From the NCBI RefSeq assembly GCF_003201355.1, contig NZ_QICL01000002.1, positions 62,001-126,000 of the forward strand: a DNA stretch of 64,000 nucleotides, written 5' to 3'. Every line of letters begins with the position of its first letter. Positions within the stretch are counted from its first letter, which is position 1. A program made the translations under genes and the position numbers. The DNA comes from Indolivaga alginatilytica. GTDB taxonomy: Bacteria > Bacteroidota > Bacteroidia > Bacteroidales > Dysgonomonadaceae. The notes below the pieces were generated by a model. It had not been told where the DNA came from, ran no database searches, and saw only the letters and a program-made list of their open reading frames with translations. This document shows positions 1-64,000 of this stretch, piece after piece.

Positions 1-1
1 A

Positions 2-1396
2 AATGTTTATTATGCGTCCGATTATTTCCCTAAGTTATGGGACTTTGCTGTTCAATTAATCAAAGAAGGGAAAGCTTATATTGATGAGCAATCGGCAGAA
101 GAGATAGCAAAACAAAAAGGTACACCTACTCAAGCCGGTACCGATAGTCCGTACCGAAATCGCCCGATAGAGGAAAATCTTGACTTGTTCGAGAAAATGA
201 ATCAGGGAGTCTTCGAAGAAGGTAGCATGGTATTAAGAGCCAAAATAGATATGGCTTCATCTAATATGCATTTTAGAGATCCTATTATATATAGAATAAT
301 CAAGCAAGCCCATCATCGTACAGGCAACCAATGGTATGCTTATCCTATGTACGATTTTGCACATGGACAATGCGACTATTTTGAGGGAGTTACCCATTCT
401 ATTTGCACATTAGAATTTGTTGTTCACCGTCCTTTGTACGATTGGTTTATAGATCAATTGGCTACAAATGAATACAGACCTGCTCAATACGAATTCAACC
501 GTTTGAACCTTACTTATACAATGATGAGTAAGCGAAAACTGTTGCAATTGGTAAAAGAAGGATTTGTAAACGGATGGGACGATCCGCGTATGCCTACTAT
601 AAGTGGATTCAGAAGAAGAGGATATACGCCGGAGGCAATACATAATTTTATTGATCGGATTGGTTATACCAAATACGATGGCATGATCGATTTTGCACTG
701 TTAGAATATGCTATTCGTGAAGATCTTAATAAAAGAGCAACGCGTGTTTCGGCTGTTATCGATCCGATAAAGCTGATTCTGACAAATTATCCCGAAGGAG
801 AAACAGAGGTACTTACTGCTCAGAATAATCCGGAAGATGAAAATTCAGGAAATCACTCGGTTGTCTTCTCTCGTGAGTTGTATATAGAAAGAGATGATTT
901 TTTGGAGGATGCTCCCAAGAAATACTTCCGTCTTACTCCCGGACAGGAAGTCCGTTTGAAACATGGTTATATAATAAAATGTACAGGATGTAAACATGAT
1001 GAAGCGGGAAATGTTATAGAAGTATATGCTGAATACGATCCGTTGACCAAGAGTGGTATGGCAGAAAGTAACCGGAAAGTAAAAGGGACAATCCATTGGG
1101 TATCGACAAGCGACGCTATTGATATAGAAGTTCGTTTATATGACCGCCTTTTTGTCTCGGAAAATCCGGCAGATGAAAAAGAAGGAGATTTTAGAGATTT
1201 TCTTAATCCGGAATCTTTGATTGTGAAAACGAATTGTAAAGCAGAGTCTTATTTGAAGGAAGCTAAAGCTTACGATCACTTTCAATTTCAACGTATCGGT
1301 TATTTTAATCTGGATCCCGATTCTACGCCAGATCATTTAGTGTTTAACCGAACAGTTACATTAAAAGATTCATGGAGTAAGATGAAAGATAAATAA
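2..1396 (+). CDS. glnS: Glutaminyl-tRNA synthetase, 5' end outside window
   Basis: Class I aminoacyl-tRNA synthetase that charges tRNA-Gln in the cytoplasm. The reading frame is open from base 2, so the gene enters from the left; about 464 residues are visible of a family length near 555, and the Rossmann half with the HIGH motif is missing. Visible hallmarks are FEKM followed by RAKIDMAS, YPMYDFAHGQ, a THSICTLEF block, the KMSKS-equivalent MSKRK at about base 524, and DDPRMPTISG, which together match GlnRS better than GluRS. The C-terminal third is the beta-barrel anticodon-binding domain. A small palindrome (TAAGGGT/ACCCTTA) overlaps the stop codon but has no T-run. The identification is firm; only the start is unseen. 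Confidence 0.96.
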   Translation, partial: NVYYASDYFPKLWDFAVQLIKEGKAYIDEQSAEEIAKQKGTPTQAGTDSPYRNRPIEENLDLFEKMNQGVFEEGSMVLRAKIDMASSNMHFRDPIIYRIIKQAHHRTGNQWYAYPMYDFAHGQCDYFEGVTHSICTLEFVVHRPLYDWFIDQLATNEYRPAQYEFNRLNLTYTMMSKRKLLQLVKEGFVNGWDDPRMPTISGFRRRGYTPEAIHNFIDRIGYTKYDGMIDFALLEYAIREDLNKRATRVSAVIDPIKLILTNYPEGETEVLTAQNNPEDENSGNHSVVFSRELYIERDDFLEDAPKKYFRLTPGQEVRLKHGYIIKCTGCKHDEAGNVIEVYAEYDPLTKSGMAESNRKVKGTIHWVSTSDAIDIEVRLYDRLFVSENPADEKEGDFRDFLNPESLIVKTNCKAESYLKEAKAYDHFQFQRIGYFNLDPDSTPDHLVFNRTVTLKDSWSKMKDK

Positions 1397-1498
1397 GGGT
1401 TACCCTTAATTAGTATAGCAGGTATGATAAAACCTGTTGTTTTGTAAAATGTAGCACAATATTTGTTTGTATTTATATAAATAATAACAAATTGTCTT

Positions 1499-2914
1499 AT
1501 GGAAGAACGAAATATCTCTGATTTACTTTCCCGTTACGAGCAGATGCTTTTGACGGGAAAGAGTGTGTACTTTGATGCCGATGAATATGACGACTTGGCA
1601 GAGTACTATGATAAGTTGGATGATATTGAAACAGCCAGAGAAATAGTAGATCTTGGGCTAAGTATTCATCCGGATAATGAGTCGTTGATGTTGAGGTATG
1701 GTAAATATCTCGTATATGATGCAAAATATACCACAGCATTGCATTACTTGAATTCTCGTTTCTCATCGTATGATTTTGAACTTTATCTGCTGAAAATAGA
1801 ATGTTTGTTGAATCTCGATCTATATGCCGAAGCGTATGAGTTGACAGCCGAAATCCTTAGCGATGAAGATACCGATTTGGATGTGATTTTGTCCGAGTTG
1901 GGTTTCCTTTATGTTGAAGCGGAATATTATGATGAGGCTATACTCTATTTCGAAAAGAGTCTGGAGTATGATCCCGGTAATATGGAAGTCCTGAATGACC
2001 TTGCATATGCCTATGAAGTGAGGTCAGATTTTGCTTCTGCAATTGTTGTATGTAACCAAATTTTAGATATAGATCCTTATTCGGTGGATACTTGGGTGAT
2101 GCTAGGTAAATTATATTCCCTGGAAGAGGATTTTGAGAAAGCTATAGATGCTTTTGATTTTGCTCTCGCTTTAGATGAGACAAATATCAATATACTAAAA
2201 CTTAAGGCGCATTGTCTGCTGCTTTCGGAACGTTCGGAAGAGGCGGTTGAAATGTTGAAGGAATGTATACGGATGTCACCGGAAGAAAGTCTGCTGTACC
2301 TGTCTCTAGCTGAATGCTACATGAGTCTGGAGCAATATGGCGATGTTTTAAAAGCATTATTCTCATATGAAGAATATGTAGGAGAGACTCCCGAATCTAT
2401 GGCTAAAAAAGCCCATGTTTATCTGTTGCAAGGTAAAATTGACGAAGCTGTGGAGTTTATCGATAAGGCATTAAACGGGGACTCGGATTCTTTCGATGTA
2501 AATATGATTGCAGGAGAAGTATATCTGAAACTGAATATTCCATCGGGTGCTGAGATTTTTTATAAAAAGGCTCTTTCTCTTAGTGAAGAAAGCGCAGAAG
2601 AGGTATTGGAGAAGCTTGTGGCTGTATATCTTCGCAAAGATGAGTTGCTAAATGCTATTGAATGTCAACAAAGGTTGTTCGAAATGACAGAGTCTGTTGT
2701 TGCTCATGAGAAATTAGCGTTATTATATATGGAGAATGGTGATAAAGAAAACTTTCAATTATGTATTGAATCTTTCGATGACGAATCGTTATTCTCTATT
2801 TTTTCTGTTTTTTATCCAAATGATCTCTCAAAGATACTTGATCGGGGATCTTTGTTACTTCGGTTAAATGAAGCATATGAGTGTCGATTATTGTATAAAA
2901 ACATTAAGTTCTAA
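1499..2914 (+). CDS. Tetratricopeptide repeat protein
   Basis: A 471-residue, strongly acidic protein built almost wholly of TPR-like helical pairs. Clear repeats occur at about residues 120-150 (a GFLYVEAEYYDEAI-type unit), 155-185, 190-220 and 325-385. TPR arrays form scaffolds for protein-protein contacts, but no partner can be named. There is no signal peptide or membrane segment, so it is probably cytoplasmic. It sits 102 bases after glnS and ends before a strong terminator, so it may be co-transcribed with glnS. Similar TPR genes are common in Bacteroidales. The ATG start is preceded by an A/T-rich leader with no Shine-Dalgarno sequence, as usual in this phylum. Confidence 0.85.
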   Translation: MEERNISDLLSRYEQMLLTGKSVYFDADEYDDLAEYYDKLDDIETAREIVDLGLSIHPDNESLMLRYGKYLVYDAKYTTALHYLNSRFSSYDFELYLLKIECLLNLDLYAEAYELTAEILSDEDTDLDVILSELGFLYVEAEYYDEAILYFEKSLEYDPGNMEVLNDLAYAYEVRSDFASAIVVCNQILDIDPYSVDTWVMLGKLYSLEEDFEKAIDAFDFALALDETNINILKLKAHCLLLSERSEEAVEMLKECIRMSPEESLLYLSLAECYMSLEQYGDVLKALFSYEEYVGETPESMAKKAHVYLLQGKIDEAVEFIDKALNGDSDSFDVNMIAGEVYLKLNIPSGAEIFYKKALSLSEESAEEVLEKLVAVYLRKDELLNAIECQQRLFEMTESVVAHEKLALLYMENGDKENFQLCIESFDDESLFSIFSVFYPNDLSKILDRGSLLLRLNEAYECRLLYKNIKF

Positions 2915-2990
2915 AACTTTAATTTGTTATATATTAACAGCCTAAACTGTTCTGTAGTTTACTTTGTCTCAATAACAGGTTGTAATACAG

Positions 2991-3020
2991 GCCGTTGATT
3001 TTTTTAATCAACGGCTTTTT
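2991..3020 (+). terminator. Intrinsic terminator after TPR gene
   Basis: Perfect 10-bp stem GCCGTTGATT/AATCAACGGC with a 5-nt T loop, followed by TTTTTG. It closes the glnS-TPR unit before the SusC promoter. Confidence 0.85.
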
Positions 3021-3164
3021 GTTTGCATAAATATACATATCGGTTTTTATTGACAATTTGATGTGTTTTTTGATTCTTTGATCCTTAAAAGCATCTTAAT
3101 TTCTCTTTCTATATATCTATTCTCTTTTTAAAATAAAGAAAAACTAACATTTAACATTGGATAT

Positions 3165-3196
3165 TTTGTATATTTTGTGAAAAAAACATACATTTG
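3165..3196 (+). promoter_or_regulatory. Bacteroidetes-type promoter for susC/susD
   Basis: TTTG at 3165-3168, a 20-nt spacer, and TACATTTG at 3189-3196 match the -33 TTTG / -7 TAnnTTTG consensus of the phylum. Transcription would start near 3203, leaving a leader of about 85 nt before the SusC ATG. Confidence 0.7.
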
Positions 3197-3289
3197 CCTC
3201 TCCCATTGTGAAATAATGTAAATAGTTTTCTTTGGATTCTAAGGTAATTGATTGATATTAAAATAATTGAGTAATTTAAAGTAGTGTTT

Positions 3290-6200
3290 ATGAAAAAATT
3301 GATAATGATTTTGGCTTGCATAATCGCAAGTGTCGGGTTATCAGTAGCTCAAACTACACGTGTTTCAGGTACAATCTTGGATGATACCGGAGAAACCGTG
3401 ATTGGAGCTTCAGTCGTAGCTAAAGGTACAACTGTGGGAACAGTAACCGATGTAGATGGCAATTTCTCTTTGAATATTCCATCAGATAGAAAAACGCTGG
3501 TGATTTCTCTTATTGGTATGAAAACCAAAGAGGTTGCTGCCGGAACAAATCTGAGAATCGTCATGGAAAACGACTCCAGATTAATGGATGAAGTTGTTGT
3601 TACAGCAATGGGGATTTCTCGTAATGAAAAATCCTTAGGTTACTCTGTATCAACTCTTAAGGCTGATGAATTATTAAAGGCTAGAGAGTCTAATGTAATT
3701 AATTCTCTTGCTGGAAAAGTTGCCGGAGTTAGAGTTACCGGAGCTTCTGGTACCTTAGGGGGGTCTTCTAAGATTATAATAAGAGGTGCTAACTCTTTAG
3801 ATGGAAATAACCAACCTTTGTTCGTAATTGATGGAATGCCTATCGATAATGGATCTCAAGGTAGTGCTTCAAATAATGTTGTTGCAGGTAGTGTCGATAA
3901 TGGCAACAGAGCCGGAGATATAAATGCTGATGATGTTGAGTCTATGACAGTATTGAAAGGTGCTGCGGCTACAGCATTGTATGGTGCAAGAGCTAAAAAC
4001 GGTGCTATAATTATAACGACTAAAAAAGGGACTAAAGGCTCTAAACTTAGTGTTGAAGTTAATAGTTCTACAAGATTTGATAGTGTTTTGAGGTTGCCTG
4101 ATTTTCAGAATGAATATTCGCAAGGAACTTATGGAGATTATGATCTGAAATATTCCAATGGATGGGGTGCTAAAATTCAGGGTCAAAAAGTAACTAATTT
4201 CTTAGGTCAGGAAACTTCGCTTCAAGCTTATGAAGATAACGTAAAGGATTTTTACGAAACAGGGAAAACCTATATAAATAGTATAGCTTTGGCCGGCGGG
4301 TCGGAGCAAGCAGATTACAGGATCGGTTTGACAGCTTTAAATCAAACAGGTATTATACCAAATACCGAAATGAACCGATATACATTTAATGCTAATGTAG
4401 GATACAATTTTAGTAAGAAACTTACTTCAAGAACAATATTCTCATATAATACAACTTCAACCCACGGGCGTCCGTCGCAAAGTTCGAATAACCCGAATGT
4501 ATTAGCCGACGTAGTGAATTCTTTGCCTCGAAATCTAGATATACATACATTAAAAAACAATTGGCGTGACGCTGAAACAGGAGAGCAAAATGGGGTATCA
4601 TCTGATGGTAAATCAAATAACCCATATTGGATACTAAAAAGAAATAAGTTTACAGCTTCTCTCGAAAGGGTAGTTGCAAATGAAATGCTTACTTATAAGC
4701 CTGTTGAGTGGATTACTATTTCAAACAATTTAGGTATTGACTTTTACAATGAAAAACGCAGACAAGTAACAAGTCAAGGTACTTTTGGCGATTTAAAAGG
4801 TAGCTATCAGGATGATAATATTTACAATCAGGTAATAAATAACGATTTTCTGGTTACATTAACAAGATCATTGAACTCAGATCTGGAATTGAAAGTGATA
4901 GGTGGACATAATATCTATCAACGTACAGCAAAAAGAGATATTCTGGATGCTAAGGATTTAACCGTAGATGAGCTTTATAACCCTGCAAATGCGGCAAGTG
5001 TTATAAATACGGCAAGTTCTTCGCGAAAACGTTTGATGGGTATTTATGGAGATGCCGGTTTGGCTTATCGTAACTTTTTGTATTTGAATGTAACCGGTCG
5101 GAACGATTGGAGTTCGACCTTGCCTAAAAATAACAGATCTTATTTTTACTCATCGGTAAGCTCGAGTTTTGTTTTTTCGGAATTGATGGAAAATAAGAAG
5201 ATTCTTAGTTTTGGTAATGTTAGAGCGAGTTGGGCAAATGTAGGTAGTGATGAAGATCCATATCAATTAGATTTTGTATATACTCCTGCTACTACTTATT
5301 ATGCACAATACAGCTTGAGTGGATCATTTCCAAACAGTGGATTGTTAGGGTTTTCAATACCAAGAGTATATCCTCCTGAAAATCTGAAACCTCAAAACCA
5401 AGTTTCATTTGAAATTGGTACTAACTTGAAGTTTTTAAATAATAGAATCGGAGTCGATTTTACGTATTATTATATTTCAACAAAAGACCAGATTGTTTCG
5501 GTTGATGTTCCTTTGTCAACAGGATTTTTTGCAAAAAAAGTAAATATTGGAGAGGTTCGTAACAAAGGTATTGAATTGGCATTGAACTTAGTTCCTGTAA
5601 GGACTCGTGATTTTGAATGGAACATCGATCTTAATTATGCTAAAAATAAACAGACCGTTGAGAAACTAGTTGCGGGTAATCCTGATCTTATTTATAATTT
5701 GGCTAGTGGATGGTCGGGTCTGCAAATACAAGCAAGGAAAGGAGAGGCTTTCGGTATGTATGGTACTATATGGGAGAGAAATGAAGATGGGCAGATTGTA
5801 ATTGATGAAACAACCGGCTTAAGAAAAATCAAGAAAGGTCAACGTATTGGAGATGTTGCTCCAAAATGGACTATGGGTATCAATAATTCATTCTTTTATA
5901 AAGGAGTCAGTTTAAGTTTTCTTCTTGATTTCAGAAAAGGTGGTCTAATGTATTCGGGAACAGTATCTTCTTTGCGTGCTAATGGAGTTGCAGCAGAAAC
6001 GTCAGCCAATAGAGGTGAAACTTTCATTGATAAAGGTGTTATTCTTGATGCAAGCGGTAATTATGTTCCCAATAATATACCTGTAGCTAATATGCAGGAT
6101 TATTGGAGACATATAGCAAATGCTTCCAATACCGAAGGTTCTGTGTTTGATGCTTCTTATGTAAAACTAAGAGAACTAAGAGTGGGGTATCAATTACCTA

Positions 6201-6400
6201 AATCTTGGATAAGAGGTTTGTTATTACAAAATGCAGAGGTTGCCCTTGAAGGACGAAACTTGTGGATCATAAACGACCATGTACCTCATATTGATCCCGA
6301 ATCAAGTATGTTTGGAGTTAATTCTGCAGGAGAAGGTGTCGAGTTCAATAGTGTTCCTACAACTAAGTCTTTAGGGGTTAATATCCGTTTGAGTTTTTAA
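3290..6400 (+). CDS. SusC/RagA-family TonB-linked outer membrane protein
   Basis: Outer-membrane TonB-dependent transporter of the SusC class, which imports a ligand captured by its SusD partner. It has a signal peptide (residues 1-20, ending at VAQ), a carboxypeptidase-regulatory-like domain at about 21-95 (VSGTILDDTGE...GTVTDVDGNFSL), the SusC TonB-box region MDEVVVTAMG at about 98, a plug domain to about 225, and a long beta-barrel ending in Phe (RLSF). I chose ATG 3290 rather than the in-frame GTG at 3284, because MKKLIM begins a normal signal peptide. SusD follows after 18 bases. No glycosidase, sulfatase, hybrid two-component or sigma/anti-sigma gene is next to it, so the substrate is unknown. 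Confidence 0.95.
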   Translation: MKKLIMILACIIASVGLSVAQTTRVSGTILDDTGETVIGASVVAKGTTVGTVTDVDGNFSLNIPSDRKTLVISLIGMKTKEVAAGTNLRIVMENDSRLMDEVVVTAMGISRNEKSLGYSVSTLKADELLKARESNVINSLAGKVAGVRVTGASGTLGGSSKIIIRGANSLDGNNQPLFVIDGMPIDNGSQGSASNNVVAGSVDNGNRAGDINADDVESMTVLKGAAATALYGARAKNGAIIITTKKGTKGSKLSVEVNSSTRFDSVLRLPDFQNEYSQGTYGDYDLKYSNGWGAKIQGQKVTNFLGQETSLQAYEDNVKDFYETGKTYINSIALAGGSEQADYRIGLTALNQTGIIPNTEMNRYTFNANVGYNFSKKLTSRTIFSYNTTSTHGRPSQSSNNPNVLADVVNSLPRNLDIHTLKNNWRDAETGEQNGVSSDGKSNNPYWILKRNKFTASLERVVANEMLTYKPVEWITISNNLGIDFYNEKRRQVTSQGTFGDLKGSYQDDNIYNQVINNDFLVTLTRSLNSDLELKVIGGHNIYQRTAKRDILDAKDLTVDELYNPANAASVINTASSSRKRLMGIYGDAGLAYRNFLYLNVTGRNDWSSTLPKNNRSYFYSSVSSSFVFSELMENKKILSFGNVRASWANVGSDEDPYQLDFVYTPATTYYAQYSLSGSFPNSGLLGFSIPRVYPPENLKPQNQVSFEIGTNLKFLNNRIGVDFTYYYISTKDQIVSVDVPLSTGFFAKKVNIGEVRNKGIELALNLVPVRTRDFEWNIDLNYAKNKQTVEKLVAGNPDLIYNLASGWSGLQIQARKGEAFGMYGTIWERNEDGQIVIDETTGLRKIKKGQRIGDVAPKWTMGINNSFFYKGVSLSFLLDFRKGGLMYSGTVSSLRANGVAAETSANRGETFIDKGVILDASGNYVPNNIPVANMQDYWRHIANASNTEGSVFDASYVKLRELRVGYQLPKSWIRGLLLQNAEVALEGRNLWIINDHVPHIDPESSMFGVNSAGEGVEFNSVPTTKSLGVNIRLSF

Positions 6401-6418
6401 TATTAACGAAGATTAATT

Positions 6419-7858
6419 ATGAGAAAAATATATTATATCGTACTATCAGTCGTCTTAACGATGAGTACAGCATCATGTGATAGCTGGCTGGATATTAATA
6501 CAGATCCTAATAAAGCAACCGAGGTTGATCCGGATGTTCTGTATAATTATGCCATGATGAGTTGGGCAGCAAATCGCTGTAGCGGTGATTTGTACTTCCC
6601 GTTAGTTTGGGGGGGACAAACACAATCTACGGGTGGAAGTAAGGGATGGGGCAATGTGAATGTTTATGACATCAGCCCATATTCATTAGGTAATACTTGG
6701 AAAGTTTTTTATGCAAGTAGCGGAGCAAACTTGCAACAAGCAATTAAAATAGCTGAAAGTGCATCGCCTGCCAGACCCAATGTTGCGGCACAGTGTAAAA
6801 TAAATTTTGCACATTTAGTATATACTGCAACAATATTGCACGGTGATATCCCATATTCGGAAGGTTGGAACATTGCAATCGATTACCCTAAATTTGATAC
6901 CCAAAAAGATATTTTAGAAGGTCTTATCGTTTTATTGGACCAAGCTATTGCTCAAATAGATGTAAATAGCAGATTGACAATGACAAAGTATGATTTGGCT
7001 TATGGGGGCGATTTGGATAAATGGGTACGATATGCAAATTCACTCAAGTTCAGAATTGCAATGGTAATGGTCGATAAAGACCCTTCCAAAACTACAATGA
7101 TTGCAAATCTATTGAATGCGAATAAAATGATTAATTCTTCTGCCGGAGATTTTAAAATACCATTTGAAGACGCTGCTGATAAAGAAAATCCCAAATTCAG
7201 ATATTTTAAAAAGTATACGAATGGGGTAAATATCGAATTTTTTGCGAATAAATTGGTTGTTGACCCACTGAATGCGAAAAATGATCCTCGCTTGCCAAAA
7301 TATTTCGACAAAGGAGTATCAGCAGCTACATTTATAGGTATAGGTGCCAACGATGAGGCCGTTACCGGACAGACTGCCTTGGTTAGTTCATTTGTTTTTA
7401 GAGCTAAATCTCCCGAATTGTTCTTTTCTTACCAAGAGCAATTATTTTTAGAAGCTGAGGCATATGCCAGAGGTTTAGGGGTTGCAAAAGATATATCTAA
7501 AGCTAATCAATTATATAAACAAGCGATGATTGCAGCTATGAAATATTATGAGGTTACTGATGCAGATATCAATAAGTATGTTTCAGAGAATTTATCAGAT
7601 TTGACTACTTTGAGTGATCCAGTGAGAGAAATTCATTTGCAACAATGGATTGATTTTATGGATCGTCCTTTAGAAGCCTTTACTCAATGGCGTCGTTCAG
7701 GAAAAGAAGGATTTGAGGTACCCGAATTGCCCATACCAAGAAACGCTTCTCCTGCAAAACTAATGAGAAGATGGACGTATTCTCCGGATGAAGCTTCTGC
7801 AAATCCAAATACACCGAGTGTTGATGTGATGACAGATAAAGTTTGGTTTGATGAATAA
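6419..7858 (+). CDS. SusD/RagB-family nutrient-binding lipoprotein (SusD-like 2 type)
   Basis: Surface lipoprotein that binds substrate over the SusC barrel. The lipobox is STASC with the lipidated Cys at residue 20, followed by DSWLDINTDPN, the usual mature N-terminus of the SusD-like 2 group. The C-terminal part carries an IHLQQWIDFMDRPLEAFTQWRRSG block and ends with the PELPIPRNASPAKLMRRW segment typical of this subgroup. At 479 residues it is the normal length. It is translated just after SusC and followed by a strong terminator, so the two form a two-gene operon. This subgroup is often found as bare SusC-SusD pairs without degradative enzymes, as here. Confidence 0.93.
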   Translation: MRKIYYIVLSVVLTMSTASCDSWLDINTDPNKATEVDPDVLYNYAMMSWAANRCSGDLYFPLVWGGQTQSTGGSKGWGNVNVYDISPYSLGNTWKVFYASSGANLQQAIKIAESASPARPNVAAQCKINFAHLVYTATILHGDIPYSEGWNIAIDYPKFDTQKDILEGLIVLLDQAIAQIDVNSRLTMTKYDLAYGGDLDKWVRYANSLKFRIAMVMVDKDPSKTTMIANLLNANKMINSSAGDFKIPFEDAADKENPKFRYFKKYTNGVNIEFFANKLVVDPLNAKNDPRLPKYFDKGVSAATFIGIGANDEAVTGQTALVSSFVFRAKSPELFFSYQEQLFLEAEAYARGLGVAKDISKANQLYKQAMIAAMKYYEVTDADINKYVSENLSDLTTLSDPVREIHLQQWIDFMDRPLEAFTQWRRSGKEGFEVPELPIPRNASPAKLMRRWTYSPDEASANPNTPSVDVMTDKVWFDE

Positions 7859-7884
7859 TTAAAAGTACAAATAGAATCTAAAAA

Positions 7885-7923
7885 AGAATAGGTGATCGAA
7901 AAACGATCACCTATTCTTTTTTT
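7885..7923 (+). terminator. Intrinsic terminator after susD
   Basis: Long stem AGAATAGGTGATCG / CGATCACCTATTCT with a 5-nt A loop, then eight Ts. The palindrome continues outward to give a stem of about 24 bp with one bulge. It lies 27 bases past the SusD stop. Confidence 0.9.
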
Positions 7924-7950
7924 AGATTATGTGATCTCATCAAAAAAACG

Positions 7951-7958
7951 TATATTTG
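7951..7958 (+). promoter_or_regulatory. Candidate -7 element upstream of fur
   Basis: TATATTTG fits TAnnTTTG and would place the transcription start about 13 nt before the ATG at 7978. No TTTG is found at the expected -33 distance. Confidence 0.5.
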
Positions 7959-7977
7959 CTATTCTTGATCTGGTAAA

Positions 7978-8469
7978 ATGGACAATCAGAAGATAAAAGA
8001 ACAAGTTTTAAATAAGTTTACTGAATACCTCAATCAGCATAAACATCGTAAGACACCCGAACGTTTTGCCATACTTGATCATATCTACTCCACAAAAGGA
8101 CATTTTGATGTCGACTCACTTTTTCAAACAATGAACACCCACAGTATCAGGGTAAGCAGAGCGACATTGTACAATACAATCGAATTACTTTTAGACTGTG
8201 GCTTGCTTGTAAAGCATCAGTTCGGAGAGAATATTTCTCAGTACGAACGTATATACGGAGCCGAAAATCATGACCATCTGATTTGTACAACATGTGGAAA
8301 AGTAAAAGAATATAAGAATGCCAATCCTTTTACTCAGACTCAGCAAAAAAGGTTTGCTAAATTTAAAATAGCATATTACAGTATGTATATATATGGTACA
8401 TGCGCAAAGTGTTTAAAAGAAAGGCAACAAGCAGAGAAGAAAAACAAAAAGACAGAAAAAATAAAATAA
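7978..8469 (+). CDS. Fur-family transcriptional regulator
   Basis: DNA-binding metal- or peroxide-responsive repressor of the Fur superfamily. The N-terminal winged helix spans about residues 10-85, with the recognition segment VSRATLYNTIELLLDCGLL. The dimerisation domain has YERIYGAENHDHLICTTCGKV and a second pair CAKC near residue 143, giving two CxxC structural zinc sites. The Lys-rich tail (residues 148-163) is unusual but common in Bacteroidales orthologues. It is 16 bases upstream of purA and in the same direction, a pairing I recall as frequent in Bacteroidales. Whether it senses iron, zinc or peroxide (Fur, Zur or PerR) cannot be settled from the sequence. Confidence 0.92.
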   Translation: MDNQKIKEQVLNKFTEYLNQHKHRKTPERFAILDHIYSTKGHFDVDSLFQTMNTHSIRVSRATLYNTIELLLDCGLLVKHQFGENISQYERIYGAENHDHLICTTCGKVKEYKNANPFTQTQQKRFAKFKIAYYSMYIYGTCAKCLKERQQAEKKNKKTEKIK

Positions 8470-8485
8470 ATACCAATAAAAAGAA

Positions 8486-9760
8486 ATGAAAGCAGATGTA
8501 CTACTGGGGTTACAATGGGGTGACGAAGGTAAAGGCAAAATAGTGGACGTATTGACTCCGAAGTATGAAGTGGTAGCCCGTTTTCAGGGAGGACCTAATG
8601 CAGGGCATACGCTCGAATTCGAAGGTGAAAAATATGTTTTAAGATCGGTTCCTTCGGGAATTTTTCAAGGAGATAAAGTCAATATCATAGGTAATGGCGT
8701 TGTTCTTGATCCAGCCTTATTCAAAGGAGAAGTTGAATCTTTGGAGAAATCAGGACATGATCTGACTAAACGTTTGCTTATATCTAAAAAAGCTCATCTT
8801 ATTTTACCTACACATCGTTTGTTAGATGCTTGTTATGAAAAAGCAAAAGGCGATTCGAAAATAGGAACAACGGGCAAAGGTATCGGTCCAACATATACCG
8901 AAAAGGTAGGTCGTGGAGGTCTGAGAGTCGGAGATCTTTTGTGTGGTTTCGATGAGAAATACCAACAAGTCAGAACCCGACATTTGGATATTTTGAATCA
9001 GTATAATTTCGATTGCAGTTCTTTAGTTGAAGTCGAAAAAGAATGGTTTAGCGGTGTCGAGAAACTAAAGGAATTTACATTTGTAGACAGTGAGTATTAT
9101 ATAAATAAAGCATTGTCTAAAAATAAGTCAGTATTAGCAGAAGGTGCTCAAGGTACTATGTTGGATATTGATTTTGGTTCTTATCCATTTGTTACTTCAT
9201 CTAATACAATATCGTCCGGAGCTTGTATCGGCTTGGGTATTTCTCCTAGCAATATTGGAGAGGTATTCGGTATCTTTAAAGCATATTGTACAAGAGTGGG
9301 AAGCGGCCCTTTCCCTACAGAATTATTTGACGAGACCGGAGACGAACTTCGTAAATTAGGTTTTGAATTCGGTTCGGTAACAGGACGCCCTCGTCGTTGT
9401 GGATGGATTGACCTGGTTGCACTTCGCTATGCTATAATGATAAACGGAGTAACTCAGTTGATCATGATGAAAAGTGATGTGTTGGATACGTTTAAAACTA
9501 TCAAGGCATGTGTGGCTTATGAAATTGACGGAAAACAAACAACAGAGTTTCCTTTCGAAATTGGAGATAATGTAAAACCTGTATATAAAGAACTACCGGG
9601 TTGGAATCTGGACATGACAAAAATGCAGAGTGAGGAAGAATTTCCTCAGGAATTTATAGAGTATGTCAATTTTTTGGAAGAAGAATTAAATGTTACCATC
9701 AGTATAGTGTCGGTAGGTCCTGATCGTGATCAGACTATTAAACGCCAGTATTTCGTGTGA
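8486..9760 (+). CDS. purA: Adenylosuccinate synthetase
   Basis: Joins IMP and aspartate using GTP, the first step from IMP to AMP. The 424 residues match the family length. Visible hallmarks are the N-terminal P-loop-like GLQWGDEGKGKIVD with the catalytic Asp and Lys, FQGGPNAGHT, the IGTTGKGIGPTYTEK IMP-binding loop, LAEGAQGTMLDIDFGSYPFVTSS, and TGRPRRCGWIDLVALRYA in the base-recognition region. It follows the Fur-family gene by 16 bases with no promoter or terminator between, so the two are probably one transcript. Confidence 0.97.
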   Translation: MKADVLLGLQWGDEGKGKIVDVLTPKYEVVARFQGGPNAGHTLEFEGEKYVLRSVPSGIFQGDKVNIIGNGVVLDPALFKGEVESLEKSGHDLTKRLLISKKAHLILPTHRLLDACYEKAKGDSKIGTTGKGIGPTYTEKVGRGGLRVGDLLCGFDEKYQQVRTRHLDILNQYNFDCSSLVEVEKEWFSGVEKLKEFTFVDSEYYINKALSKNKSVLAEGAQGTMLDIDFGSYPFVTSSNTISSGACIGLGISPSNIGEVFGIFKAYCTRVGSGPFPTELFDETGDELRKLGFEFGSVTGRPRRCGWIDLVALRYAIMINGVTQLIMMKSDVLDTFKTIKACVAYEIDGKQTTEFPFEIGDNVKPVYKELPGWNLDMTKMQSEEEFPQEFIEYVNFLEEELNVTISIVSVGPDRDQTIKRQYFV

Positions 9761-9815
9761 ATCCGTGATTAGCCTTTTTTAAGTAATTATCAAATTTACA
9801 AACAATTAATATGTT

Positions 9816-9823
9816 TATCTTTG
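9816..9823 (+). promoter_or_regulatory. Candidate -7 element in purA-peptidase spacer
   Basis: TATCTTTG fits TAnnTTTG. It would start a transcript with a leader of about 145 nt for the zinc peptidase, running through the palindromic repeat. No clear -33 TTTG is seen. Confidence 0.35.
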
Positions 9824-9902
9824 GCATATCTTTTGATAGAGATAATTATAAGGTAAAAAAGGCTATTAAGTAACAATAAGTATTATACAAAATAATTCGG
9901 TT

Positions 9903-9957
9903 ATAACTATCAGTTGTACTTATGCCAGCCAAAGTTATAAACAGGTCTGAGACCTTA
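9903..9957 (+). repeat. Dispersed palindromic repeat, copy a
   Basis: One copy of the window-wide AAGGTC-nnn-GACCTT family. It reads CAGTTGTACTTATGCCAGCC, then an A/T-rich linker, then AGGTCTGAGACCTTA. The palindrome ends 17 nt before the start codon of the zinc peptidase. Confidence 0.8.
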
Positions 9958-9974
9958 ATTAAAATAATAAGATT

Positions 9975-10655
9975 ATGTTTTACGGATGGATTTTATTTGG
10001 TATAATTGCTTTAGGAGGTTGGATTGTATCGGCTACTTTGCAAAGCAAATTTAAAAAATACTCAAAAGTGCCATTAGATAGCGGTCTGACAGGTAGAGAT
10101 GTTGCATTGAAGATGTTACACGATAATGGAATATATGATGTGCAGGTTATTTCTACTCAGGGAATGCTGACGGATAATTACAATCCGGGCAATAAGACTG
10201 TGAATCTGAGTGAAGGTGTATACCATAGCAATAGTGTAGCGGCAGCAGCAGTTGCAGCTCACGAATGCGGTCATGCTGTACAGCACGCAAAAGCCTATGG
10301 ACCTTTGACATTAAGATCGGCTTTGGTGCCAACAGTTAGTTTTGCATCTAAATGGGTGATGTGGGTATTGCTGGCAGGTATTTTTATGATTAATACTTTT
10401 CCTATATTGATATGGATAGGTATAGGTTTGTTTGCAATGACTACAATCTTTAGTTTTGTAACATTACCTGTTGAAATTGATGCTAGTAATCGTGCATTAG
10501 TATGGCTTAATACTGCCGGTATTGTAAGAGATTCTAATAAGGATAAAGCGAAAGACGCTCTAAAATGGGCTGCATATACTTATGTTGTAGCTGCTTTAGG
10601 TTCTTTGGCAACTCTTATATATTATATCTTTATCGCACTGGGAAGCAGGAGATAA
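9975..10655 (+). CDS. Membrane zinc metallopeptidase (YugP-like, Zn_peptidase_2)
   Basis: Integral-membrane neutral zinc peptidase of the YugP/DUF2227-like group. It has an N-terminal membrane segment (residues 1-22), the zinc-binding HECGH at about residues 96-100 inside AAAAVAAHECGHAVQHAKAY, two or three further hydrophobic helices (about 118-165), the conserved EIDASNRAL segment near 172, and a last helix at 195-222. The 226-residue length is standard. The catalytic motif is intact, but the biological substrate is unknown for this family. It stands alone between purA, from which a repeat separates it, and a terminator. Confidence 0.92.
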   Translation: MFYGWILFGIIALGGWIVSATLQSKFKKYSKVPLDSGLTGRDVALKMLHDNGIYDVQVISTQGMLTDNYNPGNKTVNLSEGVYHSNSVAAAAVAAHECGHAVQHAKAYGPLTLRSALVPTVSFASKWVMWVLLAGIFMINTFPILIWIGIGLFAMTTIFSFVTLPVEIDASNRALVWLNTAGIVRDSNKDKAKDALKWAAYTYVVAALGSLATLIYYIFIALGSRR

Positions 10656-10676
10656 TCCTTATTCCCTCCAAAATAG

Positions 10677-10707
10677 AAAGAGTAACCTTATAGTTACTCT
10701 TTTTTTA
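10677..10707 (+). terminator. Intrinsic terminator after zinc peptidase
   Basis: Stem AAAGAGTAAC / GTTACTCTTT (10 bp) with loop CTTATA, followed by a T-run. Confidence 0.85.
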
Positions 10708-10764
10708 CATTCTCTAAAAAAACAAGCTTGTAACTCGTAACTAATTACTTGTAACTGATTAATC

Positions 10765-11883
10765 ATGAAGTATCTTTTTTTTATCGTTTTCCTTTCGCTT
10801 TTTTTAGCAGGTAATTATTATGTTTTTTACAGGGCTTGGACTGTAATTCCCTTAAATGCCATAACCCGTTCGTTGCTGATCGGGATAGCTGTGATACTGG
10901 TTGGGTCTATATTTCTTCTATTTCTGGCCGGTGAACATTTTCCGGTTTCAGTGACTTCTGTTTTATATACAATCGGAACCTCTTGGCTTTTTATATTTCT
11001 TTACTTTTTCATATTCAATTTGCTAACCGATTTGATCCGTGCATCCCGTCTTGTGCCAAGAGATACGCTGAATCAATATACAAAGGACAATTGGTTGAGC
11101 TTCGGTCTTACGGTAGGCTTTATCGGTTTGCTGATGCTATGCGGATACCTGAAATACCGGATAAAAGAACGTGTAGATTTACCTATTGAGATAACAAAGA
11201 ATATAGGTGACGGAGATTCTCTGACCATAGTAGCTCTCAGTGATATGCACCTCGGTTATGGAATCGGGAAAAGAGAACTTCAACAATGGGTGGAACTTAT
11301 TAATAAAGAGAATCCTGATATTGTATTGATTGCAGGAGATATTATAGATAGTAGCCTAAGGCCTTTGATAGCTCAGAATATGTCGGAGGACTTGAGGAAG
11401 ATAAAATCGAAATATGGAGTATATACCGTTATGGGCAACCATGAATATATAAGCGGGGCTGCGGCATCTGCCAAATTTATAGAAGAATCAGGCATTAAAC
11501 TAATCAGAGATTCTGCTGTTTTAATTGATAGTATGTTCTATGTGGTAGGGCGCGATGATAAATCGAACCCAAACCGTAAGCCTCTTGCCATGTTGACCGA
11601 TTCATTGGATAAGTCGAAACCGATTATTTTATTGGATCATCAACCCTATAATCTGGAAGAAGCCGAAAATAATGGAGTGGACATTCAATTTTCGGGGCAT
11701 ACTCATCGTGGACAGATATGGCCTATTTCGTTAATAACAGATATGATCTACGAAGATTCGTATGGCTATCTGAAGAAAGGGAATACAAATGTATATGTAA
11801 GTTCGGGAATGGGTCTTTGGGGTGGAAAGTTCCGCATCGGTACTCAGTCCGAATATGCAGTAATTAAAATGAAAACGAAATGA
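10765..11883 (+). CDS. Membrane metallophosphoesterase, first of a tandem pair
   Basis: Calcineurin-like phosphoesterase anchored by an N-terminal membrane domain. Residues 1-130 hold about four hydrophobic segments; the catalytic domain follows with every metal-binding motif present: DMHLGYG (about 160), AGDIID (about 191), GNHEY (about 223), LDHQPYN and the final SGHTHRGQ (about 310). This is the YkuE/YaeI-like layout; some relatives cleave UDP-diacylglucosamine or other phosphoesters, but the substrate here is unknown. The stop overlaps the start of the next gene (ATGA), which encodes a paralogue, so the two are translationally coupled tandem duplicates. Confidence 0.92.
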   Translation: MKYLFFIVFLSLFLAGNYYVFYRAWTVIPLNAITRSLLIGIAVILVGSIFLLFLAGEHFPVSVTSVLYTIGTSWLFIFLYFFIFNLLTDLIRASRLVPRDTLNQYTKDNWLSFGLTVGFIGLLMLCGYLKYRIKERVDLPIEITKNIGDGDSLTIVALSDMHLGYGIGKRELQQWVELINKENPDIVLIAGDIIDSSLRPLIAQNMSEDLRKIKSKYGVYTVMGNHEYISGAAASAKFIEESGIKLIRDSAVLIDSMFYVVGRDDKSNPNRKPLAMLTDSLDKSKPIILLDHQPYNLEEAENNGVDIQFSGHTHRGQIWPISLITDMIYEDSYGYLKKGNTNVYVSSGMGLWGGKFRIGTQSEYAVIKMKTK

Positions 11884-13007
11884 AAGTTTTCTTATTTCAA
11901 GCACTTATAGTGCATCTCATATTTAATGTATATGTATTTGTTCGGGGGTGGCAGGTTTTACCAAAGAAGAACGCGTATAGAATACCTTATGCTTTATTGT
12001 TTATAATAGAGCTTATAGTGTATTTGACAGGACTTATTTTCAATGTCAACTTACCGGCTACAATTCTAAAACCGATTTTATTGGTTGGTACATGGTGGAT
12101 GGTACTTATCGGATATACAACAGCCCTGTTACTTATTTATGATTTTATTCAATTTCAGGGACGGTGGTTCGATCCGATACGAAAACTGAATTTGCAAAAA
12201 ATCGGATTAAAAAGAATATTCCTTGTGATATCGCTGGTTGTTGTTATTTCCTCAATGAGCTATGGTCATTACCGCTTTTGGCATCCTGTTGTAACAGAAA
12301 TGGATTTGACTGTCAATAAAAAAGCAGATGGACTTAAAAATCTTCGGGTAGTGATGGTTGCAGATATTCATGCAGGTCATCTGATTGACAAGGGTGTCTT
12401 AAGCATGTATGTGGATAAGATTATGGAGCAAAAGCCTGATGTTATTCTTATAGTCGGCGATATTATAGATTACGACCTGCCCCCATTAATAGATCAGAAA
12501 ATGGATGAAGAGTTTCGTCGATTGAAAGCTCCTTATGGAGTGTATGCGTCTACGGGGAATCATGAATACCGACTGAACGGTGAAGAAAAAATAGCATGGT
12601 TAGCATCGGAAACGGGCATGACTATGTTGAGAGATACTGCTATAAAGGTAGCCGACAAATTCTATATTGTAGGTAGAGAGGACGATCATGCTGAAAACAG
12701 AAAATCGCTACCCGATATTATGGAGCACGTAGATAAACAGCTGCCTGTAATTGTAATGAATCATGAACCCAAAAGACTATCCGAGGAATCTTCCGAGCAA
12801 GCCGATCTGGCTGTTTACGGGCATACACATAACGGACAGTTGTTCCCCTATAATTTAATTATGAGTATGATATATGAAGTAGGACATGGGTATAAAAAGA
12901 AAGACAATACACATGTTTATGTCACTTCGGGATTAGGTCTTGCAGGACCTCAATACCGCATAGGTACTATTTCGGAGATAGTGGTCTTAAATCTGCATTT
13001 CGATTGA
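11880..13007 (+). CDS. Membrane metallophosphoesterase, second of a tandem pair
   Basis: Paralogue of the preceding gene, starting within its stop codon (ATGA overlap). It has the same plan: about four N-terminal membrane segments in residues 1-130, then a phosphoesterase domain with DIHAGH (about 161), VGDIID (about 193), GNHEY (about 226), NHEPKR and YGHTHNGQ (about 313). All metal ligands are kept in both copies, which have diverged considerably outside the motifs, so both are probably active and specialised. A copy of the dispersed palindromic repeat follows 12 bases after the stop. Confidence 0.92.
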   Translation: MKVFLFQALIVHLIFNVYVFVRGWQVLPKKNAYRIPYALLFIIELIVYLTGLIFNVNLPATILKPILLVGTWWMVLIGYTTALLLIYDFIQFQGRWFDPIRKLNLQKIGLKRIFLVISLVVVISSMSYGHYRFWHPVVTEMDLTVNKKADGLKNLRVVMVADIHAGHLIDKGVLSMYVDKIMEQKPDVILIVGDIIDYDLPPLIDQKMDEEFRRLKAPYGVYASTGNHEYRLNGEEKIAWLASETGMTMLRDTAIKVADKFYIVGREDDHAENRKSLPDIMEHVDKQLPVIVMNHEPKRLSEESSEQADLAVYGHTHNGQLFPYNLIMSMIYEVGHGYKKKDNTHVYVTSGLGLAGPQYRIGTISEIVVLNLHFD

Positions 13008-13019
13008 TCTATCTTGAAA

Positions 13020-13099
13020 TAAGGTCGCAGACCTTTTTATTGCTTTGGCAAGCATAGCAACCAGAGACAGTTATACTGATAAAATTTCGCATTAAATAT
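13020..13099 (-). repeat. Dispersed palindromic repeat, copy b (left arm of inverted pair)
   Basis: On the plus strand it reads TAAGGTCGCAGACC followed by TTTTTATTGCTTTGGCAAGC, so in this orientation it resembles a 6-bp hairpin plus T-run just past the phosphoesterase stop. Its 79 bases are the inverted counterpart of 13530-13608 with four mismatches by eye. Confidence 0.88.
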
Positions 13100-13109
13100 T
13101 TAACGCTAC

Positions 13110-13508
13110 TTAGGTAGCGGATACGGGCATTAATACAAAAAATAGCTGCTCCGCCTCAAAAGAAATACGTAAATATCCGTAGTCGGTTATCCATCTGTCG
13201 ATTTCGTGATTATAGGGATGCGTTTGGTCACAATATCTGATGTAATGCCCTATATCAGACAGGTTATCTAAAAGCAAATAGGCAATCTGGCATTTATTTT
13301 CGCTATCCATAGAACATGTTAATGTTGCATTTTTTAGTTGTATCTCGATTCTTGTGTGCCATTCCGACTTATTGAAGTAACGGCTAATGCAATGTTCGTA
13401 TGTGGAAAAGCTTTCTTCGATCGATTCCAAAGAACAATTCAGCACACTCTTTCCATATTTCAACAGACCGGAGAAATAAGTATAGGGAGATTCTTTTAAT
13501 GTGGTCAT
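13110..13508 (-). CDS. Small protein of unknown function, bracketed by inverted repeats
   Basis: A 132-residue soluble protein that I do not recognise. It has no signal peptide or membrane helix. A central strand-rich block (IEIQLKNATLTCSMDSENKC, then AYLLLDNLSDIGHYIRYC) resembles the end of the neighbouring 79-residue protein, so the two are diverged paralogues. The start is ATG at 13506-13508, 21 bases from the right-hand repeat; the stop is 10 bases from the left-hand one. The gene therefore fills nearly all the space between two 79-bp inverted repeats, like a cassette. The reading frame is intact and codon use looks normal, so expression is plausible but unproved. Confidence 0.6.
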   Translation of the reverse strand: MTTLKESPYTYFSGLLKYGKSVLNCSLESIEESFSTYEHCISRYFNKSEWHTRIEIQLKNATLTCSMDSENKCQIAYLLLDNLSDIGHYIRYCDQTHPYNHEIDRWITDYGYLRISFEAEQLFFVLMPVSAT

Positions 13509-13529
13509 AATTGTTTTAAGTAATGTTTC

Positions 13530-13609
13530 ATATTTAATGCGATATTTTATCAGTATAACTATCTCTGGTTGTTATGCCTGCCAAAGCAATAAAAAGGTCT
13601 GCGACCTTA
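13530..13609 (+). repeat. Dispersed palindromic repeat, copy c (right arm of inverted pair)
   Basis: It contains ATATTTAATGCG, CAGTATAACTATCTCTGGTT, GCCAAAGCAATAAAAAGG and TCTGCGACCTTA. It is the best preserved copy together with 13020-13099. The TTA end lies 2 bases from the stop codon of the 79-residue gene on the minus strand. Confidence 0.88.
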
Positions 13610-13611
13610 AA

Positions 13612-13851
13612 TTATACATCCGTAAATATATATGCTTCCGTACAGATATCGTTTTCGATAATACAACTCAATATTGAAGTTTCAAATCTGATCTCTACCA
13701 ATAATGTCTCATTGCCTTTATTTACATAGGGTAGAGCCTTATAATCCTGATGTTTTGCGGTTATACTATCGAAAGTTTTACCTACATATTCAGGTATACT
13801 CTGGCATTCAGGCTGTGTCGGTGAAAGAATAGTATTCAATAGGTTTGTCAT
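13612..13851 (-). CDS. Small protein of unknown function, paralogue of the 132-residue gene
   Basis: A 79-residue protein without a recognisable family. Its last third (EIRFETSILSCIIENDICTE, then AYIF) aligns with the centre of the 132-residue neighbour (EIQLKNATLTCSMDSENKC, then AYLL). It stops where the dispersed repeat begins, and the C-terminal 50 or so residues of the paralogue are missing. The gene may thus have been cut short by insertion of the repeat. ATG at 13849-13851. It could still be a functional short protein; the shared motif supports a real coding origin. Confidence 0.5.
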   Translation of the reverse strand: MTNLLNTILSPTQPECQSIPEYVGKTFDSITAKHQDYKALPYVNKGNETLLVEIRFETSILSCIIENDICTEAYIFTDV

Positions 13852-13974
13852 CGCTAAAATTCAGTATAGGTTATCGATACAAAGAAAAAGATATAGAATG
13901 AGTTATGCAGGAAAGAGTACGGTTATACTTATAATTATTCGGCTTATAAACATAAGGTTATTAAAGAATTTACT

Positions 13975-13982
13975 TACTTTTG
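13975..13982 (+). promoter_or_regulatory. Candidate -7 element for XRE regulator
   Basis: TACTTTTG fits TAnnTTTG and would give a leader of about 18 nt for the gene at 14008. No clear -33 element. Confidence 0.4.
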
Positions 13983-14007
13983 TTAAAAATGAAAAAATAC
14001 CGGAGAC

Positions 14008-14421
14008 ATGGAAACATTAGATAAGAAAGAGAAAAATACGCATCACGGACACGCAGTTAAACGTTTTCGCCATACACTGGGCAAAAAACAGGAAGCATTG
14101 GCAATTGAACTGGGCATGAGTCAGGCAATGGTCTCGATGTATGAATCCAAGAAAGTAATTGAGGACGATATGATTGAAAAGTTTGCTGAGGTTTTGGGGG
14201 TTGCTCCACAACTGATTAAAGATTTGGAAGAAGATCCTGTCACTTTGATATTTGAGAATAACCATAATAATGAAAAACTGAATCAAGCTTATTTTATAGA
14301 AGATCATAGTAGTAATCAATTTAATCCCGTTGATAAAATAGTAGAGTTATGTGAAAAGCTGTTGGAAAAAGAACAGGAGAAGATTGCTTTATTGGAAAAG
14401 TTGTTGAAAGAGAGGAATTGA
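14008..14421 (+). CDS. XRE-family helix-turn-helix regulator
   Basis: A 137-residue protein with an N-terminal Cro/CI-type HTH at about residues 17-72: VKRFRHTLGKKQEALAIELG, then MSQAMVSMYESKK, then a helix ending LGVAPQLIKDLE. The second half is a linker and a coiled-coil tail rich in Glu, Leu and Lys (about 108-137), suited to dimerisation. Such regulators often control accessory or mobile genes; its target here is unknown. A small membrane protein follows. Right after the TGA stop, another frame stays open for 36 codons and continues in a similar helical style, so the tail may have been lost by a frameshift. Confidence 0.85.
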   Translation: METLDKKEKNTHHGHAVKRFRHTLGKKQEALAIELGMSQAMVSMYESKKVIEDDMIEKFAEVLGVAPQLIKDLEEDPVTLIFENNHNNEKLNQAYFIEDHSSNQFNPVDKIVELCEKLLEKEQEKIALLEKLLKERN

Positions 14422-14528
14422 GAGAGGATATCGATGCGTTGATTCCAAAAGCAGAACTACTGAGGGGTATTGCAGAATATATCAGTAAATTGAAGATTAA
14501 GGAATATGTAGAGATGGGGAGTAATTAA
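14418..14528 (+). other. Possible frameshifted tail or overlapping short ORF after XRE gene
   Basis: Thirty-six sense codons, beginning with TTG overlapping the XRE stop (TTGA) and ending TAA at 14526-14528. The peptide (REDIDALIPKAELLRGIAEY and on) looks like an amphipathic helix and could be the original C-terminus of the XRE protein in a shifted frame, or a coupled small ORF. Confidence 0.3.
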
Positions 14529-14550
14529 AAATATTTTTTAAATCGTATTA

Positions 14551-14823
14551 ATGACAACCAGTAATTTCATAAGTTTTTCAATCCTCTGTTTAGTTATACT
14601 ATTAACAATTACTGATGTAATAACCTTCGGCTATGGTCTAGGTGACCAGATTATACTTATTATTATAATAATACCTACTGTAATATTTTCTTTTCTAATA
14701 CATTATCTGGAAAAAGGAATTCCTTATTATATAATAAGTTCCTTACTGCTGTTATTTGCTATTGGAACTTTGATATTCCTTATATTTTGTAGAGGAGTAG
14801 AATCGAAAAGCCTTTTTTTGTAA
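14551..14823 (+). CDS. Small three-helix membrane protein of unknown function
   Basis: A 90-residue protein that is nearly all hydrophobic, with three predicted membrane helices (about residues 5-25, 30-50 and 57-80), a short polar hairpin HYLEKG between helices two and three, and a polar tail RGVESK. No family is recognised. It lies 129 bases after the XRE gene on the same strand, so the two may be co-expressed; a small membrane protein next to an XRE gene can be a toxin or immunity protein, but nothing here proves that. ATG at 14551. Confidence 0.5.
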   Translation: MTTSNFISFSILCLVILLTITDVITFGYGLGDQIILIIIIIPTVIFSFLIHYLEKGIPYYIISSLLLLFAIGTLIFLIFCRGVESKSLFL

Positions 14824-14901
14824 ACAGATTATCTTTCATTTTCGCATAACTCGCTTGGGCTTCGCCTACTCCAAGCTTATAACCAATTGTTGGAGATTAG
14901 T

Positions 14902-15426
14902 TACCGATTATCATTATTAATGCCAGTCATTATTTGGATTATCTGTAATATTTTACTGACGCACCCTCTCGGGTTTGTCTTTCATTTTGCCTTGATGCAA
15001 AACGAAACAAAAGATCAAGCCTGAGCCTTTTGCCCGACCCGATAAGTGTTTGAAAGCGAAAACAAAAAACTACTTTCGACTTTGATTACTTTTTGTTTTT
15101 TACGCTTTCCTCCCACATCGGGTACCCCGTGCAACCGCCAAGGTCGGAGAGCCTGACGGGCGTAAGCAAAGCCGACGTTTACTTCGGGGGTGAGGCATCC
15201 GTTCAACGAAGCAGTCGAAAAGAATAAAATACAAAAAGTCCGACAGGACGGCTTATTTTATTCCGACGGCAAGTTGTTAACGGATCACCACCGTAAGTGG
15301 TCGGCAAAGACTTTTTGGTTCCTTTTGCGGCTTTGGGCAAAAGGAACACAAGCAATCTTTGATTGCGCGTAGTATAAATAACTTAAAAGAGCGTTTTATA
15401 TAATCCAACTACCGATTATCATTATT
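14902..15426. repeat. GC-richer repeat element between 17-bp direct repeats
   Basis: TACCGATTATCATTATT occurs exactly at 14902-14918 and 15410-15426. Between them lies sequence richer in G and C than its surroundings, with imperfect inverted ends (CAAAAGATC...CCTTTTGCCC at about 15008-15033 against GGGCAAAAGG...CAATCTTTG at about 15335-15362). The block containing AAAGACTTTTTGGTTCCTTT is of a kind that recurs in Bacteroidetes genomes and is often over-annotated as tiny ORFs. It carries no transposase. Confidence 0.6.
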
Positions 15427-15488
15427 TATCTTTAATAAGACAGAAGGTACACCGAAAGGAAAAAGGTAACAATATAAAACGATCGGAA

Positions 15489-15561
15489 AAAGTGTCACTT
15501 TTGTTACCTTTGTAACCTTTTTGAAGGTAAAACGTTGAAAATGAATGGTGCCTAAAGTGAC
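15489..15561 (+). repeat. Short TIR element with GTNAC repeats, copy 1
   Basis: It begins GTGTCACTTTTGTTACC, continues with TTTGTAACC, and ends near TAAAGTGACAG, so its ends are inverted copies of one another. The same element lies in reverse at 24007-24093. The GTNACnTTT units recur about every 9 bases. Confidence 0.6.
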
Positions 15562-15843
15562 AGGAAATAATCGGGGAATGTAACCCTTGTCACCTTTATT
15601 TTTTGTTTATTATTTGATTCTAAGTGGCTTAAGAAGGGTTATGAAAGTAACACCCAAACGTGTATTTGCCACCCGACTGTATAGTAAGTGTTACTTTCTC
15701 AAGGGTGTCGTAATAGCGGTAATAAAAAGGACGAATACCTCATTGAGGTGATGAACTGTAATTTCATTTGGAAAATTATTACTATTTTTACACAAACTAG
15801 AGAAAGCAAGTAGTATAAAATAGTTAATGCTATATTTTTAGTC

Positions 15844-15873
15844 GTAGGGGCAGACCTATGTGTCAGCCCGATA
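15844..15873 (+). repeat. Half copy of GTAGGGGC palindromic repeat
   Basis: GTAGGGGCAGACCTATGTGT followed by CAGCCCGATA corresponds to one half of the complete palindrome at 24716-24773. Confidence 0.6.
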
Positions 15874-15950
15874 CAGACGAGTGAACAAAGTACACAAGAA
15901 CAAATTAATATAATAAACAAGAGGTATTTATCTCAATACTATCCGGCACA

Positions 15951-16002
15951 AGCTGATGGTATTGTTTATATTTACCAATGTAATAAATAGGTCTGAGACC
16001 TT
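15951..16002 (+). repeat. Dispersed palindromic repeat, copy d
   Basis: Diverged left part (TTTACCAATGTAATAAAT) and intact palindrome AGGTCTGAGACCTT. It ends 34 nt before the GH92 start codon. Confidence 0.75.
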
Positions 16003-16036
16003 CATTGTCAAAAATCTTAAATAAGTTAACTAAAGT

Positions 16037-18337
16037 ATGGTAACAAAAAAAATCATGAGAAACGCTTTGGGGCTGAGTCTTTGTACGGGTTTGATGCTCG
16101 GTGCAATTGCTTGTAGCGACAAAGGGCAGAAAGATGCTGCACTCGAAAATCTGACTCAATACGTTGATCCTTACATCGGAACGGGTGATCATGGACACGT
16201 GTTTATGGGCGCAAACGTTCCTTTCGGATTGGTTCAACTAGGGCCGACACAACATAGTCAGGGATGGGATTGGTGTTCGGGATATCATATTTCCGATTCT
16301 ACTATTATCGGCTTCGGACATATGCACCTTAGCGGAACAGGTATCGGCGATTTAGGCGATATCTCGTTTATGCCTGCAACAGGAGATGTTAAATTAACTA
16401 GAGGTACGTTACCAGACGAATCTACGGGAATTTACTCTTACTTTTCTCACGATAAAGAAACTGCAAAAGCAGGATATTACTCTGTCCACTTAGACAGATT
16501 TAATATTGATGTGGAATTGACAGCTACTAAACGGGTAGGTTTCCATAGATATACATTCCCCGAATCAACAGACCCTAAAGTTATCATCGACTTAGAGCAT
16601 GGTATCGGATGGGATATGCCCGTTGACGGTGCTTTGGTTCAGGAAAACGACAGCGTAATCTCGGGTTACCGCTTTTCTAAAGGATGGGCAAAAGATCAAC
16701 GCATTTACTTTACGGCAATATTTTCAAAACCAATATCTAAGTTTACGATCTTAGATACTACCGCTGTATACGAAGGATCAAAAACACCTATGCGTAAAAT
16801 CTATGGCCAGGTATTCTTTGATGGTACAAAAGCCGGAGAAAAAGTATACGCCAAAGTGGCTCTGTCTCCTGTAAGTGTTGAAAACGCAAAGAAGAATATG
16901 GAAGCTGAGCTTGCCGGATGGGATTTCGACCAGACAGTTGCAAATGCAGATAAGGCATGGAACGAAGAACTGAATAAGATAGTAGTGAAATCGGATAGCA
17001 AAACCGATCTTCGTAACTTCTATACAGCTATGTACCACTCTATGGTAGCTCCATCGGTATTTGCTGATGTGAATGGCGACTATTGGGGAACAGACAAACA
17101 GGTTCATACAAAGAATGACTTTACAAATTATACAACCTTCTCATTGTGGGATACATATCGTGCGGCTCAACCGTTGCAAACGATTATTCATCCTGAATTG
17201 GCAACTGATGTAGCTAAGACTTTCTTGCAAATCTTTAAACAACAAGGTAAACTACCTGTATGGCACTTGATGTCTAATGAAACCGACTGTATGGTCGGTA
17301 ATCCGGGCATTATTGTAATGGGAGATTTGTTCCTTAAAGGTTTTGTTGCTGATGCGGATAAAGAAGCAGCTTTCGAAGCAATGAAAACTTCTGCCATGTT
17401 AGACGAAAGAGGTCTTAACTGGTTGAAAGAATATGGTTATATCCCTTACGATAAAGAAGAAACTTTCGAATCGGTAGCTAAAGGTCTGGAGTATGCTATT
17501 GCAGACTGGTGTGTGGCTCAGGTAGCAAAAGAAATGGGTAAGACTGAAGATTATAATTACTTCATCAAAAGAAGCGAGTCTTATAAACATTACTTCGACA
17601 AGGAAACTCAGTTTATGAGAGGTCTTTCTTCTACAGGAACATTCCGTGTACCGTTCAATCCATTACATTCTACTCACCGTGAGGATGATTATACAGAAGG
17701 TAACGCTTGGCAATATACTTGGTTGGTTCCTCATGATGTAAATGGTCTTATCGGTTTATTTGGAAGCGAAGAAGCTTTCGTAACCAAGCTGGATTCATTG
17801 TTTACTATTCAAGGTGATCTGGGTGCAGAAGCTTCTCCTGACATTAGTGGTCTTATCGGACAATATGCACATGGAAATGAGCCTAGCCACCATGTTCTAT
17901 ATCTATACCCATTTGTGGGGCAACAATGGAAAACGGCTGAAAAGGTACGTGAAGTATTGACAACTCTTTATTTCGATAAACCAGCCGGTATCAGCGGAAA
18001 CGAAGATGTTGGCCAGATGTCATCATGGTATATCCTTTCGGCATTAGGATTCTATCCAATGGCTCCTGCCGGCGGCGACTATATATTTGGTAGCCCGCAG
18101 ATGAAAGAAGCAACCATAAAACTAGGCGGTGGCAAAACATTTACAGTGATTGCCAAGAACAATAATCCCGAGAATAAATACATCCAGAGTGCTAAGCTGA
18201 ATGGCAAACCTTATACTAAATCGTATATCAATCACAGAGATGTAATTGCAGGTGGTACTTTAGAGTTTGAAATGGGTGCTCAACCTTCAAAAACATTTGG
18301 AGTGGATAAAGCAGACAGACCTGTTTCGGTTAAATAA
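16037..18337 (+). CDS. GH92 alpha-mannosidase lipoprotein
   Basis: Calcium-dependent exo-alpha-mannosidase of glycoside hydrolase family 92, which trims alpha-linked mannose from N-glycans or yeast mannan. The signal peptide ends in a lipobox with Cys at residue 26 (LGAIAC). The mature protein opens with the family hallmark YVDPYIGTGDHGHVF, continues with FGHMHLSGTG, and has the catalytic-domain motifs EGNAWQYTW (about 554) and GNEDVGQMSSWYILSALGFY (about 654). The full 766 residues are present. An internal ATG at 16055 is an alternative start. It stands alone, without SusCD or other glycosidases, so it probably acts at the cell surface or in the periplasm as a single enzyme. Confidence 0.96.
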   Translation: MVTKKIMRNALGLSLCTGLMLGAIACSDKGQKDAALENLTQYVDPYIGTGDHGHVFMGANVPFGLVQLGPTQHSQGWDWCSGYHISDSTIIGFGHMHLSGTGIGDLGDISFMPATGDVKLTRGTLPDESTGIYSYFSHDKETAKAGYYSVHLDRFNIDVELTATKRVGFHRYTFPESTDPKVIIDLEHGIGWDMPVDGALVQENDSVISGYRFSKGWAKDQRIYFTAIFSKPISKFTILDTTAVYEGSKTPMRKIYGQVFFDGTKAGEKVYAKVALSPVSVENAKKNMEAELAGWDFDQTVANADKAWNEELNKIVVKSDSKTDLRNFYTAMYHSMVAPSVFADVNGDYWGTDKQVHTKNDFTNYTTFSLWDTYRAAQPLQTIIHPELATDVAKTFLQIFKQQGKLPVWHLMSNETDCMVGNPGIIVMGDLFLKGFVADADKEAAFEAMKTSAMLDERGLNWLKEYGYIPYDKEETFESVAKGLEYAIADWCVAQVAKEMGKTEDYNYFIKRSESYKHYFDKETQFMRGLSSTGTFRVPFNPLHSTHREDDYTEGNAWQYTWLVPHDVNGLIGLFGSEEAFVTKLDSLFTIQGDLGAEASPDISGLIGQYAHGNEPSHHVLYLYPFVGQQWKTAEKVREVLTTLYFDKPAGISGNEDVGQMSSWYILSALGFYPMAPAGGDYIFGSPQMKEATIKLGGGKTFTVIAKNNNPENKYIQSAKLNGKPYTKSYINHRDVIAGGTLEFEMGAQPSKTFGVDKADRPVSVK

Positions 18338-18362
18338 GAAATAGATTTTTCTATCTAAGAAT

Positions 18363-18394
18363 AAGAAGAGGTTACCTGAAAGGTAGCCTCTTCT
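18363..18394 (+). terminator. Terminator-like hairpin after GH92
   Basis: Stem AAGAAGAGGTTACCT / AGGTAGCCTCTTCTT with loop GAA. The T-run after it is poor, so it may rather protect the 3' end. Confidence 0.65.
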
Positions 18395-18467
18395 TGTGTT
18401 GACTATTAAATGTTTGTACTCTCAGACTTTCTTAAACCAGATTAATTTTATTGAAACATAATTGATG

Positions 18468-18475
18468 TAGTTTTG
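18468..18475 (+). promoter_or_regulatory. Candidate -7 element for AhpD-like gene
   Basis: TAGTTTTG fits TAnnTTTG and puts the transcription start near 18482, just before the ATG at 18500. This supports that start over the in-frame ATG at 18473, which lies inside the element. Confidence 0.5.
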
Positions 18476-18499
18476 TTTATCATTAATAAACAAAGAATT

Positions 18500-18940
18500 A
18501 TGGAATCGAAAAGAATAAAAATACACGAAGTAGCTCCTGAAGCATACAAAGCTATGCTAAAATTAGAGGCGTATTTGCATACTACAACTTTATCTCCTAT
18601 CGAGAAGGAGTTGATTAAAATTCGTGCATCGCAACTCAATGGATGTGCCTATTGTCTCAATATGCATACAAGGGATGCCCGTAAGCTAGGCGAAACAGAA
18701 CAACGTATCTACTTATTGAATGTTTGGCATGAAACAGAGTTGTACACAGAAACAGAAAGAATTATCCTGACTCTAACGGAGGAGATAACCCTGATAAGTG
18801 AAGGCGGAGTTTCTGAGGAAACATATCAAGAAGCAGAGGCATTACTGGGTAAAGAAAAATTAGCCGAAGTAATTATGGCTATTGTGACTATTAATGCATG
18901 GAACAGAATAGGGGTGAGTACACTGCTTCCTTTAGATTAA
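18500..18940 (+). CDS. AhpD/carboxymuconolactone decarboxylase-family protein
   Basis: All-helical alkylhydroperoxidase-like protein of the CMD superfamily. The diagnostic CxxCxxxH centre is GCAYCLNMHTRDAR at about residues 52-65, the redox-active pair with its proton-relay His. The flanking helices (LSPIEKELIKIRASQLNGC before and a TINAWNRIGVSTLLPL end) are typical of 145-residue members. The motif predicts peroxide reduction or disulfide chemistry in the cytoplasm, but no dedicated reductant gene is nearby. I use ATG 18500 because a -7-like element covers the upstream ATG. Terminator-like hairpins on both sides make it a single-gene unit. Confidence 0.92.
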   Translation: MESKRIKIHEVAPEAYKAMLKLEAYLHTTTLSPIEKELIKIRASQLNGCAYCLNMHTRDARKLGETEQRIYLLNVWHETELYTETERIILTLTEEITLISEGGVSEETYQEAEALLGKEKLAEVIMAIVTINAWNRIGVSTLLPLD

Positions 18941-18964
18941 GCCATTCAAAATTGTATATATACT

Positions 18965-19002
18965 ATGAGGGTAACCATAAATAACGGCTACCCTCATTTT
19001 TG
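18965..19002 (+). terminator. Intrinsic terminator after AhpD-like gene
   Basis: Stem ATGAGGGTA / TACCCTCAT followed by five Ts, placed between convergent genes. Confidence 0.85.
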
Positions 19003-19005
19003 TTA

Positions 19006-19464
19006 TTAACCGTTCTTATTTAATGCTGAATAAAAAGGAATATCGGGGAGGTACTCATAACCGAGATTTTCATAATCTATACAGCAACAATAATGCTCCA
19101 ATCCGTTTGATATGATGAGGTACTTCACTTTAAGAACGATATTATATCGGGCAATCTGATCAAATACCTCTTGGGTTATCTTTACGTTAGGAGATTTGTA
19201 CTCAACAATCACTAAGGGATTCAAGTAATTATCGTAGACCACCGAGTCACATCTCTTGCGCTGATTATTGAGTGATATCTGGGTTTCATTAGCGATGAGA
19301 GAAGAAGGATATTGTTTTTCTGTTATCAGGTAGTTAATAAAATGTTGCCTCACCCATTCCTCAGGCGTAAGAGCCACATACTTAGAACGAATTTGATCCC
19401 ATATATATAATTTATCCGTTTTTTTTATTTTTGGATCATATTGAGGTAAATTTAGTTCTAACAT
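19006..19464 (-). CDS. HsdR N-terminal-domain protein (conserved Bacteroidetes form)
   Basis: A 152-residue stand-alone version of the type I restriction HsdR N-terminal fold, a PD-(D/E)xK-like nuclease domain. The core is visible as KRCDSVVYDNYLNPLVIVEYK followed by SPNVKITQEVFDQIARYN, giving the D...E-x-K arrangement. There is no helicase domain and no HsdM or HsdS nearby, so it is not a working type I system. The short gene beside holA and AMP nucleosidase is a conserved arrangement in Bacteroidales as I recall it. The role is unknown; a housekeeping nuclease or a catalytically idle fold are both possible. Confidence 0.88.
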   Translation of the reverse strand: MLELNLPQYDPKIKKTDKLYIWDQIRSKYVALTPEEWVRQHFINYLITEKQYPSSLIANETQISLNNQRKRCDSVVYDNYLNPLVIVEYKSPNVKITQEVFDQIARYNIVLKVKYLIISNGLEHYCCCIDYENLGYEYLPDIPFYSALNKNG

Positions 19465-19470
19465 TTTTGC

Positions 19471-19478
19471 TATCTTTG
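19471..19478 (+). promoter_or_regulatory. Candidate -7 element for AMP nucleosidase
   Basis: TATCTTTG in the divergent spacer fits TAnnTTTG. The leader would be about 75 nt. A minus-strand CAAAAATA at 19543-19550 could serve the divergent gene. Confidence 0.4.
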
Positions 19479-19558
19479 TTTAGTAATAACACCAGAAGAA
19501 GAATTGCTTTCCGAAGAGGAAATAAGGCTTCTTTGTATAAAACAAAAATAGGTTTATT

Positions 19559-20338
19559 ATGAAGACTAAACAAGAAATTGTAGACAATTGGTTACCTCGG
19601 TACACTAAACGCCCGTTAGAACAGTTCACAAAACATATTTTATTGACTAATTTCTCGAAGTATGTCGAGATATTCGCCAATCACTTTAACGTTCCTATAT
19701 TAGGGCTGGATGGTAATATGCCTAATGCTTCGGCAAACGGAATCACGATAATTAACTTCGGTATGGGTAGCGCTAATGCAGCTACTATTATGGATTTGTT
19801 GAGTGCCATTGAACCTAAAGCAGTTCTATTCTTAGGCAAATGCGGAGGTATCAAAAAGCATAACCAATTGGGAGATTATATTCTTCCTATTGCAGCTATC
19901 AGAGGAGAGGGTACATCCAATGATTATTTTCCCCCCGAAGTACCTTCGTTGCCTGCATTTAATCTGTTACGTTCGTTATCGTCTAACATACGTGATTTTA
20001 ATAAAGATTATTGGACAGGAACAGTATACACTACCAACCGTAGGGTGTGGGAACATGATGATAAATTTAAAGAATATCTTCGCTCGATAAGAGCTATGGC
20101 AGTAGATATGGAAACTGCAACACTCTTTACTTGTGGTTTTGCAAATGGAATACCTACAGGAGCTTTGCTTTTGGTGTCTGACCAACCTATGATTTCGGAC
20201 GGAGTAAAAACTGAGAGAAGCGATAGTATTGTGACTCAAAATTTTGTAAACGAGCATGTGATGATCGGAATCAAAGCTTTGACTACACTGATCAATAACG
20301 GATCTACAGTAAAACATCTTCGTTTCGAAGACTTTTGA
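19559..20338 (+). CDS. amn: AMP nucleosidase, short form
   Basis: Hydrolyses AMP to adenine and ribose 5-phosphate. It has the nucleoside phosphorylase fold: INFGMGSANAATIMDLL with the phosphate/ribose loop, LFLGKCGGIKKHNQLGDYIL, the EGTSNDYFPPEVPSLP segment, and VDMETATLFTCGFANGIPTG with the conserved Met-Glu of the ribose pocket. At 259 residues it lacks the N-terminal regulatory domain of the 480-residue E. coli Amn; this short form is usual in Bacteroidetes. It precedes holA by 6 bases, so the two are co-transcribed. Confidence 0.93.
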   Translation: MKTKQEIVDNWLPRYTKRPLEQFTKHILLTNFSKYVEIFANHFNVPILGLDGNMPNASANGITIINFGMGSANAATIMDLLSAIEPKAVLFLGKCGGIKKHNQLGDYILPIAAIRGEGTSNDYFPPEVPSLPAFNLLRSLSSNIRDFNKDYWTGTVYTTNRRVWEHDDKFKEYLRSIRAMAVDMETATLFTCGFANGIPTGALLLVSDQPMISDGVKTERSDSIVTQNFVNEHVMIGIKALTTLINNGSTVKHLRFEDF

Positions 20339-20344
20339 TAAGAG

Positions 20345-21349
20345 ATGTCATTCGAACAAATTAAAAAAGATATAGTATCACGTAAGTTTCACCCCATCTA
20401 CCTTTTGATGGGGGACGAACCTTATTATATTGATGATCTCACGAATGCTATTTTAGAGAGAGTCATTCCTGAGACAGAACGCGATTTTAATCAAACCATA
20501 TTGTACGGATCAGAAACCGATGTGCCGACAGTGATTACCTTGGCTCGCAGCTTTCCGATGATGTCCGATCATCAATTGATTGTAGTAAAAGAGGCGCAAG
20601 GGTTAAAGAAAATAGAGGATTTAGAGATATACCTCAAAAATCCTTTGGCCAGTACCATATTGGTATTGAATTATAAGAACGGTACAATAGACAAACGCAA
20701 GAAACTCTATGCCGGAATAGAGAAATGCGGTGTTGTCTTTGAATCAAAGAAGATTCCCGACTATAAAATGCCTGCCTTCATCACCTCATTTGTCAGTACA
20801 AAGGGATTGGGAATCGATCAGAAGTCGGCTCAGATGTTGACCGACTATTTGGGTAATGACCTTAGTAAGGTTGTAAATGAAGTTGACAAGCTACTATTGT
20901 CGATACCTCCTTCTGAAAAGCGTATTACCGCAGAACTCATCGAAAGTAATATCGGCATAAGCAAAGACTTCAATAATTATGAACTCTTAAAAGCTGTTGT
21001 TGAAAAGAATACCTTCAAAGCCAATCAGATTGCAGATTATTTTGAGAAGAATCCCAAGAATAACCCTTTGATTGTTACGCTTGTAGTATTGTTCAACTTC
21101 TTTAGCAATCTAATGATTTGTTATTGGGCTAAAGACAAATCAGAGAATGGTATTGCTGCCGAATTAGGGTTTAGAAACAGTTTTCAGGCAAAAGACTATG
21201 TGCTTGCACTTAAAGGGTATAATGCTTTTAAGACCATGCAAATCATGTCACTCTTAAGAACTTACGATGCTAAATGCAAAGGCGTAGATAATCCTTCGAC
21301 TCCCGATGGCGAGCTTTTGAGAGAGTTGTTGTTTAAGATTATGCATTAG
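20345..21349 (+). CDS. holA: DNA polymerase III subunit delta
   Basis: Delta subunit of the clamp loader, which opens the beta sliding clamp. The protein starts with the clamp-wrench region (PIYLLMGDEPYYIDDLTNAI) typical of HolA, where the degenerate P-loop position reads GDEPYY; it then has RSFPMMSDHQLIVVKEAQGL and the collar domain with LSKVVNEVDKLLL and a C-terminal helical bundle. At 334 residues the length is normal. It is spaced 6 bases after the AMP nucleosidase and ends convergently 24 bases from the permease on the other strand. Confidence 0.94.
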   Translation: MSFEQIKKDIVSRKFHPIYLLMGDEPYYIDDLTNAILERVIPETERDFNQTILYGSETDVPTVITLARSFPMMSDHQLIVVKEAQGLKKIEDLEIYLKNPLASTILVLNYKNGTIDKRKKLYAGIEKCGVVFESKKIPDYKMPAFITSFVSTKGLGIDQKSAQMLTDYLGNDLSKVVNEVDKLLLSIPPSEKRITAELIESNIGISKDFNNYELLKAVVEKNTFKANQIADYFEKNPKNNPLIVTLVVLFNFFSNLMICYWAKDKSENGIAAELGFRNSFQAKDYVLALKGYNAFKTMQIMSLLRTYDAKCKGVDNPSTPDGELLRELLFKIMH

Positions 21350-21373
21350 TCTTTCTCTCCTAATAAGAGCAAG

Positions 21374-23821
21374 TTACTCGTTTTTTAATGCTCCGATAGG
21401 GTTTGCAGTGGCAGCGCGATAACTTTGTACACTTACGGTCAGAATAGTTATCAGCAGTACTATCAATGCTCCTAACAGGAATACCCACCAATATATCGGC
21501 GTCTTATAGGCAAACTGCTCGAGCCATTTGCTGACAATATAATGGGCGATAGGTACAGCAATAATAAAGGCTGTAACAAACTGTGTTAACATTCCTTTGT
21601 TCAACAATAACATGATCTGCTCGATGGTAGATCCCTGTACTTTACGGATAGCAATCTCTTTAGCCCTATACTTCGAATTAAAGGTGACCAACCCGTAAAC
21701 CCCCATAATAGCGATGAGGATAGCAGTAAGAGAGAAGATCGAAAGCAAAGATGCCAGATTACTTTCCTGCTTATAAAGGTTGTCTACCAACTCATTCATA
21801 AAATGATATTCGAAAGGTGCTGTGGTAAATTCCTTCCACTTGGTTTCCAGATGTTTAATTGATTTATCTGTGTTTTCACCGCTTACTTTAAAATATATAT
21901 TCGAATATTTGGGGTTGTCATACAATACGATACTTAATGGGGACATATCTTCGTAGAGAGGCATAAAATTAAAATCACTTACTACAACAGCACTTACTTT
22001 GACTATTTTGTTTTCAACAACTTCCGTTCCATACTGATTTATCATCTTTTGATTTACTGCCTCTATTTTCTCTTTCTCCTTATTATCGAGATTCTCCTTT
22101 CCTTCTAATACCTCTATGCCAAAGAAATCAAGGAAATTTTTTGATCCTTCCATTGCCGAATACATGATTTGTTTGTCTGCTACCATAAATCCAAACTTAG
22201 GGATTCCTGATCCTAAGCGGAAACTGCTGGCTGTACTGTTTACAATGCCGCCTGTCCCTGTAACTTCTTGCATATAAGCACTAGCATCGTTTAATAAAGG
22301 CTGCCAATCCAAGTCTTTATTGTTAACCACTAATACATTTTCTGAATTCATACCTAGATCATATGACCTGAAATACTCGTGCTGCAGTTTTATAAATAGT
22401 GTAACCAATATGAGTATGCTTGCAGCCGCAAATTGTATGGTAGTCAGTACATTCCTTAATTGTTTTCCATCTTTTCCTGCTCCTGCTCCTCCATAACCGG
22501 CTACAGGATTAAACGAGGTTAAATAGAACGCCGGATAAAGTGCTACTAACAGGCTTACCAGCGTAAGAATAATACCCAATCCTATAATAATCGCCACATT
22601 ATCTTTCAGCAATAAACTGGCTGTGAAAAAATTGGCAATAACACTGGTACTTATATAGTAAACTGCCGATAGAGCGATAGCAAACGAGAAGAATGTAAAC
22701 ATCAAAGTTTCTAAAACAATCGAAATACCTAACAGATCACGTCTTGCTCCTAATATTTTCTGAATATTGATAGACCGTATCCGCATGGGAGCCATAGCTG
22801 TTATAAAATTCATAAAATTAATATAGGCTATCAACAACGTAACTGCGCCTATAGCCATGAGTGCCAAAATACTTGACCAGCTTTTAGCTTTTTGCCCCAC
22901 TGTTTCAGGATGGCTGATATGTATGTTACACAAAGGAGTCAACTCTAAGCCTTTCTTTAAAACTTCGCAATCTCCTTCTCCTTTCGCATTTTTAATATCT
23001 TCTTTTTGAGGGGGAACTAAGTTGATCAAATCAAGCAGTTTCTTATCAGTTAAAATAGTTTCCAGATCGGCTAACTTTTGATTATTATCCAATAAATAAT
23101 AAGTTCGAAAATTGCCCCCTACCTGGATACTACCCTCTGGGCTAAATCCCTCAAATCGATCCGGAGCCAGACGGGTAAATATTCCATTATCGAAGCTTGT
23201 ATTTGTTGGAAAATCTTTGTAAACTGCACATACAGGCATCATCACATAATCCCATGAATTACTTAGTCCATCTTCAGATCTATGAATTGTAGGCATTGAA
23301 ACAGATATCAGTTCTCCCATAGCACTTTTGTCCCCAAAGAGTCGTTTAGCTGTTTTCTCGCTAATGATTACCTTGTTTATATCTGCCAAGGTACTGGAAC
23401 CGTTACCCTCAATAATATACAATCCAATAATGTCTAAAAACTGCGGTTCTACACTAGTTACAGATACCTTTGTATTGAATTGCTCCCCCTTATTTTTATA
23501 CTTTACACTTAAATCCGTAGAGCTGATAACCCGTACCATATTCGAAGCATTAAACTTGGGTTGATTCACCCTGATAATTTCCGAATATTTATAATACATG
23601 TCAAAATTCCACCATTTTCCATAGTTAGTATCCTGATAAATTGAAAGTTGGTATAACCTATCGGCATTTTTCAGGCTGTTGTTGAACGTTAAATCACAAT
23701 AGGTTTGTATAGCACAAATGGTAAATACCACCAGTGCGGCTGATAGTCCCAGTATATTCAATACTGATGCTGTTTTAAATCGTTTTATCACATGCAGAAA
23801 ATTGAGAAATATAGCTTTCAT
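21374..23821 (-). CDS. FtsX/MacB-type ABC permease, orphan
   Basis: An 815-residue permease with two FtsX-like halves. The first membrane helix (about residues 20-40) is followed by a large periplasmic MacB-core domain, three helices at about 315-430, a linker with GAGAGKDGKQLRN, another periplasmic domain, and a final three-helix block at about 685-800 ending in YRAATANPIGALKNE. This layout matches the large Bacteroidetes permeases that mediate antimicrobial-peptide or lipid-related export or mechanotransmission. No ATPase gene is next to it; the nearest LolD-like ATPase in the window is at 48.9 kb, so the partner must come from elsewhere. Confidence 0.92.
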   Translation of the reverse strand: MKAIFLNFLHVIKRFKTASVLNILGLSAALVVFTICAIQTYCDLTFNNSLKNADRLYQLSIYQDTNYGKWWNFDMYYKYSEIIRVNQPKFNASNMVRVISSTDLSVKYKNKGEQFNTKVSVTSVEPQFLDIIGLYIIEGNGSSTLADINKVIISEKTAKRLFGDKSAMGELISVSMPTIHRSEDGLSNSWDYVMMPVCAVYKDFPTNTSFDNGIFTRLAPDRFEGFSPEGSIQVGGNFRTYYLLDNNQKLADLETILTDKKLLDLINLVPPQKEDIKNAKGEGDCEVLKKGLELTPLCNIHISHPETVGQKAKSWSSILALMAIGAVTLLIAYINFMNFITAMAPMRIRSINIQKILGARRDLLGISIVLETLMFTFFSFAIALSAVYYISTSVIANFFTASLLLKDNVAIIIGLGIILTLVSLLVALYPAFYLTSFNPVAGYGGAGAGKDGKQLRNVLTTIQFAAASILILVTLFIKLQHEYFRSYDLGMNSENVLVVNNKDLDWQPLLNDASAYMQEVTGTGGIVNSTASSFRLGSGIPKFGFMVADKQIMYSAMEGSKNFLDFFGIEVLEGKENLDNKEKEKIEAVNQKMINQYGTEVVENKIVKVSAVVVSDFNFMPLYEDMSPLSIVLYDNPKYSNIYFKVSGENTDKSIKHLETKWKEFTTAPFEYHFMNELVDNLYKQESNLASLLSIFSLTAILIAIMGVYGLVTFNSKYRAKEIAIRKVQGSTIEQIMLLLNKGMLTQFVTAFIIAVPIAHYIVSKWLEQFAYKTPIYWWVFLLGALIVLLITILTVSVQSYRAATANPIGALKNE

Positions 23822-24006
23822 GGGATATTTATATAAGGTTTTTCTGTCAAATAGAGTACTAAACTCGTGCCAAAAAAATAGAGATCTGATTAACAGGTTT
23901 TTAATAAGTAATTACATTCTCCGATTGTAAAATAATTATACAGTTCGGGTTAAAAATATTTACAAATAGTAAGAATCAGCAGGTAACAAAGTAAACAGTA
24001 AATGAC

Positions 24007-24093
24007 TAATAAGTGTCACTTTTGAGAGTTTTTCAAACAATTGATTTTCAATATACAAGAGCTAAAAAGGTAACAAAAGTAACAAAAGTGACA
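24007..24093 (-). repeat. Short TIR element with GTNAC repeats, copy 2
   Basis: Reverse of the element at 15489-15561. Its ends are AGTGTCACTTTTG and CAAAAGTGACACC; next to the right end are units GGTAACAAAA and GTAACAAAA. It abuts the TAG stop of the HTH gene at 24095. Confidence 0.65.
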
Positions 24094-24094
24094 C

Positions 24095-24598
24095 CTAACA
24101 CGAGCCTTTTTTCTCACTCAGATTCCTTTGTAACCTTTCCAGATCCCGTTTGGTCTTTTCGCTGTCTACAGTGATCACCAACGGACTCGGAGCCTGTGCC
24201 TGTTTCCTGCCTTTCGACTCGTTATATCCACCCGATAAAGAATATACGATAGCCGAAGTTTCGGGTACACAGTATTTTTCCTTTACCACATATTCTTTTA
24301 CTACCAGACTATAAGGATCATCGCTATCCTTCGAAGCCACATACGTTGTTTTTGTTTCTACCTGCCTGTGCCCCTCCAGCTTTTGCCGCATCGATTGGCG
24401 GGCTCTCTGCCTCAATTTCTCTTCCCGTGCTTCTTCCGCTTGTTGCAGTGCCTCGGCAAAAGAAGGTTGGGTTACTTTCCATTCATAGAATACCTTGCGG
24501 CTAATGCTCACAATACGGCATATTTCGGTAATTGTATAATTATCCTCCTCTATTAATGCCGCAACCTTTTCGACAAGTGACTGGCTAAACTTCCCCAT
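24095..24598 (-). CDS. Orphan terminase-small-subunit-like HTH protein
   Basis: The core of about 168 residues starts at MGKFSQSLVEKVAALIEEDN (ATG near 24598); an upstream in-frame ATG at 24664 would add 22 residues that do not look conserved. Residues 1-50 form a homeodomain-like HTH of the phBC6A51/terminase small subunit type (YTITEICRIVSISRKVFYEW). It is followed by a charged helical stretch (AEEAREEKLRQRARQSMRQK) and a loop-rich end. No terminase large subunit, portal or capsid gene is near, so it is not part of a prophage. The stop codon touches a short TIR element, hinting that gene and repeat move or work together. Confidence 0.75.
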   Translation of the reverse strand: MGKFSQSLVEKVAALIEEDNYTITEICRIVSISRKVFYEWKVTQPSFAEALQQAEEAREEKLRQRARQSMRQKLEGHRQVETKTTYVASKDSDDPYSLVVKEYVVKEKYCVPETSAIVYSLSGGYNESKGRKQAQAPSPLVITVDSEKTKRDLERLQRNLSEKKGSC

Positions 24599-24715
24599 AA
24601 TACTTTCTTTTATAGATAAAAAGCTTGTAGGGACATATTGCATACACCTTAAAAGAGTAAACAACGGATTATTTTAAACGCTAAGGAGCCAAAGGGCATA
24701 AATTACCCCGGCATT

Positions 24716-24773
24716 GTAGGGGCGAACCTATGTGTTCGCCCGATATTGGGCAGACACATAGATCTGCCCCTAC
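24716..24773. repeat. GTAGGGGC double-hairpin repeat
   Basis: Overall palindrome GTAGGGGC...GCCCCTAC enclosing two smaller hairpins, GGGCGAAC/GTTCGCCC and GGGCAGA/TCTGCCC. Repeats of this kind are scattered through many bacterial genomes. A half copy lies at 15844-15873. Confidence 0.75.
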
Positions 24774-24829
24774 CGTTTCTTCCTGGTCATGGTGAGGTCT
24801 GAGCAGGTTCGAGATCGGACTATTATAAA

Positions 24830-24862
24830 AGAAAAAAGGGTAAGCACTTGTGCTTACCCTTT
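24830..24862 (-). terminator. Intrinsic terminator after HIT gene
   Basis: Stem AAAGGGTAAGCA / TGCTTACCCTTT with a 4-nt loop; on the minus strand it is followed by a T-rich run. It lies just past the HIT stop. Confidence 0.85.
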
Positions 24863-24885
24863 AGTTATTTGTGGAAATTTCTGAC

Positions 24886-25287
24886 CTAGATATTTTCCAA
24901 TTCAGATGTAATGTCTTTAGTGATTTGTTGGAATTCGTCTTCCGATAACTTTAATCTGGGATTAGACAAGTTCATATCCTTTTCGGCATTGATCGGTATT
25001 AAATGTATGTGAGCATGGGGAACTTCCATTCCTATCACCATAAGCCCTATTCGTTTACAAGGCACTGCCTTTTGTATAGCTTTGGCTATTTTTTTGCTGT
25101 ATACAATCATTTCAGATAATATCTGATCATCCAGGTCTAAAAGATAATCTGTCTCATGTTTCGGTATAACCAGTACATGTCCTTTAGTCATCGGTCTGAT
25201 GTCTAAAAAAGCAAAGAAACTGTCGTTTTCGGCAATCTTATAGCATGGGATTTCTCCTTTTATTATTTTACTGAAAATAGTCGACAT
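24886..25287 (-). CDS. HIT-family (histidine triad) nucleotide-binding protein
   Basis: Small HIT hydrolase of the HINT type, which acts on purine nucleotide phosphoramidates or related AMP conjugates. The 133-residue sequence starts STIFSKIIKGEIPCYKIAEN, carries FLDIRPMTKGHVLVIPKH in the middle and the triad HAHIHL at about residues 111-116. The spacing is standard. The usual HINT end is extended by about 20 residues. It is downstream of greA on the same strand with an 87-base gap and probably shares its transcript, a pairing I recall from Bacteroidales. Confidence 0.95.
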   Translation of the reverse strand: MSTIFSKIIKGEIPCYKIAENDSFFAFLDIRPMTKGHVLVIPKHETDYLLDLDDQILSEMIVYSKKIAKAIQKAVPCKRIGLMVIGMEVPHAHIHLIPINAEKDMNLSNPRLKLSEDEFQQITKDITSELENI

Positions 25288-25374
25288 CTTACCTCTTTTT
25301 TAAATAATGTAAATACGTATTGATACTTTTAAAATCAGTTAACAGTCATCAGTTAACTATACTTAGAAGAGACT

Positions 25375-25845
25375 TTAGATAGATATATCAATGATTTCAA
25401 AAGACACCATTCCGTTAGGTACCTTTATCTCTGCAACTTCACCTACCTTTTTACCCATCAATCCTTTGGCTATCGGTGTATTTATTGCAATCTTGTTCTC
25501 TTTAAGGTTAGCTTCACTTTCGGCAACCAACATATATGTCATTTGTTGATTGTTTTTGGTGTTTTTTATCGTAACCTTATTTAGAATCTGTACAGAGTCT
25601 ATGCCAATAGAACTCTTGTCTATCAGTCTGGCGTTGGCTAATAGATTTTTAAGTTGTCCTATTTTGGCCTCAAGTAAACCTTGAGCTTCCTTTGCTGCAT
25701 CGTATTCAGCATTTTCGGAAAGATCGCCTTTATCGCGAGCCTCTCCAATTTGTTTTGAGATTTTAGGTCTTTCCACTGTTTCCAATAAGTTGATGTCTTC
25801 TCTCAACTTGTCGTAACCTTCTGCGGTCATGTAAGTAACAGCCAT
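25375..25845 (-). CDS. greA: Transcription elongation factor GreA
   Basis: Binds the RNA polymerase secondary channel and stimulates cleavage of backtracked RNA. The N-terminal coiled coil (residues 1-75) carries the tip motif GDLSENAEYDAAKE with the acidic catalytic residues, and the FKBP-like C-terminal domain contains INTPIAKGLMGKKVGE. The 156-residue length is normal. The gene has a complete -7/-33 promoter about 100 nt upstream and a long hairpin resembling a terminator in its leader. Confidence 0.97.
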   Translation of the reverse strand: MAVTYMTAEGYDKLREDINLLETVERPKISKQIGEARDKGDLSENAEYDAAKEAQGLLEAKIGQLKNLLANARLIDKSSIGIDSVQILNKVTIKNTKNNQQMTYMLVAESEANLKENKIAINTPIAKGLMGKKVGEVAEIKVPNGMVSFEIIDISI

Positions 25846-25886
25846 AGCAAAATGTTAATTAAAGATTAGTACTTTTTATAAGAGAT

Positions 25887-25935
25887 AAAAAGAAAAAGAA
25901 TCCTTGTCGTATAGACCAGAACTCCTTTTCTTTTT
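25887..25935 (-). promoter_or_regulatory. Terminator-like hairpin in greA leader
   Basis: Two 22-nt arms (25887-25908 and 25914-25935) pair with several G-U pairs around a 5-nt loop, and on the minus strand the 3' arm is U-rich. It begins almost at the predicted transcription start (about 25939), so it lies wholly in the greA leader and could act as an attenuator. Confidence 0.55.
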
Positions 25936-25945
25936 ATGCTTGATG

Positions 25946-25977
25946 CAAATATATACTTAAATTTCGGACAAAACAAA
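25946..25977 (-). promoter_or_regulatory. Bacteroidetes-type promoter for greA
   Basis: On the minus strand TTTG (25974-25977), 20-nt spacer, TATATTTG (25946-25953). Both elements match the consensus. Confidence 0.7.
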
Positions 25978-25991
25978 ATCCTATCACATAA

Positions 25992-27149
25992 TTATAATAA
26001 TTTTTGGATTTCAGTTTCAATATTTTCTCCTGGTACTAAGCGTTTTACAATCTCCCCATTACGGTTAATTAATAGAAGAGCGGGCAAAGCCTGTACATTG
26101 AATCTGGTAACAAGCGGCGAATCCAACGACTTCTTCTCGTGTACAGCAACCCAAGGTATGTTCGATGCTGAGTTTTTCCAGAAATGCACATCAGTATCAA
26201 AAGAAACTTGATATATTTCAAAATCAGGTTTGAACTTATTATATAATCTGTTCAATATGATATTATGTTCGGGAGACTTTTCAGACTGATATACAGTGAA
26301 ATCTAATAAAACAACCTTTCCTTTCAGAGAAGAAAGGCTTATGGGTGTACCATTAACATCAGGTAATTCAATATTGTAATATTTAGCGGCGTCCACTTCA
26401 TTGGCACTGTTTATATCAAAAGGTTGTTGCTCGCCTTGTCTGCGCACTTTTATGGCATTCAAAGTATAGTCATGCAGATGCTTTGTGCGTGGCGAATTCG
26501 GATAATACAGATCCCATGCTGTTGCTACAGCTGCAAAAGGTTTATAGTCAGACTTATCATAAGGATCGAAAAATAAATATCCTCTTACCTTTTGGAATAA
26601 AGCAAAATAAGATGCAGGGTTTTTAGTGTCTGAAAATATTATTTTCAGTGCAGCATCTTTATATTCAGAAGCAATAATCTGTATCTGGTCAAAGTATTCC
26701 TGTTCCTGAATCTCTTTATTGGTAAACCTTTTTTGAAGATCATCTAATGCCTGGCTGGCTTTGTTTTGTGCTAAAGTGATCGCTTTTAACTGAACATTAT
26801 ATTCAGAACCTTCTACAGTATATTCCGTTCCAAACGTTCCGGCAGAAGCGTTTACTTTGATCGTTTCAGTAGAATCGATTACTAAGTTGATAACCTGCCC
26901 GTTGAGACGAAGGACATAAAATTCGGGATAAGGAGTTGATTTTCCTTTAAATTTGAATTCACCTTTTGTGCCGAGTTTAACAGAATCGAGCAGAGTAATC
27001 TGGCTCAATTCGCGCTTCTCCAAATAAAGCATGGTTGTATCTGCTGTGTCAGATATTTTTCCTTCGATAACAAATTTGGGTCCTTTATCCGAACACGATA
27101 CAAGGGCGCACAAAATAAAAAAGGCTAGTAGATTCTGAAATATCTTCAT
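25992..27149 (-). CDS. Thioredoxin-fold lipoprotein (DUF4369 type) lacking the CxxC
   Basis: A 385-residue lipoprotein with lipobox ALVSC (Cys 19). Residues 25-115 form a DUF4369-like beta domain (FVIEGKISDTADTTMLYLEK), residues 120-235 a helical linker, and residues 245-385 a TlpA/AhpC-TSA-like thioredoxin fold (LPDVNGTPISLSSLKGKVVL). The place of the active-site CxxC reads DFTVYQSEKSPEHN, with no cysteine, so thiol-disulfide exchange is not possible at that site. The cis-Pro segment FNVQALPALLLI is kept. Related CxxC-less members occur in Bacteroidales. A non-redox binding or chaperone role is likely. The neighbours give no clue. Confidence 0.88.
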   Translation of the reverse strand: MKIFQNLLAFFILCALVSCSDKGPKFVIEGKISDTADTTMLYLEKRELSQITLLDSVKLGTKGEFKFKGKSTPYPEFYVLRLNGQVINLVIDSTETIKVNASAGTFGTEYTVEGSEYNVQLKAITLAQNKASQALDDLQKRFTNKEIQEQEYFDQIQIIASEYKDAALKIIFSDTKNPASYFALFQKVRGYLFFDPYDKSDYKPFAAVATAWDLYYPNSPRTKHLHDYTLNAIKVRRQGEQQPFDINSANEVDAAKYYNIELPDVNGTPISLSSLKGKVVLLDFTVYQSEKSPEHNIILNRLYNKFKPDFEIYQVSFDTDVHFWKNSASNIPWVAVHEKKSLDSPLVTRFNVQALPALLLINRNGEIVKRLVPGENIETEIQKLL

Positions 27150-27190
27150 AATATAAGTAAGTAATGGTAAATATCTATTGTTACATTTTA

Positions 27191-27250
27191 GAACTATAAC
27201 TGTCTCTCATTATTGTACTTACCGGAGCAATAAATAGGTCTGAGACCTTA
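27191..27250 (+). repeat. Dispersed palindromic repeat, copy e
   Basis: Well preserved: ACTATAACTGTCTCTCATTA, GCAATAAAT and AGGTCTGAGACCTTA. It lies in the divergent spacer between the thioredoxin-fold gene and the metal-receptor operon. Confidence 0.8.
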
Positions 27251-27305
27251 ATGGTAAATGTTTTTGCAAATATATGAATAAAAAATACTAAACAATTACT
27301 ATTCT

Positions 27306-27337
27306 TTTGTTATATAAGCAGCGAATCCATATATTTG
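27306..27337 (+). promoter_or_regulatory. Bacteroidetes-type promoter for metal-receptor operon
   Basis: TTTG (27306-27309), 20-nt spacer, TATATTTG (27330-27337). Transcription would start only about 5-10 nt before the ATG codons at 27347 and 27353, so the leader is very short. Confidence 0.7.
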
Positions 27338-27346
27338 TTGCCGGAT

Positions 27347-27802
27347 ATGAAGATGAAATATCGTAACATACTGGTTTTATTTCTGGCTGCAATTGTATTT
27401 TTCGTTGGAGCCGGAGTTACTGTTGTAGATCTTTGTTGTTCGGGATGTATAGATAAAGTTATGTCTATGCAGTTGCATGCTGAGGCATGTTCGATGACAG
27501 AAATGAAAAGCGAGTCTCCCTCATGTTGCTCTCAGGAAGATCATTCCGAAGATGTTTCTTTATGCGTAAGCAGTCATGCAGAAAAATGCTGTGAAGCAAA
27601 GCGCGTCTCGATGGATCTCGATCGTTCCGTTTATCAACCAAACCTATTGCAGTCAATGGTTTGGACAATGGTCTCTGCTTTTATTTCCGGCTACCTTCCT
27701 GCTTCGGATAATAACGAATCCCTTGTTGTTGGTGAAGCACGAGACCCTGTTCCCATTCCCCCCCGTAATTATCTGAGTATGATCAGAGTTCTTATTATTT
27801 GA
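27347..27802 (+). CDS. HYC_CC_PP-family Cys/His-rich protein
   Basis: A small exported or membrane-anchored protein of about 151 residues with one N-terminal hydrophobic helix and many Cys, His and Met residues (CCSGC, CCSQEDH, HAEKCCEAK, plus Met-rich stretches), fitting metal binding. The Pro-Pro motif PIPPRNYLS near the end matches the family name. It is first in an operon with a TonB receptor and an HMA protein, as often seen in Bacteroidetes, so a role in transition-metal (possibly copper) handling is inferred. An upstream in-frame TTG at 27335 lies in the promoter, so I use the first ATG; ATG 27353 is equally possible. Confidence 0.8.
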   Translation: MKMKYRNILVLFLAAIVFFVGAGVTVVDLCCSGCIDKVMSMQLHAEACSMTEMKSESPSCCSQEDHSEDVSLCVSSHAEKCCEAKRVSMDLDRSVYQPNLLQSMVWTMVSAFISGYLPASDNNESLVVGEARDPVPIPPRNYLSMIRVLII

Positions 27803-27877
27803 TTTTATTGTTTGTAAAGCAAGGTTTTGTTGTACGGGTAACTCGGTTATCTTGTGCAACTATTATTCCGTATTACA

Positions 27878-27928
27878 GCCAACTATGGTTATTTATACTG
27901 ACCAAAGCAATAAAAAGGTCTGAGACCT
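27878..27928 (+). repeat. Dispersed palindromic repeat, copy f
   Basis: It contains ACTGACCAAAGCAATAAAA and AGGTCTGAGACCT. It ends 21 nt before the TonB receptor start codon, inside the operon. Confidence 0.8.
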
Positions 27929-27949
27929 AATCAAACAATTAAGAATTCA

Positions 27950-30160
27950 ATGGAAAAATTTAAACTTATCATATTATTACTGTTTATCCCTATTTTTACT
28001 TTTGCTGCTCAAAAGCTGAAAGGGTATGTATACGCACCCGATAAAACTCCCGTCATAGGAGCACAGGTACAATGGGAGAATGCTAAAGCGGGAGTTGTGA
28101 CAGACGAAAACGGTTACTTTGAAATAGAAGGAAAATCAGGTAAAGACCATATGCTCTGTGTATCTTATATCGGCTACACACATAGTGTAACACACATCCA
28201 TAGTTTTAATGACCTCCAGAATATAATTCTCACCGAAAGCACCGAACTGGGGGAGGTTGTAGTTACCAAATCGGTATCGGGACGTATAAGTTCGCGTACC
28301 GATTTACTCAAAACAGAAAAACTAACCGTAAAAGAACTAACCCGTGCCGCATGCTGTAATCTGGGTGAAAGTTTCGAGACCAACCCATCAGTCGATGTGG
28401 TATATAGTGATGCCGTAACAGGAGCAAAACAAATCCAGCTACTCGGTATATCGGGTAATTATGTTCAGATGATGACCGAAAATTTCCCTAATTTCAGAGG
28501 GGCAGCCAAGGTGTACGGACTCGATTATATACCCGGTCCGTGGATGGAAGGTGTACAGATATCCAAAGGTGCAGCTTCTGTGAAAAACGGATTTGAGTCT
28601 ATATCGGGTCAGGTGAATGTCGACTACAAGAAGCCCACAACCGCCGATCCTTTGAGTCTTAATTTGTTTTTGGGAGATGTCGGACGTGTCGAAGGAAATG
28701 CCGATGCAGCTATTATAGTGAATGAAAACCTGTCGACCGGGCTTTTTCTCCACTACTCGAATGAAAAAAGAAGCCATGATGCAAATAACGACGGCTTTCT
28801 TGATATGCCCAAGAAACATCAGTTTAATATAATGAACAGATGGCATTATCAGACCGGTAAGTTTATATCTCAAACAGGAGTGAAATTCCTGAACGATGAG
28901 CGTATAAGCGGACAAGATCATCATACTATACAAAGTGATGCTATGCACGATCCCTATCAGATTTTTAATTATACGAACAGAGCCGAGTTTTTTACTAAAA
29001 ACGGCTATGTCATAGACCCCGATAAGAATGAAAGTGTAGCATTGATAGTATCGGGTTCGTATCACGATCAGAAGTCACGTTTTTCTGATATAAGCCGTTA
29101 CAATCTCTACGAGAGTAATGCATATGCCTCATTGATGTATGAAAAGGATTTCTCTCCGATGCATAAAATCAGTACAGGTCTGAGCTATAACTGGGATAAT
29201 TTCGGACAGTCCTATTCTATACCTCAATTGGTTTCGGGTAAACAGCCCGACAGGGAAGCTGTTTCGGGAGCCTATGCTCAGTATACAATGAACTTAAATG
29301 ACAAGCTGACTGTTCTTGCCGGATTAAGAGCCGATTACAGTTCTCTTTACGATTGGTTTGTAACACCCCGTTTGCATGTTAAATACAATGTAAGCCCTAA
29401 CCTTTATTTCAGGGCATCAGCCGGAAAAGGATATCGTTCGGTTTTTGTACTTGCCGAAAATAGTTATTTACTAGCGAGTAGCCGAACATTGAATATCGCC
29501 GATAATCTGAAACAGGAGAGCGCATGGAACTATGGTCTTAGCGGAACATACCATATCCCCATTAATGGTGAGGAACTTACTTTTTCAGCAGAATGGTTCT
29601 ATACAGATTTTTCCCGACAAGTGGTGATGGATATGGAAGCCGATCCGCGTGCTGTAAGTTTCTATAATCTTAATGGTAAATCTCATGCACATGTTGTACA
29701 ATTGGAGGCTACATACCCGTTATTCAGAGGCTTTAATATTCTGGCTTCCTACCGATGGATGAACACGAAAGTGAATTACGGAGGCAAAGAATTACAAAAA
29801 CCACTGGTAAGTGATTATAAAGCTTTATTGACAGCCTCGTACGAAACTCCATTGAGAAAGTGGCAATTCGATCTGACTTCGCAATTCAACGGGGGAGGAC
29901 GTATGCCGACTCCCGATGCCGAAAATCCTCTTTGGGACAACAGATTTAAATCTTTTGTGGTAATGAATGCCCAGATTACAAAATTTTTCCGAACTTGGAG
30001 CGTTTATGCAGGAGGTGAGAACCTTACAGATTTCATCCAAAAGAATCCGATAATTTCGGCAGAAAATCCGTATAGTGAGAATTTTGATGCTACTATGGCA
30101 TGGGGCCCCACACAAGGGCGCAGGTTTTATCTTGGATTCAGATATACTATTGGTAAGTAA
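27950..30160 (+). CDS. TonB-dependent outer membrane receptor, probable metal operon
   Basis: A 736-residue outer-membrane receptor, shorter than SusC proteins and of the siderophore/metal class. It has a signal peptide ending FTFAAQ, a carboxypeptidase-regulatory-like domain at about 22-95 (GYVYAPDKTPVIGAQVQWEN), the TonB-box region ELGEVVVTKS near 100, a plug with LGISGNYVQMMTENFPNFRG, and a beta-barrel ending RRFYLGFRYTIGK. An unusual Cys pair lies in the plug (RAACCNLGESFETN, about residues 127-135). Its place between a Cys-rich protein and an HMA metal-binding protein suggests import of a metal or metallophore; the actual ligand is not identifiable. Confidence 0.93.
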   Translation: MEKFKLIILLLFIPIFTFAAQKLKGYVYAPDKTPVIGAQVQWENAKAGVVTDENGYFEIEGKSGKDHMLCVSYIGYTHSVTHIHSFNDLQNIILTESTELGEVVVTKSVSGRISSRTDLLKTEKLTVKELTRAACCNLGESFETNPSVDVVYSDAVTGAKQIQLLGISGNYVQMMTENFPNFRGAAKVYGLDYIPGPWMEGVQISKGAASVKNGFESISGQVNVDYKKPTTADPLSLNLFLGDVGRVEGNADAAIIVNENLSTGLFLHYSNEKRSHDANNDGFLDMPKKHQFNIMNRWHYQTGKFISQTGVKFLNDERISGQDHHTIQSDAMHDPYQIFNYTNRAEFFTKNGYVIDPDKNESVALIVSGSYHDQKSRFSDISRYNLYESNAYASLMYEKDFSPMHKISTGLSYNWDNFGQSYSIPQLVSGKQPDREAVSGAYAQYTMNLNDKLTVLAGLRADYSSLYDWFVTPRLHVKYNVSPNLYFRASAGKGYRSVFVLAENSYLLASSRTLNIADNLKQESAWNYGLSGTYHIPINGEELTFSAEWFYTDFSRQVVMDMEADPRAVSFYNLNGKSHAHVVQLEATYPLFRGFNILASYRWMNTKVNYGGKELQKPLVSDYKALLTASYETPLRKWQFDLTSQFNGGGRMPTPDAENPLWDNRFKSFVVMNAQITKFFRTWSVYAGGENLTDFIQKNPIISAENPYSENFDATMAWGPTQGRRFYLGFRYTIGK

Positions 30161-30162
30161 GG

Positions 30163-30226
30163 CAGCCCCTCTTAATCTCCCCAAAGGAAAGAAACGACTC
30201 CCTCTTTTGGAGGGTTGGGGAGGCTC
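30163..30226. repeat. Imperfect palindrome (CCCCTC...GGGGAGG type)
   Basis: Left arm AGCCCCTCTTAATCTCCCC, right arm GGAGGGTTGGGGAGGCT, with an inner CTCCCTCTTTTGGAGGG hairpin. Repeats of this type recur in Bacteroidetes genomes. It fills the gap between the receptor and HMA genes. Confidence 0.6.
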
Positions 30227-30259
30227 TAAATATTTGTTTAACAAAATATCCTTAGGAAT

Positions 30260-30574
30260 ATGAAATCAAAAATTGTTTTAATCATTATGTTATGTCTGGT
30301 ATCTTTGAGCTTTAATACCTATGCTCAAGATAAGAAAGAAAAGAAGAACGATAAGAAAGAGGTCACATTCGATGTATCGATGACGTGTGATAATTGCAAG
30401 AAAAAAATAGAAAAAAATATTGCTTTCGAGAAAGGAGTCAGCGATATGAAAGTTGATCTTCCCAGTAAAACTGTGATGGTTGTTTATCACGAAAATAAAA
30501 CAAATCAGGAAAAACTTCAAAAAGCCATTGAGAAATTAGGTTATGAAGTGAAAGTACATGAAGATACGAAGTGA
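30260..30574 (+). CDS. Exported heavy-metal-associated (HMA) domain protein
   Basis: A 104-residue protein with signal peptide (residues 1-22, ending TYAQ), a lysine-rich linker (DKKEKKNDKKE) and a single HMA ferredoxin-like domain. The metal site MTCDNC is at about residues 40-45, and the fold ends IEKLGYEVKVHE. Such periplasmic HMA proteins bind Cu(I) or other soft metals. As the last gene of the HYC_CC_PP / TonB receptor operon it would take metal that has crossed the outer membrane, or detoxify it; direction and metal are not settled by sequence. Confidence 0.93.
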   Translation: MKSKIVLIIMLCLVSLSFNTYAQDKKEKKNDKKEVTFDVSMTCDNCKKKIEKNIAFEKGVSDMKVDLPSKTVMVVYHENKTNQEKLQKAIEKLGYEVKVHEDTK

Positions 30575-30655
30575 TGAGGTAATGATATTTCACACTTTTT
30601 TATTCTGAAAAGCAAATAAGTAATCAATAAAAATTAATCTAACATTTTTCATTTT

Positions 30656-30732
30656 AACGCAAAGCCGCAAAGTGGCAAAGAAATTCTTATTTAGCTGCAA
30701 AAATAACCTTATCGGCTTCGTGTCTTTGCGTT
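30656..30732. repeat. Repeat with AACGCAAAG / CTTTGCGTT ends
   Basis: AACGCAAAGCCGCAAAG at the left and GTGTCTTTGCGTT at the right form a 9-bp terminal inverted repeat over 77 bases. Elements of this type are common in Bacteroidetes intergenic regions. Confidence 0.65.
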
Positions 30733-30793
30733 TATTAAATGTTGAAATAAATAGTATTGTTTACTTATATAAGGAACCTGAAAGGGTTTCTTA

Positions 30794-30801
30794 TATATTT
30801 G
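30794..30801 (+). promoter_or_regulatory. Candidate -7 element for GIN-domain gene
   Basis: TATATTTG matches TAnnTTTG; leader about 66 nt. No TTTG at the expected -33 distance. Confidence 0.45.
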
Positions 30802-30874
30802 TAGCTTGTAATTATGGATTTTTTAGCTTAAACTACTCTAATCTTATATCTGATTTAATTAATATAAAACTATA

Positions 30875-31732
30875 ATGAAAATAACATTAAGTATTTTACT
30901 GAGTCTATGCACCCTTTTTGCATATAGCGAAGTTGTGTCGGAAGAGGTTTCGATAAGTGATTACACCAAGCTCTCCGTTACAGGTAGATGTGAGGTTGTT
31001 TACGAACAAAAAACCGATCAAAGAGCATATTTACGTATAGAAGTTGGGCAAGACTTTCGCAAGAATATAAATGTTAGTAGCCAATCGGGTCAACTATCTG
31101 TGAGTAGTAATATGGGAAATACCGGAGTGAACTTCTATAATGAGGAGGCAAATGTAAAAATATATACCAATTCTAAAAACTTGGCTGAAGTATCGGTAGC
31201 CGGAAATTCAAAAGTTGTTTTGAAAGGCGATATGGATGTTGCCGGTTTGAAATTATCCATTAGCGGATCGGGACTACTTATTACTACCGATAAACTTCAT
31301 GTGAGTAATATGAATGTTTATATTAAAGGCAATGGACTGCTGCAGGCTGCAAAATTAGAATCACCCGATTTATCGCTTTATATCACCGGATCGGGAGACA
31401 TACAAATAGAAGAAGTTTCAGCATCGAGGTTTTCAGCATCGGTTACAGGTTCAGGAACTGTTACAGCAAAAAACGGTGCAGCCAATATCACTCACCTGAG
31501 GGTTAAAGGAAATGGCGTAATCAGTGCCCTGAACGTGAAGTCGGAGAATGCCGATACGGGGATTTCCGGATCGGGAAAAATTCATGCTTATGCATCGGGA
31601 TATTTGAAGGCCAGAATAAATGGAAGTGGGCATATCACCTATTTGGGATCGCCAAAACAAGTTGATAGAACTATCAATGGTGCAGGTAAGATATTTCCGG
31701 CCGAATTGCCATCCGGTACATCTTCTAATTAA
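30875..31732 (+). CDS. Head GIN domain (DUF2807) secreted protein
   Basis: A 285-residue secreted protein with signal peptide (residues 1-18) and a DUF2807 / head-GIN beta-helix through the rest. The beta-helix is visible as short repeated turns: ISGSGLL, ITGSGDI, VTGSGTV, VKGNGVI, ISGSGKI, INGSGHI and INGAGKI between about 130 and 270. GIN proteins are abundant in Bacteroidetes, once called putative autotransporter adhesin heads, but no firm function is known. No anchor or sorting domain is visible, so it is probably periplasmic or outer-surface. Its own -7 element and terminator make it a single-gene unit. Confidence 0.9.
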   Translation: MKITLSILLSLCTLFAYSEVVSEEVSISDYTKLSVTGRCEVVYEQKTDQRAYLRIEVGQDFRKNINVSSQSGQLSVSSNMGNTGVNFYNEEANVKIYTNSKNLAEVSVAGNSKVVLKGDMDVAGLKLSISGSGLLITTDKLHVSNMNVYIKGNGLLQAAKLESPDLSLYITGSGDIQIEEVSASRFSASVTGSGTVTAKNGAANITHLRVKGNGVISALNVKSENADTGISGSGKIHAYASGYLKARINGSGHITYLGSPKQVDRTINGAGKIFPAELPSGTSSN

Positions 31733-31771
31733 GATAACAGACTTTTAGTCTTAAATTAAATAATCTGGAAG

Positions 31772-31806
31772 AAAGCAGGCTTTGAATTAAGCCTGCTTTT
31801 ATTTTT
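31772..31806. terminator. Bidirectional terminator between GIN gene and uvrB
   Basis: Stem AAGCAGGCTT / AAGCCTGCTT with 6-nt loop; T-run on the plus side overlapping the uvrB stop codon. Confidence 0.8.
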
Positions 31807-33817
31807 TATTATGCGTCTTTAGCAAATCCTCCAACTGAATAATCTCATCCCTGTATTGAGCAGCTTCGAGGAAGTCCAGCTTTTTAGCAGCCTCTGTCAT
31901 ATGCTTTTTTGTTTTGGCAATAGCCGTTTTCAGGTCTGCTTCCGATATATAACCGGCTCTCGCTTCTGCTGCGATATTCATATGAGTAGGTTCGATATAT
32001 GGTTTGGGTTCATTGTCTGTTCCTTTACCTCCCAATGCAGAACCTCTGGCTTTCTTTATCTGCTGAGGAGTGATCCCATGCTCTTCATTATAGGCAAGCT
32101 GAATCTCCCGACGACGATTTGTTTCATCTATAGTCAATTGCATGCTGTTGGTTATTTTGTCGGCATAGAAAATAACTCTTCCATTCACATTACGGGCTGC
32201 ACGTCCCACGGTCTGGGTCAATGATCGGTGAGATCGCAGAAAGCCCTCTTTATCAGCATCCAATATGGCTACAAGCGATACCTCGGGCAGGTCGAGCCCT
32301 TCACGAAGCAGATTCACTCCAACTAATACATCGAATATACCACTACGCAGATCATCCATAATCTGAACACGATCCAAGGTATCAACATCTGAGTGTATAT
32401 AGTTACATTTTACACCGTTATTAGCCAGATAAGTGGTTAACTCTTCAGCCATACGTTTGGTCAGTGTTGTCACTAATGTCCGTTCATCCTTATCCACCCG
32501 CATTTGGATTTCTTCCATTAAATCATCAATCTGATTGAGGCTCGGGCGAATGTCGATAGGAGGGTCTAATAATCCGGTGGGACGTATCAATTGCTCCACA
32601 ACTACACCTTCCGATTGAATCAGTTCATAGTCGGCAGGAGTAGCACTTACATATATAATCTGCTTTACGAGCGATTCGAACTCTTCAAATTTCAGAGGTC
32701 TGTTGTCAATAGCAGCAGGCAGGCGGAATCCATATTCCACCAAGTTCTCTTTTCGGGAATGGTCGCCTCCGTACATGGCGCGTATCTGCGGAAGTGTTAC
32801 GTGACTTTCGTCTATTACTACCAGATAATCATCGGGGAAGAAGTCCAAAAGGCAGAAAGGACGAGTACCGGGAGGGCGATTGTCAAAATAGCGCGAATAA
32901 TTTTCTATACCCGAACAATGCCCTATTTCACGAATCATCTCCAAATCGTAGGTGACCCTTTCGTAAAGACGTTTAGCCTCTAATGGTTTTCCTATGGACT
33001 GGAAAAAATCAACCTGTTTTCCAAGGTCTATTGATATTTCGTCTATCGCCCTGTGTATCCTCTCCTTGGTGGTAACGAATAGATTGGCAGGATAGATGCG
33101 GTATTCTTCAAATCGTTCTATCCTTGCTCCAGTCAGGGGATCGATGCTTTCAATACTTTCTATTTCGTCATCCCAAAACATGACACGGATAATTATTTCA
33201 GCGTATGCCAGAAATATATCTACTGTGTCGCCTTTCACACGGAAATTGCCATGTGAGAATTCTACCTCATTTCGGGAATATAAACAATCGACTAAGTCCC
33301 GCAGAAATTTATCCCTTACCAGTTTTTTTCCTTTTTCTATAAGAATTGTATTATTGGCAAAATCCTCGGGATTTCCCATACCATACAAACAAGAGACAGA
33401 CGATATTACAATAACATCTTTCCGACCCGATAACAAGGCAGATGTGGTTGCTAATCGAAGTTTCTCTATTTCATCATTGATAGATAGATCTTTCTCTATA
33501 TATGTATTAGTGGAAGGAATATATGCTTCGGGTTGATAGTAATCGTAATACGAAACGAAATATTCAACGGAATTCTCAGGAAAAAAACCTTTGAATTCAC
33601 TATACAACTGAGCTGCCAGAGTTTTGTTGTGGCTAAGTATTAATGTCGGTTTCTGAACCTGTTGTATAACATTGGCTATCGTAAATGTTTTTCCCGATCC
33701 TGTAACTCCTAAGAGAGTTTGATGAGGAATTTCACCATTGATACCCTCTACTAAAGCCTGTATGGCCGTAGGTTGGTCTCCGGTGGGTTTATATGCTGAG
33801 GTAATCTTAAAATCCAT
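31799..33817 (-). CDS. uvrB: Excinuclease ABC subunit B
   Basis: Damage-verifying helicase-like subunit of nucleotide excision repair. Visible in order: Walker A GVTGSGKTFTIANV, the beta-hairpin region YYDYYQPEAYIPSTNTYIEK, DESHVTLPQI (helicase motif II region), the RPTGLLDPPIDIRP segment, motif VI QTVGRAARN, and the C-terminal UVR domain (AAKKLDFLEAAQYRDEI) that binds UvrC. The start at 33817 (MDFKITSAYKPTGDQP) gives 672 residues, the family norm; the frame stays open 24 codons further upstream, but that stretch overlaps the predicted promoter. Confidence 0.97.
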   Translation of the reverse strand: MDFKITSAYKPTGDQPTAIQALVEGINGEIPHQTLLGVTGSGKTFTIANVIQQVQKPTLILSHNKTLAAQLYSEFKGFFPENSVEYFVSYYDYYQPEAYIPSTNTYIEKDLSINDEIEKLRLATTSALLSGRKDVIVISSVSCLYGMGNPEDFANNTILIEKGKKLVRDKFLRDLVDCLYSRNEVEFSHGNFRVKGDTVDIFLAYAEIIIRVMFWDDEIESIESIDPLTGARIERFEEYRIYPANLFVTTKERIHRAIDEISIDLGKQVDFFQSIGKPLEAKRLYERVTYDLEMIREIGHCSGIENYSRYFDNRPPGTRPFCLLDFFPDDYLVVIDESHVTLPQIRAMYGGDHSRKENLVEYGFRLPAAIDNRPLKFEEFESLVKQIIYVSATPADYELIQSEGVVVEQLIRPTGLLDPPIDIRPSLNQIDDLMEEIQMRVDKDERTLVTTLTKRMAEELTTYLANNGVKCNYIHSDVDTLDRVQIMDDLRSGIFDVLVGVNLLREGLDLPEVSLVAILDADKEGFLRSHRSLTQTVGRAARNVNGRVIFYADKITNSMQLTIDETNRRREIQLAYNEEHGITPQQIKKARGSALGGKGTDNEPKPYIEPTHMNIAAEARAGYISEADLKTAIAKTKKHMTEAAKKLDFLEAAQYRDEIIQLEDLLKTHNKK

Positions 33818-33839
33818 AATAGATATAAATGATATACTG

Positions 33840-33847
33840 CAAAGATA
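33840..33847 (-). promoter_or_regulatory. Candidate -7 element for uvrB
   Basis: TATCTTTG on the minus strand; transcription start about 16 nt before the ATG at 33817. Supports the shorter start. Confidence 0.5.
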
Positions 33848-34060
33848 GCTATAAATAAAAATTATAGAGAGAAATGTATCAAAAGACACGAGTCGTTAGA
33901 AAAAATATTTTTCACTCCTGTTTTTAACATATTCTGTTGAGCTGGCAATCTCTGTTTCATAGAATGATTTGTGAGAATAAACTCTAAAGTAAAGAGAAAG
34001 AGGATCTATATACGTATTTTGTAGAAAGAATATAATAAATTATAATTCGGTTTAGGGACT

Positions 34061-34091
34061 TTTGTCATTTGATAAATTTGTATTAGTTTTG
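34061..34091 (+). promoter_or_regulatory. Bacteroidetes-type promoter for secreted-protein operon
   Basis: TTTG (34061-34064), 19-nt spacer, TAGTTTTG (34084-34091). The leader would be about 375 nt, unusually long for this genome. Confidence 0.6.
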
Positions 34092-34471
34092 TGCCTCGGG
34101 AGTTTTGTGCTCTGGAACACTTAAATGACAACATTTTATTTATTATATAACAATTGTGTGGACTTTTATTTAACAATTAAGGTCTGTTTTTGCGTACTTA
34201 ATAAGCTTGACAGCAATAAACATGCGTATCTGTGGTTTGAAGATTGTGGGAATCTCTAAGATAGTGTGAAAACTGTAAAGATGCTATTGCTGCATCTTTC
34301 TGGGATAATTTCCTTTTTACAGACTTCAAAAAAATATCAATAATAAATAAACATAAAGTATCTAGTATAAATAATACCTGCAACAATGTATTAGAGGTAT
34401 CTGTGTGCGTTAAAAAAGCATTAACAAACTCATTGGAAAACTTTAAATAAAAAGTTTTATTTAATAAATGT

Positions 34472-35164
34472 ATGAAAATCAGAATGAAAGTTAAATTATT
34501 CTTTTCCATTGTACTCATCTTATCTACGATGACAGCATATAGTCAGGTAGGTATAGGTAAAACTACTTCATCTGCCACTTTGGATGTAGCGGCGGTTACC
34601 GACGGTTCCATAGCAGATGGTTTTATCGGGCCCCGATTGACAGGGAATCAACTGACAGCTAAGAATGCTCAATATGGGGCAGATCAAAATGCAACTCTCG
34701 TATATGTTACAGAGGTGGCGAGTGCCACTACGGGCAAAACTAAAAATGTAAAAACCATCGGGTATTATTTTTATGATGCCACAGCCGAAAGTGGGACGGG
34801 TTTATGGGTCGCATTTGCCGACAGTAGTAAAGAACAGTTTTACATTCCAACGATTCTTTTACCTACCGATATGTATTCATTGCCCGATGCGAATTATACT
34901 GCTCCTTCAACCAATAGGTTCACAGTTAACTTATATAATATTTATAAGGATCAATTGGGTACCCCTAAAGCTTCAAGTAACCCCATATCTTCTCTGAGAA
35001 CGGGAACGGTGGCGAGCGACTACCATTACTTTGTACTTTATTACGACACCTCTGTATTTACTTCAGTTTCAGTAACAGCAGCCGGAATATTGACATACTA
35101 TCTGGTAAGCGGGTATACTCCAACGGAAAAAACATTTATGAATATAGTATTCAGAGAAAAATAA
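34472..35164 (+). CDS. Secreted protein of unknown function, first of a tandem pair
   Basis: A 230-residue exported protein with signal peptide ending TAYSQ. The mature N-terminus VGIGKTTSSATLDVAA, followed by GFIGPRLTGNQLTAKNAQYG, is a style seen in many large Bacteroidetes surface proteins. The C-terminal half (about 120-230) is predicted mostly beta and ends EKTFMNIVFREK. The next gene is a clear paralogue with the same block order. It heads a tight four-gene operon of exported proteins. No lipobox, type IX sorting domain or enzyme motif is visible. Function unknown; a subunit of a surface structure is a guess from context. MKVKLF, five residues in, is an alternative start. Confidence 0.8.
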   Translation: MKIRMKVKLFFSIVLILSTMTAYSQVGIGKTTSSATLDVAAVTDGSIADGFIGPRLTGNQLTAKNAQYGADQNATLVYVTEVASATTGKTKNVKTIGYYFYDATAESGTGLWVAFADSSKEQFYIPTILLPTDMYSLPDANYTAPSTNRFTVNLYNIYKDQLGTPKASSNPISSLRTGTVASDYHYFVLYYDTSVFTSVSVTAAGILTYYLVSGYTPTEKTFMNIVFREK

Positions 35165-35191
35165 AAACAACTAACTAAAACTCATCTAATA

Positions 35192-35893
35192 ATGAAAAGG
35201 TTAAAAATATATTTGTCATTAATCTCATTCTTTTGTGTGAACAGTTTTATGTTTGCGCAGGTGGGAGTAAATACAGAGACGCCTGCGGCTACTCTCGAAG
35301 TAGTAGCGGGAAGTACAGGTGCTACTACTGCCGAAGGATTTATTGCGCCCCGATTGACCGGGGATCAACTGGCAGGCAAGAATGCACAATATGCAGCAGC
35401 ACAAAATGGGGCTATCGTATATGTTACAGATGTCCCTGCAGCCCCTGCCGGTAAAACTATAGGTATAACAGCATCCGGATATTATTATTATGATGCTACG
35501 GCAAATAACGGTGCAGGAGCAAATTCTGGTTTGTGGATTCCCCTTTCGGGAATTAAAAAGCCCCAATTTTATATGCCCTCGGTAGTTTTGCCGGTTAAGG
35601 GTGATGCTTTACCCAATACTACAAACTACACGTATTCGAATGGTGTCTTTACAGTTAATCTGTTCAATATTTATAAAACGCAGTACGGGACTCCTCAGGC
35701 TAAGAGCCTTTCGTCCGCCACTTTGTCTGTGGGGGCTGCAGCTACAGCATTTGATTATTTTATTCTTTACTATGATCCCTCGGTATATACTTCTGTCACT
35801 GTATCTACGGCAGGCGTATTAAGTTATAGCATCGTTGCAGATTATAGCGTATCTGAGAAAACATTTATGAATATAATGTTTAAAGAAAAATGA
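35192..35893 (+). CDS. Secreted protein of unknown function, second of a tandem pair
   Basis: A 233-residue paralogue of the preceding gene, 27 bases downstream. Signal peptide ends FMFAQ; the mature protein starts VGVNTETPAATLEVVA and keeps GFIAPRLTGDQLAGKNAQYA, the GYYYYDATA block, an FYMPSVVLP block, FTVNLFNIYK and the C-terminal EKTFMNIMFKEK. Similarity to its partner runs the whole length, so this is a tandem gene duplication that has been kept. The stop overlaps the start of the next gene (ATGA). The two copies could form a heteromer or be alternative subunits; no function is known. Confidence 0.82.
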   Translation: MKRLKIYLSLISFFCVNSFMFAQVGVNTETPAATLEVVAGSTGATTAEGFIAPRLTGDQLAGKNAQYAAAQNGAIVYVTDVPAAPAGKTIGITASGYYYYDATANNGAGANSGLWIPLSGIKKPQFYMPSVVLPVKGDALPNTTNYTYSNGVFTVNLFNIYKTQYGTPQAKSLSSATLSVGAAATAFDYFILYYDPSVYTSVTVSTAGVLSYSIVADYSVSEKTFMNIMFKEK

Positions 35894-36399
35894 AAAAATT
35901 ATTGATAATTATTATAGTTTGTCTAGCGACTTCGGTTGTGTATTCACAAGACCCTTATCGTTTAGACAAAGTGGTATTGAGCGTCCGCGATTATGACTCT
36001 AAGGCTTTGGTTTTTGAGAAGAGTCTGAACGACTCTGTACAGATTATTTCTTCTGAATGGAATTTTCCACTTATACCGGTTTTTAAATCAGTGACTTTAG
36101 AGGGTGATAGAATTAGCTCAGGAGAGCTTTTAGATAATGGCAATAGATATAATCTGGATCGTGAGTCTAATGTCTTGACGCTATTGGAGGCTTTACCCGA
36201 AAAGGAGGAAATCGCAGGGTCTTCTCAAGAAGAAAAGAAAGTTACAGAGACAATCAGTGGATCTCATATTCCGGAATATACTATCCGACAATCGGGGAAC
36301 CAGTTAACAATAACTTTCGATCAGATTATTTACGGCTCTTCCAACTATCCGGGACAAACACTGAAAGGAAAGTGCGAAATGATTTATGTAAAACCTTAA
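35890..36399 (+). CDS. Secreted protein of unknown function (169 aa)
   Basis: It starts in the stop codon of the previous gene (ATGA overlap), so translation is coupled. Signal peptide of about 20 residues ending VVYSQ, then a mature region of 149 residues without cysteines or known motifs: mostly beta-prone with an acidic, disordered-looking linker (PEKEEIAGSSQEEKK, about residues 98-112) before a second beta segment ending CEMIYVKP. No recognisable family. Its position between the paralogous pair and the 1027-residue protein suggests a periplasmic or surface assembly partner, which is inference only. Confidence 0.75.
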   Translation: MKKLLIIIIVCLATSVVYSQDPYRLDKVVLSVRDYDSKALVFEKSLNDSVQIISSEWNFPLIPVFKSVTLEGDRISSGELLDNGNRYNLDRESNVLTLLEALPEKEEIAGSSQEEKKVTETISGSHIPEYTIRQSGNQLTITFDQIIYGSSNYPGQTLKGKCEMIYVKP

Positions 36400-36415
36400 A
36401 AACAGAAAATCAGCA

Positions 36416-39400
36416 ATGAAAAAGTTACTTTATCTATTTTTGAGTTTTACACTCTTCATTTCCAATATATATGCACAGGACTGTAATGATGTTACAGCCT
36501 CTGCCACTGTGATTCCTTCTACTTGCCAGAGTAACGGAACCATCACAATTACCTTCGCCGGTGCATCGGCGGATAAGCTTGTGAATAAACAATACTCATT
36601 GAAGTCGACAACAGGAAGCCTCTCTGTAGGGCCTGTCAGCACCAATGTATTTACTAACCTGCCTCCGGGCACTTACAACCTCGAAGCTGCCGGTTTCTGT
36701 AATACTTTAACCGGTCCAAGCATCGTGCGTACCGTCAATAATGTAGTAGTCACAGGTTCTTATCAGGAGCCCCGGCTATCATTTGTAGCTCCTGCTGCTA
36801 CCAGTACAGCGGCTATACCCACCTCGCGTAATTCGTATCAGAATTGTACTACCGGACTTGTGGTGGTACTTCTCGAAAATGGTAACCAAACCAGTATGCC
36901 GACTTTTACCATTACATCTGCGCCTGCCGGAGTAACGGTGCCGCAAGTGGTGAGTGCTGTCAAGGCCACCAGTGGCTCGGCTGCTGCCGGATGGCGTTAC
37001 ACGCTTGGCGATACATGGCCTGCCGGTACATATACCGTGTCTGTCAATGACGGTTGTTACACTAGCGTGACATCATTTATAATCAAGGAACTAACAGCTG
37101 TTCCTACGGGAACTGCTTCGTACACGTATTTTGCTCCATATAATCCCGGTGTGCCTGACTGTTCTAAAGTGTATTATCGCCCATACTATTATTATAATTC
37201 TATCGATTATCCGGATTTTTATAGGTACTATTCTGATGGCTTGTATGAATATGGCATAGCACCCTTAAATGGGACGCCTAAAGATTGGTTTCGAATCAGG
37301 TACTTCTCGGGTAATAGTAGTACATATCAAGATCTGATTGATTTAGGTCCGGGCAAATATTCGGATTATTATTCCTCAGGCTCGCCTACTAATTTAACTC
37401 TTTATACAAGGGTGAAAGATTGCCCTTCTGCTATAACTTCAATAGGTCTTTATCTGAAGATACCGGCATTCAGTGTGAGTGCTTCTGATAACAATTGTGC
37501 GGGTATCAGGACATACACTGTAAATAAATACACTGATTATGACGGAGTCCTCTGTTATCCCCTTACTGTTACAATTACCGACCGGTCGACCGGAGAGGTA
37601 GTATATAACAATACTAATTATATGTCTACGGATCCGGCTATTACTTGGGTCTGTAATACCGGTGAGAGTTTCTACCGGAATATAACAGATGCTAACGGTT
37701 ATAAATTGCAGACCAATTACTCGTTAACAGGTATAGCTGCCACAGATACTCCCACGCCGAGTCTGAGTACATTCAATAATTATAGTTCCGATAGGTATTG
37801 TGATTATTACGACAGGCCGTATAGCTCCAGTTACCCTTGCGACAATGGTTATCCTAATCCTGTCTATGTAACAGTGACAGATGATACCGGAGCTGTGATT
37901 CAAAGGGATACACTGATGAGTACAGTCGTAAAATATGCCCGCAACTTACAGTATGACAAACAATACACTCTCACCTTTGTTTATCCCAATAGCAATAACC
38001 TTACCAAGACTCTTGTATCGAAAACGTCTTCGTATATTCCTACGGCATTTACGCTGACGAAGTACTCAACCAGTGTCTGTGCAGATAACAGGGGTTACTT
38101 AAGAGTGTCAGCCACCTCTCCCTTAGGCACGGGCTATATGAGAAAAGGTGATACAGTAATAATTACCGGACCTGACGGGTATGTGTCACAAAGTTATACT
38201 AAAACTTCAGACGGAAGTTCTACTGATTATTATTATAGTTTTCCCGAGACATATCTGCCTCCCGGGGACTATACAGCTACAATCGTGTCTTGTGGCAAGC
38301 CCTATACTGTAACAACTGCTATACAGGGAGGCTATACAGGAGACAAACTGGGTTATAATCTGGAGAGGGATTGTATAAGTACAAAGCTTTTTCCTTCTGG
38401 AAGTATTTCTCTCAATGGAAATCCTGTCAGCACTGTTTATTTTCGTATGACTCAAGTACCCTCCGGAAGTGGTGCCAATTCTATGGTGATACCCAGTACA
38501 AGCAAGGAGTCTTTTTCACTTACCATCGCCGGAACCTATATATTGGGGATGATGACATCAAACAGCCTCACCGGATGTGCTATAAAGTCAGATACAATAG
38601 TATATAATCCTCAACCTCTGGCTTTAGACAAAGACAAAACAAGTGCATACTCTTGTCCTTCAGGTGAAACAGGGTATCTAACCCTACAGGCCACCAATGG
38701 AGTTGCACCGTATACTTATACCATTTATGATGAGACAAATACAATACGACTGACTGATCCTATGACTTCGGAACATGAAATCGATCTCGGGAATTTTGGT
38801 GTTGCCAACGAGACCTATACAGTACGTATTTCAGATGCTTGCGGTAACTCTTTTCCCCAGCAAGTTACACTCGTATCGTTAGACAGAACGGCCTTAGCTT
38901 ACGGGCAAACTCCGGTATGTTATGGCAGCCCTATTAGTCTTAATGGGTTTACAGTTACTAATGCGACATATAACTGGACAGGTCCGAATGGATTTACCTC
39001 AACCGAGAAAAATCCTGTAATACCTAATGCGTCATCTAAAGAAGAAGGTTTGTATATAGTAGAAATTACCAGTACGACATGTGGAGTAACGGTAAAAGAC
39101 ACTATTGATATCTCGGTATATGACCCTGTAAGCGTTGCCGATCTGCATGGAAAAATGCAGGAAGCAACATTCTGTGCTTATCAGGCAATTATGCTGGGAC
39201 AAGCTGCTACCGGAGGAAGTGGAAATTTTACATACCAATGGGCATATAATAGCAGTAATCTGGGTACAGGAGTTTGGTATGATATAGCAGGAGAGACAAA
39301 TCCGATATTTAAATCCGCCTCTACAACTTATATGTTTACAAGTACACAAGCGAATCCTACGCGCAGGTATATGCGTCTTACGATAACAGATGCTACTTGT

Positions 39401-39499
39401 GGTCCATATGTATTGTATTATCACACCAATGCCAGAGGATGTATGTTTCTAGCTAATCCTGATCTAAGAAGCCCGGGTACGGAAACAACAGGGAATTAA
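36416..39499 (+). CDS. Large secreted multidomain beta protein (SprB-like repeat and Ig/PKD-like domains)
   Basis: A 1027-residue exported protein, 16 bases after the previous gene. Signal peptide ends NIYAQ. The first domain (about 22-110: TASATVIPSTCQSNGTITIT, then TNLPPGTYNLEA) resembles SprB-type repeats of Bacteroidetes surface proteins. A long middle region is very rich in Tyr, Thr and Ser. An Ig/PKD-like domain at about 820-905 reads YNWTGPNGFTSTEKNPVIPN. The last domain (about 910-1027) ends with YYHTNARGCMFLANPDLRS and a short polar tail. No standard type IX C-terminal domain or lipobox is seen, so the mode of surface attachment is unclear. It is the likely structural component of the operon. 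Confidence 0.85.
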   Translation: MKKLLYLFLSFTLFISNIYAQDCNDVTASATVIPSTCQSNGTITITFAGASADKLVNKQYSLKSTTGSLSVGPVSTNVFTNLPPGTYNLEAAGFCNTLTGPSIVRTVNNVVVTGSYQEPRLSFVAPAATSTAAIPTSRNSYQNCTTGLVVVLLENGNQTSMPTFTITSAPAGVTVPQVVSAVKATSGSAAAGWRYTLGDTWPAGTYTVSVNDGCYTSVTSFIIKELTAVPTGTASYTYFAPYNPGVPDCSKVYYRPYYYYNSIDYPDFYRYYSDGLYEYGIAPLNGTPKDWFRIRYFSGNSSTYQDLIDLGPGKYSDYYSSGSPTNLTLYTRVKDCPSAITSIGLYLKIPAFSVSASDNNCAGIRTYTVNKYTDYDGVLCYPLTVTITDRSTGEVVYNNTNYMSTDPAITWVCNTGESFYRNITDANGYKLQTNYSLTGIAATDTPTPSLSTFNNYSSDRYCDYYDRPYSSSYPCDNGYPNPVYVTVTDDTGAVIQRDTLMSTVVKYARNLQYDKQYTLTFVYPNSNNLTKTLVSKTSSYIPTAFTLTKYSTSVCADNRGYLRVSATSPLGTGYMRKGDTVIITGPDGYVSQSYTKTSDGSSTDYYYSFPETYLPPGDYTATIVSCGKPYTVTTAIQGGYTGDKLGYNLERDCISTKLFPSGSISLNGNPVSTVYFRMTQVPSGSGANSMVIPSTSKESFSLTIAGTYILGMMTSNSLTGCAIKSDTIVYNPQPLALDKDKTSAYSCPSGETGYLTLQATNGVAPYTYTIYDETNTIRLTDPMTSEHEIDLGNFGVANETYTVRISDACGNSFPQQVTLVSLDRTALAYGQTPVCYGSPISLNGFTVTNATYNWTGPNGFTSTEKNPVIPNASSKEEGLYIVEITSTTCGVTVKDTIDISVYDPVSVADLHGKMQEATFCAYQAIMLGQAATGGSGNFTYQWAYNSSNLGTGVWYDIAGETNPIFKSASTTYMFTSTQANPTRRYMRLTITDATCGPYVLYYHTNARGCMFLANPDLRSPGTETTGN

Positions 39500-39550
39500 A
39501 GGATAGATAATCTAAAGATGGTTAGTCAAATAACCATAAAACAAAATATA

Positions 39551-39586
39551 AAAACGGTTTCAATTGATTAATTGAAACCGTTTTTT
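39551..39586 (+). terminator. Intrinsic terminator of secreted-protein operon
   Basis: Perfect 15-bp stem AAAACGGTTTCAATT / AATTGAAACCGTTTT with loop GATT and a T-run. Confidence 0.92.
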
Positions 39587-39699
39587 GCATTTATGTGAAT
39601 GATATAATCAGTGTAATGATGCTCCTTCGTTTAGAATCATGGCAAAGAGCTGCCAACTGATTAATGAAAAGCTATTTCATATTAGCTTAGCTGTCTGAA

Positions 39700-39735
39700 A
39701 TAAAAAGTGGGGAGATTTTATATCTCCCCACTTTT
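39700..39735 (-). terminator. Intrinsic terminator after phosphate transporter
   Basis: Stem AAAAGTGGGGAGAT / ATCTCCCCACTTTT, T-rich on the minus strand, 44 bases past the pit stop. Confidence 0.88.
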
Positions 39736-39779
39736 GGTATATCTTGAAATTTATTTCTCGAAAAATAAGACTTCCTATT

Positions 39780-40811
39780 TTAGAAAACAAGAGTCAATAT
39801 CCAATATACGAATCCTGCCATAAGAGCGCTCACAGGAATAGTTATAATCCATGCAACCAATAAATCTTTGGTTACACCCCATCTAACTGCCGATAGTCGC
39901 TTAACTGCCCCTACACCCATAATACTACCGGTGATAACGTGAGTAGTACTTACCGGAATGTGAAGCATTTCAGAAATGAATAGAGTGATAGACCCCGCTG
40001 TTTGTGCACAAAAGCCTTCAACAGGAGTAATCTTGGTGATACGGTTACCCATAGTCTTCATGATTTTCCATCCTCCCGACATAGTACCTATTGCAATAGC
40101 CGAGAAACAGACTAGCGGAATCCAGTCATGCATTTCGCTCATGTCCGACATTGCCATCCAGTGAGGAAGATCGGGTATACCCTGATTGGCTATTAGTGCC
40201 GCAGCTATAATACCCATTACTTTTTGAGAATCATTCAGTCCGTGCCCAATACTGAGTAAAGCTGATGATATAAGCTGTAAGCCTTTAAACCATCTGTCGG
40301 CTTTGCCCGGTTTTACCTTTTTCATGGCATGGAGGGTAATTATCGTAATAATATTACCACCAATCATACCAATTAATGGAGCAACCACAATGAATAATGC
40401 AATTATACCAACTGTATCTAAATGAACAGCTTTAAGCCCACCTCCTGCAATAGCAGCTCCTGCAAATCCTCCGATAAGAGTATGCGAAGACGACGAAGGG
40501 ATACCAAGCCACCAAGTGATAAGATTCCAAGTGATTGCTGCAACTAATCCTGCAATGATAACATGTGAAGGCGATGCGATACTGGACAAGTCTACTGTTT
40601 TTGCAACAGTGTTTGCTATACCGAATCCTCCAATGATGTGTTTTGCTATGAAATAGGCAACGAAGTTAAAAAATGCCGCCCAGATAACAGCTTGAGTAGG
40701 TGTAAGGACTTTGGTCGACACTACAGTTGCGATAGAATTCGCAGCATCGTGAAAACCGTTTATGTAGTCAAAAATAATAGCAAGAACAATAATAATAATT
40801 AATAGCGTCAT
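39780..40811 (-). CDS. Inorganic phosphate transporter, PiT family
   Basis: Inner-membrane low-affinity phosphate importer, usually driven by protons or sodium. The two inverted family signatures are present: NGFHDAANSIATVVSTKVL near residues 19-37 and PVSTTHVITGSIMGVGAVKR near 280-300, with SSSHTLIGGFAGAAIAGGG between. About ten membrane helices fill 343 residues, shorter than the 500-residue E. coli PitA but typical for the compact form. It follows a DUF47 gene by 14 bases; DUF47-Pit operons are a known pairing in which the DUF47 protein influences transport. Confidence 0.95.
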   Translation of the reverse strand: MTLLIIIIVLAIIFDYINGFHDAANSIATVVSTKVLTPTQAVIWAAFFNFVAYFIAKHIIGGFGIANTVAKTVDLSSIASPSHVIIAGLVAAITWNLITWWLGIPSSSSHTLIGGFAGAAIAGGGLKAVHLDTVGIIALFIVVAPLIGMIGGNIITIITLHAMKKVKPGKADRWFKGLQLISSALLSIGHGLNDSQKVMGIIAAALIANQGIPDLPHWMAMSDMSEMHDWIPLVCFSAIAIGTMSGGWKIMKTMGNRITKITPVEGFCAQTAGSITLFISEMLHIPVSTTHVITGSIMGVGAVKRLSAVRWGVTKDLLVAWIITIPVSALMAGFVYWILTLVF

Positions 40812-40825
40812 TGATTTGCTTTATT

Positions 40826-41473
40826 TTATGAGTATTTGACGATGATAGTCTTTATTATTTTACCAACAGCCTCTTGAGTGTCGGTTGCTTTTTCAAGCTC
40901 ATGTAGGATATCCTTCAACTTTATTACTTCAATAGCATCTTTTTCATTTTCGAAAAGATCGATGAGGAAATGCTCATATACATCATCCGCCTTAGATTCT
41001 ATTTCATGTAATTTGTTACAATACTCTCTAACCTTTGTAGGGTTTTTCTTCAAAACATCAAGCTCGTCAATAGCTTTAGTCAAGTATTCAGCCGATTCGC
41101 GAACCAATAGAGCCAACAATTTAGCACTCTCGGGCATTACTTTCGGACTGTACAGCATGATTCTTTTAGCACAACTATTGATGTGATCAATAACGTCATC
41201 CAGCCTGCTCGACAGTGTATTGATGTCTTCTCTGTCGAATGGAGTAATAAACGTGTTGTTTAACTCTTCAAAAATCTTCGCTTGGAGTTTATCTCCGCGA
41301 CGTTCCTGATCTTTTACTTTTTTGTATAACTCAACTGCTTCTGCATGGTTTTTTGCTTGTACACATCCAATGATCAGATCAGAAGCCGTTAGGATAACAT
41401 CAGCCATTTGACTGAGTAGTGGAAAGAATTTGTTTTCTTTTGGAACAAATCTGTCGAATAAGTTATTCTTCAT
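40826..41473 (-). CDS. DUF47 family (PhoU-like) partner of phosphate transporter
   Basis: A 215-residue cytoplasmic all-helical protein of the DUF47/PhoU-like family. It begins FDRFVPKENKFFPLLSQMAD, has the acidic metal-cluster-type segments ERRGDKLQAKIFEELNNTFI and TPFDREDINTLSSRLDDVID, and ends with KLKDILHELEKATDTQEAVG. It is immediately upstream of a PiT transporter in the same operon, the classical arrangement for this family, and probably tunes phosphate import. The expected length and all conserved blocks are present. Confidence 0.95.
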   Translation of the reverse strand: MKNNLFDRFVPKENKFFPLLSQMADVILTASDLIIGCVQAKNHAEAVELYKKVKDQERRGDKLQAKIFEELNNTFITPFDREDINTLSSRLDDVIDHINSCAKRIMLYSPKVMPESAKLLALLVRESAEYLTKAIDELDVLKKNPTKVREYCNKLHEIESKADDVYEHFLIDLFENEKDAIEVIKLKDILHELEKATDTQEAVGKIIKTIIVKYS

Positions 41474-41522
41474 ATGTTTATTTAACCTGTAAGTCTAGAT
41501 ACTCGGTTTTAATATTTTGGTG

Positions 41523-41530
41523 CAAAGATA
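41523..41530 (-). promoter_or_regulatory. Candidate -7 element for DUF47-pit operon
   Basis: TATCTTTG on the minus strand, about 50 nt before the ATG at 41473. No clear -33 element at 19-21 nt. Confidence 0.5.
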
Positions 41531-41670
41531 TAGTAAAAAACAAAAAGTTAACCTTTTTTTAACACTAAAAAGTGAACAATTTGTAACATTGTTACAATCT
41601 ATCTACTTGTCAATTAAGTGAGATGAAGTATCTGATGTGGTATTTCAAGGTAATAACGATTAATCGTTTT

Positions 41671-41706
41671 TTATTTACCAAATAAATAAAAAGATATGAG
41701 ACCTTA
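41671..41706 (+). repeat. Dispersed palindromic repeat, copy g (diverged)
   Basis: TTTACCAAATAAATAAAAAG then ATATGAGACCTTA. The palindrome is damaged on one side (GATATGAGACC). The final TTA is the stop codon (TAA) of the permease on the minus strand. Confidence 0.65.
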
Positions 41707-42933
41707 AGAATATGTATTTAATTTCTTTTTTAAAGTGTTCACGGGGTATAGTACAATAAGAAAGCCTATGAGGCTGACAGTTACAAAGATAAATAATATG
41801 TCGGATGCTAAAACCGAAACCGGATAAGCATCAACAACAAAAGTTCCGGGCGTTTGCCCTAGTTTTAGTAAACCGAAATGTTCTTGTAAGAGGCAAAGAG
41901 TAAGTCCCAGAATGAGTCCGGTAATGGCCCCTGTCATCGAGATCAGCCATCCTTCTATTAAAAAAATTCGAGAGATCAGTTTGTTGTTTGCTCCCATGTT
42001 TTGTAATATTTTGATGTCATCATGTTTATCGACTATCAGCATAGATAGTGATCCGACTACATTAAATACCGCAATAATGAGGATGAAAGCAAGTATAAGG
42101 AATGTGACCCATTTTTCGATATTCACCATTCGGAATGAGTCGGCTTGTTGTTCAAACCTGTTTTTTACGATAAAGCTGTCGCCAAGAATGTCTTGTATTT
42201 TCTTTTCCACCTGATCCGCAGAAGCATCATCTTTCAGTTTTATATCCAGTGATGTTACCTCTTTGTCATACCTGAAAAGCTGACGTGCCAGACTGAGTGA
42301 TACAATCAACATTTGCTCATCGTATTTGGCTTGATTAAGAGAAAATATTCCCGAAGGATAGGCATATACCTGCGTAAAAGCACCCGAGGGGTTCGCCATT
42401 TGTATTTTTACATCCCGTTTGGGCGAATATATTTCTAATGGAGTGATGTTATCAGCTCTTAATCCCAAATTCATAGCCAGTCCGACTCCTGCAACACAAT
42501 AATCAACATCACCTTCTTTCAGGGCAAAAACACCGTTTATTGTAATTCGGTTTATATCTGCCATCTTTTTGAAATTATCCGAGACCCCTTTTATTAAAAC
42601 AGGATCTTGTCTCTCTCCATACCTCACTAAGGCATGTTCTTCAATTGTTTCGGAGATGATATCTATTTCGGGCAGTTGCTTTATTTTTTGAATATTAGGG
42701 TCTGATGGGTCGAAAACTTTACCCTTTGCAGGTGAGATTTGTAAAGTGGGATCAATCACGCTGAAAGAATCCGATACCAGTTTGGTAAAGCCGTTAAATA
42801 TAGAAAGCGTGCATACCATCGCCAGAGTAGCGATAGCTATACCGCATACCGAAATCATAGAAATCACATTGATTGCATTATGCGATTTCTTGGAGAATAA
42901 ATATCGGCGTGCTATGTAAAAAGATAGATTCAC
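41704..42933 (-). CDS. LolC/LolE-like FtsX permease
   Basis: A 409-residue inner-membrane permease with the LolC/E layout: N-terminal FYIARRYLFSKKSHNAINVI and first helix (about 20-45), a periplasmic domain to about 265, then three helices (about 270-300, 320-350, 375-400). By homology it is the permease of a lipoprotein-releasing ABC complex; the ATPase LolD is not adjacent. Its ATG overlaps the rbfA stop (ATGA), so translation is coupled. Its stop codon coincides with the end of a dispersed repeat. Whether it truly releases outer-membrane lipoproteins cannot be proved from sequence. Confidence 0.9.
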   Translation of the reverse strand: MNLSFYIARRYLFSKKSHNAINVISMISVCGIAIATLAMVCTLSIFNGFTKLVSDSFSVIDPTLQISPAKGKVFDPSDPNIQKIKQLPEIDIISETIEEHALVRYGERQDPVLIKGVSDNFKKMADINRITINGVFALKEGDVDYCVAGVGLAMNLGLRADNITPLEIYSPKRDVKIQMANPSGAFTQVYAYPSGIFSLNQAKYDEQMLIVSLSLARQLFRYDKEVTSLDIKLKDDASADQVEKKIQDILGDSFIVKNRFEQQADSFRMVNIEKWVTFLILAFILIIAVFNVVGSLSMLIVDKHDDIKILQNMGANNKLISRIFLIEGWLISMTGAITGLILGLTLCLLQEHFGLLKLGQTPGTFVVDAYPVSVLASDILFIFVTVSLIGFLIVLYPVNTLKKKLNTYS

Positions 42934-43289
42934 TCTTCAGTTTCTTTCTTATCCTCAGGTTTTAATAATCGGTCGATATTTTCCAGATAATCCAATGAAT
43001 CATCTATAAAAAATACGAGAGCAGGAATAATGCGCAGTTGTTTTCCCAGGCGTTGCCCTAAATCGTAACGTATTGCTTTTACGTTAGTCTTGATATTCAC
43101 TAATAATTCCGGTCCTTTTTCGGAAGGGAAAATACTTAAATACGCTTTTGCTACACTTAAGTCAGAACTGATTCTTACACCACTTACCGATACTAGTATT
43201 CCCGGCATCGCTTTAGTTTGTAATAAGAATATTTCGCCCAATTCTTTTTGGATCAATCTGTTTATTTTCTGTTGTCTGGTTGTTTCCAT
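42930..43289 (-). CDS. rbfA: 30S ribosome-binding factor A
   Basis: Small KH-fold protein for 16S rRNA 5'-end maturation and cold adaptation. The sequence begins ETTRQQKINRLIQKELGEIF and has LVSVSGVRISSDLSVAKAYLS in the conserved strand region and LGQRLGKQLRIIPALVFFID near the end, matching RbfA throughout. The 119 residues are the normal length. It overlaps the downstream permease by four bases and lies 62 bases after the methyltransferase gene. Confidence 0.95.
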   Translation of the reverse strand: METTRQQKINRLIQKELGEIFLLQTKAMPGILVSVSGVRISSDLSVAKAYLSIFPSEKGPELLVNIKTNVKAIRYDLGQRLGKQLRIIPALVFFIDDSLDYLENIDRLLKPEDKKETEE

Positions 43290-43321
43290 TATTTATATGT
43301 ATATCGTAATTTTTTTTCAGT

Positions 43322-43354
43322 TAGTCGAAGTATACTATTTAGCTTGCGACCTTA
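43322..43354 (+). repeat. Possible degenerate dispersed repeat, copy q
   Basis: GTATACTATTTAGCTTGCGACCTTA keeps only the GCGACCTTA end of the family. Its TTA is again the stop codon of the minus-strand gene beside it. Weak similarity otherwise. Confidence 0.3.
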
Positions 43355-43987
43355 TTTCTTCCAAATGAGAGTTAATCCATCCCGAATCGGTAGAATAACT
43401 TTCTCTACTCTGTTGTCTTTTTCAAGCATATCATTGAATGCCTGTATACCTATTGTCTGTTTGTCGGTAGGGTGAGGAGTTTCCAAAACCTTCCCGTCCC
43501 AAAGGGTATTATCGGCTATAATTAAGCCACCCGAACGAACTTTGTCGAATATCAGATCGTAATACTCGCAGTAATGCCGTTTATTGGCATCTATAAAAAC
43601 AAGGTCAAAGATACAATCTATTGTTGGTATTATCTGTATCGCATCACCAATATGTAAGTGTATCTTGTCTTTGAGTTTCGATTTATGCAGATGTTTCATG
43701 ATGAAATCCTCCAGTTCATCATTAACTTCTATTGTATGAATCTCTGCATTATCGGCAGCCCCTTCTGCCAGACAAAGAGTTGCATATGCAGTATAAGTTC
43801 CTATTTCCAGAATATATTTAGGTTGTACAATCCTGCAAAACATTTTCAAAAGTCTTCCTTGCAAATGTCCTGATATCATACGTGGACGAAGTAGGTTTAC
43901 ATGAGCATCTCGGTTGAGATTTCTCAACAATTCGCCCTCTTCATCTATATGCGTTAGGATATATTGTTCTATATTGTCTTGCTCCAT
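43352..43987 (-). CDS. O-methyltransferase (COMT/CCoAMT-like)
   Basis: SAM-dependent O-methyltransferase of the caffeoyl-CoA/catechol type. Motif I is ILEIGTYTAYATLCLAEGA, followed by IHTIEVNDELEDF, GDAIQIIPTI and the metal/substrate region FDLVFIDANKRHYCEYYD and GLIIADNTLWDGKV. I begin at ATG 43987 (MEQDNIEQ) because the upstream ATG at 43999 would overlap the stop of the GNAT gene, though an overlap is not impossible. The substrate is unknown. The gene sits between a GNAT and rbfA in a minus-strand run. Its stop codon lies in a GACCTTA motif like that of the dispersed repeats. Confidence 0.92.
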   Translation of the reverse strand: MEQDNIEQYILTHIDEEGELLRNLNRDAHVNLLRPRMISGHLQGRLLKMFCRIVQPKYILEIGTYTAYATLCLAEGAADNAEIHTIEVNDELEDFIMKHLHKSKLKDKIHLHIGDAIQIIPTIDCIFDLVFIDANKRHYCEYYDLIFDKVRSGGLIIADNTLWDGKVLETPHPTDKQTIGIQAFNDMLEKDNRVEKVILPIRDGLTLIWKK

Positions 43988-43991
43988 ATTT

Positions 43992-44447
43992 TTATACAAT
44001 AATCTTACCGACGGTAAAATTAATCATTTTTACGCCTTTTCGTTCTACAATGTTTTCTCTTTCTAAAGTAAATCCTTTATGAAGGAAAAATGGAAGAGCT
44101 ACTTTTGATGCATCTACTGTCAGTTTTTCTATTTGCAGTCTTATAGCTTCTGTCTCTACTTTTTGATATAACAAAGAGGCAATTCCTTTACGTTGATAAT
44201 CGGGATGGGTATATAAATAATTAATATATCCTTTTGATGGAATAAAATCTATAAATCCTGCGATTGTATCATCCATAAGGCAGACCCAGGTTTTAGTCAG
44301 ATGGAGATTCTGTTTCAGAATTGAATCGGGTGCCCATGCATTTTGCTGTTCATATGTATATATATCGGTGGGGATATTATGTACCGCCTGATGCAATATT
44401 TTAGTCAAACAAGAAAAGTCTTCCGGAATGTATTCTCTGATTTGCAT
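43992..44447 (-). CDS. GNAT-family acetyltransferase
   Basis: A 151-residue acyltransferase that uses acetyl-CoA. The start is MQIREYIPEDFSCLTKILHQ; the strand-4 and loop region reads INYLYTHPDYQRKGIASLLYQ, the acetyl-CoA pyrophosphate-binding motif (Q/R-x-x-G-x-A), and the end FFLHKGFTLERENIVERKGV is typical of the YafP/PhnO-like group. The acceptor substrate cannot be predicted. It is close to, and probably co-transcribed with, the O-methyltransferase. Confidence 0.92.
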   Translation of the reverse strand: MQIREYIPEDFSCLTKILHQAVHNIPTDIYTYEQQNAWAPDSILKQNLHLTKTWVCLMDDTIAGFIDFIPSKGYINYLYTHPDYQRKGIASLLYQKVETEAIRLQIEKLTVDASKVALPFFLHKGFTLERENIVERKGVKMINFTVGKIIV

Positions 44448-44460
44448 GTGTATGGTTGCT

Positions 44461-44509
44461 AAAAAAACGAATGAGATAATAGGCGATTATTATGTCGCTA
44501 TTATCTCAT
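44461..44509 (-). terminator. Intrinsic terminator after pyk
   Basis: Arms ATGAGATAATA / TATTATCTCAT with an inner GGCGA/TCGC pairing, followed on the minus strand by seven Ts. It separates pyk from the GNAT gene. Confidence 0.82.
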
Positions 44510-44552
44510 CTGTTGCAGTTATGCTATTTTGTTTCTATACAAAGTTGCAATA

Positions 44553-46016
44553 TTATTCTACCGGAACATCATATTTGTCACCAGCTTCAAGTACTTTACC
44601 TACATTGTTGATTTCAAGGAAAGTTGTACCTCCACCTTCAGTGAAGCTTCCGCTTAAATATGCAACAGTATCACCTTTATCCAGAGCTTTCACTTCTGTA
44701 AGATTTTTCAATGCTTTCAGGAAATATTCTTTGTGTTTGTTAGTAGTGTAACCTGTATCCTCTTGGAAACGGGCGTCAACACCATAACAAACCGAAAGAT
44801 AACGAGCAACTTCCTCTTTATTACAGAATGCATAAACTGTATTTTTGCTACGGAAAGCAGCTAATGTACGTGCAGTACGTCCGGTTACACTATCAGTAAT
44901 AATTGCTTTAACACCAAGTTGGCTTACCGATTTAACAGCTTGTTTTGCAAGGAATGAAGTATTATCGTATTCTGAATCTTTGAATGGAACAGGAATAATG
45001 TTCTCTTCCAATTTAGAGATTTCAGCAGCACGAGCCACTTGAGCCATTGTGCGAACAGCCTCAACAGGATATTTACCGTAAGCAGTTTCGCCACTCAACA
45101 TCACAGCATCAGTTCCGTAATATACTGCATTTGCAATATCGGCAACTTCAGCACGTGTCGGACGTGGATTTTCGATCATAGTGTGTAACATTTGAGTAGC
45201 AACGATAACCGGTTTTTTGTATTCGATTGCTTTACGGATCAACAAACGTTGGATTCCCGGAATGTTTTCTTGTGGAACTTCAATACCTAGGTCACCACGA
45301 GCAACCATTACACCATAAGCGTGTTCGTAAATTTCGTCGATGTTATCAACACCTTCTTGATTTTCGATTTTAGCGATGATTTTAATGTCACTGTTGTGAG
45401 CATCCAATATTTTTTGAACGTCAAGAACATCTTCTTTATGTCTTACGAAAGAGTGTGCAATGAAGTCAGCTCCGTATTTGATAGCTATTTCAATACATTT
45501 TTTATCTTTCTCAGTGATTGAAGGTAGATTAACGCTAACACCTGGGATGTTTACGCTTTTACGGCTACCGATTGTTCCGTTATTTTGAACTTCTACAAGA
45601 AGAAAGTCATTTCCTTTTTCGATTACCTTAAGTGCAGTTTCACCATCATCGATAAGAAGAAGATTTCCTACAGGAACATCTTTTACGATACTTGGGTATG
45701 ATACAGCTACTTGTTCTGGAGTCGATTTTACATCAATGTTTCCGATCACTTTCAGCCTGTCACCTGTTTTCACAACAATCTTTTCACCAGACTCAGTTGC
45801 AGTTGTGCGGATTTCAGGACCTTTAGTGTCCATCATCAGACCGATAGTCTTAGATACCGCACGTACGTTGTTGATTACTTGAACGAATCCTTCTTCTGTC
45901 ATGTGAGCCGAGTTCATTCGAACTACATTGATTCCTTCGTTGTACAACGATTGGATGAAATCAACATCACAACGCATGTCTGAAATTGTTGCAACAATTT
46001 TCGTTTTCTTAAACAT
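44553..46016 (-). CDS. pyk: Pyruvate kinase
   Basis: Converts phosphoenolpyruvate and ADP to pyruvate and ATP. All family blocks are visible: TKIVATISDMRCD at the N-terminus (the usual GP is replaced), MNSAHMTEEGF, MMDTKGPEIR (motif for Mg/ADP), the catalytic segment IIAKIENQEGVDNIDEI with its Lys and Glu, VARGDLGIEVP, ATQMLHTMIENPRPTRAEV (signature), VMLSGETAYGKYPVEAV, and the C-terminal allosteric domain. At 487 residues the length is normal. It lies 24 bases after aroQ and likely shares its promoter. Confidence 0.97.
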   Translation of the reverse strand: MFKKTKIVATISDMRCDVDFIQSLYNEGINVVRMNSAHMTEEGFVQVINNVRAVSKTIGLMMDTKGPEIRTTATESGEKIVVKTGDRLKVIGNIDVKSTPEQVAVSYPSIVKDVPVGNLLLIDDGETALKVIEKGNDFLLVEVQNNGTIGSRKSVNIPGVSVNLPSITEKDKKCIEIAIKYGADFIAHSFVRHKEDVLDVQKILDAHNSDIKIIAKIENQEGVDNIDEIYEHAYGVMVARGDLGIEVPQENIPGIQRLLIRKAIEYKKPVIVATQMLHTMIENPRPTRAEVADIANAVYYGTDAVMLSGETAYGKYPVEAVRTMAQVARAAEISKLEENIIPVPFKDSEYDNTSFLAKQAVKSVSQLGVKAIITDSVTGRTARTLAAFRSKNTVYAFCNKEEVARYLSVCYGVDARFQEDTGYTTNKHKEYFLKALKNLTEVKALDKGDTVAYLSGSFTEGGGTTFLEINNVGKVLEAGDKYDVPVE

Positions 46017-46040
46017 AAAAGTAGTTTTTAATTATAATAA

Positions 46041-46469
46041 TTATTTTGTATTTCTAATAATGTATTCAATCGCTAATTTGTAGGATTCGAGTCCGAGTCC
46101 GACTACTGCACCTTTGCAGGCTGGTGCTATCATCGATTTGTGACGAAACTCTTCTCTCGCATGTATGTTAGAGATATGCACCTCTATAACCGGAGTGGTT
46201 ACCGCTTTTATTGCATCATGCAGAGCTATTGAGGTATGGGTGTATGCTCCCGCATTTATAACAATACCATCATATTCAAATCCGACTTCATGTATCTTAT
46301 CTATCAGATCTCCTTCGTGATTAGATTGGTAGTAGAATAATTCGCAACTATCAGTATATAATGAAACCAATTCGGCGAAATACATGTCAAATGTAGTATT
46401 GCCATATATTGAAGGTTCACGTTTTCCTAATAAGTTTAAATTAGGTCCGTTTATTACCAATATCTTCAT
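46041..46469 (-). CDS. aroQ: 3-dehydroquinate dehydratase, type II
   Basis: Third step of the shikimate pathway, converting 3-dehydroquinate to 3-dehydroshikimate. The N-terminus MKILVINGPNLNLLGKREPS is diagnostic; the flexible lid Arg, the catalytic Tyr and His regions (FYQSNHEGDLIDKIHEVG, INAGAYTHTSIALHDA) and VEVHISNIHAREEFRHKSM are all present in the type II order. The start at 46469 gives 142 residues, the family norm; the open frame upstream is not conserved-looking. It precedes pyk in a likely operon. Confidence 0.96.
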   Translation of the reverse strand: MKILVINGPNLNLLGKREPSIYGNTTFDMYFAELVSLYTDSCELFYYQSNHEGDLIDKIHEVGFEYDGIVINAGAYTHTSIALHDAIKAVTTPVIEVHISNIHAREEFRHKSMIAPACKGAVVGLGLESYKLAIEYIIRNTK

Positions 46470-46518
46470 GTATAATAGTGTTTTAGCTATACAAAGTGAT
46501 TGCTGAGAAATAATCATA

Positions 46519-46526
46519 CAAAGATA
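46519..46526 (-). promoter_or_regulatory. Candidate -7 element for aroQ-pyk
   Basis: TATCTTTG on the minus strand, about 50 nt before the aroQ ATG at 46469. It supports the shorter aroQ start. Confidence 0.5.
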
Positions 46527-46593
46527 GACAAATTTTTGTGTATTAAATACTAAATAGATGCAGTTTTATGCAAAATAAGAATGTGTTAATGTG

Positions 46594-46640
46594 AAAAAAA
46601 GCGACAGCCATATTCTTGAAGAATAATCTGTCGCTTTTTT
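46594..46640 (-). terminator. Intrinsic terminator after amidophosphoribosyltransferase
   Basis: Arms AAAAAAGCGACAG / CTGTCGCTTTTTT (13 bp) around a 20-nt loop that can itself fold (ATTCTT/AAGAAT). T-run on the minus strand. Confidence 0.85.
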
Positions 46641-46669
46641 ATAGAATTGTACTATTTAAAGTCTAATGC

Positions 46670-48568
46670 CTAGTATGATCTTTTCTCTAAACCTTCAACA
46701 TAATTAAGGAAAGCTGTATTTACCATACGGTTGCCTCCCGGTGTAGGGTAGTTGCCCGAGAAATACCAGTCTCCTTTGTTGTCCGGACATGCCTTGTGAA
46801 GATTCTCGATGCTTTGGAATACGATTTCCACCTTGGCTTCCGTCCCTTCCGGTGTTAGCATTTCTGCTATCTTCTCAGAGATTTCTTCTTCTGTGAAAGG
46901 TGCATATATTTCCTTTACATAATTAACTATTTCCTCTTTCGGCTTATCGCGCTGAGCAGCTGATTTTTGATAAACGTCATCAATTATCTGTTGCAGGTTT
47001 CTGTCTTTTAGAAGTTGGATTGCTGCTCTGAAAGCTGCAAATTCGCTCATGCGTGACATATCTATACCATAACAGTCAGGATACCTGATCTGAGGTGATG
47101 AAGATAGGACTACGATCTTCTTGGGGTGTAATCTGTCGAGCATCTTAATGATACTTTGTTGCAGGGTTGTTCCCCTAACTATACTATCATCTATTACTAC
47201 AAGGTTGTCTTTGTAGGGACGGATCGACTCGTACGTAACGTCATATACGTGTGCTGCCAGATCGTTACGGCCTTTATCTTCGGAAATAAATGTTCTTAGT
47301 TTAATATCTTTGATTGCAACCTTTTCGGTGCGGACTTTCATGGCTAATATTCGTTTCAGATCGTCATTGGTTGCATGTTCCCCTTTTTCTCTGATCTTTT
47401 TGAATCTTACTTCCTGCATGTATTCCTCTAACCCTTGAGTCATTCCGTAAAATGCAACTTCGGCTGTATTTGGAATAAATGAAAATACAGTGTTGCGAAG
47501 ATCGGAATCAATAGATTTGAGAATACGTGGAAGCAATAGTTTTCCGAGTTCTTTTCTTTCTCTGTAAATATCAGAATCAGATCCTCTCGAGAAATAAATC
47601 CTCTCGAATGAACAAGGTGCAAACGATTCTTTCTTTTCTAATATTTGAGGAAACATAACACGACCGTCTTTTTTTACAACGATAGCTTGTCCCGCTTCCA
47701 ATTCTTTAATATCGGAAACATCGAGATTCATTGTTGTTTGAATAACCGGACGTTCAGAGGCAACCACTACAATTTCGTCATCCATATAATAATATGCCGG
47801 ACGAATACCCCATGGGTCACGGAAAACAAATGAATCACCGCAACCTATCAACCCGCCTATAACAAATCCTCCATCCCAATTTTTGCTGGCAGTGCGCAGC
47901 ATAAATGGTATGTCCAGATTTTCTTCGATAAGCTTATTAAGATCAGTTCCTTTTACCGTTTTATCTTTTCCGTATTTATCGTATTGGAATTGCACCTCAC
48001 GATCGAGATGATGACCCAGAGATTCCAAAAGGACAAAAGTATCGGCATAATCACGAGGATGTTGCCCTTCCTTTAATAAATCATTAAAAAGCTCGTCAAC
48101 ATTGGTCATATTGAAGTTTCCGGCAAGAGCCAGATTACGTGATGCCCAATTGTTGCGTCTGAGGAAAGGATGTACATAAGACAAGCCTGTTTTTCCGGTA
48201 GTACTATATCTCAAGTGTCCTAGAAATAATTCGCCTGCAAACGGTAGGTTGTTCTTTGCGAAAATAGGATCTTCGAGGTTCTCGGAAGAGATTTTACCAA
48301 AGTGGTTGTGTACATTACCGAATATTTCGGAAATGGCACTCGATCCTGTTGCTCTCTCTCTGAAAATAAATTCAGTACCCGGTTGTGCATCCAGCTTCAC
48401 AACTGCTAAGCCGGCTCCTTCCTGCCCGCGGTTGTGTTGTTTCTCCATAAGCAGATACAATTTATTGAGGCCATGCCTCCATGTACCATACTTTTCCTGA
48501 TAATATTCAAGTGGTTTTAAAAGACGGATCATTGCGATCCCGCATTCGTGCTTTAAAGCTTCTGTCAT
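46670..48568 (-). CDS. purF: Amidophosphoribosyltransferase, long Bacteroidetes form
   Basis: Makes phosphoribosylamine from PRPP and glutamine, the first step of purine synthesis. The class II glutaminase domain begins with a short propeptide and catalytic Cys (HECGIAMI, Cys 9), then QHNRGQEGAGLA and LGHLRYSTTG. The phosphoribosyltransferase domain has the PRPP loop LVVIDDSIVRGTTLQQSIIK and SSPQIRYPDCYGIDMSRMSE. At 632 residues it is about 150 longer than typical PurF, with extra sequence at the C-terminus and between the domains; this long type is known in Bacteroidales, sometimes alongside a normal PurF. So it may be a paralogue rather than the only enzyme. Confidence 0.88.
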   Translation of the reverse strand: MTEALKHECGIAMIRLLKPLEYYQEKYGTWRHGLNKLYLLMEKQHNRGQEGAGLAVVKLDAQPGTEFIFRERATGSSAISEIFGNVHNHFGKISSENLEDPIFAKNNLPFAGELFLGHLRYSTTGKTGLSYVHPFLRRNNWASRNLALAGNFNMTNVDELFNDLLKEGQHPRDYADTFVLLESLGHHLDREVQFQYDKYGKDKTVKGTDLNKLIEENLDIPFMLRTASKNWDGGFVIGGLIGCGDSFVFRDPWGIRPAYYYMDDEIVVVASERPVIQTTMNLDVSDIKELEAGQAIVVKKDGRVMFPQILEKKESFAPCSFERIYFSRGSDSDIYRERKELGKLLLPRILKSIDSDLRNTVFSFIPNTAEVAFYGMTQGLEEYMQEVRFKKIREKGEHATNDDLKRILAMKVRTEKVAIKDIKLRTFISEDKGRNDLAAHVYDVTYESIRPYKDNLVVIDDSIVRGTTLQQSIIKMLDRLHPKKIVVLSSSPQIRYPDCYGIDMSRMSEFAAFRAAIQLLKDRNLQQIIDDVYQKSAAQRDKPKEEIVNYVKEIYAPFTEEEISEKIAEMLTPEGTEAKVEIVFQSIENLHKACPDNKGDWYFSGNYPTPGGNRMVNTAFLNYVEGLEKRSY

Positions 48569-48617
48569 TACAGTATTCTAAGGTGGAAATGTTCTTCTTA
48601 TCTTTAAAAAGATACTA

Positions 48618-48625
48618 CAAATATA
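48618..48625 (-). promoter_or_regulatory. Candidate -7 element for amidophosphoribosyltransferase
   Basis: TATATTTG on the minus strand, about 50 nt before the ATG at 48568. Confidence 0.5.
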
Positions 48626-48818
48626 CGGTGAATTTTGGATGAAAAAAAGGAAGAATAATTTAAAATAATAGAAAAAAAGAATGTTAGAAAAAAAAGCGCA
48701 ATTTTTGTAACCAATAATAAAATTCCGAGTCTTACTGGATAAGAGTGGAAATTAAACCTTCATTTTGACTGAAAATAGAATTTTTGACAGGTGTTTTGGT
48801 AAAAAAATATATAAAAGG

Positions 48819-48848
48819 TTTGCTAAACAAAAATAATTTAGAACTTTG
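48819..48848 (+). promoter_or_regulatory. Possible promoter for exporter operon
   Basis: TTTG (48819-48822), 18-nt spacer, GAACTTTG (48841-48848), one base off TAnnTTTG. Leader of about 60 nt. Confidence 0.4.
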
Positions 48849-48916
48849 TGATATTTCCTTTCGAAATGATACTAATACAGAAGCAAGGCTGATAAAAATA
48901 TATAAACAGACTTAAA

Positions 48917-49597
48917 GTGATACAAATAAGAAATCTCAATAAAACGTACTACGGAGGCTCACCTTTACATGTACTTAAAGGTATAGATATGAGCGTTGAC
49001 AAAGGTGAATTCCTTTCTATAATGGGAGCATCGGGATCCGGTAAATCTACGCTGTTGAATATTCTCGGAATATTGGATACTTATGACACCGGAGACTATT
49101 ATTTAGATAATGTACTCATAAAAAACCTCAGTGAGTCGAAAGCTGCAGAACTACGTAACCGTAAGATCGGTTTTATCTTTCAATCCTTTAACCTGATAAC
49201 ATTTAAGAATGCGTTGGAAAACGTATCTCTTCCATTATATTATCAGGGAGTAAGCCGCAAAAAGAGGAATATACTGGCGATGGAATATCTCGATAAGATG
49301 GGATTGGCCAGCCATGCCACGCATTTACCTAACGAATTGTCGGGAGGACAAAAGCAGCGTGTCGCGATAGCCCGTGCATTGATTGCACAGCCTCAGATCA
49401 TTCTGGCAGATGAGCCTACAGGGGCATTGGATAGTAAAACATCGGAAGATGTGATGCGTTTGCTTCGTGAGATTAATGAGATTGACGGCATGACTATGAT
49501 TATTGTAACACATGAGCAAGGAGTAGCTGCTGCTACCGATCGGGTGATACATATAAAAGATGGTATAATAGGGTCGATAGAGATAAATAAAGGCTAA
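48917..49597 (+). CDS. ABC exporter ATPase (MacB/LolD type)
   Basis: A 226-residue ATP-binding subunit. Walker A GASGSGKSTLLNILG (about residues 37-51), Q-loop IFQSFNLITF, signature LSGGQKQRVAIARAL, Walker B IILADEPTGALDSKTSED and the H-loop VTHEQ are all intact. It starts with GTG at 48917; this gives the normal N-terminus IQIRNLNKTYYGGSPLHVLK and no ATG lies nearby in frame. It is first in a five-gene operon with two permeases, an HlyD-like adaptor and a TolC-like protein, together a MacAB-TolC-like tripartite exporter. Confidence 0.95.
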   Translation: MIQIRNLNKTYYGGSPLHVLKGIDMSVDKGEFLSIMGASGSGKSTLLNILGILDTYDTGDYYLDNVLIKNLSESKAAELRNRKIGFIFQSFNLITFKNALENVSLPLYYQGVSRKKRNILAMEYLDKMGLASHATHLPNELSGGQKQRVAIARALIAQPQIILADEPTGALDSKTSEDVMRLLREINEIDGMTMIIVTHEQGVAAATDRVIHIKDGIIGSIEINKG

Positions 49598-49606
49598 AAC
49601 AGTCAA

Positions 49607-49644
49607 CAGTTATCAGTTACTTGTTTATTGCTGACTGATAACTG
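49607..49644. repeat. CAGTTATCAGT inverted repeat
   Basis: Perfect 11-bp arms CAGTTATCAGT / ACTGATAACTG around a 16-nt loop, filling the gap between the ATPase and the first permease. Similar CAGTTAnCAGT tracts occur near 10735, 25340 and 63895. Confidence 0.65.
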
Positions 49645-49663
49645 ATAACTAATTCCCAAATCT

Positions 49664-50920
49664 ATGTTTGATTTTGATTCATTAAGAGAGATTGGTGCCA
49701 CTATCAGTAAGAATAAACTCCGTACTTTTTTGACGGGCTTTTCTATTGCGTGGGGTATCTTCATGCTGATTGTATTGCTGGGTGCGGGCAATGGTTTGAA
49801 AAACGGGATAACTGCTAATTTTTCGAACCGGGCAAAAAATGCAGTAAGTGTTGGGACAGGATATGTTTCGATGCCTTACAAAGGTTTGCCGGTAGACCGA
49901 CAAGTTAAATTTGATAATAAGGACTATGACTTATTACGAAATAAAATCCCCGAAGTAGATTATGTATCGGCTCAGATAGAACGCAGATCAACTATTTCTT
50001 TTAATAAAGAATATGGTTCGTGGGGGATGAACGGAGTATATCCCGATGCTGCTTATATCGGTAACATCGATATGTCGACAGGAACGGGACGGTTTATCAA
50101 CCAGATAGATATGGATCAGAAACGAAAAGTAATCGTCATTAATACCGAGATGCAGGAAGTTCTTTTTAAAGGAGAAGATCCTTTGGGTAAGTATGTTACA
50201 GCAGATGGGATTGCTTATCAGGTGGTAGGTGTATATAAAGACGAAAGCGGACGTACGAATATTCCCTCTTTTGTTCCCTTCTCAACAGCTCAAAGCCTCT
50301 ATGGTAAAGGCTACAATGTGGATAGACTCGATTTTACAGTAAAAGGGATTAAGACGATGCCCGAGAATGAAGCTTTTATTAAAAGGTTGAGAGAGAAACT
50401 GGGAGCTTTGCATAATTTTGATCCCGAAGATAAATCGGCAATATGGATATGGAATACAGCAGAAGAGGCAGTTCAAACTGAGGCTATATTTGGCGGGATA
50501 ACCATGTTTATATGGGTTGTAGGTATTGCTTCGCTTATTGCAGGGATTGTAGGTGTCGGTAACATTATGCTTATAACCGTAAAAGAAAGAACCCGTGAGT
50601 TTGGAATCAGAAAAGCGATCGGAGCAAATCCGTATTCTATATTGAAGCTGGTATTATTGGAGTCGATAATTATAACTACTGCATTTGGATACATCGGAAT
50701 GGTAGTCGGCGTCGGGCTTACCGAATTGATAAGTGAAGGAATGAGGATAGCTCCTGCTTCGACGGAAGGAGGTCCCAGTGTCTTTAAAGACCCTACTGTC
50801 GACTTGGGTATTGTTTTAGCAGCCACCTTGGTTCTGATAGTATCGGGGGTGTTTGCAGGATATATTCCGGCTAAGAAAGCGGTAAGTATCAGTCCTATCG
50901 AAGCTATGCGTTCCGAATAA
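49664..50920 (+). CDS. MacB-like ABC permease, first copy
   Basis: A 418-residue permease: N-terminal helix (about residues 20-45, LTGFSIAWGIFMLIVLLGAG), periplasmic MacB-core domain to about 275, then three membrane helices (about 285-310, 330-360, 385-405) and the end GYIPAKKAVSISPIEAMRSE. Characteristic cytoplasmic loop: TVKERTREFGIRKAIGAN. It pairs with the next gene, a paralogue of the same length, so the exporter is probably a heterodimer. Its stop codon TAA coincides with the end of a dispersed repeat copy. Confidence 0.94.
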   Translation: MFDFDSLREIGATISKNKLRTFLTGFSIAWGIFMLIVLLGAGNGLKNGITANFSNRAKNAVSVGTGYVSMPYKGLPVDRQVKFDNKDYDLLRNKIPEVDYVSAQIERRSTISFNKEYGSWGMNGVYPDAAYIGNIDMSTGTGRFINQIDMDQKRKVIVINTEMQEVLFKGEDPLGKYVTADGIAYQVVGVYKDESGRTNIPSFVPFSTAQSLYGKGYNVDRLDFTVKGIKTMPENEAFIKRLREKLGALHNFDPEDKSAIWIWNTAEEAVQTEAIFGGITMFIWVVGIASLIAGIVGVGNIMLITVKERTREFGIRKAIGANPYSILKLVLLESIIITTAFGYIGMVVGVGLTELISEGMRIAPASTEGGPSVFKDPTVDLGIVLAATLVLIVSGVFAGYIPAKKAVSISPIEAMRSE

Positions 50921-50980
50921 GACCGCAGACGTTTTTTGCTTTCGAAGTATGGCAGTAATAGACAGATATAATACTAGTAG
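50918..50980 (-). repeat. Dispersed palindromic repeat, copy h (diverged)
   Basis: On the plus strand TAAGACCGCAGACG then TTTTTTGCTTTCGAAGTATG, aligning with copy b. The palindrome is broken (GACC instead of GGTC). The leading TAA is the stop codon of the first permease. Confidence 0.6.
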
Positions 50981-51032
50981 GATGCCATACAGACATCACT
51001 AATTGCTTAAAAACAAAAAGAAATAGTAGACT

Positions 51033-52289
51033 ATGTTCGATTTAGATAAGTGGCAGGAAATATGGAGCACCATCACCGCAAATAAAATGCGAAGCGTGAT
51101 GACCGGCTTTGGAGTCTTTTGGGGGATTTTTATGTTGGTTTTCCTGATAGGTGCAGGTAATGCTCTCGAAGGAGGAATGGAGCAAAACATAAAGGGATTT
51201 GCCCGAAATTCGGGATTCTTCTGGACAAATGCAACCAGCGAACCTTATAAGGGTTACAGGAAAGGGCGTTCATGGAATATGAATAATCGTGACCTTGAAA
51301 TAATAAGGCAAAAGGCTACGGCTCTTGAGTATATTTCGCCCATGTTATTTGGCGGAAGTTCTTCCAAAAATGTTGTGATAGGTCGTAAATCGACCTCTGC
51401 TCAGGTGATGGGGGTTTATCCCGATCAGTTCAAAATACAAACTCAGACTATAATAAGAGGTCGCTTATTTAATGATCTGGATATTCGAAAAGTCAGCAAA
51501 GTCGCTTTAATAGGTAAAACTGTTGCCGAAAACTTATTTGATAGCGGACAAAACCCTATAGGCGCCTATATCCGTGTGAATGGTATATATTTTCAGGTAG
51601 TGGGCGTTATTCGCCCCAATTCTAAAGCTCAGATCGGTGCAGATGCCGAGACCTCTGTCTTTATACCATTCTCTACTATGCAGAAAGCATTTAACCAAGG
51701 TGATATTATTCACTTTATGGGTGCTACAGCCAAGCCGGGAGTGCCTGTATCCGTTTTAGAAGATCAGATTAAAACAATCTTGAAAACAAATCACAGTATA
51801 GCCCCCAATGATGACAAGGCTGCCCGAAGTGTTAATGTTGAAAAGGAATTTCAAACCTTTGCAAATTTGTTTTTGGGTATACGATCGCTTATCTGGATCG
51901 TAGGGCTAGGATCATTACTCTCGGGAATTATCGGAGTTAGTAATATTATGCTTGTTACGGTGCGTGAGCGAACCCGCGAGATTGGGGTACGCCGTGCTTT
52001 AGGGGCAAAACCAATGGCAATTGTTTCTCAAATTGTGAGTGAAAGTTTTGTATTGACTTTTATTGCAGGGTTTGCGGGCTTATTCTTTGGCGTAGTTATT
52101 CTGGAGATGATAAGTACGGCAATGAGGGGAGGAGCCAGTGAAGATATGTTCTTTATCCCTCCTTTTATATCTTTCGGAACAGCCATTATCTCGATGACCA
52201 TACTTATCTCTTCGGGTTTGTTTGCAGGGCTGATACCGGCTTTACGGGCTTTGAGTATTAAAGCGATTGATGCAATACGTGAAGAGTAA
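51033..52289 (+). CDS. MacB-like ABC permease, second copy
   Basis: Paralogue of the preceding permease, with identical length (418) and topology: N-terminal helix with MTGFGVFWGIFMLVFLIGAG, MacB-core periplasmic domain, three C-terminal helices and the end LIPALRALSIKAIDAIREE. The cytoplasmic loop TVRERTREIGVRRALGAK is again present. The two permeases have clearly diverged in the periplasmic part, which suits distinct roles in one heterodimeric channel. The adaptor gene follows after a 70-base spacer containing a dispersed repeat. Confidence 0.94.
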   Translation: MFDLDKWQEIWSTITANKMRSVMTGFGVFWGIFMLVFLIGAGNALEGGMEQNIKGFARNSGFFWTNATSEPYKGYRKGRSWNMNNRDLEIIRQKATALEYISPMLFGGSSSKNVVIGRKSTSAQVMGVYPDQFKIQTQTIIRGRLFNDLDIRKVSKVALIGKTVAENLFDSGQNPIGAYIRVNGIYFQVVGVIRPNSKAQIGADAETSVFIPFSTMQKAFNQGDIIHFMGATAKPGVPVSVLEDQIKTILKTNHSIAPNDDKAARSVNVEKEFQTFANLFLGIRSLIWIVGLGSLLSGIIGVSNIMLVTVRERTREIGVRRALGAKPMAIVSQIVSESFVLTFIAGFAGLFFGVVILEMISTAMRGGASEDMFFIPPFISFGTAIISMTILISSGLFAGLIPALRALSIKAIDAIREE

Positions 52290-52295
52290 ATAACT

Positions 52296-52332
52296 AAATA
52301 TACCGATACAGAAAAACAGGTCTGCGACCTTA
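52296..52332 (+). repeat. Dispersed palindromic repeat, copy i (short)
   Basis: ATACCGATACAGAAAAAC then AGGTCTGCGACCTTA. The left part is reduced, the palindrome is intact. It ends 27 nt before the adaptor start codon. Confidence 0.75.
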
Positions 52333-52359
52333 AAAGCAAAAAATAAACATCAAATAAAT

Positions 52360-53514
52360 ATGGAAAGTAGCGCAAAAAAGAAAAGTCCTGTGAAGAAAAT
52401 CTTCAGTATAATTGGAGTAGTTCTTATAGCAGTTGTAGTTGTTGGTATTTTTGTTTTCCTGTGGAAAAAAAGCCAACCCAAAGAAGTTATCTATGAAATT
52501 GTAGAAGTTGTCGAGGGTGATATTGAGAATGCAACTGTTGCAACAGGAAAGGTTTCTCCCCGTGACGAAGTTCTTATCAAACCACAAATTGCAGGTATCA
52601 TAGAAACCGTTTTAAAGGAGGCAGGCGATTTTGTAAAAGCAGGCGAAGTAATTGCTACCATACAGGTTGTTCCCGAGTCTGCTCAGTTGAGTGGTGCCGA
52701 ATCGCAACTGAATATTGCAAAGATTAATTTGAATTTATCCAGTGCAGATTACAATCGTCAAAAACAATTATTCGACAAAGGAGTAATTGCTAAAGAGGAG
52801 ATGGATAAAGCTGAGGCAGATTACAAAAAGGCACAAGAAGATGCCGAGAATGCAAAAGATAATCTGGATATTATACGTACGGGAGTTTCTAAGAAAACGG
52901 CAAAATATAGTAATACTCAGATTCGTTCTACGATAGACGGTATGATTCTGGATATCCCTGTAAAAGTAGGTAACTCAGTAATCCAATCTAATAATTTCAA
53001 TGAAGGAACTACTATTGCTACAGTTGCAAACATGAGCGATATGATTTTTATCGGTAAGGTCGATGAAACAGAGGTAGGACGTATACATACCGGAATGCCT
53101 ATTAAATTGTCGATTGGAGCTATTGATAATAAGAAATTTGATGCATCGCTTGAGTATGTTGCACCTAAAGGTGTTGAAGAAAACGGAGCAATCCTTTTCG
53201 AGATTAAAGCAGCTGCCCAAATTACGGATACTATAAGTATACGTGCAGGTTACAGTGCTAATGCCCAGATTATTGTGGCTAATGCAAAAGGTGTATTAAC
53301 AGTGCCCGAGAGTACGGTGTCTTTCAGTAACGATTCTGCATTTGTCTATATCCTTAAAGAAGAAACTCCGAAACAAGTATTTGATAAACAATTTATAAAA
53401 GTAGGATTATCGAACGGTATCAATATCGAAGTTAAATCGGGGTTGACCAAAGGTCAGAAGATAAGAGGTAACGAAGTAGATGAGAAAGCACCTAAGCCCG
53501 AACAACCTAAGTAA
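52360..53514 (+). CDS. Periplasmic adaptor of tripartite exporter (HlyD/MacA type)
   Basis: A 384-residue membrane-fusion protein. N-terminal helix anchors it in the inner membrane (about residues 14-33, IIGVVLIAVVVVGIFVFLW). The biotinyl-lipoyl half-motifs (KPQIAGIIETVLKEAGDFVK and RSTIDGMILDIPVKVGN) flank a coiled-coil hairpin of about 65 residues (about 110-180), followed by beta-barrel and membrane-proximal domains and a Lys/Pro-rich tail. It bridges the two permeases and the TolC-like protein encoded on either side. The adaptor type matches MacA. The substrate of the pump is unknown. Confidence 0.94.
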   Translation: MESSAKKKSPVKKIFSIIGVVLIAVVVVGIFVFLWKKSQPKEVIYEIVEVVEGDIENATVATGKVSPRDEVLIKPQIAGIIETVLKEAGDFVKAGEVIATIQVVPESAQLSGAESQLNIAKINLNLSSADYNRQKQLFDKGVIAKEEMDKAEADYKKAQEDAENAKDNLDIIRTGVSKKTAKYSNTQIRSTIDGMILDIPVKVGNSVIQSNNFNEGTTIATVANMSDMIFIGKVDETEVGRIHTGMPIKLSIGAIDNKKFDASLEYVAPKGVEENGAILFEIKAAAQITDTISIRAGYSANAQIIVANAKGVLTVPESTVSFSNDSAFVYILKEETPKQVFDKQFIKVGLSNGINIEVKSGLTKGQKIRGNEVDEKAPKPEQPK

Positions 53515-53516
53515 CC

Positions 53517-53547
53517 GCTTTAAAGTAACAAAAAGGTCTTAGACCTT
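53517..53547 (+). repeat. Dispersed palindromic repeat, copy j (short)
   Basis: TTTAAAGTAACAAAA then AGGTCTTAGACCTTA, filling the spacer between the adaptor and the TolC-like gene. It ends 19 nt before the start codon. Confidence 0.75.
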
Positions 53548-53566
53548 AAAAATACGATATAACTCT

Positions 53567-54907
53567 ATGAAAAAATATATTATAGCTGTAAGTTGCCTAT
53601 TGTTGAGCTTTAGTATGCAAAGCCAATCGGCTTGGGATTTGAGGAAATGTATTGACTATGCCATTGAGCACAATATAGAAATAATGCAACAAGGTCTACA
53701 AGTTAAAGGAGCTGAAGTAGACTTGAATACTAGCAAGAACGCCCGATTGCCCGATTTGACGGGAGCTGCCGACCAAAGTTTTAGTTTTGGGCAGACTCGT
53801 AATGTAACTTCGGGTATTTACGAATCAAAAACAGCATCTATTACAAACTTCTCTTTTGCCACAAATACTCCTATTTTTACAGGATTCCGTATACAGAATC
53901 AAATAAAAGCAAATGAGTTGAGCTTATATGCTGCTATGGCAGGTTTGGATAAAGCTAAAGAAAATATGGAGTTGCAAATTACATCTTATTTTCTGGAGGT
54001 TCTATTTAAAAAAGAAATACTAAAGGTATTTAAAGAACAAGTATATCTAACCCAAAAGCAAGTTGATAGAACTTCTATTCTGGTAGAGACCGGTAAAGTT
54101 GCAGAGTCTCAGCTATATGATATAAAAGCCCAGCTTGCCAAAGACGAGCTGAATGTAACTACATCCGAAAATGATCTTCAACTCAGCTTGTTGAACTTAT
54201 CTCAGGCTCTAAATCTTCAGACTTTTGAAGGTTTTGATATTGAGGCTCCTAAATTGACCGAAACTTTAATGGTGGAGGATGTACTGGCAGGTTTAGTGAA
54301 GCCCGATGCGGTATACGATCAGGCGGTACAAACCAGACCTCATGTGAAAGAGGCTCAGTTTAATGTCGAAAGCTCTATGAAAGCCTTAAAAGTTGCTCAG
54401 GCGGGATATTGGCCAACACTTAGTTTTGGTGCATCTTATGGTAACGGGTTTAGCCATGTTTACGATTCATCAATTACTCAACTGTCTATTGGTAGTCAGC
54501 TGAGAGGCAATTATCGTATCGCTTTGGGTTTAAATTTAAATATTCCTATATTTGACAGGTTCGACACTCGCAATAAAGTACGTCAGGCTCGTTTGACTAT
54601 CGAAAATCAGCAGTTAATATTGGAGAATGTAAAACTGGCACTCTTTAAGGAAATACAGCAGGCATATCAGAATGCTACTGCGTCGCAAGCTAAGTTTATA
54701 TCCACAGAGAGAGCATACGAAGCTGCGGCAGAGTCATTCAAATATGCAGAGGAACGTTATCAGATAGGAAAAACCAGTGTGTTTGAGTATAATGAGGCCC
54801 AAACTAAGCTCATAACCACTAAATCGGAACAGATACAGGCTAAATATGACTTTGTATTCAGAAGTAAAATATTAGACTTCTATCAGGGAAGAGAGATCAC
54901 TATGTAG
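53567..54907 (+). CDS. TolC-family outer membrane efflux protein
   Basis: A 446-residue outer-membrane channel, last gene of the exporter operon. Signal peptide ends MQSQS (about residue 21), then WDLRKCIDYAIEHNIEIMQQ, the usual start of OEP domains. Two structural repeats of long helices follow, with beta strands LPDLTGAADQSFSFG and the equivalent YWPTLSFGASYGNGFS, and the end KYDFVFRSKILDFYQG. The 446 residues suit trimeric TolC-like channels. It completes an ATPase, two permeases, adaptor and outer-membrane channel set that could export a peptide, lipid or antibiotic across both membranes. Confidence 0.95.
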   Translation: MKKYIIAVSCLLLSFSMQSQSAWDLRKCIDYAIEHNIEIMQQGLQVKGAEVDLNTSKNARLPDLTGAADQSFSFGQTRNVTSGIYESKTASITNFSFATNTPIFTGFRIQNQIKANELSLYAAMAGLDKAKENMELQITSYFLEVLFKKEILKVFKEQVYLTQKQVDRTSILVETGKVAESQLYDIKAQLAKDELNVTTSENDLQLSLLNLSQALNLQTFEGFDIEAPKLTETLMVEDVLAGLVKPDAVYDQAVQTRPHVKEAQFNVESSMKALKVAQAGYWPTLSFGASYGNGFSHVYDSSITQLSIGSQLRGNYRIALGLNLNIPIFDRFDTRNKVRQARLTIENQQLILENVKLALFKEIQQAYQNATASQAKFISTERAYEAAAESFKYAEERYQIGKTSVFEYNEAQTKLITTKSEQIQAKYDFVFRSKILDFYQGREITM

Positions 54908-54933
54908 TATATGTTAGTAATGATTGCAAAATA

Positions 54934-54967
54934 AATAAGGCTACCCGAGGGTAGCCTTATTTATTTT
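54934..54967. terminator. Bidirectional terminator between exporter and TPR lipoprotein
   Basis: Stem AAATAAGGCTAC / GTAGCCTTATTT with a CCGAG loop region, T-rich on both sides, between convergent genes. Confidence 0.88.
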
Positions 54968-54998
54968 ATAGCCAATAATAAAGAACTTTATTATTACA

Positions 54999-56696
54999 TT
55001 ATTTAAACAAGAAAGATGCTGTTGTATTGTTTACAAACTTGGCAAATTCCAGATCGTAGATTGCATTTTGTTTCAAAGAAGGGTCAACCTCAAATGCTGC
55101 ACCTAAGTGTTGTGCTACACCGGTTGCATCATTTGTACGGGCAGCTACTATTGCTTCCAGGTAATGAGTCATGCCGTCTTTGTTGCTGATACTCTTCAAG
55201 GTTTGTTCTGCCTGATTGTAATTCTTAGTCAATATTTGAGCTAAAGCCGCATTGTTCGATTTTGTGTCACCAAATGCTTGAATAGCTTTATTATAGTCAC
55301 CTTTTTTTAGATATAACAAACCAAGAGCTTCATTTGAAGTATTTGCTTGCGATCCGTTAGCAATCAATTGCTCGGCTTTAGCGATATCTCCATCTGCCAT
55401 AGCTAACAAACCAAGATTCATGTTTGGTTCGGGAGCTCTATTATTTATTTGTTGAGCTTTAATAAATGCTTTTTGAGCAGCATCTATCTGACCGTTTGCA
55501 AAATAGAAAGCACCCAAGTTGTTCCAGCCTCTGTAATCTGTAGGGAATCTTTGAGTCACAACAGTATATATTCTTTCTTGAGGTGTGCCTGCTAATGTTG
55601 CAGTATACAGTAATTCGTTTGCAGTCAAAGTAGATGGATTTGTATTGAATGCTTGTATCAGCTCACTGTCGGTTCTTCCCACTGTTTCAACATTGGCAAC
55701 CAAACGTGAACGTCTCAATTGAGGAAGTATAGTTTCTGCAAGATCTTTATAGATCACAGAGATGTTTTTAATCTCACGTTCTCTATCTGCAGGATCAGTA
55801 TACATCGAAAGTACACGCAATACAAGGTCTTTATCCTGAAGGCTTGATGCTTCTACCAGTTTCTTGAAACCTTCCCAGTCTTGAGCTGTATAATTTGCGT
55901 ATACATTTGTATTCACATTGTCTTTCTTGAATTCTTTATTCAAATATCCGGTCGTGTTTTTTTCACGTTGTGCTGCTAATTTAGAGTTTAACTCGTAACC
56001 TCCGTCGGGAGATGCATAAGCAAGAACTTCTACATTCACGTTTTGTCTTGGATTATTATCGGCACTTTTTACTAAACTTTTCCATGCTGCAAGATTGTTA
56101 GAGTTCAATTCGCTTGATCTAAGTTCAGCTTGTTGGATAAGGAAAAGAATATTAGCATCATAAGCGTCTTTTATTAATTTTTGGAAATCATCCGGAGCAT
56201 CTGCCGGAGTATTTGTCAAAGCATTTGCCAGTGCTGCTGTTGTAATTAGTCCTTCTGCAATTTTTACGTCAGGAAGAGTGACCGGTTTGTTTTTGACAAG
56301 AGTTGTAAATCGTAAATAGAGTGCAGGGTTAGCCATTTCCGGATCGTAATCGAACTCAGATTTGATTGTAAAAGGGGCGCCTTGTTTTTGAAGGACAACA
56401 ATGCCATTTCCTGCTATATTTTCGCCTTGATAAGTAACAGGTGTACCTAATTGTTCTGAAACTCCCCACTTCAATACCGGTGTAATAATTATTTCGGCAT
56501 TCTTGTTGAACCATTTTTCAGGAAATTTGCCATTTACAGTTGCCGGGATTTTAGAGCCTTGAACTTCTAACGGACTAGGTGTTACACTGAAAAGTGATGG
56601 CGAGAGGGGTGTTAATTTGCTACTACACGACACTAAAATGATGGCAAATAATGCAATCATAGTAGACCGAAATAGAATTTCAACCTTGTTTTTCAT
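54999..56696 (-). CDS. Lipoprotein with OmpA-like segment and TPR repeats
   Basis: A 565-residue lipoprotein (lipobox ILVSC, Cys 24). The N-terminal half is beta-rich (about 30-145), followed by an OmpA/MotB-like segment at about 220-260 (NVEVLAYASPDGGYELNSKL and AAQREKNTTGYL), which in true OmpA domains contacts peptidoglycan. The C-terminal third contains TPR units: YRGWNNLGAFYFANGQIDAA, APEPNMNLGLLAMADGDIAK and others to about 500. Similar TPR/OmpA-like lipoproteins exist in Bacteroidales, but I cannot name a function; a periplasmic scaffold on the cell wall is plausible. It is transcribed alone. Confidence 0.85.
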   Translation of the reverse strand: MKNKVEILFRSTMIALFAIILVSCSSKLTPLSPSLFSVTPSPLEVQGSKIPATVNGKFPEKWFNKNAEIIITPVLKWGVSEQLGTPVTYQGENIAGNGIVVLQKQGAPFTIKSEFDYDPEMANPALYLRFTTLVKNKPVTLPDVKIAEGLITTAALANALTNTPADAPDDFQKLIKDAYDANILFLIQQAELRSSELNSNNLAAWKSLVKSADNNPRQNVNVEVLAYASPDGGYELNSKLAAQREKNTTGYLNKEFKKDNVNTNVYANYTAQDWEGFKKLVEASSLQDKDLVLRVLSMYTDPADREREIKNISVIYKDLAETILPQLRRSRLVANVETVGRTDSELIQAFNTNPSTLTANELLYTATLAGTPQERIYTVVTQRFPTDYRGWNNLGAFYFANGQIDAAQKAFIKAQQINNRAPEPNMNLGLLAMADGDIAKAEQLIANGSQANTSNEALGLLYLKKGDYNKAIQAFGDTKSNNAALAQILTKNYNQAEQTLKSISNKDGMTHYLEAIVAARTNDATGVAQHLGAAFEVDPSLKQNAIYDLEFAKFVNNTTASFLFK

Positions 56697-56801
56697 GTCT
56701 TTTGTTCTTTTATAATTAATTTTAGTTCATATTTATATAATAACGCATCATATGCATTACTTGTTTACTAAAGATACGAATAAATATATTAATCTATAAC
56801 A

Positions 56802-57599
56802 ATGGCTGTAATTAATTTCGAATACCTAAAAGATTTTTTAGATCAGAAGGTTCTACTGTATAATCGTCCTCAATTCATAGACAATGACCCTATTTGTATT
56901 CCGCATGCTTATTGTAAACGCGAAGATATAGAAATTATGGGATTTTTCGCTGCTATTTTTGCCTGGGGGCAACGCCCAACTATCATAAAAAAATGTAAAG
57001 AACTTTCACAGCGTATGGATAATGCGCCATATGAGTTTATTACAGAGCACGAAAATAAGGACTTAAAGCAATTACTGGGATTTAAACATCGCACATTTAA
57101 TGATACGGATCTTTTGTATTGTATCGATTTTTTCAAAAGACATTATTCTGTATATTCGACTTTAGAAAGTGCATTTTTTCCCAGACAGGATATGACTGTA
57201 GAGCAGGGGTTGAATCATTTTCAGAATTCTTTTTTTGATGCACCTGATGCACCTTCCCGTACACGTAAGCATATCCCTAATCCTTCTCGGAAATCGGCTT
57301 GTAAAAGATTAAATATGTATTTACGTTGGATGGTCAGAGATGATGAGCAGGGTGTTGATTTCGGATTGTGGAAAACTATCCGCCCCAAAGATCTGATTTG
57401 TCCTTTAGATTTACATGTAGAACGTACTGCCAAGAAAATAGGGTTGCTGTCTCGCGATAAGCCTGATTGGGCTGCAGCAATGGAACTCACTGAAAATTTG
57501 AGGTTATTGGATGCAAATGATCCGGTTAAATATGATTTTGCATTGTTTGGTATTTCAATCGAAGAAAAGTGTGTGATGGATATGAGTCCTAAATCTTAA
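56802..57599 (+). CDS. TIGR02757 family protein (DUF2400)
   Basis: A 265-residue cytoplasmic protein of the TIGR02757/DUF2400 family, conserved in Bacteroidetes and some other phyla but without known biochemical function. Visible family blocks: LYNRPQFIDNDPICIPHAYC, DIEIMGFFAAIFAWGQRPTI, the helical middle, and RLNMYLRWMVRDDEQGVDFG with RPKDLICPLDLHVERTA, which resembles helix-hairpin-helix DNA glycosylases of the EndoIII type, though I see no Fe-S cysteines. The C-terminus KYDFALFGISIEEKC is typical. It stands alone between convergent and divergent neighbours. Confidence 0.9.
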   Translation: MAVINFEYLKDFLDQKVLLYNRPQFIDNDPICIPHAYCKREDIEIMGFFAAIFAWGQRPTIIKKCKELSQRMDNAPYEFITEHENKDLKQLLGFKHRTFNDTDLLYCIDFFKRHYSVYSTLESAFFPRQDMTVEQGLNHFQNSFFDAPDAPSRTRKHIPNPSRKSACKRLNMYLRWMVRDDEQGVDFGLWKTIRPKDLICPLDLHVERTAKKIGLLSRDKPDWAAAMELTENLRLLDANDPVKYDFALFGISIEEKCVMDMSPKS

Positions 57600-57667
57600 A
57601 TGTAATTATCTTGTCATTAAGCAGATTGGCGTTAATTTAAGGTTTCAGGCCATTTGTTGCATACTCT

Positions 57668-58465
57668 TTATTTAAATACTTTGACTAGCACTTTTACAAG
57701 AAATGTAAATACACGATTTTTTTTCATCACATCGACAATGTATTTGTAATCGCTCATTTCATGAAAGTGTTCATAATCACTCTGTATTGATCTAGGGATG
57801 TACTCATCTAAAACAAGAGTCCTTTCATTCTTGTGGGTTGCTGTTAATTCAGGGTTTGTGCTCAGTCCGTTCCATTCGAAAAGAACAATATCAACATCAA
57901 TAAATAGGGGTTGTTCATTATGTAAACCTATTGTCTGAAGAAAAAACTTCCAGTCAGAGGTTATTTTTAAACTTTCGTCATATAAGCCGTAGGTGTCAAA
58001 CAAATCCCGACGGATGAAAGTTGCCTGATGTTTTATTGTACCCCAATAAAAGTCGAATAAAGTTAGGTTTCTGTTCAAACAGGGGACCTTTTGAGTATAA
58101 CTCCCAAAATCGTTAATCTGGTGTCCGTTAATAAAAGGGGCAGTATATGTTTGTGTCTCAAAAATATCTTTCAATACATTGTCATCGGCGAAAGTATCAG
58201 CAGAATTAAGAAAATAGCAGTAATCACCCGTTGATCGGTTGATTCCTTTGTTCATTGCATTAAATATACCAGTGTCTTTCTCACTGATCCAAAATGATAT
58301 CTTTGAAGAATATTGTTTTATAATATCTACACTATTGTCTGTTGAAGCGCCATCAATAATAATAAACTCATAATTAGTATAAGTTTGTTTAATAACGCTT
58401 TTGATAGTTTTCTCCAAACCATCTGCATTATTTCTGTTTACTGTTATGATCGATATTTTATTCAT
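57668..58465 (-). CDS. Glycosyltransferase family 2
   Basis: A 265-residue GT-A fold glycosyltransferase of the WcaA type. The N-terminus reads ISIITVNRNNADGLEKTIKS, then YTNYEFIIIDGASTDNSVDI, the nucleotide-sugar binding region, and SEKDTGIFNAMNKGINRSTG with YCYFLNSADTF in the acceptor/metal part, as in colanic-acid type enzymes. I start at ATG 58465 (MNKISI); the open frame 10 codons upstream would overlap the manC terminator. It lies downstream of mannose-1-phosphate guanylyltransferase, so a role in mannose- or fucose-containing surface glycans is possible, but the acceptor is unknown. Confidence 0.92.
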   Translation of the reverse strand: MNKISIITVNRNNADGLEKTIKSVIKQTYTNYEFIIIDGASTDNSVDIIKQYSSKISFWISEKDTGIFNAMNKGINRSTGDYCYFLNSADTFADDNVLKDIFETQTYTAPFINGHQINDFGSYTQKVPCLNRNLTLFDFYWGTIKHQATFIRRDLFDTYGLYDESLKITSDWKFFLQTIGLHNEQPLFIDVDIVLFEWNGLSTNPELTATHKNERTLVLDEYIPRSIQSDYEHFHEMSDYKYIVDVMKKNRVFTFLVKVLVKVFK

Positions 58466-58477
58466 TCTTGACAAAAT

Positions 58478-58508
58478 TAAAAAAAAAAGTGGCATTATTT
58501 GCCACTTT
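58478..58508 (-). terminator. Intrinsic terminator between manC and glycosyltransferase
   Basis: On the minus strand the perfect stem AAAGTGGCA / TGCCACTTT is followed by about ten Ts. It would end the manC transcript before the glycosyltransferase start. Confidence 0.88.
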
Positions 58509-58624
58509 CTTTATATATCGGTATGTCTTTGTCTATTAAGTAATGCAAAATGTTTATTGCTATATTTAAAACCAGTCATCAGTTTATAGGATTTGCCTAT
58601 TCGTAACTTGTCTGTTTACGACTT

Positions 58625-58680
58625 GTAACAGTTTGATTATGATTTTACTTGCCAAAGAAATAAGTAGGTTTACGACCTTA
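58625..58680 (+). repeat. Dispersed palindromic repeat, copy k (diverged)
   Basis: GATTTTACTTGCCAAAGAAA, then TAAGT, then AGGTTTACGACCTTA. The palindrome has one mismatch. The last three bases TTA are the stop codon (TAA) of manC on the minus strand. Confidence 0.7.
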
Positions 58681-59760
58681 AATATAATTATCGCCGTATT
58701 TAAGTTTGATGTCAGCTACAAATTGTTTGATGCGTTGTTCTTGATCTTTCTGACAAATTAGAAGGATGTCATCTACTTCTGCAACGATGTAGTTATTCAA
58801 GCCCTGAATAACAGCCAATTTTCCATCGGGCAAAGCTACAATATTCTCTGAACTGTCATAAAATAGAGTTTCACATTTTAAGGAAGCATTTGCGTCTTTG
58901 TCTTTATCTGAGATATCGTGTAAGGAACCCCATGTACCAAGATCAGACCATCCGAAATCTGCTATTATAACACAAACGTTATTAGCTTTTTCCATTATTC
59001 CATAATCAATAGAAATACTTGGACAATAAGAATATTGCTCTTTTATAAAAGCTTGTTCTTTGTCTGTTGTATAAATATCCTTTCCTTGATTAAAGATTGT
59101 GGCAACCTCTGATAAATTATCATTGAATGCTTTTATTATTGTCTTTACACTCCAAATGAAAAGGCCTGAATTCCAAAGGAATTCGCCACTTTCGTAAAAT
59201 ATTTTGGCTAAATCAAGATTCGGTTTTTCTGTAAAAACCTTAACTCTGTTAATATCGCCAACAGTCTCCTCGTCAATTTGTATATATCCATATCCGGTTT
59301 CGGGTCTATTCGGCTTGATACCTAATGTTAAAAGAATTTCATGGTTATCCACAAAGCCTAGTGCCTTGTTTATAACAGCTGCAAATTCATCTTCTTTTAA
59401 TATAAGATGGTCGGAAGGAGCTACTACAATATTAGCATTGGGGTTTATCGAGTTTATATGATAGCTTGCATAAGCGATACAAGGGGCTGTGTTGCGTCGA
59501 AGCGGTTCTAATAGTATCTGGCTGGGAGATAACTCAGGTACTTCCTGCATCGTAAGCTCGGCATAACTCTCATTAGTTACAATAAATATATTTTCGATTG
59601 GCAGAATCTTCTTGAACCGATCTACTGTCATCTGCAGAAGAGAACGGCCTGTACCGAAGAAATCAAGAAATTGTTTAGGACGAGCTTCGCGGCTAAAAGG
59701 CCAAAAACGGCTGCCAATACCGCCACTCATAATTACACAATAACTATTTTTATTGTCCAT
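58678..59760 (-). CDS. manC: Mannose-1-phosphate guanylyltransferase
   Basis: Makes GDP-mannose from GTP and mannose 1-phosphate, the donor for mannose and fucose in glycans. The nucleotidyltransferase pyrophosphorylase signature is MSGGIGSRFWPFSREARPKQ, followed by LLEPLRRNTAPCIAYASYHI, VVAPSDHLI, the GYGYIQIDEE segment, FTEKPNLDLAK, LWNSGLFIWS and the C-terminal IADFGWSDLGTWGSLHDI. The 360 residues correspond to the single-domain form, without the fused phosphomannose isomerase of E. coli ManC. The stop codon falls at the end of a dispersed repeat. Confidence 0.95.
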   Translation of the reverse strand: MDNKNSYCVIMSGGIGSRFWPFSREARPKQFLDFFGTGRSLLQMTVDRFKKILPIENIFIVTNESYAELTMQEVPELSPSQILLEPLRRNTAPCIAYASYHINSINPNANIVVAPSDHLILKEDEFAAVINKALGFVDNHEILLTLGIKPNRPETGYGYIQIDEETVGDINRVKVFTEKPNLDLAKIFYESGEFLWNSGLFIWSVKTIIKAFNDNLSEVATIFNQGKDIYTTDKEQAFIKEQYSYCPSISIDYGIMEKANNVCVIIADFGWSDLGTWGSLHDISDKDKDANASLKCETLFYDSSENIVALPDGKLAVIQGLNNYIVAEVDDILLICQKDQEQRIKQFVADIKLKYGDNYI

Positions 59761-59820
59761 GGTCTAAAATCTGGTATGAATTTATATTTATACGTGTATC
59801 TTACATAATTAAGACGTAAA

Positions 59821-59828
59821 CAAATGTA
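59821..59828 (-). promoter_or_regulatory. Candidate -7 element for manC
   Basis: TACATTTG on the minus strand, about 60 nt before the ATG at 59760; no clear -33. Confidence 0.45.
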
Positions 59829-59907
59829 ATATATTTTATGCATAGAAAAAAAAATACTTCTTTTTTCAAAAAATAGGGCAGAAGTATGGTAGTTTCGAAA
59901 ATATATC

Positions 59908-59915
59908 TATCTTTG
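59908..59915 (+). promoter_or_regulatory. Candidate -7 element for tRNA-Leu
   Basis: TATCTTTG, about 14 nt before the mature tRNA 5' end, as expected for a tRNA promoter of this phylum. Confidence 0.55.
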
Positions 59916-59929
59916 CACTCACAAAAAAT

Positions 59930-60013
59930 GCCCAGATGGCGGAATTGGTAGACGCGCTGGTCTCAAACACCAGTGGATTCACTTCCATGCCGGTTCGATC
60001 CCGGCTCTGGGTA
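59930..60013 (+). tRNA. tRNA-Leu (anticodon CAA)
   Basis: An 84-nt class II tRNA. Acceptor GCCCAGA pairs with TCTGGGT, the D-arm contains GGCGGAATTGGTAGACGC, the anticodon stem CTGGT/ACCAG encloses the loop CTCAAAC with anticodon CAA (reads UUG), the long variable arm is TGGATTCACTTCCA, and the T-arm is GCCGGTTCGATCCCGGC. The discriminator is A; CCA is not encoded. A terminator follows directly. Confidence 0.96.
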
Positions 60014-60019
60014 CTGCAT

Positions 60020-60056
60020 CGGAGAAAGTTGAAAAACTCTCTCCGCTTTTTGTTTT
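60020..60056 (+). terminator. Intrinsic terminator after tRNA-Leu
   Basis: Stem CGGAGAAAGTT / AACTCTCTCCG with loop GAAA, then a T-rich run. Confidence 0.88.
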
Positions 60057-60082
60057 TACCCGTCGTAACTTATCTCATTGTG

Positions 60083-60535
60083 TTACAGCTCAGGTGTATT
60101 TATTTTCAAATAAATCATATCTTTTAATTGTTTCCCATTTTCAAACATTTCATGGTCGTAATTATCTATGAAAAAGTCTTTTACCGTATGTGAATAAACA
60201 AATCCGAACTTTTTGTAAAATGATAATATTTTATCGTCTTCGCCTGTGCCAAGTAATAGTGTATCACATTTATCTTTATAGTATTCAATTATATGTTTTA
60301 TCATTAAGCTTCCGTATCCTTTCTCTTGTTCTTTTTCGTAAGTTGCAATATTTTTGATTTCGCAAGTATTTTCATTTTCTTGTGTTACGACACAAACCGT
60401 TTTTAAATCAGTATCATATAATGCAAATAATTCGCCTCTTTCTAAATATTTGTGAATCATGCTTTCCTGTTCATCGCCCAATAGAAGCAAGTTCATAAAG
60501 CGTCCTTTATTCTCTATTATTTTTCTAATTTCCAT
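60083..60535 (-). CDS. GNAT-family acetyltransferase
   Basis: A 150-residue acyltransferase of the GNAT fold. It begins MEIRKIIENKGRFMNLLLLG, with IKNIATYEKEQEKGYGSLMI (the acetyl-CoA binding strand-loop, Q/E-x-G-x-G/S) at about residues 60-79, and LLLGTGEDDKILSFYKKFGF, where a Tyr sits at the usual proton-donor place in the last helix. The substrate is unknown. It lies downstream of two secreted-protein genes with a repeat remnant between, and its end approaches the tRNA terminator from the other side. Confidence 0.9.
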   Translation of the reverse strand: MEIRKIIENKGRFMNLLLLGDEQESMIHKYLERGELFALYDTDLKTVCVVTQENENTCEIKNIATYEKEQEKGYGSLMIKHIIEYYKDKCDTLLLGTGEDDKILSFYKKFGFVYSHTVKDFFIDNYDHEMFENGKQLKDMIYLKINTPEL

Positions 60536-60612
60536 TTTATCAGAATGTTTTTAATAAAAAACAATATTAATGTAAATAAATGATATTTCAATCTTGGCGG
60601 CGGTCTTTTGAT

Positions 60613-60700
60613 TTACGGTTTCGGAATCCACTCTCTCAATTCATAAATTAAGTCTGAATCTTCAAAAGATTGGCTCGAGAATGGAACGGTTAAAGGTGCT
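60613..60700 (-). repeat. ELREWIPKP coding-remnant repeat, copy 1
   Basis: TTTACGGTTTCGGAATCCAC and the next 65 or so bases match 61443-61530 at roughly three quarters of positions. Read on the minus strand both end in the same peptide ELREWIPKP and stop. It lies just past the 224-residue gene. Confidence 0.55.
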
Positions 60701-60735
60701 CCGAAAGCCTAATAGAGAAATCTGTCACGCTTTTT

Positions 60736-61410
60736 TTAATGGACATACCCATCAATTACAGAAAAGGGAATCCAATTGTTATCCACTTTTTTAAACACAT
60801 AGGTTGTACTTGTTTCTCCACCTGTAATCAATTCTATAATGGCATATCTAAAATCCAAAGAAAAGATAGGGGTAGAAAATTTGAAATATTTTTTGTTTTC
60901 TAATATTGTACTTTCATCTCGTTCATCCCATTTTTTTTTAGTTTCTTTTTCTATTCTGCTTTTTGACCACCATCTTTTGACTGGGACAATGACTTCATTA
61001 TGTTTTTTGTTATGATTTAAACTATCTAATACTGATTTCGATGTTTTGAAGGGTATTAGATTGACAATTTGTAAATGAGTTGCAAATTTTGGTATGTCAT
61101 TATAAGAATATAAATTTGCTCCTTCTATTTTGTAATTATACCAACTAATCCTATCCAAACTATTTGATGAAGATAGAAATTCAGATAATTTAAAATCAGG
61201 GTTGGCTTGAATGAATTTTTCTAATTGAGGATTGCAAGAAATAGTACGTTTAAGGTCTAATATAAAACTTGAATCAATCAAATTGTAATATTTAAAATTC
61301 TTAGGTACAATCGTTTTATATGCTACATTAACTAATTTCTCAATCTCACTATTTTGGCTAAAAGAAAAAATAGAATAAGATAAGAAAATTAACAATATGA
61401 GTTTCTTCAT
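60736..61410 (-). CDS. Secreted protein of unknown function (224 aa)
   Basis: A 224-residue exported protein with signal peptide (about residues 1-18, IFSFSQ). It is rich in Lys, Asn and Ser, with a basic segment RWWSKSRIEKETKKKWDERD (about 146-165) and a beta-rich C-terminus (FRYAIIELITGGETSTTYVF, then KKVDNNWIPFSVIDGYVH). No family is recognised. The base composition is lower in GC than the neighbours to the left, as in the other genes of this end of the window, compatible with an accessory region. It is separated from both neighbours by copies of the ELREWIPKP remnant repeat. Confidence 0.7.
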   Translation of the reverse strand: MKKLILLIFLSYSIFSFSQNSEIEKLVNVAYKTIVPKNFKYYNLIDSSFILDLKRTISCNPQLEKFIQANPDFKLSEFLSSSNSLDRISWYNYKIEGANLYSYNDIPKFATHLQIVNLIPFKTSKSVLDSLNHNKKHNEVIVPVKRWWSKSRIEKETKKKWDERDESTILENKKYFKFSTPIFSLDFRYAIIELITGGETSTTYVFKKVDNNWIPFSVIDGYVH

Positions 61411-61442
61411 AGAAAATAGTATTTAGTGTACACAAATATACA

Positions 61443-61535
61443 ATTTACGGTTTCGGAATCCACTCCCTCAACTCATTAATAAAGTCTAAAGCTTCAAGAA
61501 ATCGGTTAGAGAATAGAATAGTTAAAGCTTTGTAT
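61443..61535 (-). repeat. ELREWIPKP coding-remnant repeat, copy 2
   Basis: Starts TTTACGGTTTCGGAATCCAC like copy 1. On the minus strand it keeps a frame reading ALTILFSNRFLEALDFINEL, then REWIPKP and stop, longer than in copy 1, but I see no intact gene around it. It lies between two secreted-protein genes. Confidence 0.55.
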
Positions 61536-61638
61536 GCAATTTGTTTACGGGCAAATATGGTAGGTTCTCGTTTTGGCGGGGTGCAAAAAAGGTGTAAAAA
61601 CTGACAGTTGGTTCAAAAACGCACTTAATCCGATAAAC

Positions 61639-62820
61639 TCAATAAATATGTTTTAGTTCTTCTTTCCATGAGTCGATTTCATTTCTAAATTCTACTATGT
61701 TATGGTATTGTTGAGATCTTACCGTTTTTTCAATCTTTACTTCATTTTCAATCTCTTCATCATCAAAATCCATTATTTTCATACGCCTTATGAATTCAGG
61801 TTTAAAGTCGTCTGTGATTGAATTTTCCCAACCTCTTTTTAATATATGCTCTTCTAGAGGTTTATAATAGACGATTCCGGTAAAAACATCTTCGTAACGA
61901 TATTTATCCAGTGTCCATCCTTCGGGAGTCCAGTCAAATTTCTCTTTTCCAAAAGGTGTATTTTTTAAATCAAAGCCCATGTTTGTTTTGCCTGTTAATT
62001 CAAAAATGGCATCCCACTTCCCGTTTTTAATCAGCTCATATTTATCCCATCCGTTTGGATGCCCCGGACTCATAATGAAAACAGATGCAATCCTGTTTTT
62101 ATATTTATCATAAAGGTAGCGACCTGTATTTTTTCGTATTTCTGTTTCTGTACGATGTGTGTCTTTTAAATATCCATGTCTGGAATTCATTATTACAAGC
62201 GCTTTCTTTTTTCCGTTTCTGTAGGTTTGAATATTTGTATATTGTTCTATAAAGTTTTGTGCCATTAACGAATCTCTTACTGCTAAAATCGGATCGATAG
62301 TGGCATATTCTTCCGGAGTCTTATAATTAGCCCAATCGAATTCTATATCACAGCCATATAAGTGTATCTTATTTTTGTTTGGTAAATTTTGATTTAAATT
62401 ATACAGGTTATATATCAGCCAAGGATAGCTGTAGCAATTCCATAGGTGCATGGTGTTCCCTAATTGATATAGTTTAGTGGTTTCTTTATATGCTTGAATA
62501 GTGTCATATCCTTCGTGGACAAGGAAGTTGTTTATTGGGGAAGAATTATTCACACAGCAGACTTCCAGATAAATTGCTCCTACATTTTTGATAAAGTAAG
62601 GATCTTTAATAACATCTAACAATAGGTTGTATTGTTCAACTTCCGCATGATTTCTTTCGCTGAATACTACAATATCTTTTTCTTTGAACAGTTTTATGAT
62701 ATAATCCTTCGCTGACGTCTTTTGCTCTGTTATAAACTTAAAATATTCATTGTCGTTCTGACCTTGTAATTGAACAACATATATAATACAGAATAGAGTT
62801 AAGCAATATCTTCTAATCAT
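61639..62820 (-). CDS. Secreted protein, possibly of the EreA/ChaN-like fold
   Basis: A 393-residue exported protein (signal peptide about 1-20, VVQLQGQ). Around residues 49-66 it reads DIVVFSERNHAEVEQYNLLL, with Glu 55 and His 58 placed as in the erythromycin esterase / ChaN / TIKI superfamily (GE-x-x-H). Later segments IYLEVCCVNN and IHLYGCDIEFDW correspond to the strands carrying the second acidic residue, and ALVIMNSRHGYL carries a late His. This supports a hydrolase-like fold in the periplasm, but the match is from pattern alone. No resistance function should be assumed. A highly charged C-terminal tail follows. Confidence 0.6.
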   Translation of the reverse strand: MIRRYCLTLFCIIYVVQLQGQNDNEYFKFITEQKTSAKDYIIKLFKEKDIVVFSERNHAEVEQYNLLLDVIKDPYFIKNVGAIYLEVCCVNNSSPINNFLVHEGYDTIQAYKETTKLYQLGNTMHLWNCYSYPWLIYNLYNLNQNLPNKNKIHLYGCDIEFDWANYKTPEEYATIDPILAVRDSLMAQNFIEQYTNIQTYRNGKKKALVIMNSRHGYLKDTHRTETEIRKNTGRYLYDKYKNRIASVFIMSPGHPNGWDKYELIKNGKWDAIFELTGKTNMGFDLKNTPFGKEKFDWTPEGWTLDKYRYEDVFTGIVYYKPLEEHILKRGWENSITDDFKPEFIRRMKIMDFDDEEIENEVKIEKTVRSQQYHNIVEFRNEIDSWKEELKHIY

Positions 62821-62845
62821 ATTTATTTAAATTTCAGACTTTAAT

Positions 62846-63724
62846 TTATATCATCTCCCCATATTCTTTTATTCTCTGTTCACAAATACGTTTAGTAATA
62901 TCCCGAAGAAGTTCCACTTTGACCAACAAAGCATCAATATCCCCCTTCGTAACCAAGAACTTAGGATTATACCGAGCCTCTACATAAGCGTCTTTTAAGA
63001 GAGTAAACAACCGCTTCTCCTCCGCTGTATGCTGAGGGAAGACCTTTGCCAAATCTTCAGAGTAATGCTTAACCGACGAAGACAGTTTAGCTAAATTATG
63101 TTGCTTATTACTTCTCAACGTAAAAGACAAACGGATAGCATGATAATAGTTTTCAGAGGCTTGGTGAAGTTGAAAAGATGACATCTTATAATCTTCATAT
63201 TCATAAGCTGATTTTGCTAGTCTAAAGAAGCTATTCGCATTTTGAAACTTGTCATCAAAGTACTCTTGTGCCTGTAGCTGTATCTCCCTAAAATTTAATT
63301 TTCTTCTTCTGGCAAGTTTAAATTTACCGCTGTCATAAAGGATTATCCCCTCCTGCTTTAACTGCGTATAGAAATACCTGCCCTCCTCCAGCTGATTGTT
63401 AAGCGTCTTAATATCCTCGTTGATAAACTGAACAGGCGTTTGCGTTTCAGGGTTTTTGTAATACAGATTATCTATATTATCCAGAGCATGCGAAGCTTTC
63501 TTATTGAGTATACCGCTTGTAACAACCAGTATATCATAATCGGACATAAACAAAGTAGGTATACCGAACTCTACACGCTCATCAAATTCCACATATTTCC
63601 CTGTAGCATAACTACCGTAAAGAATAATCATTTCGGCTTGTGGCAGGCGCTCCCTTATCTTGCTGACAAGAAAATATAAATCTTCCTGTTTACGCTTGGG
63701 CAGATGTGATATGGATTTTTTCAT
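62846..63724 (-). CDS. Fused nucleotidyltransferase (MNT) and HEPN protein
   Basis: A 292-residue two-domain protein. The N-terminal MNT-type nucleotidyltransferase carries ILYGSYATGKYVE and the metal pair SDYDILVV (about residues 34-65), as in minimal antitoxin nucleotidyltransferases. The C-terminal HEPN domain (about 140-280) is all helical (FFRLAKSAYEYEDYKMSSFQ) and keeps the RNase motif R-x4-H in LRSNKQHNL. In two-gene MNT-HEPN systems the nucleotidyltransferase neutralises the HEPN RNase; here both are one chain. Start ATG 63724 (MKKSISH) suits the -7 element at 63746; 8 codons further upstream are open. Such fusions occur in other Bacteroidales. Confidence 0.88.
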   Translation of the reverse strand: MKKSISHLPKRKQEDLYFLVSKIRERLPQAEMIILYGSYATGKYVEFDERVEFGIPTLFMSDYDILVVTSGILNKKASHALDNIDNLYYKNPETQTPVQFINEDIKTLNNQLEEGRYFYTQLKQEGIILYDSGKFKLARRRKLNFREIQLQAQEYFDDKFQNANSFFRLAKSAYEYEDYKMSSFQLHQASENYYHAIRLSFTLRSNKQHNLAKLSSSVKHYSEDLAKVFPQHTAEEKRLFTLLKDAYVEARYNPKFLVTKGDIDALLVKVELLRDITKRICEQRIKEYGEMI

Positions 63725-63745
63725 GAAAAAGTATTTTGTTACGAG

Positions 63746-63753
63746 CAAAAATA
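63746..63753 (-). promoter_or_regulatory. Candidate -7 element for MNT-HEPN gene
   Basis: TATTTTTG on the minus strand, about 22 nt before the ATG at 63724. A small palindrome GCAAAC/GTTTGC (63765-63780) lies just upstream and could be an operator. Confidence 0.45.
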
Positions 63754-63889
63754 GTTAATTATTAGCAAACAAAAGTTTGCAGCGACCCTATAATTCCATA
63801 TAAATATAAAGCAGATATAAGTAAATGAAAGTATTTGATGTCATATATCTTTAAGTAAACGAGTTGGCAGGTAAACAAGGAAATGTTGA

Positions 63890-63946
63890 CTGCTCACTGT
63901 TAACTGATTTATACTTAACCAAGTAATAAAAAGGTCTTAGACCTTA
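63890..63946 (+). repeat. Dispersed palindromic repeat, copy l
   Basis: CTGTTAACTGATTTATACTT, AACCAAGTAATAAAA and AGGTCTTAGACCTTA. It points to the right edge, where a TATATTTG (63965-63972) may begin a plus-strand gene outside the window. Confidence 0.75.
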
Positions 63947-64000
63947 AAAAAAAGAAATAACTTTTATATTTGTAATAATTAAACTCCGGCTGTGATTTTT

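Follow-up and report, generated by a model that had tools for sequence, protein, structure and literature searches.

The short palindromic repeats found in this 64-kb stretch of Indolivaga alginatilytica DNA (from here: the window) are very probably copies of a non-autonomous, MITE-like element that inserts at TA, duplicates this TA and is moved in trans. The family is new and the broader kind of element is already known; a literature search yielded no description of this element. With it, the Bacteroidales would gain a high-copy mobile mini-element comparable to the Correia or RUP repeats. Its clear empty sites make it possible to measure how often it inserts and what it does to gene ends. 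Moreover, conserved ends on varied interiors, together with no transposase matched in genomes with hundreds of copies, constitute a concrete search problem.

The repeat unit and its copies in the window

The palindrome belongs to a 93-nt unit, of which it is the right end; the genome consensus of this unit reads TA-AGTAA...GGTCTNNGACCT-TA. Between the two TA copies, the element measures approximately 89 nt and reads TA-[AGTAA ... CCAAAGCAATAAAAA-GGTCTNNGACCT]-TA, with the end motifs TAAGTA on the left and AGGTCNNNGACCTTA on the other side; the unit and both its ends are demonstrated. One end is a self-contained 6-bp hairpin and the opposite end is without a hairpin. Terminal inverted repeats are nearly lacking. 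Both ends have TAAG in common, beyond which they agree at 10 of 20 bases in the element's own consensus (p = 0.022; reached by 2.2% of shuffles) and at 7 of 20 in a G052-type sequence (p = 0.41; 41% of shuffles). The left end, which is also less conserved, was not recognised in 118 of the 259 right-end copies.

A preliminary description of this DNA had reported a family of about 12 palindromic copies. The repeats are real, but that description captures only half of what they are. The copy number, which could in principle have been no higher than chance, lies far above it: at up to 3 mismatches the pattern occurs at 581 places in the 5.1-Mb genome compared with a single place for the reversed pattern, and a profile search over 1.62 Mb of the genome returned 322 matches at E ≤ 1, whereas reversing the sequence left none (2 at E ≤ 10). 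Within the window, AAGGTCNNNGACCTT was found at 12 places when up to 2 mismatches were allowed, whereas shuffles predict 1.85 and reach 4 at most. Eleven of these places correspond to copies listed before, and the twelfth, at 15140, is part of an unrelated repeat some 530 bp long. The copy at 50918 is too degenerate for the AAGGTCNNNGACCTT pattern and gave a weak profile match, while the copy at 52296 matches the pattern and has no profile match at E 0.1.

Five copies in the window are full-length. The one at 9869..9955 (+; profile 1-93, E 1e-11) is bordered by TA copies at 9867-9868 and 9956-9957, and its hairpin end precedes the start of gene 9975-10655 by 19 nt. The copies at 13022..13110 (−; profile 1-93, E 3e-23) and 13519..13607 (+; profile 1-93, E 4e-23) are arranged tail-to-tail around a 132-aa ORF (13110-13508, −) and form an inverted repeat of 93 nt at 91%; the hairpin end of the former lies 14 nt after the stop of 11880-13007, that of the latter a few nt from the stop of a small ORF (13612-13851, −). 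At 27160..27248 (+; profile 1-93, E 1e-19) roughly 10 nt separate the left end from the start of 25992-27149 (−), and comparison with the related species G005 gave no clean empty site. Such a site, with the same stop codon, was found in G005 for the copy at 41617..41704 (+; profile 2-93, E 4e-7), which is inserted precisely into the stop of 41704-42933 (−) and completes this codon with its own last base.

The remaining copies are altered or partial. A degenerate left end characterizes the element at 15913..16001 (+; profile 8-92, E 3e-7), whose hairpin precedes the 16037-18337 start by 35 nt. Right parts were found at 27863..27928 (+; profile 26-91, E 6e-10), 21 nt before the start of 27950-30160, and at 58616..58678 (+; profile 29-93, E 3e-5), where the hairpin is at the stop codon of 58678-59760 (−). 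The degenerate right part at 50920..50979 (−; profile 32-93, weak at E 0.086) likewise has its hairpin at a stop codon, that of 49664-50920, and for both of these genes the stop position is the same in G005 (C2 120678 and C2 112919, respectively). Only the right end is present at 53521..53546 (+; profile 66-93, E 0.009), 20 nt before the start of 53567-54907, and at 52317..52331 (+) a solo hairpin, matched with 1 mismatch and lacking a recognised body, precedes the start of 52360-53514 by 28 nt. Finally, the element at 63820..63944 (+; profile 2-93, E 8e-6) possesses an enlarged or rearranged body of about 125 nt, and its hairpin side is far from called genes. Eight of ten proteins encoded beside copies belong to ordinary Pfam families; the other two, from the small ORFs beside the inverted pair, were assigned to none.

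The most similar pairs of copies reach 97.9% identity. A 67-nt insert is common to two copies and another hairpin body is common to others, hence altered forms were copied as well. In the hairpin, compensated changes are more numerous than expected, chiefly at a single pair (13 copies versus 1.0 expected), which may reflect two or three events copied many times. At gathering scores, Rfam recognised only a tRNA in the window and no family at the copies; at E ≤ 1, the 9-29 kb section gave a miRNA-model match at 24.7 kb only, away from any copy. RNAalifold on 141 copies returned no conserved fold of the whole element, a weak result because it missed the terminal hairpin as well.

Empty sites, target duplication and the search for a mover

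The site of the 9.9-kb copy is empty in all four sister species holding the locus; a fifth, whose assembly is 62% complete, is without this locus. Empty sites in sister species contain a single TA, which is duplicated where the element is present, and the repeats therefore behave as a MITE-like, non-autonomous mobile element. The joined flanks of 181 two-edged elements from four species were compared with stretches from the other species, giving a junction-spanning match for 34. Sixteen of these were clean, that is, without a gap within 11 nt, and 18 were not. Among the clean elements the relative has TA at the junction in 11 of 16 (17 of 23 clean comparisons), rising to 10 of 11 when both own borders are TA; of the five without TA in the relative, four lack TA on at least one own border.

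Border statistics from 58 full-length copies, among 150 places in 857 kb, agree with this picture: TA borders the left side in 50 copies, the right side in 52 and both sides in 46. The neighbouring bases are symmetric, with T at −3 in 36 copies and A at +3 in 33, and the next two positions on either side are A or T in 52 to 54 of the 58. This symmetric target preference suggests a DDE transposase. Such an enzyme, supplied in trans, would recognise the conserved ends, one of which is a 6-bp hairpin, and would probably cut at TA. A 4-bp duplication of TTAA was rejected, given that positions −3 and +3 are variable and that the sequence at one empty site is GTATT.

No enzyme moving the element was found. 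Neither 1.62 Mb of this genome nor 320 kb of relatives contained an autonomous partner. When left-only matches were paired with right-only matches, the inserts measured about 62-86 nt apart from three longer ones (836, 2514 and 5976 nt). In the 836- and 2514-nt pairings the left end can already be paired at a shorter distance (67 and 65 nt), and the ORFs in the 2514- and 5976-nt stretches, judged by eye, include none that is transposase-like and are apparently ordinary genes. An IS630-type mover within the genus was rejected with DDE_3 found in none of six genus genomes. DDE_3 did match at E ≤ 0.001 in four of seven other element bearers, three of them above the family cut-off. Across 12 DDE_3 loci, the profile matched a single left end, weakly (L110, E 0.68); L242 and L243 have no end motif, left ends are close by at L114, L244 and L245, and at L246 a complete element lies about 100-200 nt from a broken DDE_3 piece. 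At no locus examined do the two ends of the element flank a DDE_3 gene on both sides. DDE_Tnp_1, for which this genome has one partial match near a contig edge, was discarded likewise, being absent from G001, G003, G004 and G005 and without an element profile match at its loci.

The preliminary description had compared the repeats to REP/BIME elements and proposed looking for a RAYT gene. Indeed, as in REP/BIME families, the repeats are high-copy intergenic palindromes, and mobilisation by a RAYT (Y1, HUH) enzyme or derivation from IS200/IS605 would involve recognition of a single-stranded hairpin and insertion 3′ of TTA without duplication. The hairpin directly before a border TTA, the many copies consisting of the hairpin part alone and the one Y1 gene in this genome are in line with such an origin, and TA on both borders is, taken alone, indistinguishable from a target plus an element end. 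However, this Y1 gene has no element copy within 3 kb and, as read from its surroundings, is flanked by a different repeat, and Y1_Tnp had no match in either of the element-rich species G004 (465 copies) and G005 (246 copies), so that RAYT was rejected as the mover. A single-strand target site does not predict a flank preference symmetric around TA. For single-strand transposons, a strong strand bias relative to GC skew is expected, but the 160 of 283 copies (57%) following the skew represent a weak bias resembling that of genes (721 of 1244). REPs carry a GTAG or CGTC tag and their ends can give flanking ORFs a TAG stop (PMC3733652), whereas the consensus here is tagless and belongs to a defined, two-ended 93-nt unit with TA duplication. 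The likeness to REP/BIME is thus unsupported, and a single-strand origin appears very unlikely.

Position relative to genes and stop codons

None of the 283 copies lies wholly inside a gene called by our home-made gene finder, which misses small genes, compared with 70% of TTAA sites; in a separate count, 1 of 150 pattern places fell inside a called gene. The palindromes had been described as always facing a gene with their TTAAGG end, in all ten copies adjoining a coding sequence. The palindrome-to-codon distances given were about right, but measuring from the palindrome counts the body of about 75 nt as part of the gap. When both ends were measured in 141 full-length copies, a gene was closer to the hairpin end in 76 and to the other end in 64, with one tie (p = 0.40 for 76 of 141), and a general polarity does not hold; a hairpin-side preference derived from the palindrome alone (106 of 147) was withdrawn.

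A strong polarity exists at stop codons. There, the edge of the element coincides with a stop for 26 hairpin ends and 5 body ends, one copy having both; counted once each, the hairpin end points toward the gene in 26 of 30 copies versus 4 (p = 6e-5). The stop is unchanged in relatives in 11 of 12 comparisons covering 8 genes, those of the 8 stop-edge copies (out of 56) for which a relative was available. In stop-codon insertions the first A of the element restores TAA. Because both ends of the element start with A directly behind the target TA, an element landing in a TAA or TAG stop would leave TAA whichever side the gene lies on, the gene would survive, and the many copies overlapping stop codons would be explained. 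The excess of hairpins toward stops would be most simply accounted for by selection among insertions, in which a hairpin and T-run straight after the stop would provide a new, possibly weak, 3′ end. All five core hairpin pairs are intact in 64% of the 56 stop-edge copies versus 88% (70 of 80) within 60 nt of a start, which speaks against this selection step. Such stop-restoring insertions form a natural experiment for studying the tolerance of bacterial genes to a hairpin immediately 3′ of the stop, and annotation pipelines would best treat such repeats at gene ends as insertions.

The same polarity could be read as the signature of transcription terminators, in which the hairpin is kept by selection after stops and the T-run of the other strand serves as the U-tract. 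Read away from the gene, the consensus gives the 6-bp hairpin followed by TTTTTATT (−5.5 kcal/mol), and the base preserving the T-run is kept in 37 of 44 copies near stops versus 18 of 37 near starts (one of 95 columns, uncorrected for multiple tests). The fold is weak, though, with 25 of 200 shuffles equalling it, and hairpin and T-run appear only when reading from the hairpin end, while roughly half of the full-length copies point toward starts (67 of 141, against 74 toward stops). Residual gaps of at most 50 nt between co-directional genes were not avoided by terminator-oriented copies (16 of 65, against 13 of 45 in the other orientation), the lower integrity of hairpins at stops runs counter to selection for termination, and TA-duplicating empty sites are unexpected for a purely selected terminator. 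We therefore regard terminators as an unlikely explanation of the family, although copies may act as the "miniature terminator" suggested earlier. Less probable still is a function as 5′ leader hairpins, by which start-facing copies at 11-40 nt would affect mRNA stability or translation. Of 67 start-facing hairpin ends, 31 are no more than 40 nt away from the start, and hairpins near starts are the most intact, but the body end is equally common at that distance (44 of 87; p = 0.63), TTAA sites themselves are frequent there (23-26% of intergenic sites), and the base before AGGTC, the partner of the outer T, is altered in 19 of 37 such copies. The promoter scan relied on sigma-70 hexamers, which are unsuited to this phylum.

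Occurrence in other Bacteroidales and comparison with known elements

The same two ends with different interiors occur in six other families of Bacteroidales. Among 393 genomes searched within the order, 12 contain an ends-only pattern, with up to 486 copies and 1 control match in total; none of 293 sampled genomes outside the order does. Plasmids and phages gave no match to this pattern, and none of the 6 matches on viral contigs resembled the element on inspection. One might envisage an order-wide superfamily in which the ends, TAAGTA and an AGGTC-NNN-GACCT hairpin beside TA, are kept while interiors are swapped, a transposase reads the hairpin and landing in stop codons creates a mobile "stop plus terminator" cassette; we consider this extension rather doubtful.

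Correia elements use TA, and elements of the Correia/NEMIS type have symmetric inverted repeats, unlike the present element with its hairpin at one end only. Correia/NEMIS elements of Neisseria and related bacterial MITEs are 100-160 bp long with RNA stem-loops (PMC2229807). RUP of Streptococcus pneumoniae is described as a short, non-autonomous, intergenic repeat of 107 bp with 108 copies that inserts at TA and is thought to be trans-mobilised (PMC2229807). The present element is likewise short, intergenic and non-autonomous, duplicates TA and is probably moved in trans, but the terminal inverted repeats of RUP match a resident IS630 (IS630-Spn1), whereas here the ends share little beyond TAAG, DDE_3 is missing from six genus genomes and the copy number is several times higher. 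SPRITE, also from S. pneumoniae, has an AAAA/TTTT tetranucleotide as its only inverted repeat, a terminator-like structure with an 18-bp duplex and 30 copies enriched near gene 3′ ends, and its target duplication is not established (PMC3049150); the present element, in contrast, duplicates its target and has a 6-bp hairpin.

MITEs from the same phylum differ in size and copy number. BrickBuilt and other MITEs of Porphyromonas gingivalis are non-autonomous with around 10-20 copies (PMC4596501), and MITECca01 of Cardinium is non-autonomous with the ends of an IS982-family element (PMC9769881). The BrickBuilt end GAGACCTT has eight letters in common with the hairpin described here, which we note as a lead only.

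Structure and copy number of the repeat

The AAGGTC-nnn-GACCTT palindromes of the preliminary description are real and constitute the right end of a longer repeat unit with the 93-nt profile consensus TAAGTAATTGTAAATATTTAATGCTATATTTTATAATTATAACTATCTATGGTTGTTATACTTGCCAAAGCAATAAAAAGGTCTGAGACCTTA, in which the GCCAAAGCAATAAAAAGG part sits just inside the palindrome. In the window, AAGGTCNNNGACCTT was found at 12 places with up to 2 mismatches, against 1.85 expected. Eleven of these places belong to the copies listed originally, whereas the copy listed at 50918 was matched weakly by the profile. The place at 15140 was rejected as an element copy because it is part of another repeat that contains AAGGTCGGAGAGCCT, which explains the chance match. 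This second family of ~530 bp (window ~14880–15440, limits estimated) occurs at 10 or more places in 1.62 Mb with 88–93% likeness; its copies lie on contigs C1, C2, C5, C6 and C7, and several directly adjoin the 93-nt element.

The proposed profile and genome-wide search yielded copies far beyond control. Over the whole genome (5,120,703 bases, 73 contigs), AATAAAAAGGTCTNNGACCTTAA was detected with up to 3 mismatches 279 times on the forward and 302 times on the reverse strand (581 in total) versus 1 control match. A profile built from 98 copies and searched in 1,622,209 bases of the genome, window included, gave 322 matches at E ≤ 1; the reversed sequence gave 0. By extrapolation, the genome may hold about 1000 copies, old ones counted in.

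Among the 283 matches at E ≤ 0.1 (the context set), the right end is present in 259, of which 141 have the left end too. The hairpin is mostly of the AAGGTC/GACCTT type, with compensated types including AGCTC/GAGCT and AGTTC/GAACT. Double changes are in clear excess at one pair only (13 vs 1.0 expected), and inherited copies do not count as independent events. RNAalifold returned no conserved fold of the body, a result that says little since the hairpin was missed as well.

Insertion at TA dinucleotides

For the copy at 9.9 kb, four sister species have the empty site ATTAATTAAAAT where the sequence here reads ATTA-AGTAAC...GACCT-TAATTAAAAT; in a fifth sister genome, 62% complete, the locus is not present. 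For comparison, 80 kb were taken from each of four relatives, followed by further sequence of the genus relatives G005 and G001. For 181 elements with both edges (this genome, 150; G001, 18; G005, 9; the relative G004, 4), the joined flanks were searched against the stretches of the other species, which cover only part of the 181 loci. A junction-spanning match was obtained for 34 elements, 16 of which have one without a gap within 11 nt. TA stands at the junction in at least one clean relative for 11 of these 16 elements (17/23 clean comparisons). Among clean elements that are themselves bordered by TA at both ends, the relative has TA for 10 out of 11.

Full-length copies accounted for 58 of the 150 places in 857 kb; a TA lies at the left border of 50 of them and at the right border of 52, and 46 have it at both borders. 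The bases outside TA are symmetric, roughly WWTTAAWW, yet variable; hence the duplicated target is TA, and TTAA was ruled out. Copies avoid genes: none of 283 lies wholly within a called gene, compared to 70% of TTAA sites. Copy pairs reach 97.9% identity, and there are subfamilies with a common internal insert or an alternative hairpin body. Both the near-identical pairs and these subfamilies argue for repeated copying. Two copies on contig C1 (164276–164444 and 540640–540807) carry similar inserts of ~67 nt in their interior, bordered by a short duplicated segment, so an enlarged form appears to have been copied.

Position relative to genes

The TTAAGG end was initially described as always facing a gene. 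With only the palindrome considered, the hairpin appeared to lie on the side closer to the gene in 106 of 147 cases. As a general rule, however, this polarity fails once both true ends are measured: of 141 full-length copies, 76 have the hairpin end closer to a gene and 64 the opposite end, one being tied, and 31/67 hairpin ends compared to 44/87 body ends lie within 40 nt of a start. Hairpin ends face stops in 74 and starts in 67 cases. The polarity does hold at stop codons. The TA of a stop codon served as target in 30 of the 141 full copies, compared to 6.8% of intergenic TTAA sites, and there the hairpin end faces the gene in 26 and the body end in 5, one copy having both (26/30, p = 6e-5).

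The stop survives insertion because the terminal A of the element, on either side, turns TA into TAA. Eight of the 56 stop-edge copies, a set that includes both full and right-end-only copies, were comparable with relatives; 11 of the 12 comparisons place the stop at the same codon, and the remaining one has a gapped alignment. On the body side, the stop falls on the second TAA of TAAGTAA in 8 further copies and slightly deeper in one, suggesting that these insertions fell just within the reading frame.

The preliminary description also read the hairpin as a miniature terminator, and it is possible that hairpin and T-run act in this way downstream of genes. Read outward from the gene, the consensus hairpin (−5.5 kcal/mol) is indeed followed by TTTTTATT; the 26:4 bias of the hairpin towards genes at stop codons fits, as does a T-run base kept in 37/44 near-stop versus 18/37 near-start copies (one of 95 columns, uncorrected). 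Nevertheless, short co-directional gaps hold terminator-oriented copies as often as opposite ones (16/65 vs 13/45), and the hairpin is intact in only 64% of the 56 stop-edge copies compared to 88% of 80 copies within 60 nt of starts (p = 0.0017).

Occurrence in other genomes and relation to known elements

A 23-nt core occurs at 89 to 581 places in five of six genus genomes and is absent from the sixth, which is 62% complete. It is sparse in two further genera of the family (g6: 4, 11, 7 and 0; g15: 21), reaches 470 places in G052, a genome of another family, and elsewhere stays at the control level of 0 to 2 per genome. The G052 copies share the ends of our element and differ in the interior; of 97 candidates there, 40 were scored, and none of these gave a BLAST match to our consensus. 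With a pattern restricted to the ends, TAAGTA followed by 55–85 arbitrary bases and AGGTCNNAGACCTTA without mismatch, 12 out of 393 genomes from the order were positive, against 1 control match in all. Matches numbered 486 in G052, 84 in the genome studied here (G000), 60 in G195, 17 in G001, 16 in G119, 10 in G105, 7 in G260, 5 in G293, 1 in G208 and 1 in each of three g6 genomes, covering our family and six others (f11, f17, f53, f62, f70, f84). By eye, the interiors are of few kinds: that of G195 resembles ours in places, most of those listed for G052, G105, G208, G260 and G293 begin with ACAAAAGTT-like sequence, and the G119 set is heterogeneous. G052 also has, at L192, L209 and other loci, a sibling hairpin AGGCTCGAAGAGCC behind similar GTAAGCAA sequence beside the AGGTC hairpin, possibly a second subfamily. 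In Dysgonomonas sp. 520 (Dysgonomonadaceae, Bacteroidales), the consensus right end is present with the flank of a locus in G019, from the family of the window. When 296 genomes were sampled from the phylum, including 3 from the order, the present genome was the sole positive (0/293 outside the order). The plasmids and phages searched gave no matches, and six matches on viral contigs were rejected as not element-like.

A RAYT-type transposase, which the preliminary description suggested looking for, was not supported as the mover. The sole Y1_Tnp match of the genome (L057 15931–16467, C1 ~535931–536467; 178 aa, RAYT-like by eye) has repeated small genes as neighbours, is flanked by GGGATTTGCAATCCC-like palindromes and has no element within 3 kb; no RAYT/Y1 gene was found in G004 (465 copies) or G005 (246 copies). 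IS630 (DDE_3) was detected in none of the six genus genomes and in 4 of 7 other element-bearing genomes, 3 over the cut-off, and at none of the DDE_3 loci examined do two element ends bracket the gene. DDE_Tnp_1 gave one partial match here and none in four relatives, and its loci did not match the element profile. The symmetric TA target and the lack of a strong strand bias favour a DDE enzyme, presumably supplied in trans.

No description of this family was found among the openly available papers searched, including PMC2229807, PMC3733652, PMC9769881, PMC4596501, PMC10969869 and PMC3049150. The nearest known kinds are, for TA insertion, RUP (PMC2229807) and the Correia elements, and, as a terminator-like repeat with short ends close to gene ends, SPRITE (PMC3049150). 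The element is a new family of TA-inserting mini-elements, and a variant of a known sort because terminal inverted repeats are hardly present, the hairpin is at one end and the ends are kept across families with differing interiors.

Several further repeats were noticed. A palindromic repeat GTAGGGGCAGACCTATGTGTC... (window 15844–15873 and 24744–24773, and several loci such as L014) takes the place of the mid-body in several copies, yielding chimeric elements. The small ORFs at 13110–13508 (−) and 13612–13851 (−) have no Pfam match and look like diverged paralogues by eye; one of them sits between two inverted elements. An 85-nt direct repeat with 84% identity is located at 60611–60695 and 61443–61527.
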